Positions 1 to 64,000 of a DNA stretch of 64,000 nucleotides are shown in pieces. Location of the stretch: positions 1,890,001 through 1,954,000 of the forward strand of contig LT629302.1 in NCBI GenBank assembly GCA_900104375.1, given 5' to 3'. Every line of letters starts with the position of its first letter. Positions within the stretch are counted from its first letter, which is position 1. A model generated the notes under the pieces. That model had not been told where the DNA came from. It did no database searches and saw only the letters and a program-made list of their open reading frames with translations. The position numbers and the translations under genes were made by a program. The stretch is from Flavobacteriaceae bacterium MAR_2010_188. GTDB taxonomy: Bacteria; Bacteroidota; Bacteroidia; Flavobacteriales; Flavobacteriaceae.

Positions 1-544
1 TAATCTCTTCACTCTGTTTTGAATTTAAATTGCCGGTAGGCTCATCGGCGAGAATCAATTTAGGTTTAGAAATTAAAGCTCGAGCAATGCCCACTAATTG
101 TTGCTGCCCACCACTTAGCTGCTGAGGGAATAAATCTTTCTTACCTACAATATTAAATCGGTCTAGCATATCCGCCACCAATGCTTTTCTTTCGGAAGAT
201 TTTACATTTTTGTAAAGTAGGGGTGTTTCGATATTTTCATATACCGTAAGCTCATCAATTAAATGGTAAGCTTGAAAGACAAAGCCAATATATTCTTTAT
301 ATAAATTAGATCTATGTTTTTCCTTAAGAGCATGCACAGGTTCGCCAAGGAAATTATATTCGCCTTCATCAAAATTGTCCAGCATTCCAATAACATTCAA
401 TAGAGTCGATTTCCCTGATCCGGAAGGTCCCATAATCGAAATAAACTCACCTTCCTCTATTTCTAGATTAATATCCTTGAGTAGAAATATCCGTCTTCCG
501 CCTGTATTGACCCACTTAAAGATATTTTTTAGTTGTAATAACAT
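1..544 (-). CDS. ABC transporter ATP-binding protein (MacB/LolD type), 3' end outside window
   Basis: Cytoplasmic ATPase that would drive FtsX/MacB-type permeases. The ATG is at 542-544 on the minus strand, and the frame stays open to the window edge. Visible motifs in order are Walker [10 protein letters not shown], the Q-loop region [18 protein letters not shown], the ABC signature LSGGQQQ and Walker [12 protein letters not shown]. The Q-loop spacing and the DEPTGNL motif are those of the LolD/MacB/FtsE subfamily. It lies 174 bp downstream of the permease at 719-3118, separated only by repeats, and is probably co-transcribed with it from the regulated promoter at 3172-3278. It is a second ATPase, distinct from the one at 24698-25375. 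The C-terminus, including the H-loop, is not in the window. Confidence 0.93.
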
Positions 545-550
545 GTTTTT

Positions 551-705
<155 letters not shown>

Positions 706-718
706 CTTCCACTTCAAT

Positions 719-3118
719 TTACTCTGTTCTCAAACTATCGGTTGGATTAGATCTTGCTGCTTTTATCGAATGAAAACCTACCGTTAAAAAGGTGATTGCC
801 AAAGTAATTATCCCTGCCGCAAGGAAAATTAAAACTCCAGGCTCAGTTCGATAACTAAAGTTGTTTAGCCACGCACGTGATGCCCAAAGGGCTAAAGGCA
901 TAGCAATCACTATGGCAATACTGACGAGAATCAAAAAGTTTTTACTGAGAAGAATTACAATATTACTTATAGTTGCTCCTAAGGTTTTTCTAATACCTAT
1001 CTCTTTTGTTCTCTGTACGGTGGTAAATGCAGCAAGACCAAATAGCCCCAGGCAAGCCAAGATTATAGCGATGCCAGAAGCAACTGTGAATAATTTCGAA
1101 GTCCGTTCTTCTGCTTTATATAAAGCGTCATAATCTTCATCCAAGAAATGGTAATTAAAAGGTTTTCCATCGACCCTCGATTTAAATACCGCTTCAATAC
1201 CTGCAAGGGTTTTTTCAACTTCATCGTCGTTTATTTTCAGCATAAATAATCTCGAAAAATCCCGGTTTAAGTACATCATTAAAGGCCCTACCGGTTCATG
1301 CAAACTCTGAAAGTTGAAATCCTGAACTACTCCAACAATCGGTCCTTGCCCCTTACTGTTTACAGTTTGCCCAATTGCTTCCTCCGCGGTCCAGCCAATT
1401 TGTTTGGCCAAAGTTTCATTGATAATATACGGTTGACGATAATTGGAGGAATTATTTGTGGTATCTAACAATGCGAAATCCGATTCAGTAAAATCCCGTC
1501 CGGCGAGCATTTTCATATCCAAGGTTTTAGTCAAATCTAAATCCACTGGCATTGCGTTGAGAGAAATGTCCTTTTTCCCTTGATCGGTAACTGCGGTTAA
1601 ACCATCGCCCCACTCCACGAACTCTGGTGTGTCATAAGACGCTGTCACCGAGATTACTCCGGGTGTCTGCTCAAAAGCATTTTTTAATGATTCAAAATTT
1701 TCTCGCATATTTCCACTGAAGGGAAGAACGACAACGTGGTTCTTGTCATATCCAATATTTTTGTTTTTCACAAAATCCATTTGTTGCATCACCACCAAAG
1801 TGTAGATAATTAAAAACACTGAAATGGCAAATTGACCGACTATTAATGACTTCCTAAGAAAACCATTTCCTCCGGTAGAGTTGAATCCTTTCTTAAGTAC
1901 ACCGATTGCTTTTGAACCAGAAAGAACCATCGCAGGATAAATCCCCGCAAGAAAGCTCACTACAACTGTAAAAAGCAAGAGAAGTAGTATCGGCAAAGGC
2001 CTTAGAAACTCAGAAGACTGAAAAGATGTGCTTGCAATTTCATTAAAATAAGGAACTAGGCCCATCGCCAAAATAAGAGCCAGAATTGCCGAAAAAATGG
2101 CTATCGTAGAGGTTTCACTTATAAACTGGAAAAATATTTGCTTTTTACTGGCGCCCATAACTTTTCGCATGCCTATTTCGCCGCTTCTAGAAGAGGACTG
2201 GGCCGTTGCAAGATTGGTGTAGTTTGCACTCGCAATCAATAATATCATTAGTGAAATTATGACGAAGATATAAATATTGGTCATATTACCGTTGGGTTCA
2301 AAACCAGCCAAATCCGATTTAAGATGAACATCGAGAAGAGGCTGAAGATGATAGTGGAGAAACTGATTGCCTTCTGCACCCGTTTGCTCCATAACCTGTG
2401 GAGAATCCATATAATTGTTGATTTTTTTCTCCAACCCAGAAATATTGGTCCCTTCTCCCAATAAAAAATAGGTCATCCAGTTAGCAGACCACCATTCTTC
2501 TCTTTTTGTATTTTCTCCGTAATTCGTGAATTGAGTAACGAAATCGAATTTTATCTGGGAATTTTTTGGCGCGTCTTTACAAACGCCAGAGACGCTCATT
2601 TCTTGCCCTCGAATATTCAAGGTTTTATTTATTGGCGATTGATCTCCGAAGTATTTTCGAGACATTGATTCGGTAAGTACAATTTTGTCCGGAGCATTTA
2701 AAACATTTTCTGCGCTTCCCTCAATTAGTCCGAAACTAAAAATCTTGAAGAATGCCGGATCCGCAAAAAGAATGCTATTCTCATCAAAAATTAAATTACC
2801 ATTTTTAACCGTACCACTACTAATATAGCTCCTTGCGTATTCTTCTATTTCGGGAAAATTTCTCTTTAGCTCTGGTCCTACCTTGGTGCCAGTAGAGGCA
2901 GTTTCACTCGTCTCATCCGACAGGTTATATTCCATTGTAGTCCTAACAATGCGGTCCGAGTTCTCGTTAAAAGAATCGTATTCTATTTCGTTATTGATAT
3001 ATAAGCTGATAAGAAGACATGAGGCCAATGCAATGGTTAGTCCTAGAATGTTAATGGTAGAATAGAGCTTATTTTTACTAAGACTTCTTATTGCCGTTTT
3101 AAGATAATTCCTGAACAT
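719..3118 (-). CDS. FtsX/MacB-type ABC permease, array member 1
   Basis: A 799-residue inner-membrane permease built as two MacB modules, each a membrane helix, a periplasmic MacB_PCD-like domain and FtsX helices. The first helix is in the N-terminal segment with NILGLTIALASCLLISLYI. The FtsX cytoplasmic motifs are SGEIGMRKVMGASKKQIFFQ (about residue 320) and KEIGIRKTLGATISNIVILL (about 710), and the tail ends NPTDSLRTE. MacB-family permeases couple ATP hydrolysis in the cytoplasm to periplasmic movement rather than carrying substrate through the membrane, and the substrate here is unknown. Unlike the other eight, this gene has its own copy of the regulated promoter (3172-3278) and is followed by its own ATPase (544-1), so it appears to start a separate transcription unit. 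Confidence 0.93.
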   Translation of the reverse strand: MFRNYLKTAIRSLSKNKLYSTINILGLTIALASCLLISLYINNEIEYDSFNENSDRIVRTTMEYNLSDETSETASTGTKVGPELKRNFPEIEEYARSYISSGTVKNGNLIFDENSILFADPAFFKIFSFGLIEGSAENVLNAPDKIVLTESMSRKYFGDQSPINKTLNIRGQEMSVSGVCKDAPKNSQIKFDFVTQFTNYGENTKREEWWSANWMTYFLLGEGTNISGLEKKINNYMDSPQVMEQTGAEGNQFLHYHLQPLLDVHLKSDLAGFEPNGNMTNIYIFVIISLMILLIASANYTNLATAQSSSRSGEIGMRKVMGASKKQIFFQFISETSTIAIFSAILALILAMGLVPYFNEIASTSFQSSEFLRPLPILLLLLFTVVVSFLAGIYPAMVLSGSKAIGVLKKGFNSTGGNGFLRKSLIVGQFAISVFLIIYTLVVMQQMDFVKNKNIGYDKNHVVVLPFSGNMRENFESLKNAFEQTPGVISVTASYDTPEFVEWGDGLTAVTDQGKKDISLNAMPVDLDLTKTLDMKMLAGRDFTESDFALLDTTNNSSNYRQPYIINETLAKQIGWTAEEAIGQTVNSKGQGPIVGVVQDFNFQSLHEPVGPLMMYLNRDFSRLFMLKINDDEVEKTLAGIEAVFKSRVDGKPFNYHFLDEDYDALYKAEERTSKLFTVASGIAIILACLGLFGLAAFTTVQRTKEIGIRKTLGATISNIVILLSKNFLILVSIAIVIAMPLALWASRAWLNNFSYRTEPGVLIFLAAGIITLAITFLTVGFHSIKAARSNPTDSLRTE

Positions 3119-3171
3119 ACTAAATCGTTTTTTTATAATTGCAACTCTGTACTAACTACAGATGAATACTT

Positions 3172-3188
3172 AGAAATATTGATGCCAA
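3172..3188 (-). promoter_or_regulatory. Sigma-54-like -24/-12 promoter for permease 1
   Basis: The minus strand reads TTGGCATCAATATTTCT. TGGCAT matches the sigma-54 -24 box (TGGCAC). After a 5-nt spacer comes TTTCT, against TTGCW at -12, so the -12 half is imperfect. The predicted transcription start is near 3161, about 43 nt before the ATG. The assignment rests mainly on the same TTGGCATCAA core occurring upstream of the adaptor gene at the same distance from the same activator sites, and on the NtrC-type activator in the window. Confidence 0.6.
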
Positions 3189-3239
3189 CAATGTAAACAA
3201 CAGATATTCAATAATTTAATTGAAATTGAATGAAAGATG

Positions 3240-3278
3240 TGTTCGTTTTTGATACAGTGGTTGTTCGAATATGTTACA
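3240..3278 (-). promoter_or_regulatory. Tandem 17-bp activator sites upstream of permease 1
   Basis: Two copies of an imperfect inverted repeat lie here, read on the plus strand as TGTTCGTTTTTGATACA (3240-3256) and TGTTCGAATATGTTACA (3262-3278). Their starts are 22 bp apart, about two helical turns, as expected for cooperative binding on one face. The nearer site begins 52 bp from the -24 box. The first 17-mer is identical to the one at 26919-26935. They probably bind the sigma-54 activator encoded at 27027-28367. Confidence 0.7.
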
Positions 3279-3393
3279 CTTTTAGTGGTAAGATTTTTTG
3301 GCCTAAATATGCTTCTTTTAATGAAGCAGGATTTCTGTTAATCAATGACAAATCCAGCGCTTCCACTTAAAAAATATTTACTTAAAACATGCT

Positions 3394-5826
3394 CTATTCT
3401 GACCTTAAGCTTTTTACCGGATTGGCTAGGGCGGCTTTTATTGCCTGAAAACTTAAGGTTGCGACCGCAATGGCAATTGCCGTAAGTCCGGTTAAAGCGA
3501 AAATCCACCAACTAAGATTTATCCTAAACGCAAAATCTTGCAACCAACCATCCATTGCCCACCACGCGAACGGAGCTGCAATTGCGAATGCAATAAGTAC
3601 AAGCTTTACAAAATCGATTGACATCATTGCAACGATATTCGGGATTGAAGCACCCAATACTTTTCGTATTCCGATTTCCTTTTTCCGTTGTTCTGCAATG
3701 TAAGTTGCAAGTCCAAAAAGACCAAGGCAGGCAATTAAAACCGCTAGAACCGAAAACGTCAGAGCGACCTCACCAACTCTCCTTTCCTGCTTATACATAT
3801 TCTCAAAAGATTCATCTAAAAATTCGTAGTTAAGAGGCATATTCGGAGCGGCAGCTTTATACTTTGCTTCTATAGCCGCGATGGTACTACTGATTTTTCC
3901 TGGGTTGAGACGATACGCTGCTTTCCAACTGTTATTGCCTAATCTAAAACTAAGCGCACCAACATTTTGTCGAAGAGATTCAAAATTGAAGTTTTTAACG
4001 ACCCCAATGACAGTATATGTTAGGATCTCATTATTCTTACCATTAGTGTAAAGTTTTTTGCCAAGTGGCTCTGTAAATCCAGCCAATTTCGCAGTTGCTT
4101 CGTTAATTACTATAGCGGTAGAATCTGAACCAAATTCATCTGAAAAAAACCTTCCTTCCAAAAGTTCCATATCCATGGTTTTCAGGTAATCATAATCGAC
4201 ATTCCAGTTTTGCATGTTGAAAGAATTAGATTCATCCATCACCGATGCCAGGGAAAAAGTATTATCATTTCTAGACGAATTTGAAACCGGTAAATAGCCC
4301 GCAAAACTTGCTGATTTTATTCCACTTAATGAAGAGATTTCATTCTTAACCGACTTTCTAGCCGACGAAGACAAGCCCATATTTTCTACCACCATCACCT
4401 GCTCCTTATCAAAACCAATCTTAGAATTTTGTATATGGTCTAACTGTTTATAAATGACAATAGTGCCAATTATTAGGATGATAGAAGTGGTAAATTGAAA
4501 AATCACAAGACTACTGCGGAAGTAATCTTTTTTAGAACCAGCATTTACTTTTCCTTTTAATACCGCAATTGGTTTGAAGGAAGAAAGGTAAAAAGCTGGA
4601 TAAATTCCTGCCATTGCGCCTACAATAAAAGGTAACGATACAATTAGGATTATATATAACGGACTTAGAAAAACGGACATACTTAGTTCTTTTCCAGCAA
4701 TACCGTTAAACCAAGGAATCAATAGCCAGACAAAAAAGACTGATATAATTAATGCGATAAGCGCCATAACGATGGACTCGGTCAGGAACTGCCAGATCAA
4801 GGATTTCTTGTCGGTTCCCATAACCTTTCTAATCCCAACTTCCTTGGCCCTACCTGCAGAACGGGCTGTAGAAAGATTCATAAAGTTTATGCAGGCGATA
4901 AGCAATATAAAGATTGCGGCGACAGAAAATATATAAACGTATTGAATGTTTCCGTTGGCGCCTAATTCTGGGGTTCTCCCAGATTTAAGATGGATGTCGG
5001 TAAGAGGAATCAATGAGTAGCCAATCTTGTTCCCACTTTTTTCGAAGTCGTCTATAGATTCCATGTTTAAAAATTGCTTTGCCTGAGGAAAGATATATTT
5101 TTCAATTACTTCATCAAATTTCTTGTTGAATTCCCTATAATCAACTCCGTCGCGCAAAACGATATAGGTATGAAAATTATGGCTTAAGTAATTTCCGAAA
5201 TCATAGGAAACGTTATCCATAGAAAACAAAAAGTCGTAACTAAAATGAGAGTTCTTTGGCATATCCTCGATGACTGCAGAAACTTTGTAAAGCGTCTTGT
5301 CATTATCGTCTGTCTCTATCATTTTCCCAAGCGCCTCTTTGGAGCTACCAAAGTATCGTTCTGCCGTAGTTTTTGTAATCACTACGGTGTTAGGTTCGTT
5401 TAAAGCAGTTTTAGTGTCGCCAGAAATCGCAGGAAATGTGAAGACATCGAAAAAAGTCGAGTCAACATGCGCAACTCTGTTTTCAGTGACAAACTTTTCC
5501 CCATTTTTAACCATTTTTGAACCGCTGGAAGCATATAATCTTGTGTATTGCTCTACCTGCGGATAATCCCTTTTTAAGGTTTCTCCCATTGGATCTGCAG
5601 TCACGGCCATATTCATATCTGTTCCTCCGAATCTGATATCAGAATTTATCCTGAAGATTCGTTCTGATTTCTGGTTGAATCTATCGTAACTCACTTCATC
5701 CAAAACGTACATCGTAATCATTAAAAAGCAGGCTAAACCCATGGATAGACCAACGACGTTGATTGCTGAAAATCCTTTGTGTTTCCAAAGATTTCTGAGT
5801 GCTATTTTAAAATAATTCTTGAACAT
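3394..5826 (-). CDS. FtsX/MacB-type ABC permease, array member 2
   Basis: An 810-residue permease with the double MacB-module layout. The N-terminus has a helix around NVVGLSMGLACFLMITMYVL followed by the DEVSYDRFNQ segment that is common to most of the array. The FtsX motifs are KEVGIRKVMGTDKKSLIWQF in the first half and KEIGIRKVLGASIPNIVAMM in the second. The tail ends NPVKSLRSE. This is the last gene of the long unit: downstream of it (3119-3393) comes the separate regulated promoter for member 1, with no clear terminator between them. Upstream, 229 bp of microsatellite separates it from member 3. It pairs with whichever ATPase serves the array, and its substrate is unknown. Confidence 0.92.
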   Translation of the reverse strand: MFKNYFKIALRNLWKHKGFSAINVVGLSMGLACFLMITMYVLDEVSYDRFNQKSERIFRINSDIRFGGTDMNMAVTADPMGETLKRDYPQVEQYTRLYASSGSKMVKNGEKFVTENRVAHVDSTFFDVFTFPAISGDTKTALNEPNTVVITKTTAERYFGSSKEALGKMIETDDNDKTLYKVSAVIEDMPKNSHFSYDFLFSMDNVSYDFGNYLSHNFHTYIVLRDGVDYREFNKKFDEVIEKYIFPQAKQFLNMESIDDFEKSGNKIGYSLIPLTDIHLKSGRTPELGANGNIQYVYIFSVAAIFILLIACINFMNLSTARSAGRAKEVGIRKVMGTDKKSLIWQFLTESIVMALIALIISVFFVWLLIPWFNGIAGKELSMSVFLSPLYIILIVSLPFIVGAMAGIYPAFYLSSFKPIAVLKGKVNAGSKKDYFRSSLVIFQFTTSIILIIGTIVIYKQLDHIQNSKIGFDKEQVMVVENMGLSSSARKSVKNEISSLSGIKSASFAGYLPVSNSSRNDNTFSLASVMDESNSFNMQNWNVDYDYLKTMDMELLEGRFFSDEFGSDSTAIVINEATAKLAGFTEPLGKKLYTNGKNNEILTYTVIGVVKNFNFESLRQNVGALSFRLGNNSWKAAYRLNPGKISSTIAAIEAKYKAAAPNMPLNYEFLDESFENMYKQERRVGEVALTFSVLAVLIACLGLFGLATYIAEQRKKEIGIRKVLGASIPNIVAMMSIDFVKLVLIAFAIAAPFAWWAMDGWLQDFAFRINLSWWIFALTGLTAIAIAVATLSFQAIKAALANPVKSLRSE

Positions 5827-5834
5827 GATGAAAA

Positions 5835-6054
5835 AGTTAGTTGTTAGTTGTTGGTTGTTAGTTGTTAGTTGTTAGTTGTTAGTTGTTAGTTGTTAGTTGT
5901 TAGTTGTTGGTTGTTGGTTCTTAATTTTCGTTTTCTTTAAACTACTATTTATAATTGCTACTGCTAACTGCTATTGCTAACTGCTAACTGCTACTTATAA
6001 CTGCTCACTGCTACTGCCTACTTGCTGCTGCCTACTTGCTACTGCAAACTGAAG
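5835..6054. repeat. TTGTTAG heptad array followed by CTACTGC-type repeats
   Basis: About twelve near-perfect TTGTTAG/TTGTTGG units (5835-5920) begin only 8 bp outside the ATG of permease 2. A degenerate block of CTACTGC/CTAACTGC/CTACTTGC units (about 5950-6054) runs right up to the stop codon of permease 3. The whole junction is repeat, with no CCTGCC palindrome. Confidence 0.85.
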
Positions 6055-6055
6055 G

Positions 6056-8455
6056 CTACTCCGACCTTAAACTTTTGGTAGGATTTGCAAGTGCCGCTTT
6101 TATAGATTGAAAACTTACCGTAATTAAGGTTATAAGCACAGCTCCCAACCCGGCTGCGAAGAAAATCCAAAACGATATATCCGTTCTATAGGGGAATTTC
6201 TGTATCCATTGACTCATAAAATAATAAGCAATAGGAGCAGCGATTAACAACGAAATAAATACCAACAACAAAAAGTCCTTACTTAGTAATAACCAAAGAT
6301 TTGTTAGGGTTGCACCGAGAACTTTTCTCACCCCAATTTCTTTGGTTCGCTGTTCGGCCACAAAAGAAGCTAATCCAAAAAGCCCAAGACAGCTAATGAT
6401 TATCGCCAGTATAGTAAAGACTCTCGCTAGGCTTGCAACCCTTTCCTCGGTTTCAAATTTCTTTGAGTATTCTGAATCAATAAAGTCATATTTAAAGGGC
6501 AAATTTGGAAAGTTCTTTTTAAAAGTTGCTTCAATCAATCCCAAATTCTCTGAAACACTCTTGTTAGGGTTTAATCTTAAATTATAATAGCTAGAGTTTC
6601 CATATTTATCAAAAACATATAAACCTTGCTTTACCGGTTCATAAGGGGATTGGGTAATAACATCGTCTACAACACCGATAATCTTTAAAGGAGGGTTCGG
6701 GTCTTCAACATCCTCGTCCTTTATATATTTGCCTATCGGATCTTTTAAACCCATATATTTTACCGCCGTCTTATTGATTAGTACCGCATTAGAATCGGTG
6801 GAGAATTCACGAGAAAAATCTCGACCTTCTATGATTTTCATGCCGGTTGTTTCAACATATTCTGAAGAAACCTCAGTCCAGGCAAAATCTTCTTGAAATC
6901 CTTCCGGTTTTCCATCCCAGGTATATCCTGATCTGTTGGACCAAATCTGTGTAGTTGGGCTACTAGATGTAGCCATTGCCACTGCACCGCCAGAAGAAAT
7001 AAATTCATTCTTCATGAACTCGGATTTACCTTCAAAGTCATTGCTCATTACAGGGATTTGTATTAATCCTGTTCTATTATAACCTGTTGGCCTGTCCTTG
7101 CTGTATTGTATTTGGCTCATCACAATTAAGGTTCCTATAATCAATGCTACAGAAACAGTAAATTGGGTAACCACCAAGATTTTTCTCGGTAGTGCCGAAA
7201 ATCTTCCAGATTTAAACGTACCCTTTAATACCTTTACAGGATTAAATGAGGATAAATATAAGGCAGGATAACTACCAGAAACAATGGCTGTAAATAGGAT
7301 GAACGCCAAGGAATAGATCCAGAACTCTATATTTCCCCATGGAAAATGTATTTCCTTGCTGGCCAAATCGTTAAATGAACTTAAGGATACTATTACGAGT
7401 ATCAAAGAGATTACAAATGCAATCGAAACCACTAGCAAGGATTCACTTAAAAACTGTCGGATCAATTGTTCACGGTTAGAACCGATTGCTTTCCTTATAC
7501 CAACTTCCATCGCTCTCTTTTCAGATCTTGCGGTACTTAGGTTCATAAAATTTATACAAGCCAAGAACAGAACGAAACCTCCTATGATGCCGAATAACCA
7601 AACATTTTCGATTCTACCACCGGCTTGGACTCCGTTTTCAAAATTATTTCGGAGATGCCAATCCCTCATCGGCAATAGGAAGATTCGAGGCGAAAACTCG
7701 GCATCATTAAGATTGGCCTTTTCCTTGGATTTAAGAATCTTAAGAGTTACTTGTTCCATGGTGGTGTTATCTGCAATTTGAACAAACATTTGAAACGAAT
7801 TGTTTCCCCACTGATCTGCCGCATTTTTTAGCCAGTCTTGTGTAGTTACATAATGTTTCCACGGCATAAGAAATTTAACTTCGTAAAGAGTACTTGTAAC
7901 GGGAAAATCCGCATAAACACTGGTCACCATCATATCGTCCACACTATTCACCTTAAGTATTTTACCAATGGGATTCTCATCTCCAAAAATTGCCTTGGCA
8001 GTAGATCGAGAAAGCATAATGGAGTTTTTTTCATCTAAACCGTTCTCCACGCCTTCAATAATGGTCGGTGCAAAGATTTTTAAACCTTCCTCTTGGATAA
8101 AATTCCCATCTCTGGAAATATTTTTATCACCATATTCTAAATATTTAGAATTGGTCCAAGAAGACATAGAAATATTCTTAAAATTGTCCTCATAGGATTC
8201 CCGAAATAAAAATTCCAGAGGGCGAGGAATAGCTGGGCCTGTATCCACTTGACCATTGAATGTTTGACTTTGCAAGACTTGGGCCACCGAGTCATAATTC
8301 TTAAAATCTGTGTCGAAACTCATTTCATCATTGATCCATAAGCCAATCATAACCGTAACCGCCATACCAATGGCAAGACCGAAGATGTTTATTAATGAAT
8401 AGACTTTATTCTTTAAAAGATTTCTCCAGGCTATTTTGAAATAATTTTTGATCAT
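6056..8455 (-). CDS. FtsX/MacB-type ABC permease, array member 3
   Basis: A 799-residue permease. It starts in the same way as members 6, 7 and 8 (MIKNYFKIAWRNL), with a first helix NIFGLAIGMAVTVMIGLWI. The first periplasmic domain differs from the others in the stretch following DEMSFDTDFKNYD, where the usual R-F/I-R motif is replaced by VAQVLQ. The FtsX motifs are MEVGIRKAIGSNREQLIRQF and KEIGVRKVLGATLTNLWLLL, and the tail ends NPTKSLRSE. Upstream, 195 bp of non-repetitive sequence contains a perfect 7+7 bp inverted repeat at 8490-8510. Confidence 0.92.
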   Translation of the reverse strand: MIKNYFKIAWRNLLKNKVYSLINIFGLAIGMAVTVMIGLWINDEMSFDTDFKNYDSVAQVLQSQTFNGQVDTGPAIPRPLEFLFRESYEDNFKNISMSSWTNSKYLEYGDKNISRDGNFIQEEGLKIFAPTIIEGVENGLDEKNSIMLSRSTAKAIFGDENPIGKILKVNSVDDMMVTSVYADFPVTSTLYEVKFLMPWKHYVTTQDWLKNAADQWGNNSFQMFVQIADNTTMEQVTLKILKSKEKANLNDAEFSPRIFLLPMRDWHLRNNFENGVQAGGRIENVWLFGIIGGFVLFLACINFMNLSTARSEKRAMEVGIRKAIGSNREQLIRQFLSESLLVVSIAFVISLILVIVSLSSFNDLASKEIHFPWGNIEFWIYSLAFILFTAIVSGSYPALYLSSFNPVKVLKGTFKSGRFSALPRKILVVTQFTVSVALIIGTLIVMSQIQYSKDRPTGYNRTGLIQIPVMSNDFEGKSEFMKNEFISSGGAVAMATSSSPTTQIWSNRSGYTWDGKPEGFQEDFAWTEVSSEYVETTGMKIIEGRDFSREFSTDSNAVLINKTAVKYMGLKDPIGKYIKDEDVEDPNPPLKIIGVVDDVITQSPYEPVKQGLYVFDKYGNSSYYNLRLNPNKSVSENLGLIEATFKKNFPNLPFKYDFIDSEYSKKFETEERVASLARVFTILAIIISCLGLFGLASFVAEQRTKEIGVRKVLGATLTNLWLLLSKDFLLLVFISLLIAAPIAYYFMSQWIQKFPYRTDISFWIFFAAGLGAVLITLITVSFQSIKAALANPTKSLRSE

Positions 8456-8489
8456 GATATTGGATATTTAGTAATTGAGTTAATGTTTC

Positions 8490-8510
8490 CCGAACAATCG
8501 TAATGTTCGG
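8490..8510. promoter_or_regulatory. 21-bp inverted repeat between permeases 3 and 4
   Basis: CCGAACA-ATCGTAA-TGTTCGG has perfect 7-bp arms and a 7-bp centre, and lies 35 bp upstream of the permease 3 start. No T-tract follows on either strand, so an operator or an mRNA hairpin is more likely than a terminator. It shares the TGTTCG half with the activator sites, but here the halves point outward instead of both starting with TGTTC. Function unknown. Confidence 0.45.
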
Positions 8511-8650
8511 TTTGGAGACATTATTTTTGATTATTTATTTTATAGTTTTAACTATATTAAACTTCTACTGCCTTTTGTATAACTACCCTCTATGCATATT
8601 AGGCGGACAGTCTGTAACTAATTACGCCTCCATCGCCTATCGCCTAATGC

Positions 8651-11065
8651 TTATTCCGTTCTTAAACTATTTGTAGGATTGCTATGTGCCGCTTTCATGG
8701 ATTGCAAGCCTACCGTTAATAAGGCAATTGCCATGGTTGCAATTCCTGCGATTGCGAAGACCCACCAATTGATGCCGACCCTATATTCAAAATCTTTTAG
8801 CCAGTCGTTCATAAACCACCACGCTAAAGGAAATGATATCAGCGCTGCAATAGAAATCAGCTTCACAAAATCCATAGAAATGAGACGGATAATGTTTTTG
8901 ATATCAGCACCTAAAACTTTCCTGATACCGATTTCTTTCCTCCTTTTTGAGACAATTAGGGTAACAAGCCCAAAGAGTCCAATAATTGCGATAAAAATGG
9001 AAAGTGACGATGCTATTTTAACAATCGTACTTGTTCTTTGCTCTGCTTGGTACTGTGATGCAACGGTTTCATCGAGAAATATTTTTTCAAAATCCTGGTT
9101 GGGAGCAACCTTCTTCCAAGCGTCTTCTAACAATGCCACATTAGCTTTGAGGTCGTTAGAATTCATCCTTACCGATATTCTCGGTTGTGGAGAAAAGGCC
9201 ATATTTATATTTTCGGACCTACGAAAAACAGAATCCGGTGTTGCGGTTAGCAGAAGCGGAGAAATTGGAGTATGCAATGATTGATAATGAAAATCTTTTA
9301 CAACACCTATGATTTCATGTTGAAAATTCCCAGGTAATTTTTTCCCAACTGGATCTTTCAACCCAAACTCTTTCACAAAACTTTCATTTACGATAGCCGC
9401 ATTCAACTTATCCGATGTAATGGATTTGTCAAAACCCCGACCTTCTTCGAATTCTATAGCCATGGTTTTCAGGAAATCAGGATCAACCGCGTTGTATTGA
9501 AAACTTTTATACTCATTATTTTCATTTGTAAAACCCAATGTAACCCAGGGTGATTCGGCGAAACTGTATAATGATGCAGAGGCATCGGAAATTTCGGGGC
9601 GTGATTTTAATTCATTTATATAGCGTTCTGCCAAAACAGTCCCATCCTTTCTATTCATATTGGTAGGAACCACTATTACAGTCTCCTTATCATATCCCAA
9701 ATCCATATTTTTGAAAAGGTCTATTTGTTGTTCTATAACCAAGGTGCATATAATTAGGGCGATTGATATTGCAAACTGACCTACTATCAACCCTTTTCGG
9801 AAAATGCCAGAACCACCTTCCTTCACGTTCTTTCCTTTTAAGATGGTCACCGGATTGAATTTAGACAAGATAATAGCAGGATAGAAACCAGCAACAAAAG
9901 CTATGACAACTCCCAGCAGTATAAAAAATGATATGAAAGTTAAGTTGAAGGGTATCATCAAATCCCTACTTATGATTTCATTGAATTCTCCGAGCATAAT
10001 CCAAGAAAAAAACAACCCGAGTAAAAGGGAAATGAAAGTTATCACAACAGCCTCCCCCATAAATTGGCCGATCAATTGGGATTTTTCTGCTCCCAAAACT
10101 TTTCTGACACCTACTTCTCTTGACCGGGAAGAGGAATTTCCTATTGCAAGGATTATGAAATTAGCACAAGCGACAAGTAATATAAGAATGCCGATCGTAG
10201 CAAGGATATAGGAATATTTTGGATTACTGATAGGCTGTATTCCTTGAGGTATAGTATTATCTAAGTGAATTTTTGTAAGAGGCTGAAGATATACCATAAA
10301 GGCTCCAGGACTATAATCCTCTCCCAAAGCCTTTACCATCATGGTCGGGAATTTGGAAGTTACAGCATCAACGGATACGCCCTCACTTAATAGAACATAG
10401 GTTTCACCAAATACATTAAACCAGCTATTCTGCGCGGGTTTGCTATAAAGTTTGTCGACATTTTTATAGGGAATAAGACTGTTGAATTTAATACTAGAAG
10501 CTTCTAGGACATCCTCTGCAATAGCCGTAACGGTAAAAATGGATTTCTCCTCCCCTATTATAATTTCAATATCTTTTCCCAGCGCATTTTCATTACCAAA
10601 ATACTTCTTTGCCGTACTTTCTGAAAGTACAATAGAGCTCATCTGCCCTAATGGATTATTGGTGTTTCCCGCCATCAGATTAAAATCGAACATCTCGAAA
10701 AACGACGGATCGACCATAAGGACATTATCGTTGAAATCCTGACCGTTTAGGGTGATTGTAGGGTTTAGATCAACCACTCGGGTAGATTTTTCAACTTCAG
10801 GAATGTTCTCCTCCAGAGTTGGCGCCATAATCAAAGGCGTTATGGAATTTACAAATCGTTGATCTTCGTATTTCTCATCTTGCCAAACTCTAAATAAGCG
10901 ATCGGCCTTTGTATGAAATTTATCGTAACTCCATTCACTATTAACAAATAGCATGATTAGGATACAACACATTACCCCAACGCTAAGACCTAATATTTTA
11001 ATAGTAGTATATCCTTTGTGTCGAAGTAAATTTCTGACGGCTATTTTAAAATAATTTCTGAACAT
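8651..11065 (-). CDS. FtsX/MacB-type ABC permease, array member 4
   Basis: An 804-residue permease. The first helix lies in KILGLSVGVMCCILIMLFV, followed by NSEWSYDKFHTKADRLFRV, the MacB_PCD start typical of the array. The FtsX motifs are REVGVRKVLGAEKSQLIGQF and KEIGIRKVLGADIKNIIRLI, and the tail ends NPTNSLRTE. It follows member 5 after only 80 bp without repeats, one of the tightest junctions in the array, which supports co-transcription. Nothing in the sequence points to a particular substrate. Confidence 0.92.
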   Translation of the reverse strand: MFRNYFKIAVRNLLRHKGYTTIKILGLSVGVMCCILIMLFVNSEWSYDKFHTKADRLFRVWQDEKYEDQRFVNSITPLIMAPTLEENIPEVEKSTRVVDLNPTITLNGQDFNDNVLMVDPSFFEMFDFNLMAGNTNNPLGQMSSIVLSESTAKKYFGNENALGKDIEIIIGEEKSIFTVTAIAEDVLEASSIKFNSLIPYKNVDKLYSKPAQNSWFNVFGETYVLLSEGVSVDAVTSKFPTMMVKALGEDYSPGAFMVYLQPLTKIHLDNTIPQGIQPISNPKYSYILATIGILILLVACANFIILAIGNSSSRSREVGVRKVLGAEKSQLIGQFMGEAVVITFISLLLGLFFSWIMLGEFNEIISRDLMIPFNLTFISFFILLGVVIAFVAGFYPAIILSKFNPVTILKGKNVKEGGSGIFRKGLIVGQFAISIALIICTLVIEQQIDLFKNMDLGYDKETVIVVPTNMNRKDGTVLAERYINELKSRPEISDASASLYSFAESPWVTLGFTNENNEYKSFQYNAVDPDFLKTMAIEFEEGRGFDKSITSDKLNAAIVNESFVKEFGLKDPVGKKLPGNFQHEIIGVVKDFHYQSLHTPISPLLLTATPDSVFRRSENINMAFSPQPRISVRMNSNDLKANVALLEDAWKKVAPNQDFEKIFLDETVASQYQAEQRTSTIVKIASSLSIFIAIIGLFGLVTLIVSKRRKEIGIRKVLGADIKNIIRLISMDFVKLISIAALISFPLAWWFMNDWLKDFEYRVGINWWVFAIAGIATMAIALLTVGLQSMKAAHSNPTNSLRTE

Positions 11066-11145
11066 GATTGAGGATTTTAGTTTCTATAAATTACGTTTGG
11101 TTGGTTACTTATAAGGATTGATTAAAACTCCAAATGTTACAAAAT

Positions 11146-13557
11146 TCATTCAGTTTTAAGACTTTTGATCGGATTGGCGTTTGCTGCTCTGTAGCTCTTA
11201 AACCCAATGGTTAAAAACGCTATACAAATGGTGATAATTGCCGCCAGAACGTATAACCACCAATGGATATCCGTGCGATAGGCAAAATCCTGTAACCATT
11301 TTTTCATTAGATAGAAACTGAGTGGAAAAGCAATTAAAAAGGACACAGCAACCAGTTTTAAAAATTCCTTTGAAAGTAAGGTGACGATTTGGGTACTAGA
11401 CGAGCCAAGGACTTTTCTGATACCTATTTCCTTTATTCTTTGTTCTGCGGTAAAGGTTACCAGCCCAAAAAGACCTAGCGAAGCAACTAAAATGGTCAAC
11501 ACCGCGAAAAGGGTAAGAATGATTCCCAGTTTTCTCTCTTTTAGATAAGTAAAATTGTAAGAATCGTCCAAAATCCTATAGTTGAATGATTCTTTGGGAC
11601 TATAAGAATTCCATTTATCATTAAGATTTACTATTAAGCCAGACATATCACCAACATTCGCCCGGATTATTATACCACCATAAGCTGCTTTTTTCATGAC
11701 CAATGGCTCAATTTCCTGGTGAAGGGATTTAAAGTTGAAATCTTTTACGACTCCAATTATTTCCATATCCTCTAATCCATCATTGGTGTCTCTTTGGAAA
11801 ATCTTACCTATAGGATTATCAGCGACCCCAAGTACTTCAGTTGCTTTTTGATTAACGATGACATAATTTGTTTCATTCCCAAAATCCTTTGAGAAATTTC
11901 TTCCTGCTACTAGCTTCATTTTCATTGTGGGGAGGTAATCTTCATCTATGTTGTAAAAGGACATTCTCCGGAAGAATTTTTCATCCTTAAATATTCCACC
12001 CACCTCATTATCCGACTCTCCAACGGGAACGTATGCAGAATGCGTTAAGCTTTGCACTTGTGGATTGTTCTTTATTTTATCTATAAAATTGTCTTCATTA
12101 TTTTCGAGTAAATAAGAGTTCCTTACCACCAAGAGTTGGTCTTTATCGTAACCAAGATCTTTATTTTGAATAAATTTCATTTGCTGATTAACGATTAAAG
12201 TAGAAAGTATAAGACCAGCCGATATGATAAACTGAAAAACTACAAGACCGCTCCTAATACCACTGCTCTTGGCCGAACCAGAGAATGTATTTTTTAATGT
12301 TGCGATAGGTTTAAAGGATGATAGATAAAATGCTGGATAACCTCCCGCTAAAAAACTGATTACTAGAATTAGACCTATAATAGTTGGTAAAATAGTTGGA
12401 GAAAATATGAAACCAAAGCTCAATTCTTTGCCGGACAAATCATTAAAAAACGGTAAAGCCATTGCTACTAGGATTATCGCGGTAATGGTGGCTATAAGGG
12501 TAGAAATAAACGACTCTGCCAAGAATTGCTTAATGAGTTGTTGCTTACTAGAACCAAGGACTTTCCTGATACCTACTTCTTTAAATCTTTTAGAAGCAGA
12601 CGCCGTAGCCAAATTCATAAAATTGATACAGGCGATTAGAAGTATAAACATCGCAACTGCGCTGAAAATATATATATACTTGATGTCCCCGCCCTGCTCT
12701 ATTGTTGTAGCATCAGAGAAATCTGATTTTAAGTGAATATCTCTAAGAGGCTGTAGATATAAACCAATCGTATTCTTATTAGTAAACTCTTGAAAAGTCA
12801 TGCCAAGTGCATCTTTAATCTGTGGGCCCATATATTTCTCAGAAATAGCGGGTAGTTTGTCCTCTACTGATTTGAGGTCGGCTCCATCTTTTAGAACGAT
12901 ATAGGTATAAAAATCGGATTGTAACCAAGAATCGCTTTTAGCCTTTTCGTAGCCTGTTGAAGAGACTAACAAATCAAAATGAAAATGTGAATTCATAGGT
13001 ATATCTTCCATCACTCCGGTAACACTAAGGAACTGATCTCGATTGGTAAGAATGATATTTTCTCCAATCGGATTTTTTGAGCCAAAAATGGTCTTCGCAA
13101 GACTTTCTGAAAGAACGACCGTATTTGCCTTACTTAGAACTGAGGATTCTTCACCTTGAATTAAAGGCAGCGTAAAGACATTAAAAAAGTTGGGGTCTAC
13201 ATAAGCCAACTTACTTTCACCAAAATATTTCCCATTTTGTTCAATTCGATTACCGAAAGACTTCGCCATGCGGGTAGATTCTAAAACTTCAGGGATTTCA
13301 TTTTTTAAGACCGAGGCAACAGGAGCCATAACCACAGCTTCCTTCATCTCCTCGCCATTTACTTTTGCGCGAAAAACAACTCTTGCAATTTGATCCGCTT
13401 TATCGTTGAAAGTATCGTAGCTAAGCTCATCACTAACAAACATGAATATTAATAGGCACGAGGCTATACCAATGGCAAGACCAAAAATATTTATGAAGAA
13501 GATTCCCTTTCTCTTTATGATGTTCCGCCAAGCGGTATGAAGATAGTTCCGAAGCAT
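11146..13557 (-). CDS. FtsX/MacB-type ABC permease, array member 5
   Basis: An 803-residue permease. The N-terminus MLRNYLHTAWRNIIKRKG leads into the helix NIFGLAIGIASCLLIFMFV and then DELSYDTFND. The FtsX motifs are KEVGIRKVLGSSKQQLIKQF and KEIGIRKVLGSSSTQIVTLL. The two halves are unusually alike in this motif (both IRKVLGSS), which illustrates the internal duplication of the family. The tail is NPIKSLKTE. It precedes member 4 by 80 bp and follows member 6 after a 161-bp repeat junction. Confidence 0.92.
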   Translation of the reverse strand: MLRNYLHTAWRNIIKRKGIFFINIFGLAIGIASCLLIFMFVSDELSYDTFNDKADQIARVVFRAKVNGEEMKEAVVMAPVASVLKNEIPEVLESTRMAKSFGNRIEQNGKYFGESKLAYVDPNFFNVFTLPLIQGEESSVLSKANTVVLSESLAKTIFGSKNPIGENIILTNRDQFLSVTGVMEDIPMNSHFHFDLLVSSTGYEKAKSDSWLQSDFYTYIVLKDGADLKSVEDKLPAISEKYMGPQIKDALGMTFQEFTNKNTIGLYLQPLRDIHLKSDFSDATTIEQGGDIKYIYIFSAVAMFILLIACINFMNLATASASKRFKEVGIRKVLGSSKQQLIKQFLAESFISTLIATITAIILVAMALPFFNDLSGKELSFGFIFSPTILPTIIGLILVISFLAGGYPAFYLSSFKPIATLKNTFSGSAKSSGIRSGLVVFQFIISAGLILSTLIVNQQMKFIQNKDLGYDKDQLLVVRNSYLLENNEDNFIDKIKNNPQVQSLTHSAYVPVGESDNEVGGIFKDEKFFRRMSFYNIDEDYLPTMKMKLVAGRNFSKDFGNETNYVIVNQKATEVLGVADNPIGKIFQRDTNDGLEDMEIIGVVKDFNFKSLHQEIEPLVMKKAAYGGIIIRANVGDMSGLIVNLNDKWNSYSPKESFNYRILDDSYNFTYLKERKLGIILTLFAVLTILVASLGLFGLVTFTAEQRIKEIGIRKVLGSSSTQIVTLLSKEFLKLVAVSFLIAFPLSFYLMKKWLQDFAYRTDIHWWLYVLAAIITICIAFLTIGFKSYRAANANPIKSLKTE

Positions 13558-13603
13558 TTGGTTTGTCTTTACTAGTTTTTATTTCCTTCCCTAACGCCAG
13601 GTA

Positions 13604-13708
13604 GGGTTGGTTGTTGGTTGTTAGTTCCTGCCTTACGGCAGGCAGGGTTAGTTGTTAGAAAAATTCTCTTTTCTCGGCAAGCTTCTACTGCAAACTGCTA
13701 CTGCAATT
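13604..13708. repeat. Heptad repeats, palindromic element and CTACTGC repeats
   Basis: Short runs of TTGTTGG/TTGTTAG flank the element CCTGCCTTACGGCAGGCAGG at 13627-13646. About 30 bp further on, TTCTACTGCAAACTGCTACTGC (13683-13704) abuts the end of permease 6. A decayed copy of the palindrome (CCCTAACGCCAGGTAGGG) may lie just upstream, near 13589-13606. This repeats the order heptad, palindrome, heptad, CTACTGC seen at other junctions. Confidence 0.75.
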
Positions 13709-13718
13709 ATTAACTTCT

Positions 13719-16172
13719 CTATTCCGTTCTTAAACTCTTTACCGGATTTGCCAATGCCGCTTTTATTGCCTGAAAACTTATGGTAGCAAAAGCCGTTATG
13801 ATAGCAATTATCGCTGCGACCATAAATAAGTCCCACGAAGAGTCTATTCTATATGTAAAATTCTGAAGCCATTTATGCATTGCATACCACGCTATCGGTA
13901 TTGCGATCAGGGTAGATAACAATACTAATTTTATAAAATCCTTTGAAAGCATTCCGACGATATTACCCACAGAAGCACCGAGAACCTTTCTCACCCCGAT
14001 TTCGTGAATACGCTGTCTCGTGGTGTAGGCGGCAAGACCTAGAAGTCCGATGCAGGCTATAAAGATGGTTATAACAGAGAAAAAAGTAAAAACCTTTCTT
14101 GCAGTACGCTCACCTTGATATTGGCTTTCTATTGTTTGATCCAAAAATTGAAACGTCAACGGTTTATCGTCTATAAATTTCGCCCATACTTGCTCCAACT
14201 TTCCTATAACTTGATCGAATGAGCTTCCTTCAATGTGTACAGCGGTAAGTCCAAATACATTATTAAATCGAGATCCATTTGTAAATACCAGGGGCGTTAT
14301 AGGCTCGTGTAAGGATTGATAGTGAAAGTCTTTTACTACCCCTATAACTGTATATACAAATGAAGCTCCCGCCGGATTTAAGAAACCTTCCGGTGTTACC
14401 AATCTTCTTCCTATAGGATTTTGTAAGCCCAATTCCCTTGCTGCCCTTTCATTTATTACCACTGCTAAAGAATCGGTTGCCATTTCTTTGGAGAAAAATC
14501 TTCCTGCAACCAATTCTAGGCCTAAAGTTTCACTATACTCTTCATCAACAATTAAACCTCTACCGGTCATAGTTTCGTTACTATTGTCAACCGTCGCCCA
14601 GCTAACACCAAAGAAATTTTGTTGCCCTGGCAGTGCCGTGGATCCTGAAACAGAACTAACGCCCTTTATGTTGCGCAATTCATTCTTAAATGCACGGGTA
14701 TTCTCACCCAGCAAATCTGTACGCTCTAAAATAATGGTCTGTTCTTTGTTAAATCCTAATCGTTCACTGGTCATAAAATCCATCTGTCTATTCACGATCA
14801 AGGTGCAAATTATCAGAATCACTGAAATTGAAAATTGAAAAATCACTAAACCGCTTCTTAAGGCTCTGCCCTGTTTGCCAGACTTAAATTTACCTCGAAG
14901 AACTTGTATAGGATTAAATGAAGAGAGAACAAATGCTGGATATATACCGGCCAATAGGCCCGTAATACATGTAAAAGTGATTAACAGTAGAATGGCGTCT
15001 GCTGCCAGTAGTGATGAAACTGAAAAGTCCTTTCCCGAAATATCATTAAAAATCGGTATCAGTAATGCAAAAATTGCAACAGCCACTACCATCGCCAATA
15101 AGCTGATCAAAAAGGACTCAGCCATAAATTGTGTGATAAGGGTTTTTCTTTCAGAGCCAAATGTCTTTCTAATCCCAACCTCTTTTGCTCTTTCAGAAGA
15201 TCGTGCAGTTGAAAGATTTATAAAATTCACACATGCTATAAATAGTATGAATATAGCGACCAATCCAAAAATGTATAATGTTGTGGAATTTCCATTTGCT
15301 CTAAATTCATTTTCAAGATTAGATTTAAGGTAAATATCCTTGAGAGGTTGAAGGAAATAAACATAGCCATTACCAGATTCCATAAATTTCTCTATCGGCA
15401 TGGAAAATTGTCTTTGGATATCCCCTGCCGCGAATTTTCTAATTATTCCCGGCATTGCCGCTTCGACTTTCTCAGGTGAAGCATTATCGTTTAAACGGAG
15501 ATAAGTATATGCCGAAAATCCCACGTAATTTTCTTGTTCAAAATTATTGTTCTCACTAGTAGATATAAGGGCATTAAAGGTGAAATGAGAATTATCTGGC
15601 CAATCCTCATAAACTGCTGTTACCTCTAATGGCTGAAAATTATTTCCTTCAGGTTCTATTATCTTTCCGACTGCTTTAGAAGCATCACCAAAATATTTCT
15701 TGGCTGTCGTTTCATTTAATACAATAGTATTGGGTCTGCCCAGTGGATCGGTCTCATTTCCAAATAAATGATTGGATTTAAAAATTTCGAAAAATGTTGG
15801 GTCAGCGAAATAGACCTCTGTCTCTTCAAACTTTTTGTCCCCATATTTAATTTGAAATGTTCCATTATTGAAAAAATTAAATACCCTAACAACTTCTTCT
15901 ACTTCTGGAAGTTCTTCCTTTATCGTTTTAGCATAGGACTGTGGTATAATAGCATAAGATGACTCTCGCCCTGGGTATTTACGTATAAGACCCATTCTAT
16001 AAACATTATCCGCATCCTTCCGCCAGGAATCGACATTCTTTTCACTTTTAATAAATAATACTATCAGTAAACAGATCGCCGCGCCAAGAGCTAGACCAAA
16101 GATATTGATCAATGCATAGGATTTTCTTTTTAAAAGGTTCCTCCAAGCTATCCTGAAATAATTCTTGATCAT
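13719..16172 (-). CDS. FtsX/MacB-type ABC permease, array member 6
   Basis: An 817-residue permease, the longest in the array. The first helix is NIFGLALGAAICLLIVLFI, followed by KSEKNVDSWRKDADNVYRM, so the usual YDRF motif is replaced by VDSW. The FtsX motifs are KEVGIRKTFGSERKTLITQF and HEIGVRKVLGASVGNIVGML, and the tail ends NPVKSLRTE. The extra length is in the periplasmic loops, for example the segment around VTPEGFLNPAGASFVYTVIG. The junctions on both sides are repeat blocks. Confidence 0.92.
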   Translation of the reverse strand: MIKNYFRIAWRNLLKRKSYALINIFGLALGAAICLLIVLFIKSEKNVDSWRKDADNVYRMGLIRKYPGRESSYAIIPQSYAKTIKEELPEVEEVVRVFNFFNNGTFQIKYGDKKFEETEVYFADPTFFEIFKSNHLFGNETDPLGRPNTIVLNETTAKKYFGDASKAVGKIIEPEGNNFQPLEVTAVYEDWPDNSHFTFNALISTSENNNFEQENYVGFSAYTYLRLNDNASPEKVEAAMPGIIRKFAAGDIQRQFSMPIEKFMESGNGYVYFLQPLKDIYLKSNLENEFRANGNSTTLYIFGLVAIFILFIACVNFINLSTARSSERAKEVGIRKTFGSERKTLITQFMAESFLISLLAMVVAVAIFALLIPIFNDISGKDFSVSSLLAADAILLLITFTCITGLLAGIYPAFVLSSFNPIQVLRGKFKSGKQGRALRSGLVIFQFSISVILIICTLIVNRQMDFMTSERLGFNKEQTIILERTDLLGENTRAFKNELRNIKGVSSVSGSTALPGQQNFFGVSWATVDNSNETMTGRGLIVDEEYSETLGLELVAGRFFSKEMATDSLAVVINERAARELGLQNPIGRRLVTPEGFLNPAGASFVYTVIGVVKDFHYQSLHEPITPLVFTNGSRFNNVFGLTAVHIEGSSFDQVIGKLEQVWAKFIDDKPLTFQFLDQTIESQYQGERTARKVFTFFSVITIFIACIGLLGLAAYTTRQRIHEIGVRKVLGASVGNIVGMLSKDFIKLVLLSTLIAIPIAWYAMHKWLQNFTYRIDSSWDLFMVAAIIAIITAFATISFQAIKAALANPVKSLRTE

Positions 16173-16466
16173 AGTTTTTGGTTTTGGTTTTGTTTTTGGT
16201 TTTTGGTTCCTGCCGTCGGCAGGCAGGTTTGGTTTTTGGTTTTTGGTTTTTGGTTTTTGGTTTTTGGTTCCTGCCGTCGGCAGGCAGGTTTGGTTTTTGG
16301 TTTTTAGTTTTTAGTTTTTAGTTTTTATAATGAATATTCTATATTCTATATTCTATATTCTTATCTCAAGTTTTCAACCATATCATAACTGCCTACTGCC
16401 TACTGCGACTGTCTACTACAAATTCCTAATTCCTCATACCTACTTCCTAATCCCTACTTCCTAAAA
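16173..16466. repeat. 294-bp composite repeat junction with two palindromic elements
   Basis: No gene. In order it holds GGTTTTT units, a palindrome CCTGCCGTCGGCAGGCAGG (16209-16227), five TTTTTGG units, a second identical palindrome (16270-16288), TTTTTAG units to about 16327, four ATATTCT units (about 16332-16360), short CTACTGC-like units (about 16387-16415), then CCTAATTCCT/CCTACTTCCT units up to 16460. The two palindromes are 61 bp apart and share identical flanks, which indicates local duplication. Confidence 0.85.
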
Positions 16467-18830
16467 TCAATCTGTTCTAATATTATCAGCAGGATTGGCG
16501 GTTGCCGCCCGGTAAGTATTAGACAGTATGGTTAGCAATCCTATAATCAACAAAAACAGAAAACATGCTATCAGTGATCCAATCCCGAAAGAAACTTTAT
16601 TGGCGAAATTTTGAAGGAACAACAGAGACGCTAAATAGCCGATTGGCAGTGCAATGAGTCCTGAAATCAACAACAGTTTTAAAAATCCTTTAGAGAGCAG
16701 ACGCATAATCTGGTTTACGCTCGCACCAATTATCTTCCTCACGCTGATTTCCTTTTGCCTGGTTTCTACGGTATAAATGACCAGTCCTAACAAACCGATC
16801 GTAGCGATTGAAATGGTTATAAAAGCCAAGAAACCCATGATGGTGTAAGCTTCGCCTTGATCTTCCCTTGCGGCAATTTTTTTATCTAACCATTGGTATT
16901 CTAAAGGAGAATTTGGATTCAATTTCTTCCATTCAGAAGATATCAAGGATATTAGTGCTTCCTTTTGGGTAGCTTCGACCAAAACGTTTAAATAATTGAA
17001 ACCGCTAACTTGATTTCTTAATACAAGTGGCATGATATATCTTGAAGCTCCCTTATCGTAAAAGTCTTTCACAACTCCTTTAATGGAAACTTGGGTGCTA
17101 TCATTGATGTAATATGAATTACCAATTGCTTCAGAGTTGTTTACATAGCCTAGTAGGTTTACCAATTTTTCATTAATCAAAATATTTTTCTCGCGAGCAG
17201 AAGCATCGGTTATAGAAAAATTTGATCCTGCCAAAATTTCCAATTCATGTACAAGTATTATCTGATCGTCGATGAAGTAACTTTCTGCTCTTAGGCCTTT
17301 ATCTTGGTCAGATGATCTTTCAGTATAAAGTTCAACATAACCACTCCCGCGCATCCCGAAATCTTCCGAGGTACGAGAAATGGATTTAACTCCTTTTAAT
17401 TTTGAAATTTCATTGGCAAACACCATATCTTCTCCACTCATAGGGATACTTAGAATATTTTCTGAAGCAAATCCTGGGTCCAGTTTGTCAACATAAGTGA
17501 ACTGCTGATAATAGGCAGATAGAAAAACGATGATTACAAGTGACAAACTAAATTGAAACACCAACAATCCTTTTTTTAGCGACAAGTTACCGAAGAGTTT
17601 TTGGGTAGAAAGACTTTTTAAAACATCTACAGGTCTAAACGAACTTAATATCCAAGCAGGAAAAGCACCAGCTCCAATACCTATGATGATTGTAAAAAGC
17701 AGAGCAATCCCAATCAAGATGAATTGAGTTTTTAGAATAGGGTCGTATAACAGATAGCCAATAATGGCAAAAACTAAAGCCAGGACTGCGATTAAAACCG
17801 ATTCAACAATATATTGGGTGAAAATCTGAAAGCGGGAAGCCCCAGTTACTTTTCGTACCCCAATTTCTTTAGCCCTAGTCAAGGCGCGCGCCAAGTTTAG
17901 GTTGGTATAGTTGAAGCATGCTGCCAAAAGAATTATAAGCCCAACTCCTAAAATTGTCCAAACCTTGGCCCAGACGGTACCTTTACCGATTTCATTTTTA
18001 ACAGCATCTGTTCCCGGTGTAATAGAAGAAAGTTTTTGTGCTTTGAAAGAGATTTTTGTTTCGTCAGAAATAAGCTCAGGTTTCTCTGCGACTTGTGCCA
18101 AAAGTTTTTCAAGATCGGGTTTTGAAGAATTTTCAGAGAGTAATACGTAAGTATAGGCTTCATTAAACGTGTTCCAGTCTTGTTCTTTGTTTGATAAAAG
18201 ATTGGATTTTTCTAATTGTGGAATTGCCAGGGCAGAAACATAAGCATCAAAATCGAGATGAGATTGCTGATCGGTTTCGGCAAGCACACCTGTAACTTCA
18301 AAAAGTCCAAGATTTTGAAATTCTAATATTCGCCCAATCGGGTCGGCATCACCAAAGAATCGTTTCGATGTTTCTGCCGATATTACAATGCTATTGGAAA
18401 TTTGTAATGCAGTTTCCTGATTGCCCTGAGACAATTTAAAACCAAAAACATTAAAGAATGATGGGTCAGTAAAAGCGGCTTTAAGAGGTAGGCTCTTACG
18501 CTCGTAAAGTGCTTTCTCATTTATGGCAGGATAGATTTGTACGGCATCTTCTACTTGGTCTTTAAACTGAAGCAATTCAGTTTTAAGTGGCAGAGGAGAA
18601 CTCGCTAGAACATAATCTTGATTGTCTGAAGTCTGTTCAATTTCAGATAAAATCCGAAAAGTACGATCTGGATAAGGATGAAAAAGATCAAAGCTAAAAT
18701 CTTTTTGCAATTGAACCATAACCAGCAAACAGACCGAAAGACTCAAGGCCAGACCAAAAATATTGATCAACGAAAAGAGCTTATGCTTCCATAAGTTTCT
18801 CCATGCTATTTTAAAATAATTCTTGATCAC
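16467..18830 (-). CDS. FtsX/MacB-type ABC permease, array member 7 (divergent, GTG start)
   Basis: A 787-residue permease and the most divergent member. The start codon is GTG (18828-18830 reads CAC on the plus strand), chosen because the next residues IKNYFKIAWRNLWKHK match the other members exactly. The first helix is NIFGLALSLSVCLLVMVQL. The FtsX motifs are KEIGVRKVTGASRFQIFTQY and KEISVRKIIGASVNQIMRLL, and the tail is NPADNIRTD instead of NPxxSLRxE. The second periplasmic domain is shorter than in its neighbours. It lies between a repeat junction and the head-GIN gene. Confidence 0.91.
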   Translation of the reverse strand: MIKNYFKIAWRNLWKHKLFSLINIFGLALSLSVCLLVMVQLQKDFSFDLFHPYPDRTFRILSEIEQTSDNQDYVLASSPLPLKTELLQFKDQVEDAVQIYPAINEKALYERKSLPLKAAFTDPSFFNVFGFKLSQGNQETALQISNSIVISAETSKRFFGDADPIGRILEFQNLGLFEVTGVLAETDQQSHLDFDAYVSALAIPQLEKSNLLSNKEQDWNTFNEAYTYVLLSENSSKPDLEKLLAQVAEKPELISDETKISFKAQKLSSITPGTDAVKNEIGKGTVWAKVWTILGVGLIILLAACFNYTNLNLARALTRAKEIGVRKVTGASRFQIFTQYIVESVLIAVLALVFAIIGYLLYDPILKTQFILIGIALLFTIIIGIGAGAFPAWILSSFRPVDVLKSLSTQKLFGNLSLKKGLLVFQFSLSLVIIVFLSAYYQQFTYVDKLDPGFASENILSIPMSGEDMVFANEISKLKGVKSISRTSEDFGMRGSGYVELYTERSSDQDKGLRAESYFIDDQIILVHELEILAGSNFSITDASAREKNILINEKLVNLLGYVNNSEAIGNSYYINDSTQVSIKGVVKDFYDKGASRYIMPLVLRNQVSGFNYLNVLVEATQKEALISLISSEWKKLNPNSPLEYQWLDKKIAAREDQGEAYTIMGFLAFITISIATIGLLGLVIYTVETRQKEISVRKIIGASVNQIMRLLSKGFLKLLLISGLIALPIGYLASLLFLQNFANKVSFGIGSLIACFLFLLIIGLLTILSNTYRAATANPADNIRTD

Positions 18831-18860
18831 GTGGTTTTGTTTTTCGTTGTTGATTGTGGG

Positions 18861-19085
18861 TTGTTGGTTCCTGCCGTCGGCAGGCAGGTTTGGTTGTTGG
18901 TTGTTAGTTGTTAGTTGTTAGTTGTTAGTTGTTAGTTGTTAGTTGTTAGTTGTTAGTTGTTAGAAAGTAAAAATTCTTGATTCTTGGTTCTTGATTCTTA
19001 ACTCTTAACTCTTGCCTCTCGGTTCTATGTTCTTTATTCTTTATTCTTAATTCTGATTACTGCTACTGCCAACTGCTACTGCTAC
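18861..19085. repeat. Composite repeat junction between head-GIN gene and permease 7
   Basis: No gene. It contains TTGTTGG, a palindrome CCTGCCGTCGGCAGGCAGG (18870-18888), about nine TTGTTAG units (roughly 18898-18964), ATTCTTG/CTTAACT units (18970-19012), TTCTTTATTC units and finally CTACTGC units (about 19058-19085) reaching almost to the stop codon of the head-GIN gene. The order matches other junctions of the array. Confidence 0.85.
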
Positions 19086-19089
19086 TCCC

Positions 19090-19833
19090 CTAATCAATCC
19101 TGCTAATCTTAACCCCACCGAAATTGAGACCTTTATTTATTTCAGGGTTTCCTTTATATCTAATGGTTGGTTGGCCGTAAGACGTAATCTTCAATCTGTT
19201 CTTGGCGTTGATTTCAAATTGGGCTTCGCCATAAGCGGTCAATTTGGTTTCTTCATTTTCAATATTTAAAACATCGATTTTACTTGCTCCATAGCCAGTG
19301 AATTTCTGGTCCTTAATAATCCCTGACTTCAACTCTAAATATCCTTCGCCGTAAAGCGTGGCATCTAAATCGGTTAGGTTGATTTGGTCAAAGAAGACCT
19401 TGGAATCCCCATAAATAGTTAAGTCTAGATTTTCACCAATAAATTCTCCCTGAGATTGAAATGTTTCCTCGCCACGGATTGAAAGATCTTTCAATTCTAT
19501 ATAGGTCACTTCTGCAATTACCACCGTACCATGATAAATTGGCTTTTTGGTAATGTTTCCATTGATACTCACTTTCTCTTGCTTGGTCAATTCCTTAGCA
19601 TCATCTAGAAATATCCGTAAATCCTTTCCTTTTACTTCAATATTAAGTTTAGAATCATCTTCCGTGTTACTAATGATTTTCACCGATTCTTTTTCGCCCT
19701 TAATAATTGTAACTTGTATGTGCGGACTCACAATCAATTTGTCAAAGTGATTGACCTCAACTACTTTTTGTGCATGCATAAGACTTACTACCATCAGCGC
19801 TAAAACCATACCTACTACTTTCATTTTCTTCAA
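19090..19833 (-). CDS. Head-GIN (DUF2807) domain protein, exported
   Basis: A 247-residue protein with an N-terminal signal peptide (VVGMVLALMVVSLMHAQ), so it is periplasmic or surface-located. The rest resembles the head-GIN/DUF2807 family: a repetitive beta-strand pattern, here with recurrent YG(D/E/A/Q) turns (IYGDSKVFF, LYGEGYLEL, GYGASKIDV, AYGEAQFEI, SYGQPTIRY) about every 18-20 residues, which suggests a beta-helix. The biochemical role of the family is not established. It is the only non-transporter gene inside the permease array and starts 11 bp after permease 8 ends, so it is probably translated from the same mRNA. It may be a periplasmic partner or substrate of the transporter, or a passenger gene. 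Confidence 0.85.
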   Translation of the reverse strand: MKKMKVVGMVLALMVVSLMHAQKVVEVNHFDKLIVSPHIQVTIIKGEKESVKIISNTEDDSKLNIEVKGKDLRIFLDDAKELTKQEKVSINGNITKKPIYHGTVVIAEVTYIELKDLSIRGEETFQSQGEFIGENLDLTIYGDSKVFFDQINLTDLDATLYGEGYLELKSGIIKDQKFTGYGASKIDVLNIENEETKLTAYGEAQFEINAKNRLKITSYGQPTIRYKGNPEINKGLNFGGVKISRID

Positions 19834-19844
19834 TTTTATAATGA

Positions 19845-22265
19845 TTATTCTGTTCTTAAACTTTTAACCGGATTCGCAATTGCCGCTTTTATGGTTCTAA
19901 AACTTATTGTGGTTATTGCGATGACAAGGGCTATTACACCTGCCAGCAAAAACACCCAAATATTAAGTTCTACCCTATTCGCGTAATTTTGTAGCCACTG
20001 TCCGCTAAACCACCAAGCAAGAGGAGTTGCTATTAAAAAGGCAGTCCCTACCAGTTTTAAGAAATCTAAACTGAGCATCATGGTAATGCTCGAAACACTG
20101 GCTCCAACTACTTTTCTAATTCCTATTTCTTTTCTGCGCTGAGCGACAACCAATAGTGACATGGCAAAGAGACCGATGCAACTCAAAACTATGGCTACAA
20201 TAGATCCACTGGTAATTATCGTGGTCATGGTTCTTTCTCTTGCTAAAGTATTCTCGATATTTTCATCTAAAAAAGACCCGAGAAATTCTGAATTAGGCTC
20301 AATCTTCTTCCAAGCCAATTTAACGCGGTCATATGTCTGGGTAACATTCTGAGGAGCTACTTTTATATAGGCGTTTTTAAGATTCCAGTTTGGTTTTAAG
20401 AATAAGGTAAGCGGCTCAATACTTTTATCTAAATCCTGAAAATTATAATCCTTTATCACCCCGATAACAGCAAAATTTAGAGAGTCATCCATTATTATCT
20501 GCTTACTTAAAGGGTCATCTTTAGACAATTGTCTCGCCATCGATTCATTTACAATAATTGCCAAGCTATCGGTAGCGTAATTTCGATTGAATGAACGGCC
20601 CTGCAGTATTTCTAGATTAAGGGTTTCAACATAATCATAATCAACCATGAGTATGTTGGTCTCAATATTTCTGCCTTCATAATCAAACCCGATTTGGCTG
20701 GTCCCACGGCTTTTGTCCTTGCCTAAGCCCAATGAATTGTTTGAGGCAGAAACACTGAGAATGTTTATATCATTAGCGAGTTCATTTCGTAATAGTCTCA
20801 TTACGGTTGCATCATCCTGCTTTCCATTTAGCGGAACGGAAAGAACTTGTTCCTTATTAAATCCTAAATCCTTGGTTCGCAAAAACTCTAGTTGGTTGTT
20901 TAAAACAAGAGTTCCGCTAATCAACAGGATTGCAATCCCGAATTGAAAAACGATTAATCCATTTCTTAATGTGCTATGACTGTTTACATTTAATTTTCCT
21001 TTAAGAGCCTGAATGGTTCCGAGTTTACTCATTAATAAGGCCGGATATCCACCAGAAACTAAGGTTATTAAAACCATTGAGACCAGCAGTGATATTATTA
21101 TTAAAGGTGAATTAAAATCGGATAGAGAAGCTCGGGTAGAAAACAAGGTTCTGAAAGGTTCCATTAAAGCTTTTGATACTAAAAAACCTAAACCGATAGA
21201 AATGGTAAATACTAATAAACTTTCTCCCCAAAACTGGAAGAACAGCTGTGATTTTGCCGCTCCTAAAGTCTTGCGCATCCCAATTTCCCGAAGTCTTTGC
21301 GAACTTTTGGCAATGCTCATATTCACAAAATTTACACAAGCAATAAAAATAATAAGCAATGCGATTCCCAATATCATATAAGGATAAACTCGGCTGGTGA
21401 CAGCCTGCCCATTTTTTTCTGTAGTAAAATGACTATCGGCATACTGAAGTAATTTTTGCTGATAATAATTACCGTTATCGTCCGGCTGTGCGCCATCCCT
21501 TTTTGCGTCATTTATAAAATCTTGATAGTGCAAGTTGGTAAATGATGTGGTAGATTTTTCAAACTGTGCAGGAGACACGCCTTCGTTTAATTTTAGATAG
21601 ACAGTATGATTCGATTTTTCCCAGCTATCGACATAATCTGCGTAAACAAAATCAGATTGACTTTTAAAATTGATTACCACATCAAAAGAAATAGTTGAGG
21701 TGTCCGGAAAATCCTTAAGAATTGACGAAACCTTGAAGGGCATTTCCTTTCCATCCTGTAAAATATTAACCGACTTACCTAAGACATCTGTAGAACCAAA
21801 TAAATTCTTCGCTGCATATTCTGTAATGGCGATAGAGGATTTATCGGCTATCGCACTTTTGGCATCTCCTTCAATTGAAGGAAAAGAAAAAATCGAAAAG
21901 AAATCCGGGTCAACGTAAGCAGCATACAATCTTACTTGGTCGTTTCCTTTTAATGCCAATACAGAACCTCCGTTATATCGGCTTATTTTATCTATCCCTG
22001 CAACTTCTTGCTCAATGGTTGGCGCAAAAGGAATCGGCTTTGGAATGCCTACTGCTGGACCATCTGGTGTTTGTTCTAATGTATAGATTTGATAAATTGA
22101 ATCTGAATTTTCATGAAATCGGTCAAAAGAAAGTTCAAAAAAGGCATACATCGAGAGCAGTATACCTACCGCAAATGCCATCGTAAGTCCCACAACGTTC
22201 ATTGAGGCAAAAACCTTGTCCTTCCAAAGGTTTCGTAACGCTATTTTAAAATAATTTTTGATCAT
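19845..22265 (-). CDS. FtsX/MacB-type ABC permease, array member 8
   Basis: An 806-residue permease. The first helix is NVVGLTMAFAVGILLSMYAF, followed by FELSFDRFHENSDSIYQI. The FtsX motifs are REIGMRKTLGAAKSQLFFQF and KEIGIRKVVGASVSSITMML, and the tail ends NPVKSLRTE. The gaps are short on both sides: 11 bp to the head-GIN gene downstream and 15 bp to member 9 upstream. Members 9, 8 and head-GIN therefore form the compact, repeat-free core of the operon next to the ATPase. Confidence 0.92.
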   Translation of the reverse strand: MIKNYFKIALRNLWKDKVFASMNVVGLTMAFAVGILLSMYAFFELSFDRFHENSDSIYQIYTLEQTPDGPAVGIPKPIPFAPTIEQEVAGIDKISRYNGGSVLALKGNDQVRLYAAYVDPDFFSIFSFPSIEGDAKSAIADKSSIAITEYAAKNLFGSTDVLGKSVNILQDGKEMPFKVSSILKDFPDTSTISFDVVINFKSQSDFVYADYVDSWEKSNHTVYLKLNEGVSPAQFEKSTTSFTNLHYQDFINDAKRDGAQPDDNGNYYQQKLLQYADSHFTTEKNGQAVTSRVYPYMILGIALLIIFIACVNFVNMSIAKSSQRLREIGMRKTLGAAKSQLFFQFWGESLLVFTISIGLGFLVSKALMEPFRTLFSTRASLSDFNSPLIIISLLVSMVLITLVSGGYPALLMSKLGTIQALKGKLNVNSHSTLRNGLIVFQFGIAILLISGTLVLNNQLEFLRTKDLGFNKEQVLSVPLNGKQDDATVMRLLRNELANDINILSVSASNNSLGLGKDKSRGTSQIGFDYEGRNIETNILMVDYDYVETLNLEILQGRSFNRNYATDSLAIIVNESMARQLSKDDPLSKQIIMDDSLNFAVIGVIKDYNFQDLDKSIEPLTLFLKPNWNLKNAYIKVAPQNVTQTYDRVKLAWKKIEPNSEFLGSFLDENIENTLARERTMTTIITSGSIVAIVLSCIGLFAMSLLVVAQRRKEIGIRKVVGASVSSITMMLSLDFLKLVGTAFLIATPLAWWFSGQWLQNYANRVELNIWVFLLAGVIALVIAITTISFRTIKAAIANPVKSLRTE

Positions 22266-22280
22266 GATGTGATTGATGAT

Positions 22281-24665
22281 TTATTCGGTTCTAAGACTTT
22301 TGGCTGGATTTGCAACCGCTGCCTTAATGGCGGTAAAGCTTATGGTTATTAAAGCAATAGATAATGTCACCAAAGATGCCAATAAAAATACCCACCACTC
22401 TATTTTGATTTTATAAGCAAAGTTCTGCAGCCAACCATCGGCGAAATACCAAGCAATTGGTGTTGCAACTAGAATTGAGATAGCAATTAGCTTTAAAAAA
22501 TCTACAGATAAAAGTGATGTAATTTGAAACACGCTCGCTCCAAGGACCTTTCTTATTCCAATTTCCTTCACCCTTTTTTGGGCAGAATACATTGCAAGTC
22601 CAAGTAACCCGACGCCGGCAATAATTATGGTAAGCAACACAAATAAATTGAACATTTTGGCCAATCTATCTTCAGACTTAAACATTGCATTAAAAGCATC
22701 GTCCATAAAGCGGTAGTTAAAACTTGTTTCGGTATCATATTTTTGAAAAATATCTTCAATCTTATCCAAGGCATCGGGAAGATTCGCCGCCTGATCATAT
22801 TTTATATACAAACAGCCAGAATTATATGAATTGGATGCAGCTTCTTTTTCTGAAACCAGAAGGGCCAACGCATCTATAGGAGAACTAAGTGAGGAATAAT
22901 TAAAATCCTTCACCACGCCTATAATTTCTAAAGGTGTTGCTCCAAGGGTAATGGACTCTCCAATGGGGTTAGCAGATAAGCCAAATTTAGAGATGGCTTT
23001 TTCATTAATTACAATAGTCTTGGACCGTGACAATAATTCTCGGTTCTCTGGAGCAATTTCCCACTTCACGTTTAGAACATCAAAAAAGTTCTCATCTACA
23101 CTCATAAAGGGCAAACTCAAATCTTCGGTATCCTTGGCAGAGGCAAAGAAAATATCGTAACCTTCATACAGGGGATATCCAGAAATCGAGGTTTTTTTAA
23201 CTGCCGGGATTTTTTCAAGTTCCGTTCTAAATGCGGCAGTATTTTTTGACATGCTGTTAGAAATAGGAACCATCAATATTTCTGCTCGATCTAAACCAGT
23301 ATCAATAGTCCTTATATAATTCATTTGTTGTTGAATGATTATTCCACCAATAATTAAAACTACAGCAATCACAAATTGAAGGGTAGTGCAGACTTTTCTA
23401 ACCATATTTCCCCCAAATTCATGACGGCTCTGTTGTTTAAAATTGTCTACTGGTTTAAAGGAAGACATGATAATGGCGGGATACAATCCTGCTCCAATAA
23501 TGCTCAACACAAAAAGACTAACAAGAATTAATATAAAGATTGGGTCGAAGAAAAATGACGAATCGATTGAAATTTCCATCATCGTAAAAAATCTATCTTT
23601 TAAAATATAACTTAAGAACCCCGCGATAAGAAATGAAATCGATATATAAAGCGTCGATTCGAGATAGAATTGGGTAGCAATAGATTTACGATTAGCACCA
23701 TTTACTTTGCGGATTCCTATTTCTTTAGAACGAGAGGTAGCTCTTGCCGTGGTTAAGCTTATATAATTTATTAGGGCGAGCAACAATATAAGTGCAGCGA
23801 TAAGAGGAAATACATCCAAATAATTTGTGCCAGGATTTCGGCTATTCTTTAAATGCTTATCTATGAAGGGTTGCATCGAATAAACATCTTTAGATTCCGC
23901 ATAACCTTCTTTGCTCAACTTATCCGCGGTAGCAATGATACTTTCGATTTTGGCGTTCTTTTTCAACCTAAAATAGGTTTCGAATGCTCCACCTTGAAGA
24001 ATTTGCGATTTGAACATTTGCTCATTCTCGCTCATTTTTTCCATACTACTAATAGAAGCTATAAATCGTGTATTTATGGAAGAGTTTGATGGGCCATTTT
24101 CTACAACGCCCGTGACCTGAAATTGATAGGTGCTATCTTTTTTGAATTCTAAGGTTTTACCAATGGGATTATCAGCACCAAAATATTTTAAAGCAATATT
24201 TTTTGAAATCACCAATGAAAATGGGTCGTCGAGTGCGGTTTTAGGATTTCCCTGTAATAATTTAAATGAGAAAAAATCGAAGAAATTTGAATCGCTATAG
24301 CCGAAATCGGCTTCAGAAAAACTTGCATTTTGTTGTTTTGGGTTAATTATGATTACAGGTTTATATTCTGAATAATATCTGATATGACCTTCTACTTCTG
24401 GAGAACTCTGATCAATTAGTTCTGCAGTAGAAGGACTAAATCTCTGCATATAGATTGTGTCGCTACCAAAAACGGATTTTGCCTGTAAGCTAAAGATGTT
24501 CTCAGATCCCGCATGAAATTTATCGAAGCTATACTCATGAGAAACATAAAACATAATCAGGATGCAAGCAGACAGCCCCAGAGATAGTCCGCCAATATTG
24601 ATTAGACTATACAGCTTGTTACTCTTAATATTCCTTATTGCGATTTTAAAATAATTCCTGATCAT
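22281..24665 (-). CDS. FtsX/MacB-type ABC permease, array member 9 (next to ATPase)
   Basis: A 794-residue permease. The first helix is NIGGLSLGLSACILIMFYV, followed by SHEYSFDKFHAGSENIFSL. The FtsX motifs are KEIGIRKVNGANRKSIATQF and KEIGIRKVLGASVFQITSLL, and the tail ends NPAKSLRTE. It begins 32 bp after the ATPase gene (24698-25375), in an operon that starts with the HlyD-type adaptor, so it is the best candidate for the cognate permease of that ATPase. It may be the founding copy from which the array grew, which is inference from position only. Confidence 0.92.
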   Translation of the reverse strand: MIRNYFKIAIRNIKSNKLYSLINIGGLSLGLSACILIMFYVSHEYSFDKFHAGSENIFSLQAKSVFGSDTIYMQRFSPSTAELIDQSSPEVEGHIRYYSEYKPVIIINPKQQNASFSEADFGYSDSNFFDFFSFKLLQGNPKTALDDPFSLVISKNIALKYFGADNPIGKTLEFKKDSTYQFQVTGVVENGPSNSSINTRFIASISSMEKMSENEQMFKSQILQGGAFETYFRLKKNAKIESIIATADKLSKEGYAESKDVYSMQPFIDKHLKNSRNPGTNYLDVFPLIAALILLLALINYISLTTARATSRSKEIGIRKVNGANRKSIATQFYLESTLYISISFLIAGFLSYILKDRFFTMMEISIDSSFFFDPIFILILVSLFVLSIIGAGLYPAIIMSSFKPVDNFKQQSRHEFGGNMVRKVCTTLQFVIAVVLIIGGIIIQQQMNYIRTIDTGLDRAEILMVPISNSMSKNTAAFRTELEKIPAVKKTSISGYPLYEGYDIFFASAKDTEDLSLPFMSVDENFFDVLNVKWEIAPENRELLSRSKTIVINEKAISKFGLSANPIGESITLGATPLEIIGVVKDFNYSSLSSPIDALALLVSEKEAASNSYNSGCLYIKYDQAANLPDALDKIEDIFQKYDTETSFNYRFMDDAFNAMFKSEDRLAKMFNLFVLLTIIIAGVGLLGLAMYSAQKRVKEIGIRKVLGASVFQITSLLSVDFLKLIAISILVATPIAWYFADGWLQNFAYKIKIEWWVFLLASLVTLSIALITISFTAIKAAVANPAKSLRTE

Positions 24666-24697
24666 AGGTTTCCGATTGATTGATTGATGATAGAACC

Positions 24698-25375
24698 TTA
24701 TACTAGTACATTTTCGGTAACTTTTTGACCATCTAACATCCGTATGATCCGGTGGCTATATTTAGCGTCATGTTCACTGTGTGTAACCATGATAATAGTT
24801 GTTCCCGCTTCATTAAGTTCGGTTAGAAGGTCCATAACCTCATTTCCATTACTACTGTCCAAATTTCCTGTTGGCTCATCGGCCAAGATTAATTTCGGAT
24901 TGTTGACGACTGCACGAGCTACTGCAACTCTCTGTTGTTGACCCCCAGAAAGTTGTTGCGGGAAATGTTTTCTTCGGTGCATAATACCCATTTTCTCTAG
25001 AACTTCGTCTACCCGTTTTTTTCTTTCTTCGGGCTTCACACCTGTGTAGATGAGTGGTAACTCAACATTTTCGAAAACAGTTAGCTCGTCGATAAGGTTG
25101 AAGCTTTGAAATACAAATCCGATGTTATGTTTTCTAAGATTTGCTCTTTTCCTTTCGTTGAATCCAGCTACTTCCGTCCCATTGAAAATAAAACTTCCGC
25201 CGTCGGGGTCGTCCAGTAACCCAAGGATGTTAAGCAAAGTAGATTTACCACATCCAGAAGGCCCCATGATTGCGACAAATTCTCCTTCCTTAACCTTAAA
25301 GGACAATTTATTTAAGGCAATAGTTCTCACCTCATCGGTGCTATAATACTTTTCTAGGTCAGTAATTGTTATCAT
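24698..25375 (-). CDS. ABC transporter ATP-binding protein (MacB/LolD type)
   Basis: A 225-residue complete ATPase. Visible are Walker A GPSGCGKST (about residues 38-46), the Q-loop FVFQSFNLIDELTVFENV, the signature LSGGQQQRVAVARAV, Walker [14 protein letters not shown] and the H-loop MVTHSEHDAKYSHRII. The length and motif spacing fit the LolD/MacB/FtsE subfamily, which powers FtsX-type permeases. It is the second gene of the unit, after the HlyD-type adaptor and 32 bp before permease 9. With eight permeases downstream and no other ATPase until the window start, it may serve several permeases. Confidence 0.95.
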   Translation of the reverse strand: MITITDLEKYYSTDEVRTIALNKLSFKVKEGEFVAIMGPSGCGKSTLLNILGLLDDPDGGSFIFNGTEVAGFNERKRANLRKHNIGFVFQSFNLIDELTVFENVELPLIYTGVKPEERKKRVDEVLEKMGIMHRRKHFPQQLSGGQQQRVAVARAVVNNPKLILADEPTGNLDSSNGNEVMDLLTELNEAGTTIIMVTHSEHDAKYSHRIIRMLDGQKVTENVLV

Positions 25376-25398
25376 ATTCTTTTGTTTGATTATTTTCT

Positions 25399-25571
25399 TT
25401 TAGTTGTTGGTATTTGGTTTTTGGTTCCTGCCTAACGGCAGGCAGGTTTGGTTTTTAGTTTTTAGCGGAATCTTTCATTTTAATTCTCTCTTCTCTTTTT
25501 CTCTATTCTCTTTTCTTTAAAAACTCATTCCCGAATTCGCTTATTCGGTTATTCGCAAATTCGCTAATTGA
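25399..25571. repeat. Repeat junction between adaptor and ATPase genes
   Basis: GGTTTTT-type units flank the palindromic element CCTGCCTAACGGCAGGCAGG (25427-25446). TTTTTAG units follow, then a C/T-rich TCTCTTTTCT stretch (about 25482-25520) and ATTCGC/TTATTCGG units (about 25533-25568) that end just before the stop of the adaptor gene. Confidence 0.75.
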
Positions 25572-26825
25572 CTAATCCTTCAAAACCAGTTCTTGCACAT
25601 CTCCATAATTATCGTAGCTAGATGTAATCACCTTATCACCTGGTTCTAGTCCGCTTAAAACTTCATAATATTCGGTGTTTTGGTTTCCTAAGGCGATATC
25701 GACTTTATAGGCAGATTGGCCATCTTCGCTCACTTTAAAAATCCAATTACCACCGGTTTGCTGAAAAAATCCACCTTTGGGAATTAATAAAGCCTGTTTC
25801 TCTTCACTCAAAGCCACTCTTACCTGCAAGGTTTGTCCTCTTCTAATCCCTTCAGGAATTTCATTTTCAAATTCCATATCTACTTGAAATCTTCCGTTAG
25901 TTACTTGAGTGTATACTTTTTTGATAACCAAATAATAAAGCTTTCCATCAAAAGTGAATGATCCACGTTGACCGTTATAAATTCGGCTGATGTAATGTTC
26001 ATCTATATCCGCACGTACCTTAAACCCGCTAAGAACATCGATTTGACCAAGACGTTCGCCCTTATTTTTAGACTCTCCAATTTCGGCATCTAAGGAAGTA
26101 AGCTGTCCGTCTACCGGAGCTTTCACTACCAAATCGGCAACTTTTCTTCTCATAAGCTCCAACGCATTTTGCGTCCTTTGATATGAACTACTCACTTGAC
26201 CTTGCTCTTGTCTGGTTGCTACAGAATCCTGTTGAAGGATTTGTTTCGCCAACTTCATTCGCTCTTTTTGATAGTTCAATTCATTTTCTGCTTTAACAAG
26301 CTCTTGCCTTCCTATGGCATCCTTATCATAAAGCTTTTTATTAAGATTATAAAGCCGTTCAGATTCAATAAGACCGCTTTCAACATCGGTAAACTGGTTT
26401 AATTTATTGATTGTATTTTGTCTGGCCGCATTTTGGGAAATCTGCATTTGGGTCAATAGATTATAAACAGAAGTTTCTTGATTGACCAAGCTCAGCTCTA
26501 AATCGGTATTAGAAAGCCTCAGAATCGGTTCACCTTTTTTCATGATGGCGCCATCTTCTACGAATTTTTCTTCTACCCTTCCCCCTTCAATGGCATCTAG
26601 ATATATGGTTGTAATGGGAAGCACAACTCCATTAACCGGAATATTTTCTTGAAAAACCCCAGTTGTTGCAGCGCTGATGCTCAATCTTTCGGTTTCTACA
26701 TTTAACTTAGAATTTCCTGAGGAGAAAATAACGACATAGGCAATCAGGGCAACTATAAATACCCCAAGGCCAATCATCAATAGTTTTGATGTAGAGAATC
26801 GCTTTTTTTCTATTGGTACGTCCAT
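25572..26825 (-). CDS. HlyD/MacA-type periplasmic adaptor protein
   Basis: A 417-residue membrane-fusion protein anchored by one N-terminal helix (LLMIGLGVFIVALIAYVVIF, about residues 15-34). A lipoyl-like segment follows (VVLPITTIYLDAIEGGRVEE ... GEPILRLSNTDL), then a long coiled-coil hairpin (about residues 110-215, rich in Q, E, L and R), the second lipoyl half (VKAPVDGQLTSLDAEIGES) and beta-barrel domains (KVRADIDEHYISRI, GQRGSF). In MacAB-type systems it links the inner-membrane permease to an outer-membrane channel. No TolC-like gene is present in the window. It is the first gene of the long array unit, preceded by the sigma-54-like promoter and tandem activator sites at 26852-26957. 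Confidence 0.93.
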   Translation of the reverse strand: MDVPIEKKRFSTSKLLMIGLGVFIVALIAYVVIFSSGNSKLNVETERLSISAATTGVFQENIPVNGVVLPITTIYLDAIEGGRVEEKFVEDGAIMKKGEPILRLSNTDLELSLVNQETSVYNLLTQMQISQNAARQNTINKLNQFTDVESGLIESERLYNLNKKLYDKDAIGRQELVKAENELNYQKERMKLAKQILQQDSVATRQEQGQVSSSYQRTQNALELMRRKVADLVVKAPVDGQLTSLDAEIGESKNKGERLGQIDVLSGFKVRADIDEHYISRIYNGQRGSFTFDGKLYYLVIKKVYTQVTNGRFQVDMEFENEIPEGIRRGQTLQVRVALSEEKQALLIPKGGFFQQTGGNWIFKVSEDGQSAYKVDIALGNQNTEYYEVLSGLEPGDKVITSSYDNYGDVQELVLKD

Positions 26826-26851
26826 TTGTTACTATTTTAATGAATAGTTAT

Positions 26852-26867
26852 AGGAATTTGATGCCAA
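26852..26867 (-). promoter_or_regulatory. Sigma-54-like promoter for the adaptor-led operon
   Basis: The minus strand reads TTGGCATCAAATTCCT. The -24 half TGGCAT fits well. The -12 half is TTCCT, one base closer than the usual spacing and lacking the G of TTGC. The core TTGGCATCAA is identical to the one upstream of permease 1, and it lies the same 52 bp from the first activator site, which is the main support. Confidence 0.58.
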
Positions 26868-26918
26868 TATTTTAAAATACTGTAAATTAATTACTTATAA
26901 TATTTTTACGGTATAAAG

Positions 26919-26957
26919 TGTTCGTTTTTGATACACCCATTGTTCTAAATCGTTACA
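26919..26957 (-). promoter_or_regulatory. Tandem 17-bp activator sites in the regulator/adaptor intergenic region
   Basis: TGTTCGTTTTTGATACA (26919-26935) and TGTTCTAAATCGTTACA (26941-26957) share the consensus TGTTC-N7-WTACA. They are 22 bp apart start to start, and the first is identical to the site at 3240-3256. They lie between the divergent adaptor and regulator genes, so they may also control the regulator pair. The probable ligand is the phosphorylated NtrC-type protein encoded next to them. Confidence 0.7.
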
Positions 26958-27026
26958 CTTTTGTCAGCCTTAGAAATTCTCTTTTCAATAGCTGTTTAGT
27001 AGAATGCCTTTTTAGTATTTTTGACC

Positions 27027-28367
27027 ATGCTTCTTAAGGATGCCAATATATTAGTTATAGATGATGACGAAGACGTATTAACTGCACTTCGATTGTTGTT
27101 AAAGTCTTTGGCCAAATCTGTTGTGGTAAATAAAAATCCAAACACGCTTCAATCATTGCTAGAACAAAACCAATTTGATTTGGTTATTCTCGACATGAAC
27201 TTTAACGGCGTTGTGAATACCGGCAATGAAGGTATTTTTTGGTTGAAGAAAGTAAAAGAACACAGTCAGAAAATAGATGTAATCCTTATCACTGCTTACG
27301 GCGATATCGATTTGGCCATCCGTTCTTTAAAGGAAGGCGCTTCCGATTTTATGGTGAAACCATGGAAAAATGAAAAACTTGTAGACTCAATATCCCAACT
27401 GCTTTCTAAGAAAAAGGCACAAAAATCCCAGAAAATAAATACGGCTAAAGGGAAAATCATTGGTGACAGCGAAGTAATGCAAGACGTTTTCATCAAAATA
27501 AATAAGGTTGCTCCCACCGATGCCAATATTTTGATTCTCGGGGAAAATGGTACCGGTAAAGACCTTATAGCACAAGCCATACACGAAAATTCTAATCGAA
27601 AGAATAAACCGTTTGTAAAGGTAGATGTGGGTTCTCTTACTTCTAATCTTTTTGAAAGTGAATTATTCGGCTATAAAAAAGGAGCGTTTACAGGAGCCAA
27701 CGAAAACCGGATGGGGAGGTTTGAAGCTGCCAACGGCGGTACCATGTTTTTAGATGAAATCGGGAATATTTCGCTGAGCCAACAGGCCAGACTTTTAAGC
27801 GTTTTACAAAATAGACAGGTAACGCCACTAGGATCTAATGATTCAATTTCTCTTGACATAAGATTGATTTGCGCTACCAATTTGAGCCTGCCAGATTTGG
27901 CGGACGAAAATAAGTTTAGAAAGGATTTAATCTACCGAATAAATACCGTTGATATTATGGTACCACCTCTAAGGGACCGCGGCGCCGACATCACTTTAAT
28001 CAGTCATTATTTTATAGATATCTACGCCGAAAAGTATTTTAAAGGCCCTTTTAAATTGGATACTTCCTTTATTAGAAAACTAAAAGAGCATTCTTTTCCG
28101 GGTAATGTTAGAGAGCTTCAATATTCTTTGGAGCGCTCGGTAATTATGGCCGAAGGTCAATTATTAAAAGAAGACGATTTGGTTTTTTCGGCAATAGAAA
28201 GAAATACCAAATCCAATAAAAATAAGACCATGAACCTAGAAACACTGGAGAAAAATGCAATCTTGAGTGTCATCGAAAAAAACAACGGCAACATTTCTAA
28301 ATCTGCTAAGGAGTTGGGAATTACCAGGACCGCGCTTTACCGTAGATTAAATAAATATGATCTATAA
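27027..28367 (+). CDS. Sigma-54-dependent response regulator (NtrC family)
   Basis: About 446 residues from the ATG at 27027; an in-frame TTG lies at 27021. There are three domains. The receiver (residues about 5-120) has an acidic pocket IDDDED and the phospho-acceptor D56 in VILDMNF. The AAA+ domain (about 145-375) has a Walker A-like GENGTGKD, the sigma-54 contact loop GAFTGA and Walker B GGTMFLDEIG. A Fis-type helix-turn-helix closes the protein (ISKSAKELGITRTALYRRL). It would bind upstream sites and activate sigma-54 polymerase after phosphorylation by the overlapping kinase. Targets are suggested by two identical site pairs at 26919-26957 and 3240-3278, both in front of transporter units. 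Confidence 0.95.
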   Translation: MLLKDANILVIDDDEDVLTALRLLLKSLAKSVVVNKNPNTLQSLLEQNQFDLVILDMNFNGVVNTGNEGIFWLKKVKEHSQKIDVILITAYGDIDLAIRSLKEGASDFMVKPWKNEKLVDSISQLLSKKKAQKSQKINTAKGKIIGDSEVMQDVFIKINKVAPTDANILILGENGTGKDLIAQAIHENSNRKNKPFVKVDVGSLTSNLFESELFGYKKGAFTGANENRMGRFEAANGGTMFLDEIGNISLSQQARLLSVLQNRQVTPLGSNDSISLDIRLICATNLSLPDLADENKFRKDLIYRINTVDIMVPPLRDRGADITLISHYFIDIYAEKYFKGPFKLDTSFIRKLKEHSFPGNVRELQYSLERSVIMAEGQLLKEDDLVFSAIERNTKSNKNKTMNLETLEKNAILSVIEKNNGNISKSAKELGITRTALYRRLNKYDL

Positions 28368-29700
28368 ATCCTATTTTTTCAATCTTCTCGCGCGTATTTT
28401 GGTCCTTCTTGCGGCAATGACCGCCATTGCTCACGGCATTGTTTCTGATAAAAATTACTTTTTGATCCTTGGGTCTTTAGCCGCCATTTTCTGTCTCATC
28501 AACCTGTATCGTTACGTAATAAAACGATTTGTAGAGATGGACGATTTTTTTGAATCGGTTAAGTACAGGGATTTTAGCAGGTGGTTTAGTGAAGACCACG
28601 GAGCAAAAGACATTAGGCATCTGCACAAAGGTTTCAACTTAGTAAATAAGACTTTCAAAAACATAAATAATGAAAGACAAGCGCAGTTTCTTTACCTTCA
28701 AAAAATCCTCGAGATGGTGGATGTGGGGATCATTGCCTATAATATTGAAAGCGGTGAGGTGCTGTGGGTTAACGATTCTTTATTGAAATTGCTGGACCTT
28801 CCATCCTTCAAGAACATTAGATTTGTTGAATCACGGAGGCCTAAACTCTATGACAATTTATTTGAAACCTACTATTCTAACTATCAGTCCGCAAATCTAG
28901 AGATGAAGGACGAAATCTTGAAAGTCTTGATTTCTGATACGATTTTTAATGTTGAAGAAGACTCCTTCAAATTAATAGTTCTTCAAAATATTGAGAACAC
29001 TTTAAACCAAACCGAATCGGAAGCTTGGAAAAAGTTACTTAGCGTGATGACCCATGAAATCATGAACAGTATAGCTCCAATTTCATCCTTGTCAGAAACC
29101 TTGCAAAATGAGATTCAACGAAAGATGGATAACCCAGAAAGTTTTGAAATTGATTTTGAAGATCTTAACGCCGGAATCTCAAGTATTAAAAAACGAAGTG
29201 AAGGTTTAATGAAATTCGCCAAGACTTATCGGACACTAAATAAGGTGAGCCAAGCGAATAAATCCAAGATTTTGGTAGACGATTTATTTTCGAACATCGG
29301 TAATCTTATGCAACCGACCTTAAAGGATAAATCCTTGCTCCTAGAATTCAATAACCAAAATCCCAGATTAGAACTTAATATAGATACCCATCTTATCGAA
29401 CAAGTACTCATTAATCTTATTCTAAATGCCCGCGATGCTTGCGAGGGTAATATAGATGCGCAGATTATGGTATCAGCAGAAAAGTTAAGGGATGGCGTTG
29501 CAATTAAGGTCACCGACAACGGCAACGGAATTCCGGAAGAAATTTTAGATAACATTTTTGTACCCTTTTTCAGCACTAAAAAAACCGGAAGCGGTATTGG
29601 TTTAAGTCTTTCTAAGCAGATTATGATGCTTCACAAAGGTCGGATAAACGTCAATAGCGAAGAAGGAAAAGGCACGACTATCAACCTTATTTTTAATTAG
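28357..29700 (+). CDS. Membrane sensor histidine kinase
   Basis: A 447-residue kinase with two N-terminal helices (about residues 10-28 and 34-54), almost no periplasmic loop between them, and a PAS-like region (about 115-215, IAYNIESGEVLWVNDSLLKL). The H-box MTHEIMNSIAPISSL has H233 as predicted phospho-acceptor. The N-box (LINLILNARDACEG), G1 (VTDNGNGIP) and G2 (TGSGIGLSLSKQI) complete the catalytic domain. The ATG overlaps the regulator gene by 11 bp, which implies translational coupling and partnership. The tiny periplasmic part suggests sensing within the membrane or of the cytoplasmic/transporter state, as in BceS-like kinases; this is inference. Its stop overlaps that of the convergent PBP gene. 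Confidence 0.95.
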   Translation: MIYKSYFFNLLARILVLLAAMTAIAHGIVSDKNYFLILGSLAAIFCLINLYRYVIKRFVEMDDFFESVKYRDFSRWFSEDHGAKDIRHLHKGFNLVNKTFKNINNERQAQFLYLQKILEMVDVGIIAYNIESGEVLWVNDSLLKLLDLPSFKNIRFVESRRPKLYDNLFETYYSNYQSANLEMKDEILKVLISDTIFNVEEDSFKLIVLQNIENTLNQTESEAWKKLLSVMTHEIMNSIAPISSLSETLQNEIQRKMDNPESFEIDFEDLNAGISSIKKRSEGLMKFAKTYRTLNKVSQANKSKILVDDLFSNIGNLMQPTLKDKSLLLEFNNQNPRLELNIDTHLIEQVLINLILNARDACEGNIDAQIMVSAEKLRDGVAIKVTDNGNGIPEEILDNIFVPFFSTKKTGSGIGLSLSKQIMMLHKGRINVNSEEGKGTTINLIFN

Positions 29701-31982
29701 TTATCCTTTTTCTTTAAAAATCCGAAAAACCCTTTTTTCTTCCTTTCTTTCTTTTGAAACTTTCTATCTGGCTCGTCATTAGAAAACAACCTCCTAAAAA
29801 AGCCATCTTCATATTCTGGGTCGCAATCTAAAGAAGCTACAACATCGGCACTCGGCCTAGGGAACTTAGCATTTGAGATTTCATTAAACGCAGGATCCTT
29901 GTTAACTTCTTTTAAAAACAGCGCTACCATTGGTAAAGCAGAATTTGCCCCTTGACCAATGTAGGTGCTCTTAAATCCTATCCTATGGTCGTCATGTCCT
30001 ACCCAAGTTGCCATAACTAATTTGGGCGTAATCCCGACAAACCAACCATCACGATTATCTTGGGTGGTCCCAGTTTTACCTGCCATATCGTTAGGCAAAC
30101 CGTAAGTGTTTCGAATTCTGGTCGCCGTTCCAGAATTAATGGTAGCTTTCATCATCTCTACCATTACTTGTCTAGTGGTTTCACTAAAAGCTGGTTTAAC
30201 ACGTTTCGGTTTATATTCAAAAATGATATTTCCCTTTTTATCTTCAATTCTGTTTACGAAATATGCATCTGGGGATACCGATTTATTGGCGAATCCGGTG
30301 TAAGCGGTGGCCAGCTCCAGTAACGACAATTCTGCAGTACCTAGAGCGATGGATGGCACCTTAGGAATATCTGATGTAATACCCATTCGTCTCGTCAGTG
30401 CAATCACAGGTTCTATCCTAACCTGTTTTAAAACTTTAACCGCAATGGTATTTACAGAATTACTAAGTGCTTTTTCTAAGGAATAATTAAGCTGGTCCTC
30501 ATTTTCAATCTTGGAGCTGTTGGTCGGCATCCAGTCGCCCTTATCAGAATACATCACCGGTTTAACCGCAAAATAGGTACAAGGCGGCATACCAGATTCT
30601 ATTGCAGCCGTGTATACGAATGGCTTAAATGTAGAACCTACCTGTCTTTTGCTCATCGATACGTGATCATACTTATAATGCTCGTAATCGATACCACCGA
30701 TATAGGATTTTATCGCTCCTGTTTGAGGTTCAATTGCTATAAAACCAGTGTTAAGGAATTTTAAATAGTGACGAAGACTATCTACAGTAGACGTCATTTC
30801 TATATTATCTCCTTCCCAAGCAAATAAGTGCATTTCCGATTTATTTTCTAAAGACGCCATAATGTCCTTTTCGTCTAAACCTTTTGCCAGTAATGCTTTA
30901 TATTGGGCGTTGCTTTCCAGATGCTTTTTAAAAATATCTCCCGATATCCAAGGAGCATTTTTACCGTAAGCTTTTTCAAATTGAGCCTGAAGTTTTTGCA
31001 TGTGCTCCTTCATGGCTTTCTCGGCATATTCTTGAAGCTTATTGTCTAAAGTGGTATAAATCTTCAACCCATCTTTATACAAATCGTATTTAGAACCGTC
31101 TGGCTTGCTTAAAGTATCAAGCAATTTACCTACGTCGAGTCTGAGTTTTTCCCGGAAGTAGGGAGCAATTCCTTCATCATTATCAAAATACTGGTAATCG
31201 ATTTCAATCAGGTTATTATTTGCACCATGCTGAATCTTTTCATCTATATATCCATACTTTTCCATTTGCTGCAAAACGATGTCGCGCCGCAATTGAGACC
31301 GCTCAGGATAAAGTCTAGGATTATAACTATGGGATGCCTTTAGAGTACCGACCAAAGTTGCGCATTGGGCAAGGGTAAGTTGACTTGCGGTAGTATTATA
31401 AAATTTTCTGGCCGCACTTTCGATACCAAATGTATTATCGCTAAAAGGAACGGTATTGAAGTAGAGTGCCAGAATTTCTTCTTTGGAGTAAACATTTTCA
31501 ACCCTCTTGGCAATCATCATTTCTTTAACCTTGCTCACTGGCAACGTCAATGGACCGAGCTCTTTACGACCATAAAGATTTTTTACCAATTGTTGACTGA
31601 TGGTACTTCCACCACCGCTCGATTCGTCTTGAAGTAGAAGTGACTTAAAAAATACCCTGAAAAAACTCTTGTAATCCACACCACTATGTTGGTAGAATCG
31701 GGCATCTTCTGTCGCAACGAGTGCATTAATAAGATTTTTTGGAAGCTCTTCAAAGGCAACTATCTGACGATCGAATATGAAGAATTTTCCTAAAAGTTCT
31801 GAATTAGCATCGAATATTAGACTGGCCTCAGCCTGCTTAATGTTGCTCAATTCTTCCTTAGAAGGTAAAGCCCCCCACACACCAAGATAGACCGACGTCC
31901 AGAAGAACCAGATTCCTGCTACGAAAAGACCGATAGCGATAAGAAATCTTCTGAGCCAAATATTATTTAAAAATAATGTCAT
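29697..31982 (-). CDS. Class A penicillin-binding protein 1A (bifunctional)
   Basis: A 761-residue peptidoglycan synthase in the inner membrane, with an N-terminal anchor (FLIAIGLFVAGIWFFWTSVY). The GT51 glycosyltransferase domain (about residues 55-240) shows EDARFYQHSGVD with the catalytic Glu and GGSTISQQLVKNLYGR. The transpeptidase domain (about 400-700) has SxxK as STFKPF, SxN as SVN and the KTGTT motif. The C-terminal tail is Lys/Arg-rich with repeated FFGFLKKK-type residues. It polymerises and cross-links glycan strands. Its last 4 bp overlap the histidine kinase gene tail-to-tail, and no terminator is seen there. Confidence 0.95.
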   Translation of the reverse strand: MTLFLNNIWLRRFLIAIGLFVAGIWFFWTSVYLGVWGALPSKEELSNIKQAEASLIFDANSELLGKFFIFDRQIVAFEELPKNLINALVATEDARFYQHSGVDYKSFFRVFFKSLLLQDESSGGGSTISQQLVKNLYGRKELGPLTLPVSKVKEMMIAKRVENVYSKEEILALYFNTVPFSDNTFGIESAARKFYNTTASQLTLAQCATLVGTLKASHSYNPRLYPERSQLRRDIVLQQMEKYGYIDEKIQHGANNNLIEIDYQYFDNDEGIAPYFREKLRLDVGKLLDTLSKPDGSKYDLYKDGLKIYTTLDNKLQEYAEKAMKEHMQKLQAQFEKAYGKNAPWISGDIFKKHLESNAQYKALLAKGLDEKDIMASLENKSEMHLFAWEGDNIEMTSTVDSLRHYLKFLNTGFIAIEPQTGAIKSYIGGIDYEHYKYDHVSMSKRQVGSTFKPFVYTAAIESGMPPCTYFAVKPVMYSDKGDWMPTNSSKIENEDQLNYSLEKALSNSVNTIAVKVLKQVRIEPVIALTRRMGITSDIPKVPSIALGTAELSLLELATAYTGFANKSVSPDAYFVNRIEDKKGNIIFEYKPKRVKPAFSETTRQVMVEMMKATINSGTATRIRNTYGLPNDMAGKTGTTQDNRDGWFVGITPKLVMATWVGHDDHRIGFKSTYIGQGANSALPMVALFLKEVNKDPAFNEISNAKFPRPSADVVASLDCDPEYEDGFFRRLFSNDEPDRKFQKKERKKKGFFGFLKKKDN

Positions 31983-32113
31983 TAATCTTAAACTTAAATA
32001 AGATTCGCACGTTGTACGAACACCGTGCCATTTCTAGTTAGTTGAAATTAATTATATTGTTTGTTGAATAGAAAACATATCCACTAACAAATCGATAAAA
32101 TGAACCGTTTATT

Positions 32114-32353
32114 ATGATTGAATTGTATTTGATTGGAATCTGTATCCTAATTGTTGCCATAATCGCCAATGTAATTACCCAAAAGCTGGGTATTACTTCT
32201 TGGTACGATTTGATTGAATCCTTTCAAATTTATGGCAAAAATACATTTTCGAAATTGGATTTATTAGATTATTTCTGGTTATTGATAGGATACCCCATGG
32301 TACTTGGAATTGCCTATCTGCTCGGGAAATTTCTCTATGAATTTATTTTCTGA
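32114..32353 (+). CDS. Small membrane protein, unknown function
   Basis: A 79-residue protein with two hydrophobic helices (LIGICILIVAIIANVI at the N-terminus and WLLIGYPMVLGIAYLLGKFL at the C-terminus), separated by a short polar segment (ITSWYDLIESFQIYGKN). I do not recognise a functional family. The ATG follows an A-rich stretch, and the codon use looks like that of its neighbours. Its last 11 bp overlap the end of the convergent dsbD gene. Confidence 0.7.
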   Translation: MIELYLIGICILIVAIIANVITQKLGITSWYDLIESFQIYGKNTFSKLDLLDYFWLLIGYPMVLGIAYLLGKFLYEFIF

Positions 32354-34751
32354 AATTCGCAAGTCCCAGCTCTAACCATTCGTAGTATTTATCTACGTTC
32401 GGCGTGTAGGGAGCGGTTCGATTTAGAAGTTCCATATCATGATTCAAGAGCACATAATAAGGTTGGGAATTATTCTTGAAATTAATAGTTTGCAAAGTCG
32501 CCCATTTATCTCCAATTGACCTAATCTTTTTGATATTACCATTCTGCTTTAGGTATTCAAATTGATTATCTGCTTCCAAATCCTTTCGGTCATCTACATA
32601 AAGCGAAATAATGATATAATCGTTCATCAGAACATCGTAAACTTTTGTTTTACTCCAGACCTGTTCTTCCATTTTACGACAATTAACGCAAGCCCAGCCA
32701 GTAAAATCTAACATAATGGGTTTGTTCTCACGTTTGGCAGCTTCTAGACCTTCATCAAAATCTTTATAACAATTTAGGCCTAAAGGACACTCTGACTCCT
32801 TATCGTATAAACTATAAAACAAAGGCGGCGGAAATCCGCTGAGCAACTTTAGATTTGCAGCTTCAGTGTTCGTAAGTCCTGGAATTAAATAAACGACAAA
32901 CGCGATAGTCAAGACTCCAACTCCGATTCTCCCTTTGCTCAATTTTTGAATTGGACTATCGTGCGGGAATTTAATTTTTCCAAACAAATAAAGTGCAAGA
33001 CCAATGCCGATCAATATCCATAATCCTAAGAAGATTTCACGTTTTAAGATTCCCCAGTGTTCCACCAAATCTGCATTCGACAGAAATTTTAAAGCTAAAG
33101 CCAATTCTATAAAACCTAAAACCACCTTGACCGTGTTTAACCAACCTCCAGATTTTGGTAGGGAATTTAACCATCTTGGGAACATTGCAAACAAGGTAAA
33201 TGGTAAGGCAAGTGCTAAACCAAAACCAGACATTCCCAAAGTTAATTGGGTTGCTCCGCCATCTGCGGTTAAAGAACTTCCTAATAAAGTTCCTAAAATT
33301 GGTCCAGTACAAGAAAATGATACGATGGCTAAGGTTAAAGCCATTAAAAAGATTCCTATTAAACCGCCAATATTGTTCGCTTTAGTATCTAACGCGTTAC
33401 TCCAAGATGAAGGCAAAGTGAGTTCATAATAACCGAAGAACGAAAACGCGAATGCTACAAACACCACAAAAAAGATGATGTTAAGAGTCACGTTGGTCGA
33501 AATGTTATTGAGTATTTCTGGATCTAGAGAATCGATTAAATGAAATGGAAGACTTAGCAATGCGTAGATTACAAAAATGAAAAAGCCATACATAACCGAG
33601 TTTGCGACACCTTTTTTAGTGTTAGAAGCACTTTTGGTAAAAAATGAAACCGTAAGTGGAATCATTGGGAATACACAAGGTGTAAGTAGCGCGATTAAAC
33701 CGCCAGCAAATCCAAGAAAGAATATCACGAAACTACTTTTTTCCTCTACAGTTTCTTGTTCAAATTTATCCCAGCCGCTGACTTCTAAATCCAGCTTTTC
33801 GGACATTTTTCTGGAATGCTCGTCTAAAGAACCAGTTAGTCCAACTTCAGCTTCACCCGTAAAATATATCTTGAATTGCTCACTACCCGGAACGCATTTT
33901 TCATCATCACAGACCATATAATTGACCTCCGAGGTGATGAATTCTGCCTTCTTATTCGTCAAATTTATAAGTTGAACAAACTCTGCCCGGTCGCTAAAGA
34001 ATTTGATATCCATCTCAAAAACTTCATCGTAAACCGGAGCTATATCTGGCTCTGAAGTTTCACCTTTTAATTCGTAATTTTCTTCACTATTTAAATAAGT
34101 GAACTCAGTAGGCAATGGACCAATTCCGTCGACTTCTATTTGAGAATACAAATGCCATCCTACTTCAATCTCGGCGATATAGGTGACCTTATATTCACCA
34201 TCAGAAAGCTTTTCAATTTGGGTTTCCCAAGTAATGGGCTCCACAATAGCGGATGGTGGCGAATTAAATAAATTATTATTTGTTTCCGAAGCAGCATCTC
34301 CCTCGAGATTAAAATGAAGTTCTACGACGTTTGGTGGCAAACATTTTTCATCATCACACACCATAAATTCTACTTCAGCATCTATTTTTTTTGTCTTCCG
34401 GTCCAACAATTTTATGCGTTGTTTAAAAACGGCTCTGTTTTCAAAAAACTTGATTTCCATATTGAACACCGGGTCATCTACAGTTTTCCCAGCTTCTTCT
34501 AGGGTGGCATCAACTAATTTGATTTCTTCATTTTGTGAGAATGAAAATGTTGTGGGTATCGGTCCGCCATCTGGTACATTCTGGGAATACAAATGCCAAC
34601 CTTCTTCAATAGTGGCTGTTGAAATTAAGATATATTCATCTTTAGAAATCTTCTCTATGGAAGTATCCCAATTAACCGGATCGTAGATTTGGGAAAATGT
34701 TGAAACTGAAATTAATAGAAAAGTGAAACAAATGAATATCAATTTGTTCAT
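32343..34751 (-). CDS. dsbD: DsbD-type thiol:disulfide interchange protein with duplicated N-terminal domain
   Basis: An 802-residue protein with a signal peptide at its start. It carries electrons from cytoplasmic thioredoxin to periplasmic thiols. Two tandem nDsbD-like domains come first, each with a YDPVNWDT/VEPITWET start, a GWHLYSQ motif and a CDDEKC cysteine pair (FMVCDDEKCLPP and YMVCDDEKCVPG). A CcdA-type membrane domain follows (about residues 345-610, with cysteines in LTPCVFPMIP and FSCTGPILG). The C-terminus is thioredoxin-like with WACVNC. The usual DsbD layout has one N-terminal domain, so the duplication is noteworthy. It heads a redox-rich neighbourhood (rhodaneses and thioredoxins at 34917-36959). 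Confidence 0.93.
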   Translation of the reverse strand: MNKLIFICFTFLLISVSTFSQIYDPVNWDTSIEKISKDEYILISTATIEEGWHLYSQNVPDGGPIPTTFSFSQNEEIKLVDATLEEAGKTVDDPVFNMEIKFFENRAVFKQRIKLLDRKTKKIDAEVEFMVCDDEKCLPPNVVELHFNLEGDAASETNNNLFNSPPSAIVEPITWETQIEKLSDGEYKVTYIAEIEVGWHLYSQIEVDGIGPLPTEFTYLNSEENYELKGETSEPDIAPVYDEVFEMDIKFFSDRAEFVQLINLTNKKAEFITSEVNYMVCDDEKCVPGSEQFKIYFTGEAEVGLTGSLDEHSRKMSEKLDLEVSGWDKFEQETVEEKSSFVIFFLGFAGGLIALLTPCVFPMIPLTVSFFTKSASNTKKGVANSVMYGFFIFVIYALLSLPFHLIDSLDPEILNNISTNVTLNIIFFVVFVAFAFSFFGYYELTLPSSWSNALDTKANNIGGLIGIFLMALTLAIVSFSCTGPILGTLLGSSLTADGGATQLTLGMSGFGLALALPFTLFAMFPRWLNSLPKSGGWLNTVKVVLGFIELALALKFLSNADLVEHWGILKREIFLGLWILIGIGLALYLFGKIKFPHDSPIQKLSKGRIGVGVLTIAFVVYLIPGLTNTEAANLKLLSGFPPPLFYSLYDKESECPLGLNCYKDFDEGLEAAKRENKPIMLDFTGWACVNCRKMEEQVWSKTKVYDVLMNDYIIISLYVDDRKDLEADNQFEYLKQNGNIKKIRSIGDKWATLQTINFKNNSQPYYVLLNHDMELLNRTAPYTPNVDKYYEWLELGLANFRK

Positions 34752-34867
34752 AAAGCACTGGTTTAGTCTGGGTAATTTTTATGTAATGCCAACAAATGTA
34801 AGAGAACTTGGAGCATTATACCACTAAAGCTTTCTTAAAATTGAATCTACCTGCTTGGTCTTAAAAC

Positions 34868-34893
34868 TGAAAAAACCGGGAAAGTTCCCGGTT
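34868..34893 (-). terminator. Intrinsic terminator after the rhodanese gene
   Basis: AACCGGGAA/TTCCCGGTT arms (34874-34882 and 34885-34893) are followed on the minus strand by six T residues (34875-34870 complemented). It lies 24 bp downstream of the stop of the rhodanese gene at 34917, in the right orientation. Confidence 0.85.
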
Positions 34894-34916
34894 GAGTTAT
34901 ATATATAGTAATTTTT

Positions 34917-35312
34917 TTAGGATTTTCTCTTCATGTCCATTCCTCTAAACTTCCATTTGGTGATACCACCGTCTAAATCGTAGACTTTTATAAAGCCAGC
35001 ATCCTTAAGTTTTGCAGCACATTTAGAACTACTTCCTCCTTTTTGACAATATAAAATAACGGGGCGAGATTTATCGAGTTTAAGGATATCTTCATCAAAA
35101 GTCGGTGAATTAAAATCGATATTTTGAGCCCCAGGAATGTTCTCTGCAGTATACTCCTTAGAAGTTCTTACATCTACCAATTGAACATCTTCCATGTCTA
35201 ACAGCGTTTGTACTTCTTCTGGTGAAACGATTGTTACTTCATTTACTTTGGGTTCTTGACAAGAAGCAAATCCAAGAAGAGCAACGAGCAGAATAAAATA
35301 GATATTTTTCAT
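34917..35312 (-). CDS. Rhodanese-like lipoprotein
   Basis: 131 residues with a lipoprotein signal peptide (YFILLVALLGFASC, lipobox Cys about residue 19), so it is probably anchored in a membrane facing the periplasm. The single rhodanese domain has the active-site loop CQKGGSSSKC (catalytic Cys in ILYCQKG) and the start motif DVQLVDVRTSKEY. Rhodaneses transfer sulfane sulfur to thiol acceptors; the acceptor here is unknown. It is followed by an intrinsic terminator. It is related to but distinct from the cytoplasmic rhodanese next to it. Confidence 0.9.
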   Translation of the reverse strand: MKNIYFILLVALLGFASCQEPKVNEVTIVSPEEVQTLLDMEDVQLVDVRTSKEYTAENIPGAQNIDFNSPTFDEDILKLDKSRPVILYCQKGGSSSKCAAKLKDAGFIKVYDLDGGITKWKFRGMDMKRKS

Positions 35313-35368
35313 AGCAAACTATTTAGTTGGTGCAGTTATTAGCATCTAACGGTTTTAAAATCAATTTA

Positions 35369-35686
35369 TTACTCAGGAAAAACCACTTCGCCTTCCCACT
35401 CCATAAATCCTCCTTTTAAATTATAGGCATTCTCAAAATTACTTTGGTTCATTAAAGCACAAGCCTGGGCACTTCGGGCTCCGGATCTACAATACACGTA
35501 GTAATTTTTGGATTTATCCAACTTTTCCAGTTCGTCTAAAAATTCTTGACCCTTATAAATATCAATATTTAAAGCACCAGGAATAAACCCTGCTTCCATT
35601 TCATCTTCTGTCCGAACATCGAGAATAACGGCATTGCCATCATCGTTTAATTGTTCAATCCACTCATCTTGAGTTAAATCTGCCAT
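35369..35686 (-). CDS. Single-domain rhodanese, cytoplasmic
   Basis: 105 residues without a signal peptide. The rhodanese fold is recognised by VILDVRTEDEMEAGFIPGAL and the active-site loop CRSGARSAQ after YYVY. It resembles the GlpE/PspE type. It lies between the lipoprotein rhodanese (57 bp downstream) and the terminator at 35746-35770 upstream, so it probably starts the two-rhodanese unit. Confidence 0.9.
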   Translation of the reverse strand: MADLTQDEWIEQLNDDGNAVILDVRTEDEMEAGFIPGALNIDIYKGQEFLDELEKLDKSKNYYVYCRSGARSAQACALMNQSNFENAYNLKGGFMEWEGEVVFPE

Positions 35687-35740
35687 TTTTAAAAGAATTA
35701 AGATTATGCAAAATTAACATTTCCTTATGATATAGACGTA

Positions 35741-35770
35741 AAAAAATCCGAAGTGTTACACTCCGGATTC
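35741..35770 (-). terminator. Intrinsic terminator after the thioredoxin-like gene
   Basis: The arms AATCCG-A-AGTG and CACT-C-CGGATT form an 11-position stem with one mismatch and a TTA loop (35746-35770), followed on the minus strand by seven T residues. It lies 24 bp downstream of the gene ending at 35794. Confidence 0.85.
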
Positions 35771-35793
35771 AACTTTTCTTTAATAAAGATATC

Positions 35794-36405
35794 TTAGGCC
35801 TTGATTGAGCATCCTATCGCTCTAGTTTTGGTCTCCTTAATTTCTTTTCCACTTAACAATGAATTAACCGCGCTTTCTACGTATTTAGTAGTGACTGCTG
35901 CTGCGTCCTTATAGTTGTCATCAATTGCTCCAATATATTTAACCTCATTTCCTTTGGTAGTCTTTTGAAGAACAAAAACATGAGGAGTTTTGGTAGCACC
36001 ATATTGAGGATAGATTGTTTGTTCCTTATCGATAAGATATGGAAAACCAAATCCCTTTGCTGCCGACCTTTTTTTCATAGCAGATAAATTGTCCCCTGGT
36101 TTTGCATCGGTGTTATTCGGCATGATGGCAATTACAGGATAACCTTGAGACTTATATTTTTTATCTAAGGCAATGATTCTGTCTTCGTACGCTTGTGCAT
36201 AAGGGCAAGTGTTACAGGTAATGATTACTATATAGCCTTTAGCATCTTTATAGTCACTCAAAGAAACCATTTTGCCATCTACGTTTTCTAATTTAAAGTC
36301 AGTTGCTAAATCACCAATGTCGTAGCCCGGGTCGACTTTGGGATTGTAGAAGGCGGTGATCATGGTAAAAGCTAGCGTCGCTGATAGGATTATTAATTGT
36401 TTCAT
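35794..36405 (-). CDS. Redoxin/AhpC-TSA-like thioredoxin-fold protein, exported
   Basis: 203 residues with a signal peptide (LIILSATLAFTMITAFY). The thioredoxin fold starts at DIGDLATDFKLENVDGKMVS and has a CxxC motif CNTC (IVITCNTCPYAQAYEDRI), followed by the family's VIAIMPNNTDAKPGDN segment. It is probably a periplasmic thiol oxidoreductase; the substrate is unknown. It starts 5 bp after the TlpA-like gene ends, so the two form an operon, and a terminator follows at 35741-35770. The C-terminal tail contains a further Cys (AIGCSIKA). Confidence 0.88.
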   Translation of the reverse strand: MKQLIILSATLAFTMITAFYNPKVDPGYDIGDLATDFKLENVDGKMVSLSDYKDAKGYIVIITCNTCPYAQAYEDRIIALDKKYKSQGYPVIAIMPNNTDAKPGDNLSAMKKRSAAKGFGFPYLIDKEQTIYPQYGATKTPHVFVLQKTTKGNEVKYIGAIDDNYKDAAAVTTKYVESAVNSLLSGKEIKETKTRAIGCSIKA

Positions 36406-36410
36406 AGTAA

Positions 36411-36959
36411 TTATTTTAGATATGGTTTAACTGCATCTTGAAGTTCTTCAAAAGTGAAAGATCCTTCATAAAATTGTTTTTTTGATTTGTTATAAATAAG
36501 GGTAGCAGGAATCGCGCCAGACCAATCTTCACTGATTTTAGGAATCCAAGAATTAGAATCCGCGTCGTCTAACGCTATAAGTTTACTATTTAAATTCTTC
36601 TTAATAATATAGGGTTTCAGATTACTTTCATATTTAGAAGGAAAATCGAGACTCACCAAAATTACCTCAACATCATCGTCCGATGTTTCATCATTCAATC
36701 TTTCAAAATGTGGAAGTTCCTTGACGCATGGGGCACACCAAGTAGCCCAGAAATTCATAACGTAGGTCTTATCATCTTCAACTTCCAAATACTTTCTTAA
36801 ACCTTCAAAATCTACGATTTCAAGTTCAATATCTTCAACAGTCAACTCGCTATTATCCGATTCCGCAGAGGTTTCGGTTGCTGCCGCTACCTGCTCATTA
36901 TCGTTCTTACAACTAAATAGGCAGAACATGAAAAGGACTATAAATACTTGATATTTCAT
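36411..36959 (-). CDS. TlpA/ResA-like thioredoxin lipoprotein
   Basis: 182 residues with a lipoprotein signal (FIVLFMFCLFSC, Cys about residue 17) and an acidic linker. The thioredoxin domain has the active site WATWCAPC (about residues 70-77) and the cis-Pro region around SGAIPATLIYN. Members of the TlpA/ResA group reduce periplasmic disulfides, for example during cytochrome c maturation. DsbD at 32343-34751 could supply electrons, which is inference from proximity. Confidence 0.9.
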   Translation of the reverse strand: MKYQVFIVLFMFCLFSCKNDNEQVAAATETSAESDNSELTVEDIELEIVDFEGLRKYLEVEDDKTYVMNFWATWCAPCVKELPHFERLNDETSDDDVEVILVSLDFPSKYESNLKPYIIKKNLNSKLIALDDADSNSWIPKISEDWSGAIPATLIYNKSKKQFYEGSFTFEELQDAVKPYLK

Positions 36960-37023
36960 GATTTAAATATACTTCAGGTTAAAGTCATCATAATAACTTT
37001 AACAAAATTTTAGACTAAGCTAG

Positions 37024-37054
37024 CTTGAATATCTAAAATGAAGTTCTATATTTG
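37024..37054 (+). promoter_or_regulatory. Bacteroidota-type promoter of the marR-like gene
   Basis: CTTG (37024-37027), 19 nt, then TATATTTG (37047-37054) fits the primary sigma factor consensus TTTG-N19-TAnnTTTG, with one mismatch at -33. Transcription would start near 37061, only about 12 nt before the ATG. Confidence 0.75.
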
Positions 37055-37074
37055 TATATACAATTGTTGTATAT
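37053..37074. promoter_or_regulatory. Probable MarR operator overlapping start site and ATG
   Basis: ATATACAA-TTG-TTGTATAT (37056-37074) is a perfect inverted repeat. It overlaps a smaller palindrome TTGTATATACAA (37052-37063) with core TGTA-TA-TACA. It covers the -7 box end, the predicted start of transcription and the first base pairs of the ATG, an ideal site for autorepression. Confidence 0.72.
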
Positions 37075-37528
37075 GAAAGATTTGGAGGAAATATTAAAGA
37101 TGAAATCAACCTTGGCGCTGCACAAAAAAACAGTATTGAACATCGCCTATACGTATTCTGTGCAAAAGGATGAAATCTCTTCGATGCTAAAGGAACACGA
37201 TCTTTCTATTGAGCAATTTAACGTTCTTAGAATTTTACGAGGACAAAAAGGGAATCCAGCAAACCTTCAAGATGTACAATCAAGAATGGTAAACAAGATG
37301 AGCAACACCACCAGATTAATCGACAAGCTGTTAAAAAAGGATTTGGTTAAACGATCTGTATGTCTCGAAAATAGACGTAAGGTCGAAATTTTTATCACTG
37401 AAGATGGGCTTAATCTTTTAAAGGTTGTTGATCCAAAGATTGAAGATGCCGAAGAAAATTTAGTTTCCAACTTGACCCAAGAAGAACTAACTGAATTAAA
37501 CATGCTTCTTACCAAACTAAGAAATTAA
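37073..37528 (+). CDS. MarR-family transcriptional regulator
   Basis: About 151 residues from the ATG at 37073. A longer TTG start at 37052 would lie inside the promoter and is rejected. The winged-helix core shows EQFNVLRILRGQKGNPANLQ, the recognition-helix region MSNTTRLIDKLLKKDLVKR and the wing LENRRKVEIFITEDG. MarR proteins are dimeric ligand- or oxidant-responsive repressors. No obvious redox cysteine lies near the N-terminus; one Cys occurs in RSVCLENRRK. The palindrome at its promoter suggests autoregulation, and a similar core lies upstream of the YceI gene 86 bp downstream. Confidence 0.9.
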   Translation: MKDLEEILKMKSTLALHKKTVLNIAYTYSVQKDEISSMLKEHDLSIEQFNVLRILRGQKGNPANLQDVQSRMVNKMSNTTRLIDKLLKKDLVKRSVCLENRRKVEIFITEDGLNLLKVVDPKIEDAEENLVSNLTQEELTELNMLLTKLRN

Positions 37529-37542
37529 AAAAATTTAATATA

Positions 37543-37565
37543 ACATCTGTACCTACAACAGATGT
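37543..37565. promoter_or_regulatory. Inverted repeat upstream of the YceI gene, possible MarR operator
   Basis: ACATCTGT-ACCTACA-ACAGATGT has perfect 8-bp arms. Its left side contains TGTA-CC-TACA (37548-37557), which matches the TGTA-NN-TACA core at the MarR operator (37053-37062). No T-tract follows, so it is not a good terminator. It is suggested as the site through which the upstream MarR protein controls the YceI gene. Confidence 0.5.
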
Positions 37566-37614
37566 CTAAACAAGAGAATTAACTTTTATACAATAACTTA
37601 AACAAGAATCAATT

Positions 37615-38184
37615 ATGAATTTATCAAATTTAAAAGCGGCATCGGTAGTAATAGTAGCGATGTCCATTATGTCTGTTTCTGAAAAGACAGAAAAAACAGT
37701 TGATGTAGAAAAAAGTAACGTTAGCTGGAAAGCTTATAAAGTTACCGGAGAACATGAAGGTACCATCAAACTAAAGAGCGGTACTCTAGATTTCGAAAAT
37801 AACGACTTAGCAGGCGGAACATTTGTTATCGATATGTCTTCAATATCAGTAACAGATCTAGAAGGAGATATGAAAGGAAAATTAGACGGTCACTTAAAAT
37901 CTGCTGACTTCTTTGGTGTAGAAGAACATCCTGAATCTAGCTTAGTAATCACGAATGTTTCTGGTTCTGGCGAAACTTTACAAGTTACTGCTGACCTTAC
38001 AATAAAAGGAATTACTGAACCAATTACTTTTCCGATGACAGTTAAAGAGAATAAAGCAACTGCAGAATTAAAAATAGACAGAGCGAATTACGATGTTAGA
38101 TATGGCTCTAACAGTTTCTTCGATGATCTAAAGGATAAAGCCATCTATGATGAATTTGACCTTAAAGTAGATTTGACCTACTAA
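37615..38184 (+). CDS. YceI family protein, exported
   Basis: 189 residues with a probable signal peptide (AASVVIVAMSIMSVSE). The YceI lipocalin-like beta-barrel is recognised by DVEKSNVSWKAYKVTGEHEG, GTLDFENNDLAGGTFVIDMSS, HLKSADFFGVEEHPESSLVI and the closing RYGSNSFFDDLKDKAIYDEFDL. Members bind isoprenoid-like lipids in the periplasm. It lies directly downstream of the MarR gene in the same orientation and is followed by a hairpin terminator. MarR-controlled YceI genes make biological sense as a stress-response pair, but that link is inferred. Confidence 0.92.
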   Translation: MNLSNLKAASVVIVAMSIMSVSEKTEKTVDVEKSNVSWKAYKVTGEHEGTIKLKSGTLDFENNDLAGGTFVIDMSSISVTDLEGDMKGKLDGHLKSADFFGVEEHPESSLVITNVSGSGETLQVTADLTIKGITEPITFPMTVKENKATAELKIDRANYDVRYGSNSFFDDLKDKAIYDEFDLKVDLTY

Positions 38185-38209
38185 AACATATTAATAGCAA
38201 TTATTTTTG

Positions 38210-38250
38210 AAGCTGTCTTATCCTAGGATTTGGCAGCTTTATCTTTTTAA
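38210..38250. terminator. Bidirectional terminator between YceI and T9SS genes
   Basis: AAGCTGTC (38210-38217) pairs with GGCAGCTT (38232-38239) with one G-U pair, and TTTATCTTTTT follows on the plus strand. The stem overlaps the stop codon of the convergent gene by one base. Confidence 0.7.
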
Positions 38251-39951
38251 GGCGAAATGACCAGAGAAAATTTGTCTATCAGTGGTTATTGCTTTGTACC
38301 AATAATCTGAAGTGGGCAATGGTTGACCGGAAATCTCACCGTCCCACCCCCGAGAATTAGGGCTCAAGGATTTTAGTAATTTACCATACCGGTCAAAAAT
38401 ATAAATCACTAACAGGGCAAAATCATCACTGCCTTTGGTTCTATATTGCCAGGTATCATTATACCCGTCTCCATTTGGGGTGAAAAACTTCGGAAATCCC
38501 TGGTTATTATTGGTAAATTGAATTCGATATTCCACAACTCCACAACCACCAACATCTCTTACGTAAACTGCCTCAGTATCTATATCGGCACTTAGAAAAA
38601 CATTTTCAGATTGAAAAGGACCTGCGGGGTCCAGAGCGTATTCATATTGTCCATTACCCTTAACAGTGACGGTAATCTTGAGGCCCAATTCATTTTCTAA
38701 CACCTCAACTTCGTCTATTGTTGGTGGGTCGGATTCTAATACTTCAAATTGTTTTAAAGTAGGGCATTCAATATCTCCGCTATAAGTGTAGTTGTAAGCT
38801 TCTAGCAGATATGTTCCAACTTGGTCAATAGTGATTTCCCTCTCTTCAGAAATCAATTCATCTTCAAATTGTCCGACCTTATACCATCTATAACCTGCTG
38901 CTACAAAATCGGTAGAAAGGGTCTGTGGTTGCTCAGAACAGATTCCAACAAATTCAGGGAATTCTAACACTGGGTTTATGGTCACGAGTTCGCCGTCATC
39001 GCCGTAAAACGGACCGCATCCAAGAACCGTAGAAAAACTATATTGAGGACAGTCGATCGCCAGTCCCGCTGCATTAAAAGGAATAATTCTGATGAAGTAA
39101 ACATTATTACTTTCAAAATTAAACACAAAAGTAGAATTCCTAGAAAAATTACCACCATCGAGAATATCATTTTCATCTGGGGTTTTCCCAATAGAAACAT
39201 TGTAACCCGTAGCTCCAGGAACAGCTTCCCATTCCACAAACGGAGAAAGAGGAACATTAATAGCTCCATCTAAAGGTGAAATTAAGGTAGTACAGCCTGG
39301 TAATTGCGCGACCGGACCAATGGTAAAAGATTCTTCGGGGCAGCCGCTTGCATTTCCATTTTCGTTATATGGAGTTATGCGTACATAAATCTTAGTGTCC
39401 GCTGGCAAATCGCTAGGCGGATTATAGGAAAGAACATTTCCCACATCAAAATTATTCAAGATTTCTGAACCCCCCGGACTGAGCCCAACAGTAATTCTAT
39501 AACTTTTGGCCTTATTTGCATATTGCCACCTAATATTCGCGGCGACATTTACATTGTTGGCACCATTAAGAGGACTTATCATCGATGTACATTCTGGCAC
39601 AATCGTCACATTTTCTGTAGTAAAGGATTGGGTCTCGCAAGGGATATTTGGTTGATTAAAGAAAAACAAGGTGATAGTGACATAAATTCTGGTGTTTTCT
39701 GGTAATCCTGTACTAGGTTTAATAGAATTGCTGCTACCCACCTGCTGATTATCGACAATCTCACCTCCTCCACTACTTGTTCCTACTGAAACCAAATAAC
39801 CAGTAACACCTTCAATAGACTCCCATCTAATGCTGGCATCTACAGATACGTTCGTAGCATTTTCGATAGGACTTGTTAAAATCGGACATGTTTGCGCTAT
39901 ACATTCTAAGAATGAGAAGGATAGAATAAGTAGCAAACAAAATTGTCGCAT
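38239..39951 (-). CDS. T9SS type B sorting-domain surface protein with fibronectin-like repeats
   Basis: 570 residues from the ATG at 39949-39951. An in-frame ATG at 39993 would put 14 polar residues before the signal peptide MRQFCLLLILSFSFLECIAQ. Three repeats of about 95 residues follow, each starting CTxLxSPL-GAxNVxxxxxxxW and containing SVG-P-ILD- motifs, similar to fibronectin type III folds. The C-terminal about 85 residues are the gliding-motility-associated T9SS type B domain: FTPNGDGYNDTW, IYIFDRYGKLLKSL, GWDGEISGQPLPTSDYWY. It should be secreted through the outer membrane by the type IX system. The ligand is unknown. Confidence 0.93.
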   Translation of the reverse strand: MRQFCLLLILSFSFLECIAQTCPILTSPIENATNVSVDASIRWESIEGVTGYLVSVGTSSGGGEIVDNQQVGSSNSIKPSTGLPENTRIYVTITLFFFNQPNIPCETQSFTTENVTIVPECTSMISPLNGANNVNVAANIRWQYANKAKSYRITVGLSPGGSEILNNFDVGNVLSYNPPSDLPADTKIYVRITPYNENGNASGCPEESFTIGPVAQLPGCTTLISPLDGAINVPLSPFVEWEAVPGATGYNVSIGKTPDENDILDGGNFSRNSTFVFNFESNNVYFIRIIPFNAAGLAIDCPQYSFSTVLGCGPFYGDDGELVTINPVLEFPEFVGICSEQPQTLSTDFVAAGYRWYKVGQFEDELISEEREITIDQVGTYLLEAYNYTYSGDIECPTLKQFEVLESDPPTIDEVEVLENELGLKITVTVKGNGQYEYALDPAGPFQSENVFLSADIDTEAVYVRDVGGCGVVEYRIQFTNNNQGFPKFFTPNGDGYNDTWQYRTKGSDDFALLVIYIFDRYGKLLKSLSPNSRGWDGEISGQPLPTSDYWYKAITTDRQIFSGHFALKR

Positions 39952-40044
39952 TGGTTTCAAAAAAGAATAGTGGGTCAAGTTAGTAAAATCCACCGTCGGA
40001 TTAATTGAAATCCGTTGACTTACACTTAAATTTGATATAAATAA

Positions 40045-40075
40045 TTTGGTATAAGAAATTTCATTTATATATTTG
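40045..40075 (+). promoter_or_regulatory. Promoter of the trp operon
   Basis: TTTG (40045-40048), exactly 19 nt, then TATATTTG (40068-40075) is a full match to TTTG-N19-TAnnTTTG. Predicted transcription start is near 40082, eight bases before the leader-peptide ATG. Confidence 0.85.
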
Positions 40076-40089
40076 AAGACATTTGTAAA

Positions 40090-40146
40090 ATGAACAATAA
40101 TTTAAACAAAACTTGGTGGTGGAATTCTCGAAAAAATAATTCGTGA
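40090..40146 (+). CDS. trpL: trp leader peptide
   Basis: An 18-codon ORF, MNNNLNKTWWWNSRKNNS, with three consecutive TGG codons at 40114-40122 and TGA at 40144-40146. It starts eight bases after the predicted transcription start and ends 26 bp before an intrinsic terminator, ahead of trpE. Trp is rare, so a WWW run in such a short ORF is strong evidence for ribosome-mediated attenuation. Stalling at the Trp codons when charged tRNA-Trp is scarce would prevent formation of the terminator. Confidence 0.88.
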   Translation: MNNNLNKTWWWNSRKNNS

Positions 40147-40172
40147 ACTGACCTCCTATTTAAAAAATATAT

Positions 40173-40205
40173 AAAGGCTTGTCAATCACGACAAGCCTTT
40201 TTTTT
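40173..40205 (+). terminator. trp attenuator terminator
   Basis: AAAGGCTTGTC (40173-40183) and GACAAGCCTTT (40190-40200) form a perfect 11-bp stem with a 6-nt loop, followed by an eight-T run (40198-40205). It lies between the leader peptide and trpE. A possible competing pairing is GGTGGT in the Trp codons with ACCTCC (40151-40156), but no folding was computed. Confidence 0.9.
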
Positions 40206-40231
40206 ATTTAAAATAGTTTCGATTAATACTT

Positions 40232-41635
40232 ATGAAAAGCTTTCAACTTAAGACCCACTATAAAAAAATACTTGCTGATACCTTAACCCCGGTCAGTATT
40301 TATTTAAAGATTAGAGATACCTATCCAAACAGTATTTTATTGGAGAGTAGTGATTATAGGGCTAACGACAATAGTTTTTCTTATATCTGCTTTAATCCGA
40401 TCGCTTCAATAAAAATTAAGGATGAAAAGATTTCGCAAAGTTTCCCAGACGGTTCTCATCAAGAATCAAAAATTGAAGCTAAGACCAAGGTCATCGATGC
40501 AGTTCAAGATTTTACCAAAATGTTCAAGACTAGTTCTGAAGACACATTTAAGTTCATCAATAATGGGATTTTTGGATATATGAGCTACGATGCGGTAAGG
40601 TATTTTGAAGACGTTTCCGTTTCAAAAAAACCGGGGCATTTAAATATTCCAGATATCTATTATTCCATCTACCAGAATATTATAGCTATCAATCATTTTA
40701 AAAATGAAGCATATATTTTCGCTCACTGTTATGACTCTAAAAATAATATTGAAGAAATCCTGCAATTAATTCAGGCCAGGAATTATGCGATGTTCAATTT
40801 TCATTCGGTTGGCGAGACGGAATCCAATCTTACGGATGAAGAATACAAGGAGCAAGTAGAATTGGCTAAGAAACATTGTGGTCGCGGCGATGTGTTTCAG
40901 TTAGTGCTCTCAAGGAAATTCAGTAAAGATTTTAAAGGAGATGATTTTAATGTGTATCGCGCCCTCAGAAGCATAAACCCATCGCCTTATCTTTTCTATT
41001 TTGATTACGGAGACTTTAAGATTTTTGGAAGTTCTCCCGAGGCACAATTAATCGTAAATAAAGGAAAGGCAGAAATTCATCCAATAGCAGGAACATTTAA
41101 ACGTACCGGCAATGATGAAAAGGACGGAATTTTAGCCAAAAAACTTTCTGAAGACGAAAAGGAAAACAGCGAGCACGTAATGCTAGTGGATTTGGCGCGT
41201 AATGACTTAAGCAGACATGGTAGCGAAGTGAAAGTCGAAAATTATAGAGAAGTTCAATACTTCTCTCACGTAATACATTTGGTAAGCAAGGTGACCGGCA
41301 AGGTTAATCCTGACACCAATACCATGCAGATTGTGGCTGATACTTTCCCAGCGGGCACGTTAAGCGGCGCTCCAAAACATAGAGCGATGCAGTTGATAGA
41401 AAAATATGAAAAGACTAGCCGTGATTTTTACGGCGGAGCAATCGGTTTCATGGATTTTGAAGGGAATTTTAATCATGCCATCATGATTAGAACCTTTTTG
41501 AGCAAGAACCATAAATTACATTGGCAAGCGGGAGCGGGATTGGTATCAAAATCGGACCCGGAAGACGAATTACAAGAAGTATTTAATAAGCTAGGAGCAT
41601 TAACCAAAGCCATAGAATTAGCAGAGGAGATATAG
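40232..41635 (+). CDS. trpE: Anthranilate synthase component I
   Basis: 467 residues. It converts chorismate and ammonia (from TrpG) to anthranilate, the first step of tryptophan synthesis. Visible are the N-terminal LLESSDY motif of the Trp feedback site and the chorismate-binding domain: GDVFQLVLSRKF, HPIAGTFKRTG, ENSEHVMLVDLARNDLSRHG, FPAGTLSGAPKHRAMQLIE and the C-terminal YGGAIGFMDFEGN. It is the first structural gene after the attenuator. A 369-bp repeat block separates it from trpG, while all other genes of the operon are close-packed. Confidence 0.96.
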   Translation: MKSFQLKTHYKKILADTLTPVSIYLKIRDTYPNSILLESSDYRANDNSFSYICFNPIASIKIKDEKISQSFPDGSHQESKIEAKTKVIDAVQDFTKMFKTSSEDTFKFINNGIFGYMSYDAVRYFEDVSVSKKPGHLNIPDIYYSIYQNIIAINHFKNEAYIFAHCYDSKNNIEEILQLIQARNYAMFNFHSVGETESNLTDEEYKEQVELAKKHCGRGDVFQLVLSRKFSKDFKGDDFNVYRALRSINPSPYLFYFDYGDFKIFGSSPEAQLIVNKGKAEIHPIAGTFKRTGNDEKDGILAKKLSEDEKENSEHVMLVDLARNDLSRHGSEVKVENYREVQYFSHVIHLVSKVTGKVNPDTNTMQIVADTFPAGTLSGAPKHRAMQLIEKYEKTSRDFYGGAIGFMDFEGNFNHAIMIRTFLSKNHKLHWQAGAGLVSKSDPEDELQEVFNKLGALTKAIELAEEI

Positions 41636-42000
41636 TTGTTGGTTGTTGGTTGTTGGTTGTCGGTTGTTGGTTGTTGGTTGTTGGTTGTTGGTTTTTGGTT
41701 TTTGGTTTTTGGTTTTTAGTTTTTGGTTTTTAGTTTTTAGTTTTTAGTTTTTAGTTTTTAGTTTTTAGTTTTTAGAAATTATCCATTAAAAACTTTGAAA
41801 CTTTGAAACTTTGAAACTTTGAAACTCTGAAACTTTGAAACTCTGAAACTCTGAAACTCTGAAACTCTGAAACTCTGAAACTTTGAAACTCTGAAACTTT
41901 GAAACTTTGAAACTTTGAAACTTTGAAACTTTGAAACTTTGATACTCTAAACTATGAACTCTGAAATCTGAAATCTGAAATCTGAAACTCAAGAAAAAAA
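41636..42000. repeat. Microsatellite block between trpE and trpG
   Basis: No real gene. TTGTTGG units (about 41636-41690) pass into TTTTTGG/TTTTTAG units (41691-41775). Then about 19 tandem copies of the octamer GAAACTTT/GAAACTCT follow (about 41790-41947), and a short TCTGAAA run (about 41960-41988). An apparent 93-residue minus-strand reading frame through it (FQSFKVSK-type repeats) is only the translation of the octamer. Confidence 0.9.
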
Positions 42001-42004
42001 GTAA

Positions 42005-42577
42005 ATGACGAAAATGAAAATATTGGTTATTGATAATTACGATAGCTTCACCTATAATCTGGTCCATTATTTAGAGGATTTGGATTGCGAAGTTACCGTA
42101 AAGCGAAATGATCAGCTAAAGTTGGATGAAGTAAAGAAGTACGATAAAATCGTGCTTTCACCTGGTCCTGGTATTCCTGATGAAGCAGGTTTATTGAAAT
42201 CGATCATTGAGAAATATGCCGAGACAAAATCTATCCTAGGCGTATGTTTGGGACAACAAGCAATCGGTGAAGTTTTTGGAGGTAAGTTGATCAATTTAAA
42301 ATCGGTTTATCACGGGGTTGCGACTACTGTCACCGTTAAAGTTGATGATGAAACCTTATTCAACGGTCTGGATAAATCCTTTAAAGTCGGAAGATACCAT
42401 TCTTGGGTTGTCGATAACGATTTACCAGAGGTTTTAGAAGTCACCTCGACCGACGAGAACGGACAGATTATGTCCTTGAGACACAAAAAATTCGATGTTA
42501 AAGGCGTTCAGTTTCATCCAGAATCTGTTTTGACTCCGGATGGCAAGAAGATGTTAGAAAATTGGGTAAATAGTTAA
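42005..42577 (+). CDS. trpG: Anthranilate synthase component II (glutamine amidotransferase)
   Basis: 190 residues; a second in-frame ATG at 42014 is also possible. It releases ammonia from glutamine for TrpE. The class I amidotransferase triad is visible: Cys in GVCLGQQAIGE, and His and Glu in GVQFHPESV. The start IDNYDSFTYNLVHYLE is typical of TrpG/PabA. It follows the repeat block and precedes trpD by 21 bp. Confidence 0.96.
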   Translation: MTKMKILVIDNYDSFTYNLVHYLEDLDCEVTVKRNDQLKLDEVKKYDKIVLSPGPGIPDEAGLLKSIIEKYAETKSILGVCLGQQAIGEVFGGKLINLKSVYHGVATTVTVKVDDETLFNGLDKSFKVGRYHSWVVDNDLPEVLEVTSTDENGQIMSLRHKKFDVKGVQFHPESVLTPDGKKMLENWVNS

Positions 42578-42598
42578 GGACTATTAGAAAGACACGAA

Positions 42599-43591
42599 AT
42601 GAAAGAAATCTTAAATAGGTTAATCAACCAAGAAAGCATCTCTACCGAGGAAGCAAAATCTGTTTTGGTTAATATATCAAAAGGAGAATATAATCAAAGT
42701 CAGATTGCCTCGTTCCTCACCGTGTATATGATGCGGAGCATTACCATTGAAGAGCTTCAGGGTTTTCGGGATGCTTTATTAGAACTTTGTAATGCGGTAA
42801 CGTTTGATGGCTATGATACTATCGATCTTTGCGGAACCGGCGGAGACGGAAAAGACACCTTTAATATTTCTACCTTGGCCTCGTTTGTTGCGGCCGGCGC
42901 GGGAATTAAAGTGACCAAACACGGAAATTACGGCGTCTCTTCCAAATGCGGGTCTTCTAATGTTATGGAGGATTTAGGAATTAAGTTTTCTTCCGACCAA
43001 TCCTTTCTGTCTAAGTGTTTAGACGAAGCTGGCATCTGTGTTCTTCATGCGCCACTTTTTCATCCGGCAATGAAGAATGTCGCACCGATTAGAAAGGATT
43101 TGGGGGTAAAAACTTTTTTTAATATGTTGGGACCTATGGTAAATCCGGCTTTTCCAAAATACCAAATGGTCGGGGTTTTTAGTTTGGAACTTTTAAGACT
43201 TTATGGTTATCTGTATCAGAACACCCAGAAAGGTTATACAATCGTGCACTCCTTAGATGGCTATGACGAAATTTCCCTTACCGGAAATGCGAAAGTGATG
43301 AGCACCCATTCAGAACAAATTCTGAAACCAGAAGATTTTGGAGTAAACAAACTTGAACAATCAGACATATTTGGAGGAGATTCAGTCGCTGCTTCTTCTA
43401 AAATCTTTACGGATGTTTTAAAAGGAAATGGAACTAAGGCACAGAACCAAGTTGTTTGCGCAAATGCTGCTCTCGCGATTGCTACTGTGACCGATTGCTC
43501 TATTTTGAATGGATTTCAATATGCGATGGAATCCATCAAATCAAAAAAAGCCCTAAAATCCTTTGAAACCTTAATCGAATTAAGCAAATAG
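42599..43591 (+). CDS. trpD: Anthranilate phosphoribosyltransferase
   Basis: 330 residues. It joins anthranilate to phosphoribosyl pyrophosphate. The N-terminal helical domain leads into the signature LCGTGGDGKDTFNIST (PRPP binding), KHGNYGVSSKCGSSNVME (anthranilate binding) and FFNMLGPMVNPAFP. The length is normal for the family. It ends one base before trpC. Confidence 0.96.
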   Translation: MKEILNRLINQESISTEEAKSVLVNISKGEYNQSQIASFLTVYMMRSITIEELQGFRDALLELCNAVTFDGYDTIDLCGTGGDGKDTFNISTLASFVAAGAGIKVTKHGNYGVSSKCGSSNVMEDLGIKFSSDQSFLSKCLDEAGICVLHAPLFHPAMKNVAPIRKDLGVKTFFNMLGPMVNPAFPKYQMVGVFSLELLRLYGYLYQNTQKGYTIVHSLDGYDEISLTGNAKVMSTHSEQILKPEDFGVNKLEQSDIFGGDSVAASSKIFTDVLKGNGTKAQNQVVCANAALAIATVTDCSILNGFQYAMESIKSKKALKSFETLIELSK

Positions 43592-43592
43592 C

Positions 43593-44372
43593 ATGGACAT
43601 TTTAGAAAAAATAGTTTACGACAAAAGATTCGAGGTCGCTTTAAAAAAGAAATTGGTAGGAACTACCGAACTAGAGAAATCTTTATCCTACGATAAAGAA
43701 ATAGACTCGCTAAAAACAAGATTAGAAAATTCCCATACCGGAATTATTGCAGAATACAAACGTCGCTCTCCATCTAAATCAGTCATAAATCTAGACCAAA
43801 ATGTCTGGGATGTTGCAGTGGGTTACGAAACTGCCGGCGCTTGCGGAATGTCGGTCCTTACCGATAGCAAATATTTTGGCGGTTCTTTGGACGATTTAAT
43901 CTTGGCAACTACTGCTTGCAAATTGCCGATTTTAAGAAAGGAATTTGTGATAGACGAATATCAGATTATCGAGGCAAAATCCTCGGGAGCAAGTGCCATT
44001 TTACTGATTGCGGCGATTTTGGAGAAAGATGAAATCAAAACATTTTCAGAATTAGCTAAATCCTTGCATTTAGATGTTCTATTAGAGGTTCATAATGAGG
44101 AAGAACTCCAAAAATCGTTGATGCCTAGTCTGGATATGATTGGGGTAAATAACCGAAACCTTAAAACGTTTGAAGTTTCCTTAGAAACAAGTAAAATTCT
44201 GAGCGAAAGGATTCCCTCGGAATTCCTGAAAGTTTCAGAAAGTGGCATCAGTTCCGTTGAAGCAATTAAAGATTTAAAAACGTACGGATACCAAGGTTTT
44301 CTAATCGGCGAAAACTTTATGAAAACTGAAAACCCTGGTAAAACCGCTAAAGAATTTATAGAAAGAATTTAA
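43593..44372 (+). CDS. trpC: Indole-3-glycerol-phosphate synthase
   Basis: 259 residues, a TIM barrel that closes the indole ring from CdRP. Motifs seen: IIAEYKRRSPSKSVIN (catalytic Lys), SVLTDSKYFGGSLDDL, PILRKEFVIDEYQI, LLEVHNEEEL, GVNNRNLKTFEV and the C-terminal SESGISSVEAIKDL. It is a stand-alone TrpC, not fused to TrpF as in enterobacteria. It lies one base after trpD and one before trpF. Confidence 0.95.
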   Translation: MDILEKIVYDKRFEVALKKKLVGTTELEKSLSYDKEIDSLKTRLENSHTGIIAEYKRRSPSKSVINLDQNVWDVAVGYETAGACGMSVLTDSKYFGGSLDDLILATTACKLPILRKEFVIDEYQIIEAKSSGASAILLIAAILEKDEIKTFSELAKSLHLDVLLEVHNEEELQKSLMPSLDMIGVNNRNLKTFEVSLETSKILSERIPSEFLKVSESGISSVEAIKDLKTYGYQGFLIGENFMKTENPGKTAKEFIERI

Positions 44373-44373
44373 G

Positions 44374-45006
44374 ATGAAATTGAAAGTCTGTGGAATGAAG
44401 AATCGAGAGAACATCACCGAAGTCGCAAGACTCGGTCCAGATTATCTTGGTTTTATATTTTATGAAAAGTCGCCCAGATATTTTGAAGGTGACATGCCAG
44501 AGCTACCTAATAACATCAAGAAAGTTGGTGTTTTTGTTGATTCTACCACTGAAGAAATCTTCGAAAAAGTTTCAACTTATAATTTAGACGCGATACAACT
44601 TCACGGAAATGAATCGGCTCAATATTGCAAAAATCTTCAAGTGAATGCAAAAGACCTTCAAATTATAAAAGTGTTTTCGGTGGATGAGGATTTCAACTTT
44701 AATAGTTTAAAAGAGTTTGAAGATTGCTGCGATTATTTCTTGTTCGACACCAAAGGAAAATTGCCTGGCGGTAATGGCTACACTTTTAATTGGGATATTT
44801 TAAAAGAATATCCTTCAATCAAACCTTATTTCTTAAGTGGAGGCATAGGGTTAGATTCCTTAGACGCCATAAAAGAATTTCTTGGTCACGATTCATCAAA
44901 ATATTGCCATGCAATCGATGTTAATTCTAAATTCGAAAGCGAGCCGGGACAAAAGATAATCAGCCAGATTCAAAAATTTAAAAACGAGCTTACACATGAA
45001 TTATAA
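44374..45006 (+). CDS. trpF: Phosphoribosylanthranilate isomerase
   Basis: 210 residues, a TIM barrel that converts PRA to CdRP. Seen are [14 protein letters not shown] with the catalytic Cys, [49 protein letters not shown] and [14 protein letters not shown]. Its end overlaps the trpB start by 11 bp, which suggests translational coupling. Confidence 0.95.
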
Positions 45007-46177
45007 TATTGACGAAAAAGGATATTACGGCGAATTTGGCGGGGCTTATATCCCCGAAATGCTCTATCCAAATGTGGAAGAATTGCGTGAACGTTACCTT
45101 AAGATTATGGATGAGCCAGAATTTAAGGAAGAGTTTAATCAACTCCTAAAGGATTATGTCGGTAGACCATCTCCACTGTATTTCGCAAAGCGTTTATCAG
45201 AAAAATATAATACCAAGATCTATTTAAAGCGTGAAGATTTAAACCATACCGGGGCACATAAGGTTAACAATACCGTTGGGCAAATCCTGATGGCGCGTAG
45301 ACTTGGTAAAACCCGAATCATCGCCGAAACCGGAGCCGGACAGCATGGCGTTGCAACCGCCACTGTTTGTGCATTAATGGGGATGGAATGTATCGTCTAT
45401 ATGGGCGAAATCGATATTGCGAGACAGGCAGCGAATGTCGCAAGGATGAAGATGTTGGGCGCAACTGTTGTGCCGGCACTTTCTGGTAGCCGTACTTTAA
45501 AGGATGCAACCAATGAGGCGATTCGCGACTGGATCAACAATCCGGTCGATACCCATTATATAATCGGAAGTGTTGTGGGGCCACATCCCTACCCAGATAT
45601 GGTGGCTAGATTTCAGTCGGTGGTTTCGGAAGAGATCCAATGGCAACTTAAGGAAAAAGAGGGAACGAGCAAGCCAGATTATGTCGTTGCTTGCGTAGGC
45701 GGCGGTAGCAATGCAGCCGGCGCATATTACCATTATTTAAATGATACCGATGTAAAATTAATCGCGGTAGAAGCAGCTGGTAAAGGAGTTGATTCGGGTG
45801 AAAGTGCGGCAACTTCAGTGTTAGGTTTAGAGGGAATTATCCACGGCAGCAAAACGTTATTGATGCAAACCAAGGACGGACAGATTACCGAGCCTTATTC
45901 TATCTCGGCTGGATTGGATTATCCAGGAGTTGGACCAATGCACGCCCATTTATTTAATACTAAGCGTGCAGAATTTATGGCGATTACCGATGACGAAGCG
46001 ATGAATGCAGGCATGGAACTATCTGAGCTAGAAGGAATTATTCCTGCGATTGAAACCGCACATTCATTGGCTATTTTCAAGAAAAAGAAATTTAAGGAAG
46101 ATGATATCGTGGTTGTAAATCTTTCAGGTAGAGGAGATAAAGATTTAAATAATTATATAGAATATTTCAATTTATAA
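44996..46177 (+). CDS. trpB: Tryptophan synthase beta subunit
   Basis: 393 residues. A PLP enzyme that condenses indole with serine. The PLP lysine is in [14 protein letters not shown], the phosphate-binding loop is GGGSNAAG, and [13 protein letters not shown] and GLDYPGVGP are typical. It starts inside the end of trpF and lies 35 bp before trpA. Confidence 0.97.
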
Positions 46178-46212
46178 ATAAATTTTTTTAGGTTGAAAAT
46201 GAGGATTTCAAA

Positions 46213-46983
46213 ATGAATAGAATAAATAAAAAACTTGCCAATACAGAAAAACTGTTATCCATCTATTTTACGGCTGGCTTTCCGGAAATAAATGATACCG
46301 TTACAATCATAAAGGCATTGGAAGTTAGCGGCGTAGATATGATTGAGATTGGTCTTCCGTTTTCTGATCCTTTGGCGGATGGACCGACCATCCAAAAAAG
46401 TTCTACACAAGCATTAAAAAATGGGATGAGCACCCAACTTCTTTTTGAACAATTAAAGGATATCCGTAATTCAGTTGAAATTCCTTTGATTATCATGGGA
46501 TATTTTAACCCAATCCTTCAATTTGGAGTTGAAGTTTTTTGTAAAAGATGTAAGGAAATCGGGATAGACGGACTTATTATTCCTGATTTGCCGGTAGATG
46601 TTTACCATGAAAAATATCAAGCTATATTTGAAAAATACGAATTGCGAAATATCTTTTTGATTACGCCTCAAACTAGTGAAAAACGGATACGATATATAGA
46701 TTCAATTTCTAACGGATTTATCTATATGGTGAGTAGCGCTAGCGTTACCGGAAGCCAATCTGGCTTTGGTAAGGAACAGACCGATTATTTTAAAAGGATT
46801 GCTGAAATGGACCTTAAAAATCCACAGATTGTTGGTTTTGGAATTAATAATGCCGAAACTTTCGATCAAGCCACTACCTTTGCAAAAGGAGCGATTATCG
46901 GTAGTGCTTTTATTAAGCACCTTTCAAACCCTCCGTTGGCTGAAATTGATTCATTCGTAAATGCTATAAAATCCAATAACTAA
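46213..46983 (+). CDS. trpA: Tryptophan synthase alpha subunit
   Basis: 256 residues, a TIM barrel that cleaves indole-3-glycerol phosphate to indole. The catalytic Glu and Asp lie in MIEIGLPFSDPLADGPTIQ and DGLIIPDLPVD. The phosphate site is SSASVTGSQSGFG with GFGINNAET. It is the last trp gene; the next gene starts one base later. Confidence 0.96.
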   Translation: MNRINKKLANTEKLLSIYFTAGFPEINDTVTIIKALEVSGVDMIEIGLPFSDPLADGPTIQKSSTQALKNGMSTQLLFEQLKDIRNSVEIPLIIMGYFNPILQFGVEVFCKRCKEIGIDGLIIPDLPVDVYHEKYQAIFEKYELRNIFLITPQTSEKRIRYIDSISNGFIYMVSSASVTGSQSGFGKEQTDYFKRIAEMDLKNPQIVGFGINNAETFDQATTFAKGAIIGSAFIKHLSNPPLAEIDSFVNAIKSNN

Positions 46984-46984
46984 T

Positions 46985-47494
46985 ATGAAAAATTTCTATC
47001 CAATTTACCTAATCCTAGCGAGTCTGCTTTTTACTTCCTGTATGGAAGAAAAGAAAACCGAAGCAGAAACCGAAGCAGACGTAGAAATGGAGATTCCTGA
47101 AATTGCAGTAAACGACATTAATGAATCTTGCTATTTATATGCGATGAATAATGATTCCATTGCCCTTAAATATACCATTGTAGAAGATAAAGTGAGCGGA
47201 AAGATGCATTACAACTTTTCTGAAAAGGATAGCAGTTTTGGAAACTTTGAAGGTAGTTTTGAAGGCGACACGCTCAGAGGAATTTATGACTTTCAATCCG
47301 AAGGTTTGCGTTCTACCAGAGAAATTGTCTTTTTAAAGCAGGGTGATGAACTGGTTAATGGTTCGGGAAAAATCATTCAAAATGGGAACGCAGAGACCTT
47401 TGACCCAAAAGCTACTTTAAGCTTTAATTCTTTTAAAATGCAAAAAGTAACCTGTGAAGATCTAAAATTTGATTGGGAATTCACTTCAAACTAA
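46985..47494 (+). CDS. Lipoprotein of unknown function
   Basis: 169 residues with a lipoprotein signal peptide (IYLILASLLFTSC, Cys about residue 19) and an acidic linker (EEKKTEAETEADVE). The rest is beta-rich with the pattern YNFSEKDSSFGNFEGSFEGDTLRGIYDFQSEG, an antiparallel-sheet look. I do not recognise the family. It follows trpA by one base, so it could be co-transcribed with the trp operon, though nothing else links it to tryptophan. Confidence 0.8.
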   Translation: MKNFYPIYLILASLLFTSCMEEKKTEAETEADVEMEIPEIAVNDINESCYLYAMNNDSIALKYTIVEDKVSGKMHYNFSEKDSSFGNFEGSFEGDTLRGIYDFQSEGLRSTREIVFLKQGDELVNGSGKIIQNGNAETFDPKATLSFNSFKMQKVTCEDLKFDWEFTSN

Positions 47495-47506
47495 AACAAA
47501 TAGATT

Positions 47507-49030
47507 TTGATTAACGAAGTAGACAATATAGACCTTACATACCTAAGCCTAGGCGATTACGAAGAATTAAGACAGGTGATGATCGAATCTTACTCGACCA
47601 TGCCAGATGTTCTTTGGGATGCCGAGCATATCGAGAAACTGATAAGGATTTTTCCGGAAGGTCAGGTAGTTATTAAAATAAACGATAAAATTGCAGGCTG
47701 TGCCTTAAGCATCATTGTCGATTACTACAAATTTGAAAATAATTACACCTACGAAGACTTAACTGCCAACGATAGTTTTGATACCCACACCAAAGATGGT
47801 GATGTCATTTATGGTATTGAAATCTTTATAAAGCCAGAATTTAGAGGATTGCGTTTGGGCAGAAGGCTTTATGATTATAGAAAAGAACTTTGCGAGCAGT
47901 TAAATCTTAAAGGTTTGGCATTCGGTGGTAGAATCCCTAATTACCATAAATATGCTAAGGAACTTTCACCCAAAGAATATATTGAAAAGGTAAAGATTAA
48001 GGAAATCCATGATCCGGTCCTAAATTTTCAGTTGGCAAATGACTTTCATCCAACTAGGATTTTAAAGAATTATCTTAAAGGCGATAAAAATTCTTTAGAC
48101 TATGCAGTTCTTTTAGAATGGGATAACATCTATTACGAAAAGTCTAAGAACATCCCTAAAATCACTAAGAAAATAGTGAGATTGGGGCTTATACAATGGC
48201 AGATGCGTTTGTATAAAGGCTTGGATGAATTAATGCAACAAGCAGAATTCTTTGTAGATGCTGTTTCTGGATACCGAAGCGATTTTGCGGTTTTCCCAGA
48301 ATTCTTTAACGCACCATTGATGGCTGATTACAATCATTTGTCCACTCCGGAAGCGATTAGACAATTGGCAAAGTATACTGAAGAAATCGTTCAACGCTTT
48401 GGAAAATTAGCAATTTCATACAACATTAATATCATTACCGGAAGTATGCCCGAAGTTGTGGACGGAAGTCTATACAACGTTGGTTATCTATGCCAAAGGG
48501 ACGGCAGTATGGAACGTTATGAGAAACTTCACGTAACTCCAGATGAAGCCAAAGTTTGGGGAATGACCGGCGGGAATAAATTACAATCTTTCGATACAGA
48601 TTGTGGTAAGATTGGGGTATTGATTTGTTATGATTCCGAATTCCCTGAATTGAGTAGAATCCTTGCGGATGAAGGAATGGACATTCTTTTTGTTCCGTTT
48701 TTAACCGATACCCAAAACGGATTTTCACGAGTGAGACACTGCGCCCAAGCGAGAGCGATAGAAAACGAGTGCTATGTAGCGATTTCTGGAAGCGTTGGTA
48801 ATTTACCAAACGTCGAAAATATGGATATACAGTTTGCCCAATCAATGGTATTTACACCCTGTGATTTTGCATTCCCTACAAATGGTGTGAAAGCCGAAGC
48901 TACGCAGAATACAGAGATGATTCTTATTGCCGATGTAGACATTGATTTACTGCGTGAACTAAACCAATTTGGAAGCGTTAGAAACCTTAAAGATCGCCGC
49001 ACCGACCTTTTTGAGCTAAGAAAAAAATAG
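47507..49030 (+). CDS. GNAT acetyltransferase-nitrilase fusion protein
   Basis: 507 residues from a TTG start. The next ATG (47579) would cut off the first GNAT strand (IDLTYLSLGDYEELRQ), so TTG is preferred. The N-terminal GNAT domain (about residues 1-200) has the acetyl-CoA loop FRGLRLGRRLYDYR. The C-terminal carbon-nitrogen hydrolase domain (about 225-500) shows the Glu-Lys-Cys triad: FPEFFNAP, YEKLHVTPDE and LICYDSEFPE. Bifunctional proteins of this layout are known in many bacteria, but their substrate is not established. The domains may act one after the other on an amine or amide. Confidence 0.92.
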   Translation: MINEVDNIDLTYLSLGDYEELRQVMIESYSTMPDVLWDAEHIEKLIRIFPEGQVVIKINDKIAGCALSIIVDYYKFENNYTYEDLTANDSFDTHTKDGDVIYGIEIFIKPEFRGLRLGRRLYDYRKELCEQLNLKGLAFGGRIPNYHKYAKELSPKEYIEKVKIKEIHDPVLNFQLANDFHPTRILKNYLKGDKNSLDYAVLLEWDNIYYEKSKNIPKITKKIVRLGLIQWQMRLYKGLDELMQQAEFFVDAVSGYRSDFAVFPEFFNAPLMADYNHLSTPEAIRQLAKYTEEIVQRFGKLAISYNINIITGSMPEVVDGSLYNVGYLCQRDGSMERYEKLHVTPDEAKVWGMTGGNKLQSFDTDCGKIGVLICYDSEFPELSRILADEGMDILFVPFLTDTQNGFSRVRHCAQARAIENECYVAISGSVGNLPNVENMDIQFAQSMVFTPCDFAFPTNGVKAEATQNTEMILIADVDIDLLRELNQFGSVRNLKDRRTDLFELRKK

Positions 49031-49104
49031 AATTTAAGATAGCTTTAATACAATTGGGTAATAGGTTTTGTATCTTAATATTATAATTTAAAAAAAGAAA
49101 AGAT

Positions 49105-49254
49105 ATGGCACCTATTAGAGATGGAAGAAAATTTAAGACAACAAAAGAGCAGGAAACTCCAACGACTCCAACGGTATCTTCTAACACTAGTAAGAAGACC
49201 ACCAACTTGGATTTGGATAAGAAGACTGTAAAAGATAAACAAACGAAACACTAG
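49105..49254 (+). CDS. 49-residue basic Thr/Lys-rich protein, hypothetical
   Basis: ATG at 49105, TAG at 49252-49254. It is hydrophilic, with 11 Lys and 11 Thr (MAPIRDGRKFKTTKEQ ... TSKKTTNLDLDKKTVKDKQT), and no membrane segment. Support comes from the A-rich leader before the ATG (AAAAAAAGAAAAGAT), a matching terminator 27 bp after the stop, and its isolated position between two genes. No family is recognised. It may be a small nucleic-acid-binding or ribosome-associated protein, which is speculation from charge alone. Confidence 0.6.
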   Translation: MAPIRDGRKFKTTKEQETPTTPTVSSNTSKKTTNLDLDKKTVKDKQTKH

Positions 49255-49280
49255 GTTGTATAAATCAGACCTAAATTGAG

Positions 49281-49316
49281 AAACCCATTTCATTAATTTG
49301 AAATGGGTTTTTTTTA
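49281..49316. terminator. Bidirectional intrinsic terminator
   Basis: AAACCCATTTC (49281-49291) and GAAATGGGTTT (49300-49310) form a perfect 11-bp stem with an 8-nt loop. Eight T residues (49308-49315) end the plus-strand small gene. On the minus strand only a short A/T stretch follows, so it serves the helicase gene (ending at 49337) less well. Confidence 0.85.
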
Positions 49317-49336
49317 TGTTTTAAATTGAAATTGTT

Positions 49337-50629
49337 TTATCTATTTCTATTTTGACTGGTTCTACTTTTATTTCGAGACCGATTTCTGTTAGATTGAGAA
49401 TCAGATTTTGATTTAGAAGACCTATTAGAATTTGAATTAGAATTTCTTCCACCTCTTCCCTGTCCTTGGCTTTTTACAACCTTTGTCGGACCAGAATCTT
49501 CTGGCTCGTGACCTTCAACAACTTCATAAGGAATTTGCTCACCTAGCAACTTTTCAATATCATCTAGATAATCCTGCTCTTCCCTTGAAACCAAAGAAAT
49601 TGCTTCGCCGCTAGCACCTGCTCTACCTGTTCTTCCTATTCTGTGCACATAATCCTCGGAAATATTAGGTAGTTCAAAATTGATAACATGCGGCAATAAC
49701 GGAATATCCAATCCTCTGGCTGCAATATCCGTCGCAACCATAACCCGTATTGATCCTTCCTTAAAACCCGCCAAAGCTTTTGTTCTTGCACCTTGACTCT
49801 TATTACCATGTATTGCTGCGGCAGAGACGCCTTCAGCAATCATTTTTTTGGTCAATTTGTTTGCTCCATGTTTGGTCCTTGTAAAAACCAAAACCTGCTG
49901 CCAATCGCCATCTTTAATCAAGTTGATAACAAATGTGGTCTTAAAGGATTTATGTACGTGATATACTTTTTGTTCTATCGCATCGACAGTAGAATTTTCT
50001 GGAGTCGCTTCAACCAATACTGGATGGTGAAGAAATTCTCCCGCTAACTTTTTAATGTCTTTAGAAAAGGTTGCAGAAAATAAAAGATTCTGTCTTTTTG
50101 CAGGAATCAGAGCGATAATCTTCTTTATATCCCTTAGAAAACCCATATCTAACATCCTATCCGCTTCATCTAAAACGAGAATTTCTATATTGGCCAAAGA
50201 AAGCAATCGTTGATTGTTCAAATCTAACAATCTACCAGGAGTTGCTACAAGAATGTCAACTCCATTCCTAATGGTTCTGACTTGTGATTTTTGATTTACT
50301 CCACCAAAAATAACGGTAGAGCGAATATCCAAATATTTACTGTAATCGCGGATGTTATCATAAACTTGCGCAGCAAGCTCACGGGTTGGGGTTAATACCA
50401 AGGCTCTAATTGGTCGTTGTCTTAAACGCTGACCTTGATTAAGAATCTGTAACATTGGTAAGGTAAAACCTGCAGTTTTTCCGGTTCCGGTCTGGGCCGA
50501 CGCCAAAAGATCCTTTCTCTCTAATATTAATGGAATTGATTTACTCTGTATTGGGGTAGGTTCTGTATAACCTTGTTCGCTGACGGCTTTTAAAAGCTCA
50601 TCAGATAATCCTAATGATTCAAATGACAT
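49337..50629 (-). CDS. DEAD-box ATP-dependent RNA helicase (RhlE type)
   Basis: 430 residues. Motifs in order: Q motif GYTEPTPIQ, Walker A AQTGTGKT (about residue 45), [20 protein letters not shown] (about 153), [13 protein letters not shown] and [10 protein letters not shown] (about 330). The C-terminal about 55 residues are low-complexity Arg/Asn/Ser ([12 protein letters not shown] and onward), a basic RNA-binding tail. The layout fits RhlE-like helicases of Bacteroidota, which act in RNA turnover or ribosome assembly. A TATCTTTG -7-like box lies at 50685-50692 on the minus strand, without a clear -33 partner. Confidence 0.95.
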
Positions 50630-50788
50630 ATAAATTGTTTAGAAAATGACAATCTATTCTTTCGTGTCATTTTAAAATGAGCGGCAAAGATAAGTCTATT
50701 AAGCCAAATAGAGGCATGTTTAAGTTTTATTGAAGAGTGCGGCTTTATAGGGACGCATCATTTCTTAATTTGAAACATTTCAGTATCA

Positions 50789-51586
50789 CTATTTCTGTTG
50801 GTACTGTTGAAGCTTTTTAAATGGATTAGTATCACGATTTAAATAGGAATGGTAAGTACTACTTATAATCAGGACAAGAGCAGCGCCAATTGCCACGTAA
50901 AATATAATCGAATGAATATCCTTATTTTCAATCGCAATTGCGATAAGCGCCCAAGCACCTACCAAAGCGAACTCTCGCATATTTCTCTTCCAGGTAACGA
51001 TTAAATTAATGGCTGTGGCAATGATAATCATAATTATAGTCCAAGTGATAGGTGAAATTCCAAAGGCATCCCAACCGATTTTAACCAAATACGAAGCGAC
51101 GTTTGCAATACTCGCCACCGTTACCCAACCGCTATAGACTACAAAAGGCCACCATAGAAAAGCAATAACCGTAATAGGTGCATCCCAGAGTTCCATTCGG
51201 TTGTTCTGGACTATTTTGATAAGTGAGAAAAGCAGAACGAAAATACAGATACAAGACAATCCGGTATATTCATAAATCCAACAAACCACCCATAGACTAT
51301 TGGCGGTACAAGAAATGATAAACCACCAACCAACTCGCAGGACAAAATCATCATCTTTTACTGGTTTAAACAAACTTCGACCTTGAAAAATTACAAATCC
51401 AAAAAGCAACAAGTAAATCATTCCCCAAATCGAAAACGCATAACCGGCCGGGGTAAATAAGCTATTTAAAGAATCAGAAACTTCTCCAATGGTTGTATCA
51501 TTAAATAGCCCACTAACCGATAGATAATTGATAAAAATTACCACGATTAGAGCAAAAGCATTTAAAATTTGAAGCGTTTTTTTCAT
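50789..51586 (-). CDS. Multi-helix membrane protein, TspO/MBR-like
   Basis: 265 residues with about eight hydrophobic segments. The stretch LFTPAGYAFSIWGMIYLLLF resembles the TspO/MBR signature (PPxWVFxxVWxxLY). Trp is frequent (for example WDAPITVIAFLWWPFVVYSGW), as in tryptophan-rich sensory proteins, but the protein is longer than classical TspO (about 160 residues). Function unknown; ligand binding of porphyrin type is only an analogy. Confidence 0.7.
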   Translation of the reverse strand: MKKTLQILNAFALIVVIFINYLSVSGLFNDTTIGEVSDSLNSLFTPAGYAFSIWGMIYLLLFGFVIFQGRSLFKPVKDDDFVLRVGWWFIISCTANSLWVVCWIYEYTGLSCICIFVLLFSLIKIVQNNRMELWDAPITVIAFLWWPFVVYSGWVTVASIANVASYLVKIGWDAFGISPITWTIIMIIIATAINLIVTWKRNMREFALVGAWALIAIAIENKDIHSIIFYVAIGAALVLIISSTYHSYLNRDTNPFKKLQQYQQK

Positions 51587-51640
51587 TTTTAAAAGTTTAG
51601 GACTAAAATTAAAGATACGACATGCTACTTAATCGATTCC

Positions 51641-52333
51641 TTAAATAAACTCCTTATACTGCATCACCCTAAAATCGAAGGTAGTAAAGCTTGGGTCAGA
51701 ATCTTTCAATTGCTGATAAAGCGGCATGCTTCCAATGGCCCTATTTGCAGAGCCAGAAGCAGAGGTTAAGGAAACTGTCTTAATTATTCTTTCTTTAGCT
51801 TGAAGATTTATTGGAAGATTTGGCAAGATAAACTCGTGGATACGAGGAATTTCGTTACAAATAAGTTTCAACTTAAGTCCGTATTTCTTTACTTGTCTTC
51901 GAAAATGGTATTCTGGACCATTTTTAGAATTTCCGCCAGTAAACAATAATGTTTCAAGCTTAGGGAATTTATATAAAATCTGGATTATATCTCTTAATTC
52001 TATATTGCTCATCCCTAAATCCGAAGCATCGATTTTTTCTCTTTCGGCACTCGCCACAATATCGCAAATCCCAATTTTATGCTTAATCAGAAAGTCTTTT
52101 CGTTGTTTAACCGCCTCTTCGGAATTATCATATCTAAAATCGAGGTTATGTATTTTGTCGATGTACAACCAAAGGCTGTTATAATAGCTACCATAACAGA
52201 AGTCGACATCTTTTTCTAATAAATCCCCGGTCGTAAATCTGGGCGGAGGCAAGGTGCCAACGATCAACTTTTGGGTTTCAGCGAAAATAAATGGTGGGTA
52301 GGGATGGATATGTTGAAACATAGTCAATGACAA
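51641..52333 (-). CDS. Uracil-DNA glycosylase superfamily protein
   Basis: 230 residues; a second in-frame ATG lies at 52321. The region KLIVGTLPPPR ... FCYGSYYNSLWLYI resembles the active-site motif of the UDG superfamily (GSxPS ... FYGxxxNxFW), and LLFTGGNSKNGPEYHF and SLTSASGSANRAIG fit the later motifs. It probably removes a damaged base from DNA, but the specificity cannot be read and the catalytic residue is not obvious. It lies between a membrane protein and yaaA on the same strand. Confidence 0.65.
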   Translation of the reverse strand: MSLTMFQHIHPYPPFIFAETQKLIVGTLPPPRFTTGDLLEKDVDFCYGSYYNSLWLYIDKIHNLDFRYDNSEEAVKQRKDFLIKHKIGICDIVASAEREKIDASDLGMSNIELRDIIQILYKFPKLETLLFTGGNSKNGPEYHFRRQVKKYGLKLKLICNEIPRIHEFILPNLPINLQAKERIIKTVSLTSASGSANRAIGSMPLYQQLKDSDPSFTTFDFRVMQYKEFI

Positions 52334-52398
52334 AAAACTAAAATTTCATATTTAAAATGAAAATCTAACATTCTAATAAGTCAATTAGAGCATATGCA

Positions 52399-53157
52399 TT
52401 AGCGAGTAAAAACCAACTCGTCTTCGGTCGATAATTTTTCTGTATATCGATAGTTGTCTAAATTAAAATCTTTTATACCCTCTTTGGTGTCTATTCCATT
52501 TTCAACAATAAATCTACTCATAGCACCACGGGCCAATTTTGAAAAGATAGCGATGGTCGAATATTTCCCTTTCTTGAATTCCTGAAATTTAATATCCAAC
52601 ACTGGAACCTTTAAAGAATTTTTGTCGATGACTTTAAAGTATTCGTTACTGGCAAGGTTTACAAAAAGCTCATCATTTTTTAATTCATCGTTTAGGGACT
52701 TTGTCACTTTCTTTTTCCAAAAATCGTAAAGATTCTTATTGCTTGCAATTTTTAACTTTGTTCCCATTTCCAATCGGTAAGGTTGCACCAGGTCTAAAGG
52801 TTTTAGAATTCCGTAAAGTCCGGAAAGAATTCTAATTGTATGCTGTGCGTCGGTCAATTTATCTAACGGTAAACTGTAAGCATCGAATCCGCGGTATACA
52901 TCTCCTGCAAAGGCATATATAGCAGGACGAGCATTCTCTTTGGTAAAGGGTAGCGTCCAATCTTGATTTCTCTCATAATTTAGAGTGCTCAGATCTTTAG
53001 AGATATCCATTAACTTGCCTAGGCTATTAACGGATTTCTTTTTTAAGACTTTATTGATTCTTTCTGCCTCATTTAAAAATTGCGCCTCAGAAGTACGGCT
53101 GCTAGGTAGCTTCGATTTGTAATCCAATGATTTTGCTGGTGATAAAACTAATTTCAT
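52399..53157 (-). CDS. yaaA: Peroxide stress protein YaaA (UPF0246)
   Basis: 252 residues, normal for the family. The start MKLVLSPAKSLDY, the middle RPAIYAFAGDVYRGFDAYSL, LSGLYGILKPLDLVQPYRLEMG and the end FKKGKYSTIAIFSKLARGAMSRFI are the YaaA/DUF328 hallmarks. In E. coli the protein limits iron-driven damage during hydrogen peroxide stress and binds DNA. It is adjacent to a putative DNA glycosylase, which fits a damage-response setting. Confidence 0.94.
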   Translation of the reverse strand: MKLVLSPAKSLDYKSKLPSSRTSEAQFLNEAERINKVLKKKSVNSLGKLMDISKDLSTLNYERNQDWTLPFTKENARPAIYAFAGDVYRGFDAYSLPLDKLTDAQHTIRILSGLYGILKPLDLVQPYRLEMGTKLKIASNKNLYDFWKKKVTKSLNDELKNDELFVNLASNEYFKVIDKNSLKVPVLDIKFQEFKKGKYSTIAIFSKLARGAMSRFIVENGIDTKEGIKDFNLDNYRYTEKLSTEDELVFTR

Positions 53158-53227
53158 ACAACAAATTTACAACCTGTAATCTAGAATAGGAATCAATGGA
53201 TATTAGAAATTTCTATAATGGGATAAA

Positions 53228-53521
53228 TGGCTGTTGGTTGTTGGTTGTTGGTTATTGGTTGTTGGTTGTTGGTTGTTGGTTGTTGGTTGTTGGTTTTTGG
53301 TTTTTGGTTTTTGGTTGTTGGTTTAGTAAAAGAATAGAATAGAAAAAGAGAATAGAGAGTAGAGACTCCGGATTTGGGATGAGGGATTAGGGATTTGGAA
53401 TACGTCAATTCAGTCTTTTCTCTTTGTTCTTTGTTCTGCCAACTGCAAACTGCTACTGCTACTGCTACTAAAAACTGCTAATGCAAACTGCTACTGCTAC
53501 TGCTAGTGCTACTGCTACTGC
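53228..53521. repeat. Composite microsatellite block before the RluA gene
   Basis: The interval 53158-53525 holds no gene. TTGTTGG units (about 53230-53293), TTTTTGG units (to about 53320), short purine-rich AGAGAATAGA stretches (about 53333-53365), TTTGTTC units (about 53421-53437) and CTACTGC/CTGCTACTG units (about 53440-53521) follow each other. An apparent reading frame on the minus strand (NNQQPTT-type) is repeat translation. The order repeats that at the ABC array junctions, but no CCTGCC palindrome is present. Confidence 0.85.
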
Positions 53522-53525
53522 AAAG

Positions 53526-54563
53526 TCAAATTTCCTGATGCTTCGAATATTTCTGCCACTTTTCTATACAAAGCTGCATATCTTCCGGGATTTCAGAATT
53601 AAAGCGCATAAATTCTCCCGTTTCAGGATGCTTAAAACCTAAGGTTTTAGCGTGAAGTGCTTGTCTTGGTAAAATCTTAAAACAGTTATCTACGAACTGC
53701 TTGTATTTAGTGAAAGTTGTTCCCTTCAAAATTCGTTCTCCACCATAGCGTTCATCATTAAAAAGAGTATGACCAATATGTTTCATATGGACTCTGATCT
53801 GATGCGTTCTACCGGTTTCTAATCTACAAGAAACAAGAGTAACATAACCAAGCCTCTCGATGACTTTATAATGGGTAACGGCAGGTTTTCCTTTATCCTC
53901 TTCGTCTCCTTGGTAAACCGTATTTTGTAATCTATTCTTGGGATGTCTCCCGATATGCCCAGTAACGGTTCCTTCGTCTTCTTCCATATTGCCCCAAACC
54001 AGTGCAACATACTCTCTTTCGCTAGTCTTATCAAAAAATTGCTTGCTCAGAAGATTCATCGCATTTTCGGTCTTAGCGATAACCAACAATCCGCTGGTAT
54101 CCTTATCGATACGATGTACTAATCCTGGTCTATTACTAGAGTTATTCGGAAGATTTTCAAAATGAAAAACCAACGCATTTATTAGTGTTCCTGAATAATT
54201 TCCATGTCCGGGATGAACGACCATTCCTGCAGCCTTATTGACTACTAAAAGTGAATCATCTTCATAAACGATATCTAAGGGAAGGTCTTCGGCGGTTAGT
54301 AAATATTCGTAAGGAGGATGCTCAAACATCACCCGAATCTTATCGAAGGGCTTAACCTTGTAATTTTGCTTTACCTGAATGTCATTAACGTAAATGCTTC
54401 CGTTCTTTGCAGCGCCCTGAATTTTATTTCGAGTGGCGTTCTCGATAAAATTCATCAAATATTTATCTATCCTTAAAGGTTTCTGACCCTTTTCTGCAGT
54501 AAAGGAATAATGTTCGTAGAGGTCATCGTCCGACTCCTCGGTATTTTCAACATGATCTGTCAT
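53526..54563 (-). CDS. RluA-family 23S rRNA pseudouridine synthase (RluD-like)
   Basis: 345 residues. An S4 RNA-binding domain (about residues 25-85, RIDKYLMNFIENATRNKIQ) is followed by the catalytic domain with RPGLVHRIDKDTSGLLVIAKT, which holds the catalytic Asp, and LETGRTHQIRVHMKHIGH. The S4 plus RluA layout is that of RluD/RluC, which modify 23S rRNA. Its ATG follows the PASTA gene by 9 bp, so the two form an operon. Confidence 0.94.
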   Translation of the reverse strand: MTDHVENTEESDDDLYEHYSFTAEKGQKPLRIDKYLMNFIENATRNKIQGAAKNGSIYVNDIQVKQNYKVKPFDKIRVMFEHPPYEYLLTAEDLPLDIVYEDDSLLVVNKAAGMVVHPGHGNYSGTLINALVFHFENLPNNSSNRPGLVHRIDKDTSGLLVIAKTENAMNLLSKQFFDKTSEREYVALVWGNMEEDEGTVTGHIGRHPKNRLQNTVYQGDEEDKGKPAVTHYKVIERLGYVTLVSCRLETGRTHQIRVHMKHIGHTLFNDERYGGERILKGTTFTKYKQFVDNCFKILPRQALHAKTLGFKHPETGEFMRFNSEIPEDMQLCIEKWQKYSKHQEI

Positions 54564-54572
54564 AATACCAAG

Positions 54573-55148
54573 TTAGTTGTTTCCGTTTCCTAATACCAAA
54601 TCTATTTTGGAAGTAAGTGGCAAATAATCGCCAACTTTTAATTTTTTACCTTCATACTGAATTCCCAAAACCAAATCTCTAGCCATATTATCTACATAAG
54701 TAATATTCCCTACTTGAAAGCCAACTGCCTCCAAGGTTGGTTTTGCCTGTCTAAAGGTCTTTTCTAAAACATCTGGAATCGGCACTTTTCTATAACCTGA
54801 AGGATTTAGAGTCAAAGCTATTTTTCGGTACTCCTTTACCTGTGCTCCTGGCTCAGGATATTGCTCTATTACAGAATATTTAGGGTATTTTGGATTATAA
54901 TTGGCCGAATCCTGTATCTCCATCGAGAGATCTGCTTCATCCAACTCCATTTGTACCATTTTTAATGACTTGCCGGTAAGGTCAGGTACTTCAACAAAAT
55001 CACCATGATTTGTAGTCGACTTTAACCATTGCAACGCTAAAAAACCGATGATTACAATAGCAAGTATAGCAATACCCAATTGCTTGAAGAATTCTCGACT
55101 ACCTACAAATTTTATGAAGCTCATTGACTGATTTTGGAATGATGACAA
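54573..55148 (-). CDS. PASTA-domain membrane protein
   Basis: 191 residues with one N-terminal helix (LGIAILAIVIIGFLALQW, about residues 20-40) and two or three periplasmic PASTA repeats. The first starts at FVEVPDLTGKSLKMVQMELD and ends EQYPEPGAQVK; the second starts at RKVPIPDVLEKTFRQAKPTLE. PASTA domains bind peptidoglycan precursors or PBPs. Here they occur without a kinase or PBP domain. It is divergent from ddl (55266), a peptidoglycan precursor gene, which fits a cell-wall role. Confidence 0.88.
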   Translation of the reverse strand: MSSFQNQSMSFIKFVGSREFFKQLGIAILAIVIIGFLALQWLKSTTNHGDFVEVPDLTGKSLKMVQMELDEADLSMEIQDSANYNPKYPKYSVIEQYPEPGAQVKEYRKIALTLNPSGYRKVPIPDVLEKTFRQAKPTLEAVGFQVGNITYVDNMARDLVLGIQYEGKKLKVGDYLPLTSKIDLVLGNGNN

Positions 55149-55265
55149 ATATATAAAAATCTTAAAGGTTTTTAGATTTCCATTATAAGTGATATTTTAG
55201 CTGAACTCAACTTCGCTTTAAATTATTGCCCGAAGGATATATTGAGCCTTCCTCAAAACTTTTCT

Positions 55266-56270
55266 ATGTCAGAAGAACCAAATCTTAAGAAAAACATTGC
55301 CATCATTATGGGTGGCTTTTCTAGCGAATATGAAATCTCTATTAAAAGTGGACAGGTTGTCTACGAAACCTTGTCAGAAATCTATAACTGCTATCGTATT
55401 CATATTTTCAGGGATCGCTGGGTGTATGTGGATGAAAAAGGTATCGAATACCTTATCGACAAAAACGATTTCACAGTAGAGGTAGAAGATCAGGAAATTA
55501 TCTTTGACTGTGTTTTTAATGCAATACATGGCTCTCCGGGAGAAGATGGATATATGCAAGCTTATTTGAATTTGGTTGAAATTCCCCAGACCAGTTGCGC
55601 TATGTACCAAGCAGCATTGACCTTTAATAAACGAGATTGTCTTACTGTTCTAAAGAAACACGGCATCTTAACCGCGAAATCTTACTTTCTCAATAAAGGT
55701 GATTCTATCGATAAGCATGCAATTATTCAGACCGTTGGCCTTCCGTGTTTTGTAAAGGCAAATCGTGCAGGTAGTAGTTTTGGAATCACTAAAGTTTATA
55801 AGGAAGAAGACATCGATAACGCACTAGAAGTTGCTTTTAAAGAAGATAATGAAGTTCTTATTGAATCGTTTTTAGATGGCACCGAAGTTTCGGTTGGCGT
55901 TATAAGCTATAAAGATGAGATTAAAGTCCTTCCGCTGACTGAAATTGTGAGCAATAATGACTTTTTTGACTATAAGGCAAAATATCTTGGCGAATCCCAA
56001 GAGATTACTCCCGCTAGAATCGACAAGGAAATGGCAGATAAAGTAAATGCTGCCGCAGAAAAAGTTTACCGGGTTTTAGATTTGAAGGGTTTTAGCCGAA
56101 GTGAATATATTTTCAAAGATGGCGAACCACATTTATTAGAAGTCAATACTGTCCCGGGTTTAACAAAGGCCAGCATCTTACCTCAGCAAGCAGAAAAGGC
56201 AGGTATAAGTTTAGTTGATTTGTTTACAAATGCCATTGAAGAAGCTCTGAAGCAGAAGCGAAATAATTGA
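55266..56270 (+). CDS. ddl: D-alanine-D-alanine ligase
   Basis: About 334 residues from the ATG at 55266; a TTG at 55242 is in frame but less likely. An ATP-grasp enzyme that makes D-Ala-D-Ala for peptidoglycan. Seen are GGFSSEYEISIKSG, AIHGSPGEDGYMQAYL, PCFVKANRAGSSFGITKV (ATP site) and LLEVNTVPGLTKASILPQQ. Tyr/Ser details for D-Ala versus D-Lac specificity were not assessed. Confidence 0.94.
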   Translation: MSEEPNLKKNIAIIMGGFSSEYEISIKSGQVVYETLSEIYNCYRIHIFRDRWVYVDEKGIEYLIDKNDFTVEVEDQEIIFDCVFNAIHGSPGEDGYMQAYLNLVEIPQTSCAMYQAALTFNKRDCLTVLKKHGILTAKSYFLNKGDSIDKHAIIQTVGLPCFVKANRAGSSFGITKVYKEEDIDNALEVAFKEDNEVLIESFLDGTEVSVGVISYKDEIKVLPLTEIVSNNDFFDYKAKYLGESQEITPARIDKEMADKVNAAAEKVYRVLDLKGFSRSEYIFKDGEPHLLEVNTVPGLTKASILPQQAEKAGISLVDLFTNAIEEALKQKRNN

Positions 56271-56337
56271 CATTCCTAAAAAATCGTATTTTTACTTTAA
56301 GTATAAACAATTAACCTTTAGCCTTCGCTAACTTATT

Positions 56338-56793
56338 ATGAAACGCGCACTTTTTCCTGGATCTTTTGATCCTATAACTTTAGGACACTTTGATATTATT
56401 CAACGTGGAGTTAAGTTATTTGATGAAGTGGTTGTTGCTATCGGAATCAATGCAGATAAAAAATATATGTTTTCGGTTGATGAACGTAAGGGTTTTATAG
56501 AAGAATCTTTTAAGGATTCACCTAAGGTGAAAGTTGTGACCTATAAAGGTCTTACCGTAGATTTTTGCGAGAAAATCGATGCTGAATTTATTCTTCGGGG
56601 ATTAAGAAATCCGGCTGACTTCGAATTCGAAAAAGCCATTGCCCACACCAATCGTAAACTTTCTAAGATTGAAACGGTTTTCCTGCTAACTGCAGCCCGA
56701 ACTTCATATATCTCCTCCTCTATCGTACGCGATGTTATTAGAAATAACGGCGACTACACCGTGTTAGTACCAGACAGTGTAAGGGTTAAGTAA
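56338..56793 (+). CDS. coaD: Phosphopantetheine adenylyltransferase
   Basis: 151 residues, the usual size. It makes dephospho-CoA from 4'-phosphopantetheine and ATP. Seen are the nucleotidyltransferase TxGH motif in PGSFDPITLGHFDII, LRGLRNPADFEFEKAIAHTN and the C-terminal ISSSIVRDVIRNNGD. It lies 67 bp after ddl in the same orientation. Confidence 0.96.
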   Translation: MKRALFPGSFDPITLGHFDIIQRGVKLFDEVVVAIGINADKKYMFSVDERKGFIEESFKDSPKVKVVTYKGLTVDFCEKIDAEFILRGLRNPADFEFEKAIAHTNRKLSKIETVFLLTAARTSYISSSIVRDVIRNNGDYTVLVPDSVRVK

Positions 56794-57159
56794 GATTATT
56801 TTTTCTTGATTTTTGTACCAAAGCAAATTTATTTTGAATTTGTTGCGATACAGATATTGCAAATATTCTTCTCAAGACAAGTTGCAAGTCATTATATCAA
56901 TTGAAGAGTCTAAAGTATATCCTGAATGGTATTACCCCGTAAAAAAAAAAATCAATCAGATTCTGTATTTTAGCACAGATATCGTTCTTGACGCCTTCTT
57001 TAAAAAATTGATTAATAGCACTGTAAATATATAGGGATTAGATTCTAATGTGATTTTTTTTCGATAAATCGCATTAAAAAAAAGATTAAGCGATTTTACC
57101 TAATTATACAAGAAAATGGCTTTGATTAACCATAATCAATATACAGAAATCCGTAATTT
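56794..57159. other. 366-bp intergenic region without a convincing gene
   Basis: AT-rich, between the convergent coaD and GSCFA genes. A 73-codon frame from a TTG at 56813 shows no recognisable features and is not called. An imperfect stem AAATCGC (57066-57072) / GCGATTT (57090-57096) with a 17-nt A-rich loop could be a weak terminator for either flank, but it has no strong T-tract. Confidence 0.5.
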
Positions 57160-58110
57160 TTAAAAGTGAAGGTTTGGAAATTCAGATTTAATCTGATTTT
57201 TTATAGTTTCTAATTTTTGAAGAAATTGACGATGTGCGGATGATTCAGCGTTAAATGGTCGATGGCTTAACCCTCGTTGAATAGTTGCAACATCCGACAT
57301 GGTTTTTTGAGCGTCTTTGCTAATCCAACTTTCCTTAAATCTATCCCAGATAATTTCGATAGCAGTGTCATTGGGATGTACTAAATCTTTTCCATAAAAA
57401 CGGTAATCTCGTAATTCATCCATCATAATTTCATACGCAGGAAAGTAATGAGACTGATTATTATTCTTTAAAACCGAATGAACAGCAGATATTAAGTGTG
57501 CCTTACTTAAAGAATTTTCTAAAAAACCATCCTTTATATGGCGCACTGGCGAAACCGTGTAAATGATGGTAATATTGGGATTAATCTCTTTTATATTCTT
57601 TTCTATCTTTTTTAGAGAATTGACAATTTCATCAATACTTAAAAGTTTTTTATTGAAACGAGCCTGAGGAACTTTATGGCAATTGGCAACGACTTTTTGA
57701 TTTTCAATATTGAAATAAACCCAGGCTGTGCCTAAGGTAATTATTAAATGTGAAGCTTTTTTTAGTGTTTTTGCAGTTTCAACTAGTGCAGAATTTAAGT
57801 TTGAAGCCATTTCTTCAGAGCTAAAAGAATTTAAATCCGAATGCGCATCAAAACAATGAAACTGTTCGTTCTGCTCAAAAACTTCTTCAGTTGTATAAGT
57901 CTTATTAGAAATCGCTCTTACAATTAAATTTTCAATTGAGACGGGATTGAATAAAATCCCGATTGGATTTAATAATGTCGGAAACTTAAAATAATCGAGT
58001 TTTGCTCCAATATTTTCAACAAAGCAACTTCCCAATCCCAGCAAATTAGAATGGTAGTCAATCTGATTTTCAGCTTGAACTTTAACTGGAACGTTGGTAA
58101 ATAGTTTCAT
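57160..58110 (-). CDS. GSCFA domain protein
   Basis: 316 residues. The family name motif appears as LGLGSCFVENIGAKLDYFKF (about residues 25-45). TLGTAWVYF and the C-terminal YGKDLVHPNDTAIEIIWDRF give the block pattern of SGNH-like hydrolases (G-S near the start, D-x-x-H-P near the end), so an esterase/acylhydrolase-like activity is plausible but not shown. It begins 18 bp after alaS ends and is probably co-transcribed with it. Confidence 0.88.
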   Translation of the reverse strand: MKLFTNVPVKVQAENQIDYHSNLLGLGSCFVENIGAKLDYFKFPTLLNPIGILFNPVSIENLIVRAISNKTYTTEEVFEQNEQFHCFDAHSDLNSFSSEEMASNLNSALVETAKTLKKASHLIITLGTAWVYFNIENQKVVANCHKVPQARFNKKLLSIDEIVNSLKKIEKNIKEINPNITIIYTVSPVRHIKDGFLENSLSKAHLISAVHSVLKNNNQSHYFPAYEIMMDELRDYRFYGKDLVHPNDTAIEIIWDRFKESWISKDAQKTMSDVATIQRGLSHRPFNAESSAHRQFLQKLETIKNQIKSEFPNLHF

Positions 58111-58128
58111 CTGAATTTAGAACAGTCT

Positions 58129-60741
58129 TTATTCCAGGTATTTTTTTGCCTCGCTTAGAGCTTGGTCTATTCCGCTTGGGTTCTTACCGCCCGCAGTTGC
58201 GTAGTATGGTTGCCCACCTCCACCACCTTGAATAAATTTCCCGAGTTCCCTCACGATGTTACCCGCATTCAGGTTTTTCGAAGACACCAATTCCTTAGAA
58301 ATGTAACATGAAAGAAGTGCTTTATCATTTTGTTCTGAAGCAAAAAGTAAAAACAGATTGTCGTATTTCTGGCCCATTTCAAAACTTACATCCTTTAGTC
58401 CATTGCTATCCAAATCTAATTTCTTAGCCAAAAATTGAATTCCGTTTACTTCCGTAAGTTCATTTAAAAGATCACCTTTTACATTTTTTGCTTTCTCTTT
58501 AAGCAGGCTTTCTATTTCCTTTTGGAGCTTAAGATTTTCCTGTTGTAATGAATCTAAAGCAGTCGCAGCATCTTTTGGATTATTGAGCATATGCTTCATC
58601 TCCAAAAACTGCTTATTATTTTCAGTGAAATAATCTTTCACGGCGTCGCCAGTAATAGCTTCGATCCTTCTAATCCCTGAAGCTACTGCGCCTTCAGACA
58701 AGATTTTAAAATGCCAGATATCGGAAGTATTATTTACGTGTGTTCCACCGCATAATTCAATGGACTTACCAAAACGAATCGTTCTAACAGAATCCCCGTA
58801 TTTTTCACCGAACAGCGCCATCGCACCTTGTTCAATCGCTTGGGCCATTGGGATATTCCTTTCTTCTTTCAACTCTAAATTACCAGCAATTCTAGCATTT
58901 ACAAAAGCCTCAACCTCTTCAATTTCTTCGGTAGTCATTTTAGAAAAATGAGAGAAATCGAAACGTAAATATTTAGAATGAACTGCAGATCCTTTTTGCT
59001 CCACGTGAGTTCCCAAAACTTCTCTAAGCCCTTGATGCAACAAATGAGTCGCGGTATGATTTGATGTAGTTCTTACCCTTTGATTTTTATCAACGATAGC
59101 CGTAAACGTGCCTTCTATATGTTTTGGTAATTCTTCGGTAATATGAATGATGATGTTGTTTTCCTTTTTAGTGTCTAAAATGTAGGTTACATCGCCATTT
59201 TCGGCCTCGATGTAACCTTTATCGCCAACCTGTCCGCCTCCTTCGGCATAAAAAGGCGTTGGATTAAAAACAAGTTGATATTGAATACCATCTTTTTTGG
59301 AGGTTACTTTTCTATAGCGAGTAATCTTCACTTTTTCTTCTAGTGAATCGTAGCCCACAAACTCTTGATCTTTATCTTCCTTAACACTGATCCAATCTTC
59401 GGTAGAAAGTTCACTGGCAGCACGCGAACGTGTTTTCTGTTGAAGCATTTCATCTTGAAACTCTTCATGATTGTAGGTCAATCCTTTTTCTCGTAATATC
59501 AGCGCAGTTAAATCGATTGGGAATCCGTAAGTATCGTATAGTTCAAAAGCTTTTTTACCAGAAATGGTATCGCCCTTTGTCTTTTTAATAATCCCATCTA
59601 AAAGAACCAATCCTTGATCTAAGGTTCTTAAGAAAGATTGCTCTTCTTCTTTAATCACGTTTTCAATCAATTGCTTTTGAGAAATCAATTCGGGGAAAGC
59701 GTCTCCCATTTTGAGGGAAAGAATATTTGTGAGCCTATAAATAAATGGTTGTTTCTGATCTAAAAAGGTAAATCCATAACGTATCGCTCTTCTAAGAATT
59801 CTTCTTATCACATAACCAGCGCCTGTGTTGCTCGGTAATTGCCCATCTGCAATACTAAATGCGACCGCTCTAACGTGATCACTTATCACTCTAATTGCCA
59901 CGTCTACATCTTTATCCTTTCCGTAATCTTTATCGGTTATGACCTCAATTTCTCGAATGATTGGTGTAAAAACGTCGGTATTGTAATTAGATTGAACATC
60001 TTGTAATACCATACAAAGTCTTTCAAAACCCATCCCAGTATCGATATGCTTTTCAGGAAGTTGTTCTAAACTGCTATCAGCTTTACGGTTGTATTGCATA
60101 AATACCAAGTTCCAGATTTCTACAACTTGGGGATGGTCTTTATTGACCAAGTCTTTCCCTGGTGTTTTGGATTTTTCTTCTTTAGACCTGATATCTACAT
60201 GAATTTCACTACACGGTCCGCATGGACCTTGGTCGCCCATTTCCCAGAAATTATCCTTCTTGTTTCCCATTAGAATTCGGTCTTCAGAAACATATTGTTT
60301 CCAAAGATCAAAAGCTTCCTTATCCATTGGAAGCTTATCATTTTCATCGCCTTCAAATACAGTAACGTACAGAATATCCTTGTCAATTTTATAAACTTCG
60401 GTCAACAATTCCCAAGCCCAAGCAATCGCTTCCTTCTTAAAATAATCACCAAAGCTCCAATTTCCCAGCATTTCGAATAAGGTATGGTGATAGGTATCGT
60501 AACCAACTTCTTCCAAATCGTTGTGCTTCCCAGAAACCCTTAAGCATTTTTGGGTATCGGCAATTCTAGAACTTTTCGGTTTTGCATTCCCTAAAAAGTA
60601 TTCTTTAAATGGTGCCATACCAGAATTGACGAACATTAAGGTTGGGTCATCTTTTAAAACCATCGGGGCAGACGGCACGATTAGATGTTCTTTTCCCTTA
60701 AAAAAATCTGTGAATGTCTCTCTTATCTTCTGCGACTTCAT
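58129..60741 (-). CDS. alaS: Alanyl-tRNA synthetase
   Basis: 870 residues, full length for a bacterial AlaRS. The class II catalytic domain (about residues 1-450) starts with [20 protein letters not shown] and includes [14 protein letters not shown]. The editing domain has the zinc motifs HTATHLLH and CGGTHVNNT. The C-terminal DHHA1-like domain ends [15 protein letters not shown]. It is divergent from the M23 peptidase gene. Confidence 0.97.
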
Positions 60742-60895
60742 TTATGCTGTATTGTTGGATTTTTCTAAACCTCTTCTTTGGTTTATCTCGATGCAAATAT
60801 ATTTCTAAAATCAGCGTTAAGCGTTTAACTTTATAAACCTTTTTTAAAAGGATAGCGTGAATTTAATATCGAAAAAATTTTGTAGGTTTGTTAGC

Positions 60896-60919
60896 TTACC
60901 ACGTTTTTTAAAGTGGTAA
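60896..60919 (+). promoter_or_regulatory. Leader stem-loop of the M23 peptidase gene
   Basis: TTACCAC/GTGGTAA arms (60896-60902 and 60913-60919) with a 10-nt loop. A -7-like box TAGGTTTG lies at 60883-60890, so transcription would start close to 60897 and the hairpin would sit at the very 5' end of the mRNA. No -33 box at proper spacing was found. No T-tract follows, so it is not a terminator. Confidence 0.45.
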
Positions 60920-60958
60920 ACCGCGATACCTAAACGCAAAAATAGGATAAATTACAAA

Positions 60959-61930
60959 ATGGCGAAGGTTAAATATTATTATGACCCAGACACTCTGTCT
61001 TATAGACGGATAGAACGCCGTAAGCGTAATACTTTTAAGTATGCCGCCGTTTTTATCTTAGGTTCTGCACTCTTCGGATTCCTTTTTGTTTTCTTCGCTG
61101 GCCAATTTGTGGACTCTCCCAAGGAAAAAGCAATGGCTAGAGAGATGAGAAATATGGAACTTCAATACAATCTTCTCAATAAAAAATTAGACGATGCTTT
61201 TGCCGTTTTAGAGAGTGTAGAAGAACGCGATAATGCTATTTATAGATTATATTTTGAAGCTAACCCAATTCCGGAAGAGCAGAGAAGAGCTGGTTTTGGC
61301 GGCGTTAATCGCTACAAGAAATATGAAGGTTATGATAATTCTGAATTGATTAAGGAAAGTAATATGAGGTTGGACAAGCTGCAAAAGGCAATTGTGGTTC
61401 AATCTAAATCCCTTGATGAAATTGCAGTTTTGGCCGAGGACAAGGAAAACTTTCTTGCCGCTATACCTGCTATTCAGCCAGTCAGCAATGAAGATCTTAC
61501 CAGAATGGCTTCGGGTTATGGTTATAGAACTGATCCTTTTACAAAGGTAAGAAAGTTTCACTTTGGGATGGATTTTACTGCTGCCCGCGGTACTCCGGTC
61601 TATGCCGCTGGTGATGGTGTGATTACCCGAGCCGATAATAAGGCTACAGGATACGGAAACCATATCCGCATTGATCATGGCTACGGCTATGTTTCTCTTT
61701 ACGGTCATCTTTATAAATATAATGTAAAGGAAAATCAAAAAGTAAAACGTGGTGACCTAATCGGTTTCGTCGGAAGTACCGGTCGTTCTGAAGCACCACA
61801 TCTACATTACGAAATATTTAAGGACGGAGAGCGCATCAATCCTATTAATTTCTACTACGGAAACCTCTCTGCGGAAGAATATAGCAAACTCCTTGAAAAA
61901 GCATCATTAGAAAACCAATCTTTAGATTAA
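60959..61930 (+). CDS. M23-family peptidoglycan endopeptidase, membrane-anchored
   Basis: 323 residues. One helix near the N-terminus (AAVFILGSALFGFLFVFFAG, about residues 29-48), a coiled-coil stretch (about 55-95), a linker, and the M23 zinc peptidase domain (about 185-300). Zinc ligands are seen in HFGMDFTA (HxxxD) and HLHYE (HxH); YGNHIRIDHGYGYVSLYGHL is typical. It should cleave peptide cross-links in the periplasm. It is followed 4 bp later by a MerR regulator. Confidence 0.94.
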   Translation: MAKVKYYYDPDTLSYRRIERRKRNTFKYAAVFILGSALFGFLFVFFAGQFVDSPKEKAMAREMRNMELQYNLLNKKLDDAFAVLESVEERDNAIYRLYFEANPIPEEQRRAGFGGVNRYKKYEGYDNSELIKESNMRLDKLQKAIVVQSKSLDEIAVLAEDKENFLAAIPAIQPVSNEDLTRMASGYGYRTDPFTKVRKFHFGMDFTAARGTPVYAAGDGVITRADNKATGYGNHIRIDHGYGYVSLYGHLYKYNVKENQKVKRGDLIGFVGSTGRSEAPHLHYEIFKDGERINPINFYYGNLSAEEYSKLLEKASLENQSLD

Positions 61931-61934
61931 AATT

Positions 61935-62264
61935 ATGCATATAGAACTTCCCGAAAAAAGGTACTATGGAATTGGTGAAGTTGCACAGGCATTTAATGTC
62001 AACACTTCACTGATCAGGTTTTGGGAAAAGGAATTTGATGTCCTTCAACCTAAAAAAAATGCTAAGGGTAATAGAAAGTTTACCCAAGAAGATATTAGAA
62101 ACCTAAAATTCATATTTCACCTTGTAAAAGAGCGTGGATTTACCTTAGAAGGCGCGAAGACGCATCTTAAGGAAGACAAGAAAAAATCATTAAACAACTT
62201 CGAGATAATAAGTAAATTAGAAGATGTTAAGGCTCAACTAACAAAAATTAAAGATCAACTCTAA
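61935..62264 (+). CDS. MerR-family transcriptional regulator
   Basis: 109 residues: a winged helix-turn-helix (YYGIGEVAQAFNVNTSLIRFWEKEF, then GNRKFTQEDIRNLKFIFHLVKERG) and a short coiled coil. There is no effector-binding domain and no metal-ligand Cys. Such short MerR proteins are common next to M23/LemA genes in this phylum. It lies 12 bp before the lemA-like gene. Confidence 0.9.
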   Translation: MHIELPEKRYYGIGEVAQAFNVNTSLIRFWEKEFDVLQPKKNAKGNRKFTQEDIRNLKFIFHLVKERGFTLEGAKTHLKEDKKKSLNNFEIISKLEDVKAQLTKIKDQL

Positions 62265-62276
62265 ACAAATTTTAAA

Positions 62277-62879
62277 ATGAAAAAGTGGTTAATTCCAGTA
62301 ATTATAATAGCCCTTATTGCCTTTGTCGCATACAATTGGTCAGTTGGTTTTAATAATACCGCGGTAGAATTAAATGAAAATGTAAGCGAAGCATGGGGAA
62401 ATGTGCAGACCTCCTATCAAAGAAGAAATGACCTCATCGGAAACTTGGTCAATACCGTACAAGGCGCAGCAGATTTTGAAAGAAACACACTTAAGGATGT
62501 AATTGAAGCAAGGGCCAAAGCAACCCAAACGACGATTGATCCAACTAATATCACCCCAGAGCAACTAGAGCAATTTAATCAAGCGCAAGGCGAATTAAGC
62601 GGTGCGCTCTCGCGACTTTTGGTGACGGTAGAACGTTACCCCGATTTAAAATCTAATCAGAATTTCCTTAAACTTCAAGATGAACTGACCAGTACAGAGA
62701 ATACCATACAAACCGCTCGGGTTAGATATAATGAGGCAATTAAACCTTATAATAACCACGTTAAAAAATTCCCGAATTCAATTTTTGCTGGCATTTTTGG
62801 GTTTGAAGGGAAACCTTATTTTGACGCTGAAGCAGGTGCTGAAAGACCGGTGGACGTCGATTTTGATTTCGACTCATAA
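62277..62879 (+). CDS. LemA family protein
   Basis: 200 residues with an N-terminal helix (LIPVIIIALIAFVAYNW) and the LemA helical bundle: NNTAVELNENVSEAWGNVQTSYQRRNDLIGNLVNTVQGAADFE and RYNEAIKPYNNHVKKFPNSIFAGIFGF. The biochemical role of the family is unclear. It is followed by two TPM-domain genes, a combination frequently seen together. Confidence 0.93.
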   Translation: MKKWLIPVIIIALIAFVAYNWSVGFNNTAVELNENVSEAWGNVQTSYQRRNDLIGNLVNTVQGAADFERNTLKDVIEARAKATQTTIDPTNITPEQLEQFNQAQGELSGALSRLLVTVERYPDLKSNQNFLKLQDELTSTENTIQTARVRYNEAIKPYNNHVKKFPNSIFAGIFGFEGKPYFDAEAGAERPVDVDFDFDS

Positions 62880-62889
62880 ATTACCAAAC

Positions 62890-63330
62890 ATGTCTAAAAT
62901 AGAACACTTTTTAACTACGGTTGAAGAGGAAGAAATCATAGAAGCAATTAGACTGGCAGAACTCAATACATCTGGAGAGATTAGGGTGCATATTGAAAAG
63001 ACTACTGAAATCGATGCATTTGATAGAGCGATGGAACTTTTTCATAAGCTCAAAATGGATAACACTCGTCTTCAAAATGCTGTTTTACTATATATCGCAG
63101 TAGAAGATAAAACTTTTGTTATCTATGGAGATAAAGGCATCAATGACGTTGTGGATAAAGATTTTTGGAACAGCACAAGAGATGTTATTCAAACTCACTT
63201 TAAGGCTAATCGCTTTAAGCAAGGTATTGTAGATGGCGTAACCAAAGCTGGTGAGCAGTTAAATAAACACTTCCCTTACCTCGAAGATGATATTAACGAA
63301 CAATCCAACAAAATATCTATAGGTCCGTGA
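62890..63330 (+). CDS. TPM-domain protein, cytoplasmic
   Basis: 146 residues from the ATG at 62890, 10 bp after lemA. The same frame is open further upstream into lemA but lacks support there. It has the TPM core (ELNTSGEIRVHIEKT, LLYIAVEDKTFVIYGDKGIND) and no signal peptide. TPM domains include acid phosphatases and photosystem repair proteins, so the role here is not certain. Its stop overlaps the GTG start of the next TPM gene. Confidence 0.88.
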   Translation: MSKIEHFLTTVEEEEIIEAIRLAELNTSGEIRVHIEKTTEIDAFDRAMELFHKLKMDNTRLQNAVLLYIAVEDKTFVIYGDKGINDVVDKDFWNSTRDVIQTHFKANRFKQGIVDGVTKAGEQLNKHFPYLEDDINEQSNKISIGP

Positions 63331-64000
63331 TATTTAAAACCTCATATTCTTACGGTACGTTATTAGCATTTTTATTGGTTTCCACTTTATGTTTTTCACA
63401 ATTTGAAATCCCTGAAAAACCAAAAGAACAGACTAGCGTTTACGACTACGCCGGACTTTTATCTGGTTTTGAAAAAGCAAATCTAGAGCAGAAACTCATT
63501 AAATATTCCGATACAACTTCTACCCAATTTGTGGTAGCGATAATAAATACAACCAAGGGAGAAAACATTGGGCTTTTGGCGCCTAAATGGGGCCAACAGT
63601 GGGGCGTTGGTCAAGCCAAGGAAGACAACGGTGTCTTTATACTTTTGGCCAAGGACGACCGGCAAATTTGGATTGCACCGGGTTACGGAATAGAATCTCA
63701 ATTAACTGCCGGTATAAATGGAGAAATAATAAGAAACGTCATTATTCCTGAATTTAAGAAAGGGGATTATTACTCCGGTTTAGATAAAGGGACCGACGCA
63801 ATATTCGACCTTTTGATGGGTCAGTATGAAGGAACTCGACAGACCACAGAGAGTGGCGGAATACCAATTCAGGTTATTTTTATAATGATTATCATCTTTT
63901 TTGTCATCATCTCTTCCTTAAATAAAAAAGGTAGAAACGGTGGGAAAAATGGCGGAAAGCGTTCTGGCGGATTAGATATTTGGGACGCAATTATCTTAAG
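63327..64000 (+). CDS. TPM-domain protein, exported, 3' end outside window
   Basis: Starts at GTG 63327, sharing GTGA with the preceding stop; no better ATG precedes the signal peptide (LLAFLLVSTLCFSQ). The TPM domain follows (about residues 35-160: VYDYAGLLSGFEKANLEQKL, FVVAIINTTKGENIGLLAPK, WIAPGYGIESQLTAG), then a helix (VIFIMIIIFFVIISSL) and a basic Gly/Lys-rich stretch. The frame is open at the window edge. The usual partners LemA and TPM lie directly upstream in one operon. Confidence 0.88.
   Translation, partial: MIFKTSYSYGTLLAFLLVSTLCFSQFEIPEKPKEQTSVYDYAGLLSGFEKANLEQKLIKYSDTTSTQFVVAIINTTKGENIGLLAPKWGQQWGVGQAKEDNGVFILLAKDDRQIWIAPGYGIESQLTAGINGEIIRNVIIPEFKKGDYYSGLDKGTDAIFDLLMGQYEGTRQTTESGGIPIQVIFIMIIIFFVIISSLNKKGRNGGKNGGKRSGGLDIWDAIIL

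Follow-up and report, generated by a model that had tools for sequence, protein, structure and literature searches.

ABC exporters are usually seen as having a dedicated motor for each pump, and the question raised by this locus is what drives nine duplicated permeases encoded between two ATPase genes. By gene reading, the locus runs in the order adaptor, ATPase A, nine permeases, ATPase B and TolC, and it extends beyond the window (i.e., the whole 64,000-nt stretch of DNA analysed). The original prediction described nine consecutive permeases, eight of them accompanied by one complete ATPase and one adaptor and the ninth by an ATPase of its own. We found nine minus-strand ORFs of 787-817 aa, namely P9 (22281-24665, subfamily F12), P8 (19845-22265, F3), P7 (16467-18830, F32, a singleton, with a GTG start), P6 (13719-16172, F29), P5 (11146-13557, F11), P4 (8651-11065, F30), P3 (6056-8455, F1), P2 (3394-5826, F7) and P1 (719-3118, F19), but the run is interrupted between P7 and P8 by a gene for a DUF2807 (head GIN domain) protein (19090-19833, minus strand), a type flagged in 13 of the 49 complete loci of our survey, including this one. 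The complete ATPase (ATPase A, 24698-25375, minus strand) and the HlyD/RND-type periplasmic adaptor (25572-26825, minus strand, just outside the predicted interval 719-25375) are both present; however, a second ATPase, B, runs off the window (1-544, minus strand; the entire gene spans 13876-14544 of L001, or 1889876-1890544 of the genome), and a TolC-type gene follows it outside the window. Adjoining the array, and divergent to the transporter genes, is a sigma54-type two-component pair consisting of an NtrC-type response regulator (27021-28367, plus strand), with a sigma54-interaction domain, a Fis-type HTH and a GAFTGA motif read in the sequence, and a histidine kinase (28357-29700, plus strand) with a short N-terminus, two brief uncharged (membrane) stretches and too little space for a sensor domain in the periplasm. 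No Rfam family matched at gathering score over positions 1-30000, and among six proteins run through PADLOC, ATPase A alone was matched, to generic ATPase models.

We propose, with a probability of about 0.62, that the locus encodes a tripartite, MacAB-TolC-like type VII ABC exporter in which a fixed chassis is combined with a variable permease library sharing the ATPases. Type VII (MacB-fold) membership is indicated by the domains of all nine permeases and, for P2, by a predicted fold. MacB_PCD (PF12704) and FtsX (PF02687) scored above the Pfam cut-offs in 9/9 permeases; FtsX was detected as two stretches in every one of them, and MacB_PCD as two stretches in eight and as one in P7. The AlphaFold2 model of P2 (m459921661d93, mean pLDDT 83.0) makes the internal duplication visible and has eight long membrane helices, by our own reading of the DSSP elements of this one model. 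Its best structural match is YbbP (Z 25.0, rmsd 9.1 over 654 residues), and it also matched PDB structures of MacB, LolCDE, BceB and FtsX. A type VII fold with YbbP as the closest structure would also suit a role other than efflux, namely envelope mechanotransmission or the handling of lipids and lipoproteins (like LolCDE, YbbAP-TesA or FtsEX), with the permeases moving different lipids or proteins; YbbP is reported to pull hydrophobic compounds out of the inner membrane (PMC12646458). We consider such a role doubtful, given that an adaptor and a TolC-type gene lie in the same gene cluster here and in most complete loci, as in MacAB-TolC.

As predicted, the nine have in common a MIKNYFKIAWRNL-like start and an EIGIRKVLGA-like motif; the predicted NPxxSLRxE tail is exact in seven, while P5 ends in NPIKSLKTE and P7 in NPADNIRTD. 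Over 391 permease ORFs of 740-900 aa, none cut by an end, the periplasmic domains, in which the original prediction saw clear differences, are the most divergent and least conserved regions, whereas the presumed ATPase-docking residues K334, G337, E350, E717, R721, K722 and G725 are kept at 99-100% across 51 subfamilies. Because the permeases offer the same presumed docking surface, they would either vie for the shared ATPases or use them in turn, and the divergent periplasmic domains would determine what is handled.

We compared 84 loci, 80 of which were fetched by similarity to ATPase A, one sampling round accounting for 44 of the 80 (43 genomes searched, L025 left out). Similar gene order recurs in the 80 loci, which argues against chance clustering of the nine genes. 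The chassis is constant over the 84 loci, with a mean ATPase A identity of 90% that is inflated by the choice of 80/84 loci on this very similarity, and the permeases fall into the 51 subfamilies. In the 49 complete loci (those with TolC or ATPase B in reach downstream of A, together with G002 and G012), arrays hold 1 to 12 permease ORFs, a count that includes a few split ORFs, and make up 48 distinct permease sets, with few repeats and a shuffled order. Pairs of the same subfamily occurred 7 times within complete arrays vs 36.8 times (sd 5.9) after shuffling, and only 9 of the 916 within-locus permease pairs of the 84 loci reach 50% identity or more. Chassis identity is at least 90% in eleven locus pairs, but these are not independent, since ten of them combine five Leeuwenhoekiella loci with one another. 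From L003-L007 just the presence of matches was used, and the fetched L131 and L133 were left out. Permease-only stretches were fetched in G160 and G278.

How such sets arise was addressed by comparing paralogues with relatives elsewhere. Pairwise identity among the nine permeases of this array is 27-42%, whereas eight of the nine have relatives at 57-76% identity in such loci of other genomes, and recent tandem duplication was rejected on this basis; the recently amplified family put forward at the outset is thus not supported. Domain swapping between permeases was also rejected, the nearest neighbours of the half-domains disagreeing in 16 of 391 permeases and in none strongly (margin 0.12 both ways). 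Since such disagreement is rare and weak, whole permease genes, rather than halves, seem to move. Permeases split into two ORFs in L014, L015, L023 and L026 would fit a neutral or relict expansion in which redundant paralogues are retained by chance; the rarity of repeated subfamilies within one array and the conservation of the coupling motifs over all 391 full-length permeases make this very improbable. Within 15 subfamilies, permease and chassis divergence correlated variably (Spearman 0.09 to 0.81). ATPase A identity was 79-88% in eight f10/f11 genomes vs 66-69% in six same-family genomes, and FtsE showed the opposite (56-59% vs 68-89%); this contrast and the variable correlation are suggestive, and only suggestive, of horizontal spread of the locus. 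In the locus's own family, ATPase A was less conserved than, or about equal to, FtsE in 6 of 10 genomes.

Motors and permeases were also counted per genome. A presence-only survey was positive in 93 of 296 genomes (E 1e-80, at most three candidates scored per genome). In 30 genomes hand-picked from permease hits, rather than drawn at random, we counted from 1 to at least 33 permeases per genome; seven of them had more candidates than the 33 scored, and their counts are lower bounds. ATPase A (threshold E 1e-85) was single in 29 of the 30, with two homologues in G234, and ATPase B (1e-80; checked at 1e-55 in B-less loci) occurred at most once per genome in all 30, being present in 22/22 genomes with three or more permeases and in 2/8 with fewer. 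Fixed A and B counts against a permease number of 1 to at least 33, the two-permease loci with A only, and the near invariance of the docking motifs lend indirect support to the original suggestion that many permeases, with interchangeable heads, share an ATPase. Motor sharing is the most likely explanation of these sequence comparisons.

The two ATPases themselves are not equivalent. ATPase A has canonical motifs, with the D-loop GNLDS and the signature LSGGQQQR, whereas ATPase B reads GNLNS and LSGGQQQL; 58/58 ATPase B sequences lack both the D-loop Asp and the Arg that follows LSGGQQQ, vs 0/104 for ATPase A. We infer that A and B might form a heterodimer on the two unequal permease halves where B is present, and that A would act as a homodimer otherwise. 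L078, G002 and G012 have two permeases with ATPase A alone, and no B was found in those genomes; the subfamilies of B-less loci (F1, F2, F7 and F9) are also present in B loci, indicating that B is dispensable for them, which weakens the case for an obligatory heterodimer. The A and B genes adjoin each other in G100 and G112, in line with a joint motor, but these are the only 2 of the 24 picked genomes with both ATPases in which they do.

Alternatively, there could be two separate motors, A homodimers driving most permeases and B homodimers a subset such as the last permease. This would explain why a second regulator-type element precedes the last permease-(GIN)-ATPase B-TolC unit here and at several other loci, and why ATPase B, when apart from A, still adjoins a TolC-type gene (G110, G206, G249 and G186). 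The element before the P1-ATPase B-TolC unit is also the kernel of truth in the earlier claim that the ninth permease has its own ATPase. As a fixed pair, that claim fails, since across 45 loci 18 different subfamilies supply the last permease ahead of ATPase B. The same variety argues against separate motors, as do the position of B directly behind A in G100 and G112 and the residues lost in all 58 B, odd for a stand-alone motor; we regard two motors as unlikely. This genome encodes further LolD-like ATPases (51% to 41% identity), and the ORF lists of the surrounding 8-8.5 kb held no permease genes near three of them; these three could serve some array permeases.

Promoter-like elements were defined by aligning 24 intergenic regions. 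The main element (26862-26957, minus strand) contains putative regulator dyads at 26941-26957 (two mismatches) and 26919-26935 (exact), with TTGGCA ending at 26862, and the internal element before P1-ATPase B-TolC (3183-3278, minus strand) contains putative dyads at 3262-3278 and 3240-3256, with TTGGCA ending at 3183. A single weaker putative dyad precedes P3 (8504-8520, minus strand), with one mismatch and without TTGGYA at the expected spacing. Assignment as a candidate sigma54-type promoter follows from TTGGCA together with the GAFTGA motif of the activator; in most rows the letters behind TTGGCA are TT[GC]-like and stand one base nearer to it than the classical GG-N10-GC would have them, and the -12 part is weak. 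A first sigma54 pattern, with the spacing one base off, matched 0/78 regions and 0/276 permease upstream gaps. Sigma54 control of COG0577 permeases in Bacteroidota was predicted by a sigma54 survey (PMC12316311).

The dyad pattern was derived from regions in which it was also counted, and the internal gaps and the whole-genome search serve as the independent tests. In 45 genomes, 34 of the 35 matches to the regulator-promoter composite lie at this kind of locus. A first, stricter score placed a site in 12 of 48 permease gaps of at least 120 bp; with a lowered score, 9 of 14 internal sites lie before the last permease, and one more lies before ATPase B itself. As a count, a loose two-mismatch dyad scan of the window was no better than chance (13 vs 10.2), and one-mismatch dyads genome-wide numbered 34 vs 29 in the control; only exact and paired sites were relied on. 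The near confinement of the composite motif to this locus, a kinase whose two short membrane segments come with a tiny loop, and BceB among the structural matches of the P2 model would all suit Bce-like detoxification, in which the permeases free envelope targets of antimicrobial peptides or lipids while the cycling of the transporter is sensed by the kinase. To our knowledge, however, Bce systems have neither adaptor nor TolC and their regulator, BceR, does not belong to the sigma54 activators, leaving this reading with rather low odds. Flux sensing of this type is described for BceAB-S (PMC10314905).

In the tripartite exporter that we favour, the chassis would comprise the divergent kinase and sigma54-activator-type regulator, the adaptor, ATPase A, ATPase B and TolC, and the library would be the duplicated permeases between the two ATPases, nine here. 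Each permease would consist of two MacB-like units in one chain, with eight membrane helices by the model, such that one chain may be a whole pump. The adaptor and TolC may serve several permeases, the regulator may bind the dyads, and the cargo might be compounds that act on the envelope and that the kinase senses at or through the membrane. More tentatively, and at less than even odds, we envisage a plug-in system in which one conserved, asymmetric A/B heterodimer would be the common motor of the genome's whole duplicated-permease set, linked or scattered and numbering from few to >30. Entire permease genes would be acquired, lost and reordered as cassettes, all controlled by a single dedicated sigma54-type two-component switch; such a motor would also supply the ATPase missing from orphan (ADOP-like) permeases. 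With motor genes fixed while pump genes reach dozens, these loci allow one to test whether many different pumps can run on one ATPase pair, in what way they are exchanged, and where the large orphan duplicated-permease sets reported from Acidobacteria and Bacteroidota get their ATPase. All ATPase B sequences examined lack the D-loop Asp, which makes them a natural case in which to look at asymmetric motors of the MacB type.

We found no description of these arrays, or of a shared ATPase for them, in the accessible text of the open-access literature searched, and the nearest known systems each resemble the locus in part. ADOP permeases are described as lacking an adjacent ATPase gene, whereas ATPases A and B flank this array, together with an adaptor and TolC. 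The ADOP model (TIGR03434), of duplicated permeases of ~800 aa like the nine, is the best NCBIfam model of each, near end-to-end, at 234.5-325.6 bits, all under the curated cut-off of 622.3; the internal duplication is shared (two FtsX in nine, two MacB_PCD in eight, and the P2 model). Two reports give 102 ADOP-family permeases in an acidobacterial MAG (PMC10564751) and, by RAST, 28 and 33 ADOP copies in two Dyadobacter genomes (PMC11573002). In the darobactin exporter, too, one adaptor and one ATPase accompany a duplicated permease, and among NCBIfam models DarD (NF038007) is the best match of ATPase A (299.9 of 375), DarC (NF038010) that of the adaptor (172.7 of 450) and DarB (NF038008) the second match of the permeases (86.2 to 187.6 of 700), all under cut-off. 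That exporter has one permease, in contrast to the array here. With MacAB-TolC the locus shares, by gene order, an adaptor and a TolC-type gene accompanying MacB-fold permeases, but MacB carries its ATPase in the same chain as a single permease unit, whereas the ATPase genes are separate here and two units are fused. MacB acts as a homodimer (PMC5985334). YbbAP(-TesA), the best PDB match at Z 25.0, has two MacB units in one chain and two periplasmic domains, as in the array permeases. YbbP has ten membrane helices including two linkers; the P2 model, one AlphaFold2 model, would have eight by our reading, and we know of no adaptor/TolC pair for YbbAP. Published descriptions place the second periplasmic domain of YbbP between helices 7 and 8 (PMC12646458) and mention the two linking helices (PMC5985334). 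Finally, MceG appears to serve both Mce1 and Mce4 (PMC9947336), i.e., one ATPase for several permeases, as may be the case here; the Mce systems are importers of a different type, for which two such partners are named there, whereas the arrays would couple up to dozens of permeases to ATPase A and a second, altered ATPase.

The nine permease genes (P1-P9, numbered from the window start) occupy 719-24665 on the minus strand and encode proteins of 787-817 aa. The original prediction of nine permeases in a row stands in number and size, although the row is broken by a DUF2807 (head GIN; here GIN) gene at 19090-19833. Each of the nine passes the Pfam thresholds for both MacB_PCD and FtsX; the FtsX match is in two parts in every protein, and the MacB_PCD match is in two parts in eight of them. 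Upstream of the permeases lie a canonical ATPase (A, 24698-25375), whose closest named relatives are from flavobacteria, and an adaptor (25572-26825); a divergent gene pair at 27021-29700 encodes a regulator of the NtrC type and a kinase. The remainder of a second ATPase (B) and then a TolC-type gene follow past the window edge, giving the gene order adaptor, A, P9, P8, GIN, P7 to P1, B, TolC. Elsewhere in this genome, a single 3.82 Mb contig of which the window spans 1890001-1954000, MacB_PCD matches comprised six single-unit permeases, whose open frames of 400-428 aa lie at five sites, and an 850-aa permease next to an ATPase gene. Three LolD/FtsE-like ATPases of this genome (L128, 3748-4458; L129, 3799-4461; L130, 3580-4260, each within its own stretch) had no permease in the ORF lists of the surrounding 8-8.5 kb, and are possible partners of the single-unit permeases elsewhere.

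Scanning with ATPase A as query yielded 80 loci, almost all of them from flavobacteria judging by the record titles, though Cryomorpha and Lacibacter are also represented. These loci, with extensions, our own, one from the same genus (G001) and two from the same family (G002, G012) gave 84 annotated loci, 49 of them complete (TolC or B reached downstream of A, plus G002 and G012). The recurring order is histidine kinase and response regulator / adaptor - A - permeases - (GIN) - B - TolC, while in G002 and G012 TolC comes first and B is absent. This second layout, with TolC before the adaptor (L126 and L127 in these two genomes), was also seen in G194 (L134) and G355 (L135-L136), which carry B at the array end. 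Among complete loci, B occurred in 45/49 and the DUF2807 gene in 13/49 (ours and 12 others); in several other loci (e.g., L032, L034, L035) the latter directly precedes B. The proposed survey of related genomes found 1 to 12 permease ORFs per array in the 49 complete loci. Permeases split into two ORFs in L014, L015, L023 and L026 (707+118, 534+281, 376+401 and 402+356 codons, respectively) are possibly broken genes or sequencing frameshifts.

Average-linkage clustering with a cut at 45% identity sorted the 391 full-length permeases into 51 subfamilies, and the 49 complete loci carried 48 distinct sets of these. Same-subfamily pairs within one array numbered 7, against 36.8 after shuffling (sd 5.9, minimum 16, 5000 shuffles), and both relative orders were seen for 32 of the 50 subfamily pairs co-occurring at least four times. 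Eleven locus pairs, mostly from one genus, with ≥90% identical adaptor, regulator and kinase had a mean set overlap (Jaccard) of 0.54 and in no case identical permease sets; therefore, permease arrays change faster than the non-permease parts. Recent amplification, one of the origins first suggested, is contradicted by the nine being only 27-42% identical to one another (mean 34%), yet eight having relatives at 57-76% in other genomes; P7 is the only singleton (best relative 38%).

As the original prediction noted, the periplasmic domains differ clearly: mean identity among the nine was 26-27% in both periplasmic regions, whereas the region of the first helix averaged 49% and that of the last three helices 47%. 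Across the 391 permeases, two coupling motifs, which presumably dock the ATPase as in the rest of the family, and the C-terminal tail are conserved best (relative entropy 2.86, 3.28 and 3.29, respectively, versus 1.36 and 1.44 for the periplasmic parts), with K334, G337, E350, E717, R721, K722 and G725 (P2 numbering) conserved at 99-100%. In our reading, the AlphaFold2 model of P2 (54 alignment rows, mean pLDDT 83.0, pTM 0.76) has eight long membrane helices and two predicted periplasmic domains; its best PDB match was YbbP (Foldseek E = 1.8e-18, TM 0.47; structural alignment Z = 25.0, rmsd 9.1, 654 aligned).

Of 296 genomes sampled from the phylum, 93 had permease matches. In 30 genomes hand-picked from these and from another set of permease matches, not at random, permeases ranged from 1 to at least 33 per genome, with one copy of A in 29, two in one, and never more than one B, suggesting that many permeases share one motor. 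G249 has 24 permeases within the 99 kb examined behind one A, with B on the same contig some 80 kb away, and G169 has an array of 16; G160 and G278 show rows of permeases with no ATPase within the stretch examined. Nine permease ORFs of the G249 array (L141-L145) have about 874-907 codons versus the usual 800, and their starts may be misplaced. ATPase B was present in 22/22 picked genomes with at least three permeases versus 2/8 of those having only one or two (p = 5e-5 by Fisher's test, relatedness not corrected). For five loci without B (L024, L078, L084, G002, G012), B was not found elsewhere in those genomes; three of these loci have two different permeases for one A. Where B is absent, A would suffice alone. 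In the picked genomes outside our family, A is better conserved than the yardstick FtsE (e.g., 83-88% versus 56-59% in one family, f11); inside it the comparison is mixed (A at 66-69% in 6/10 genomes).

The two ATPases differ consistently. A carries Arg after LSGGQQQ and a D-loop Asp (84/84 loci, 20/20 further copies), whereas B carries Leu, Ile or Val and a D-loop Asn or His (44/44 and 14/14), its remaining catalytic motifs being mostly intact. The genes are neighbours in G100 and G112, two of the 24 picked genomes having both. We infer that A and B form a heterodimer serving both of the unequal permease halves.

Allowing up to two mismatches, a putative regulator site, TGTATC-N5-CGnACA, occurred twice in 48, once in 28 and not at all in 2 of 78 regulator-adaptor intergenic regions (shuffle control: 2.5 regions with one site). 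Paired sites lay 22 bp apart in 45/48 two-site regions, and TTGGYA lay 69 bp downstream in 56/78. A search of 45 genomes with the composite pattern gave 35 matches, 34 at the exporter locus (reversed control, 1 match); the matches fell in 26 genomes, and the other 19 had no exact match. The exact site occurs twice in our 3.8 Mb genome, before the adaptor and before P1. Of the 84 gaps of 100-1500 bp within arrays, 14 held a site, and in 10 of these TTGGYA stood at the expected spacing; internal sites stood directly before the last permease in nine cases and before B in one, and 649 kb of permease coding DNA held five. Given this distribution, the locus resembles a regulon of its own, with two co-regulated promoters in our genome, to which the regulator would bind. 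In the 82 kinases, the cytoplasmic motif is preceded by a median of 69 residues, with two uncharged segments in 60 and one in 22; this N-terminus is too short for a periplasmic sensor domain, and sensing would presumably occur at or through the membrane.

Taken as an exporter, the system might efflux envelope-active compounds. We found no description, in the open-access literature searched, of its combination of a constant asymmetric motor pair, a variable, reshuffled permease library and a dedicated switch; the pieces themselves are already known, namely MacB-type permeases, ADOP-like duplication, MacA/TolC partners and shared ATPases, as in MceG.
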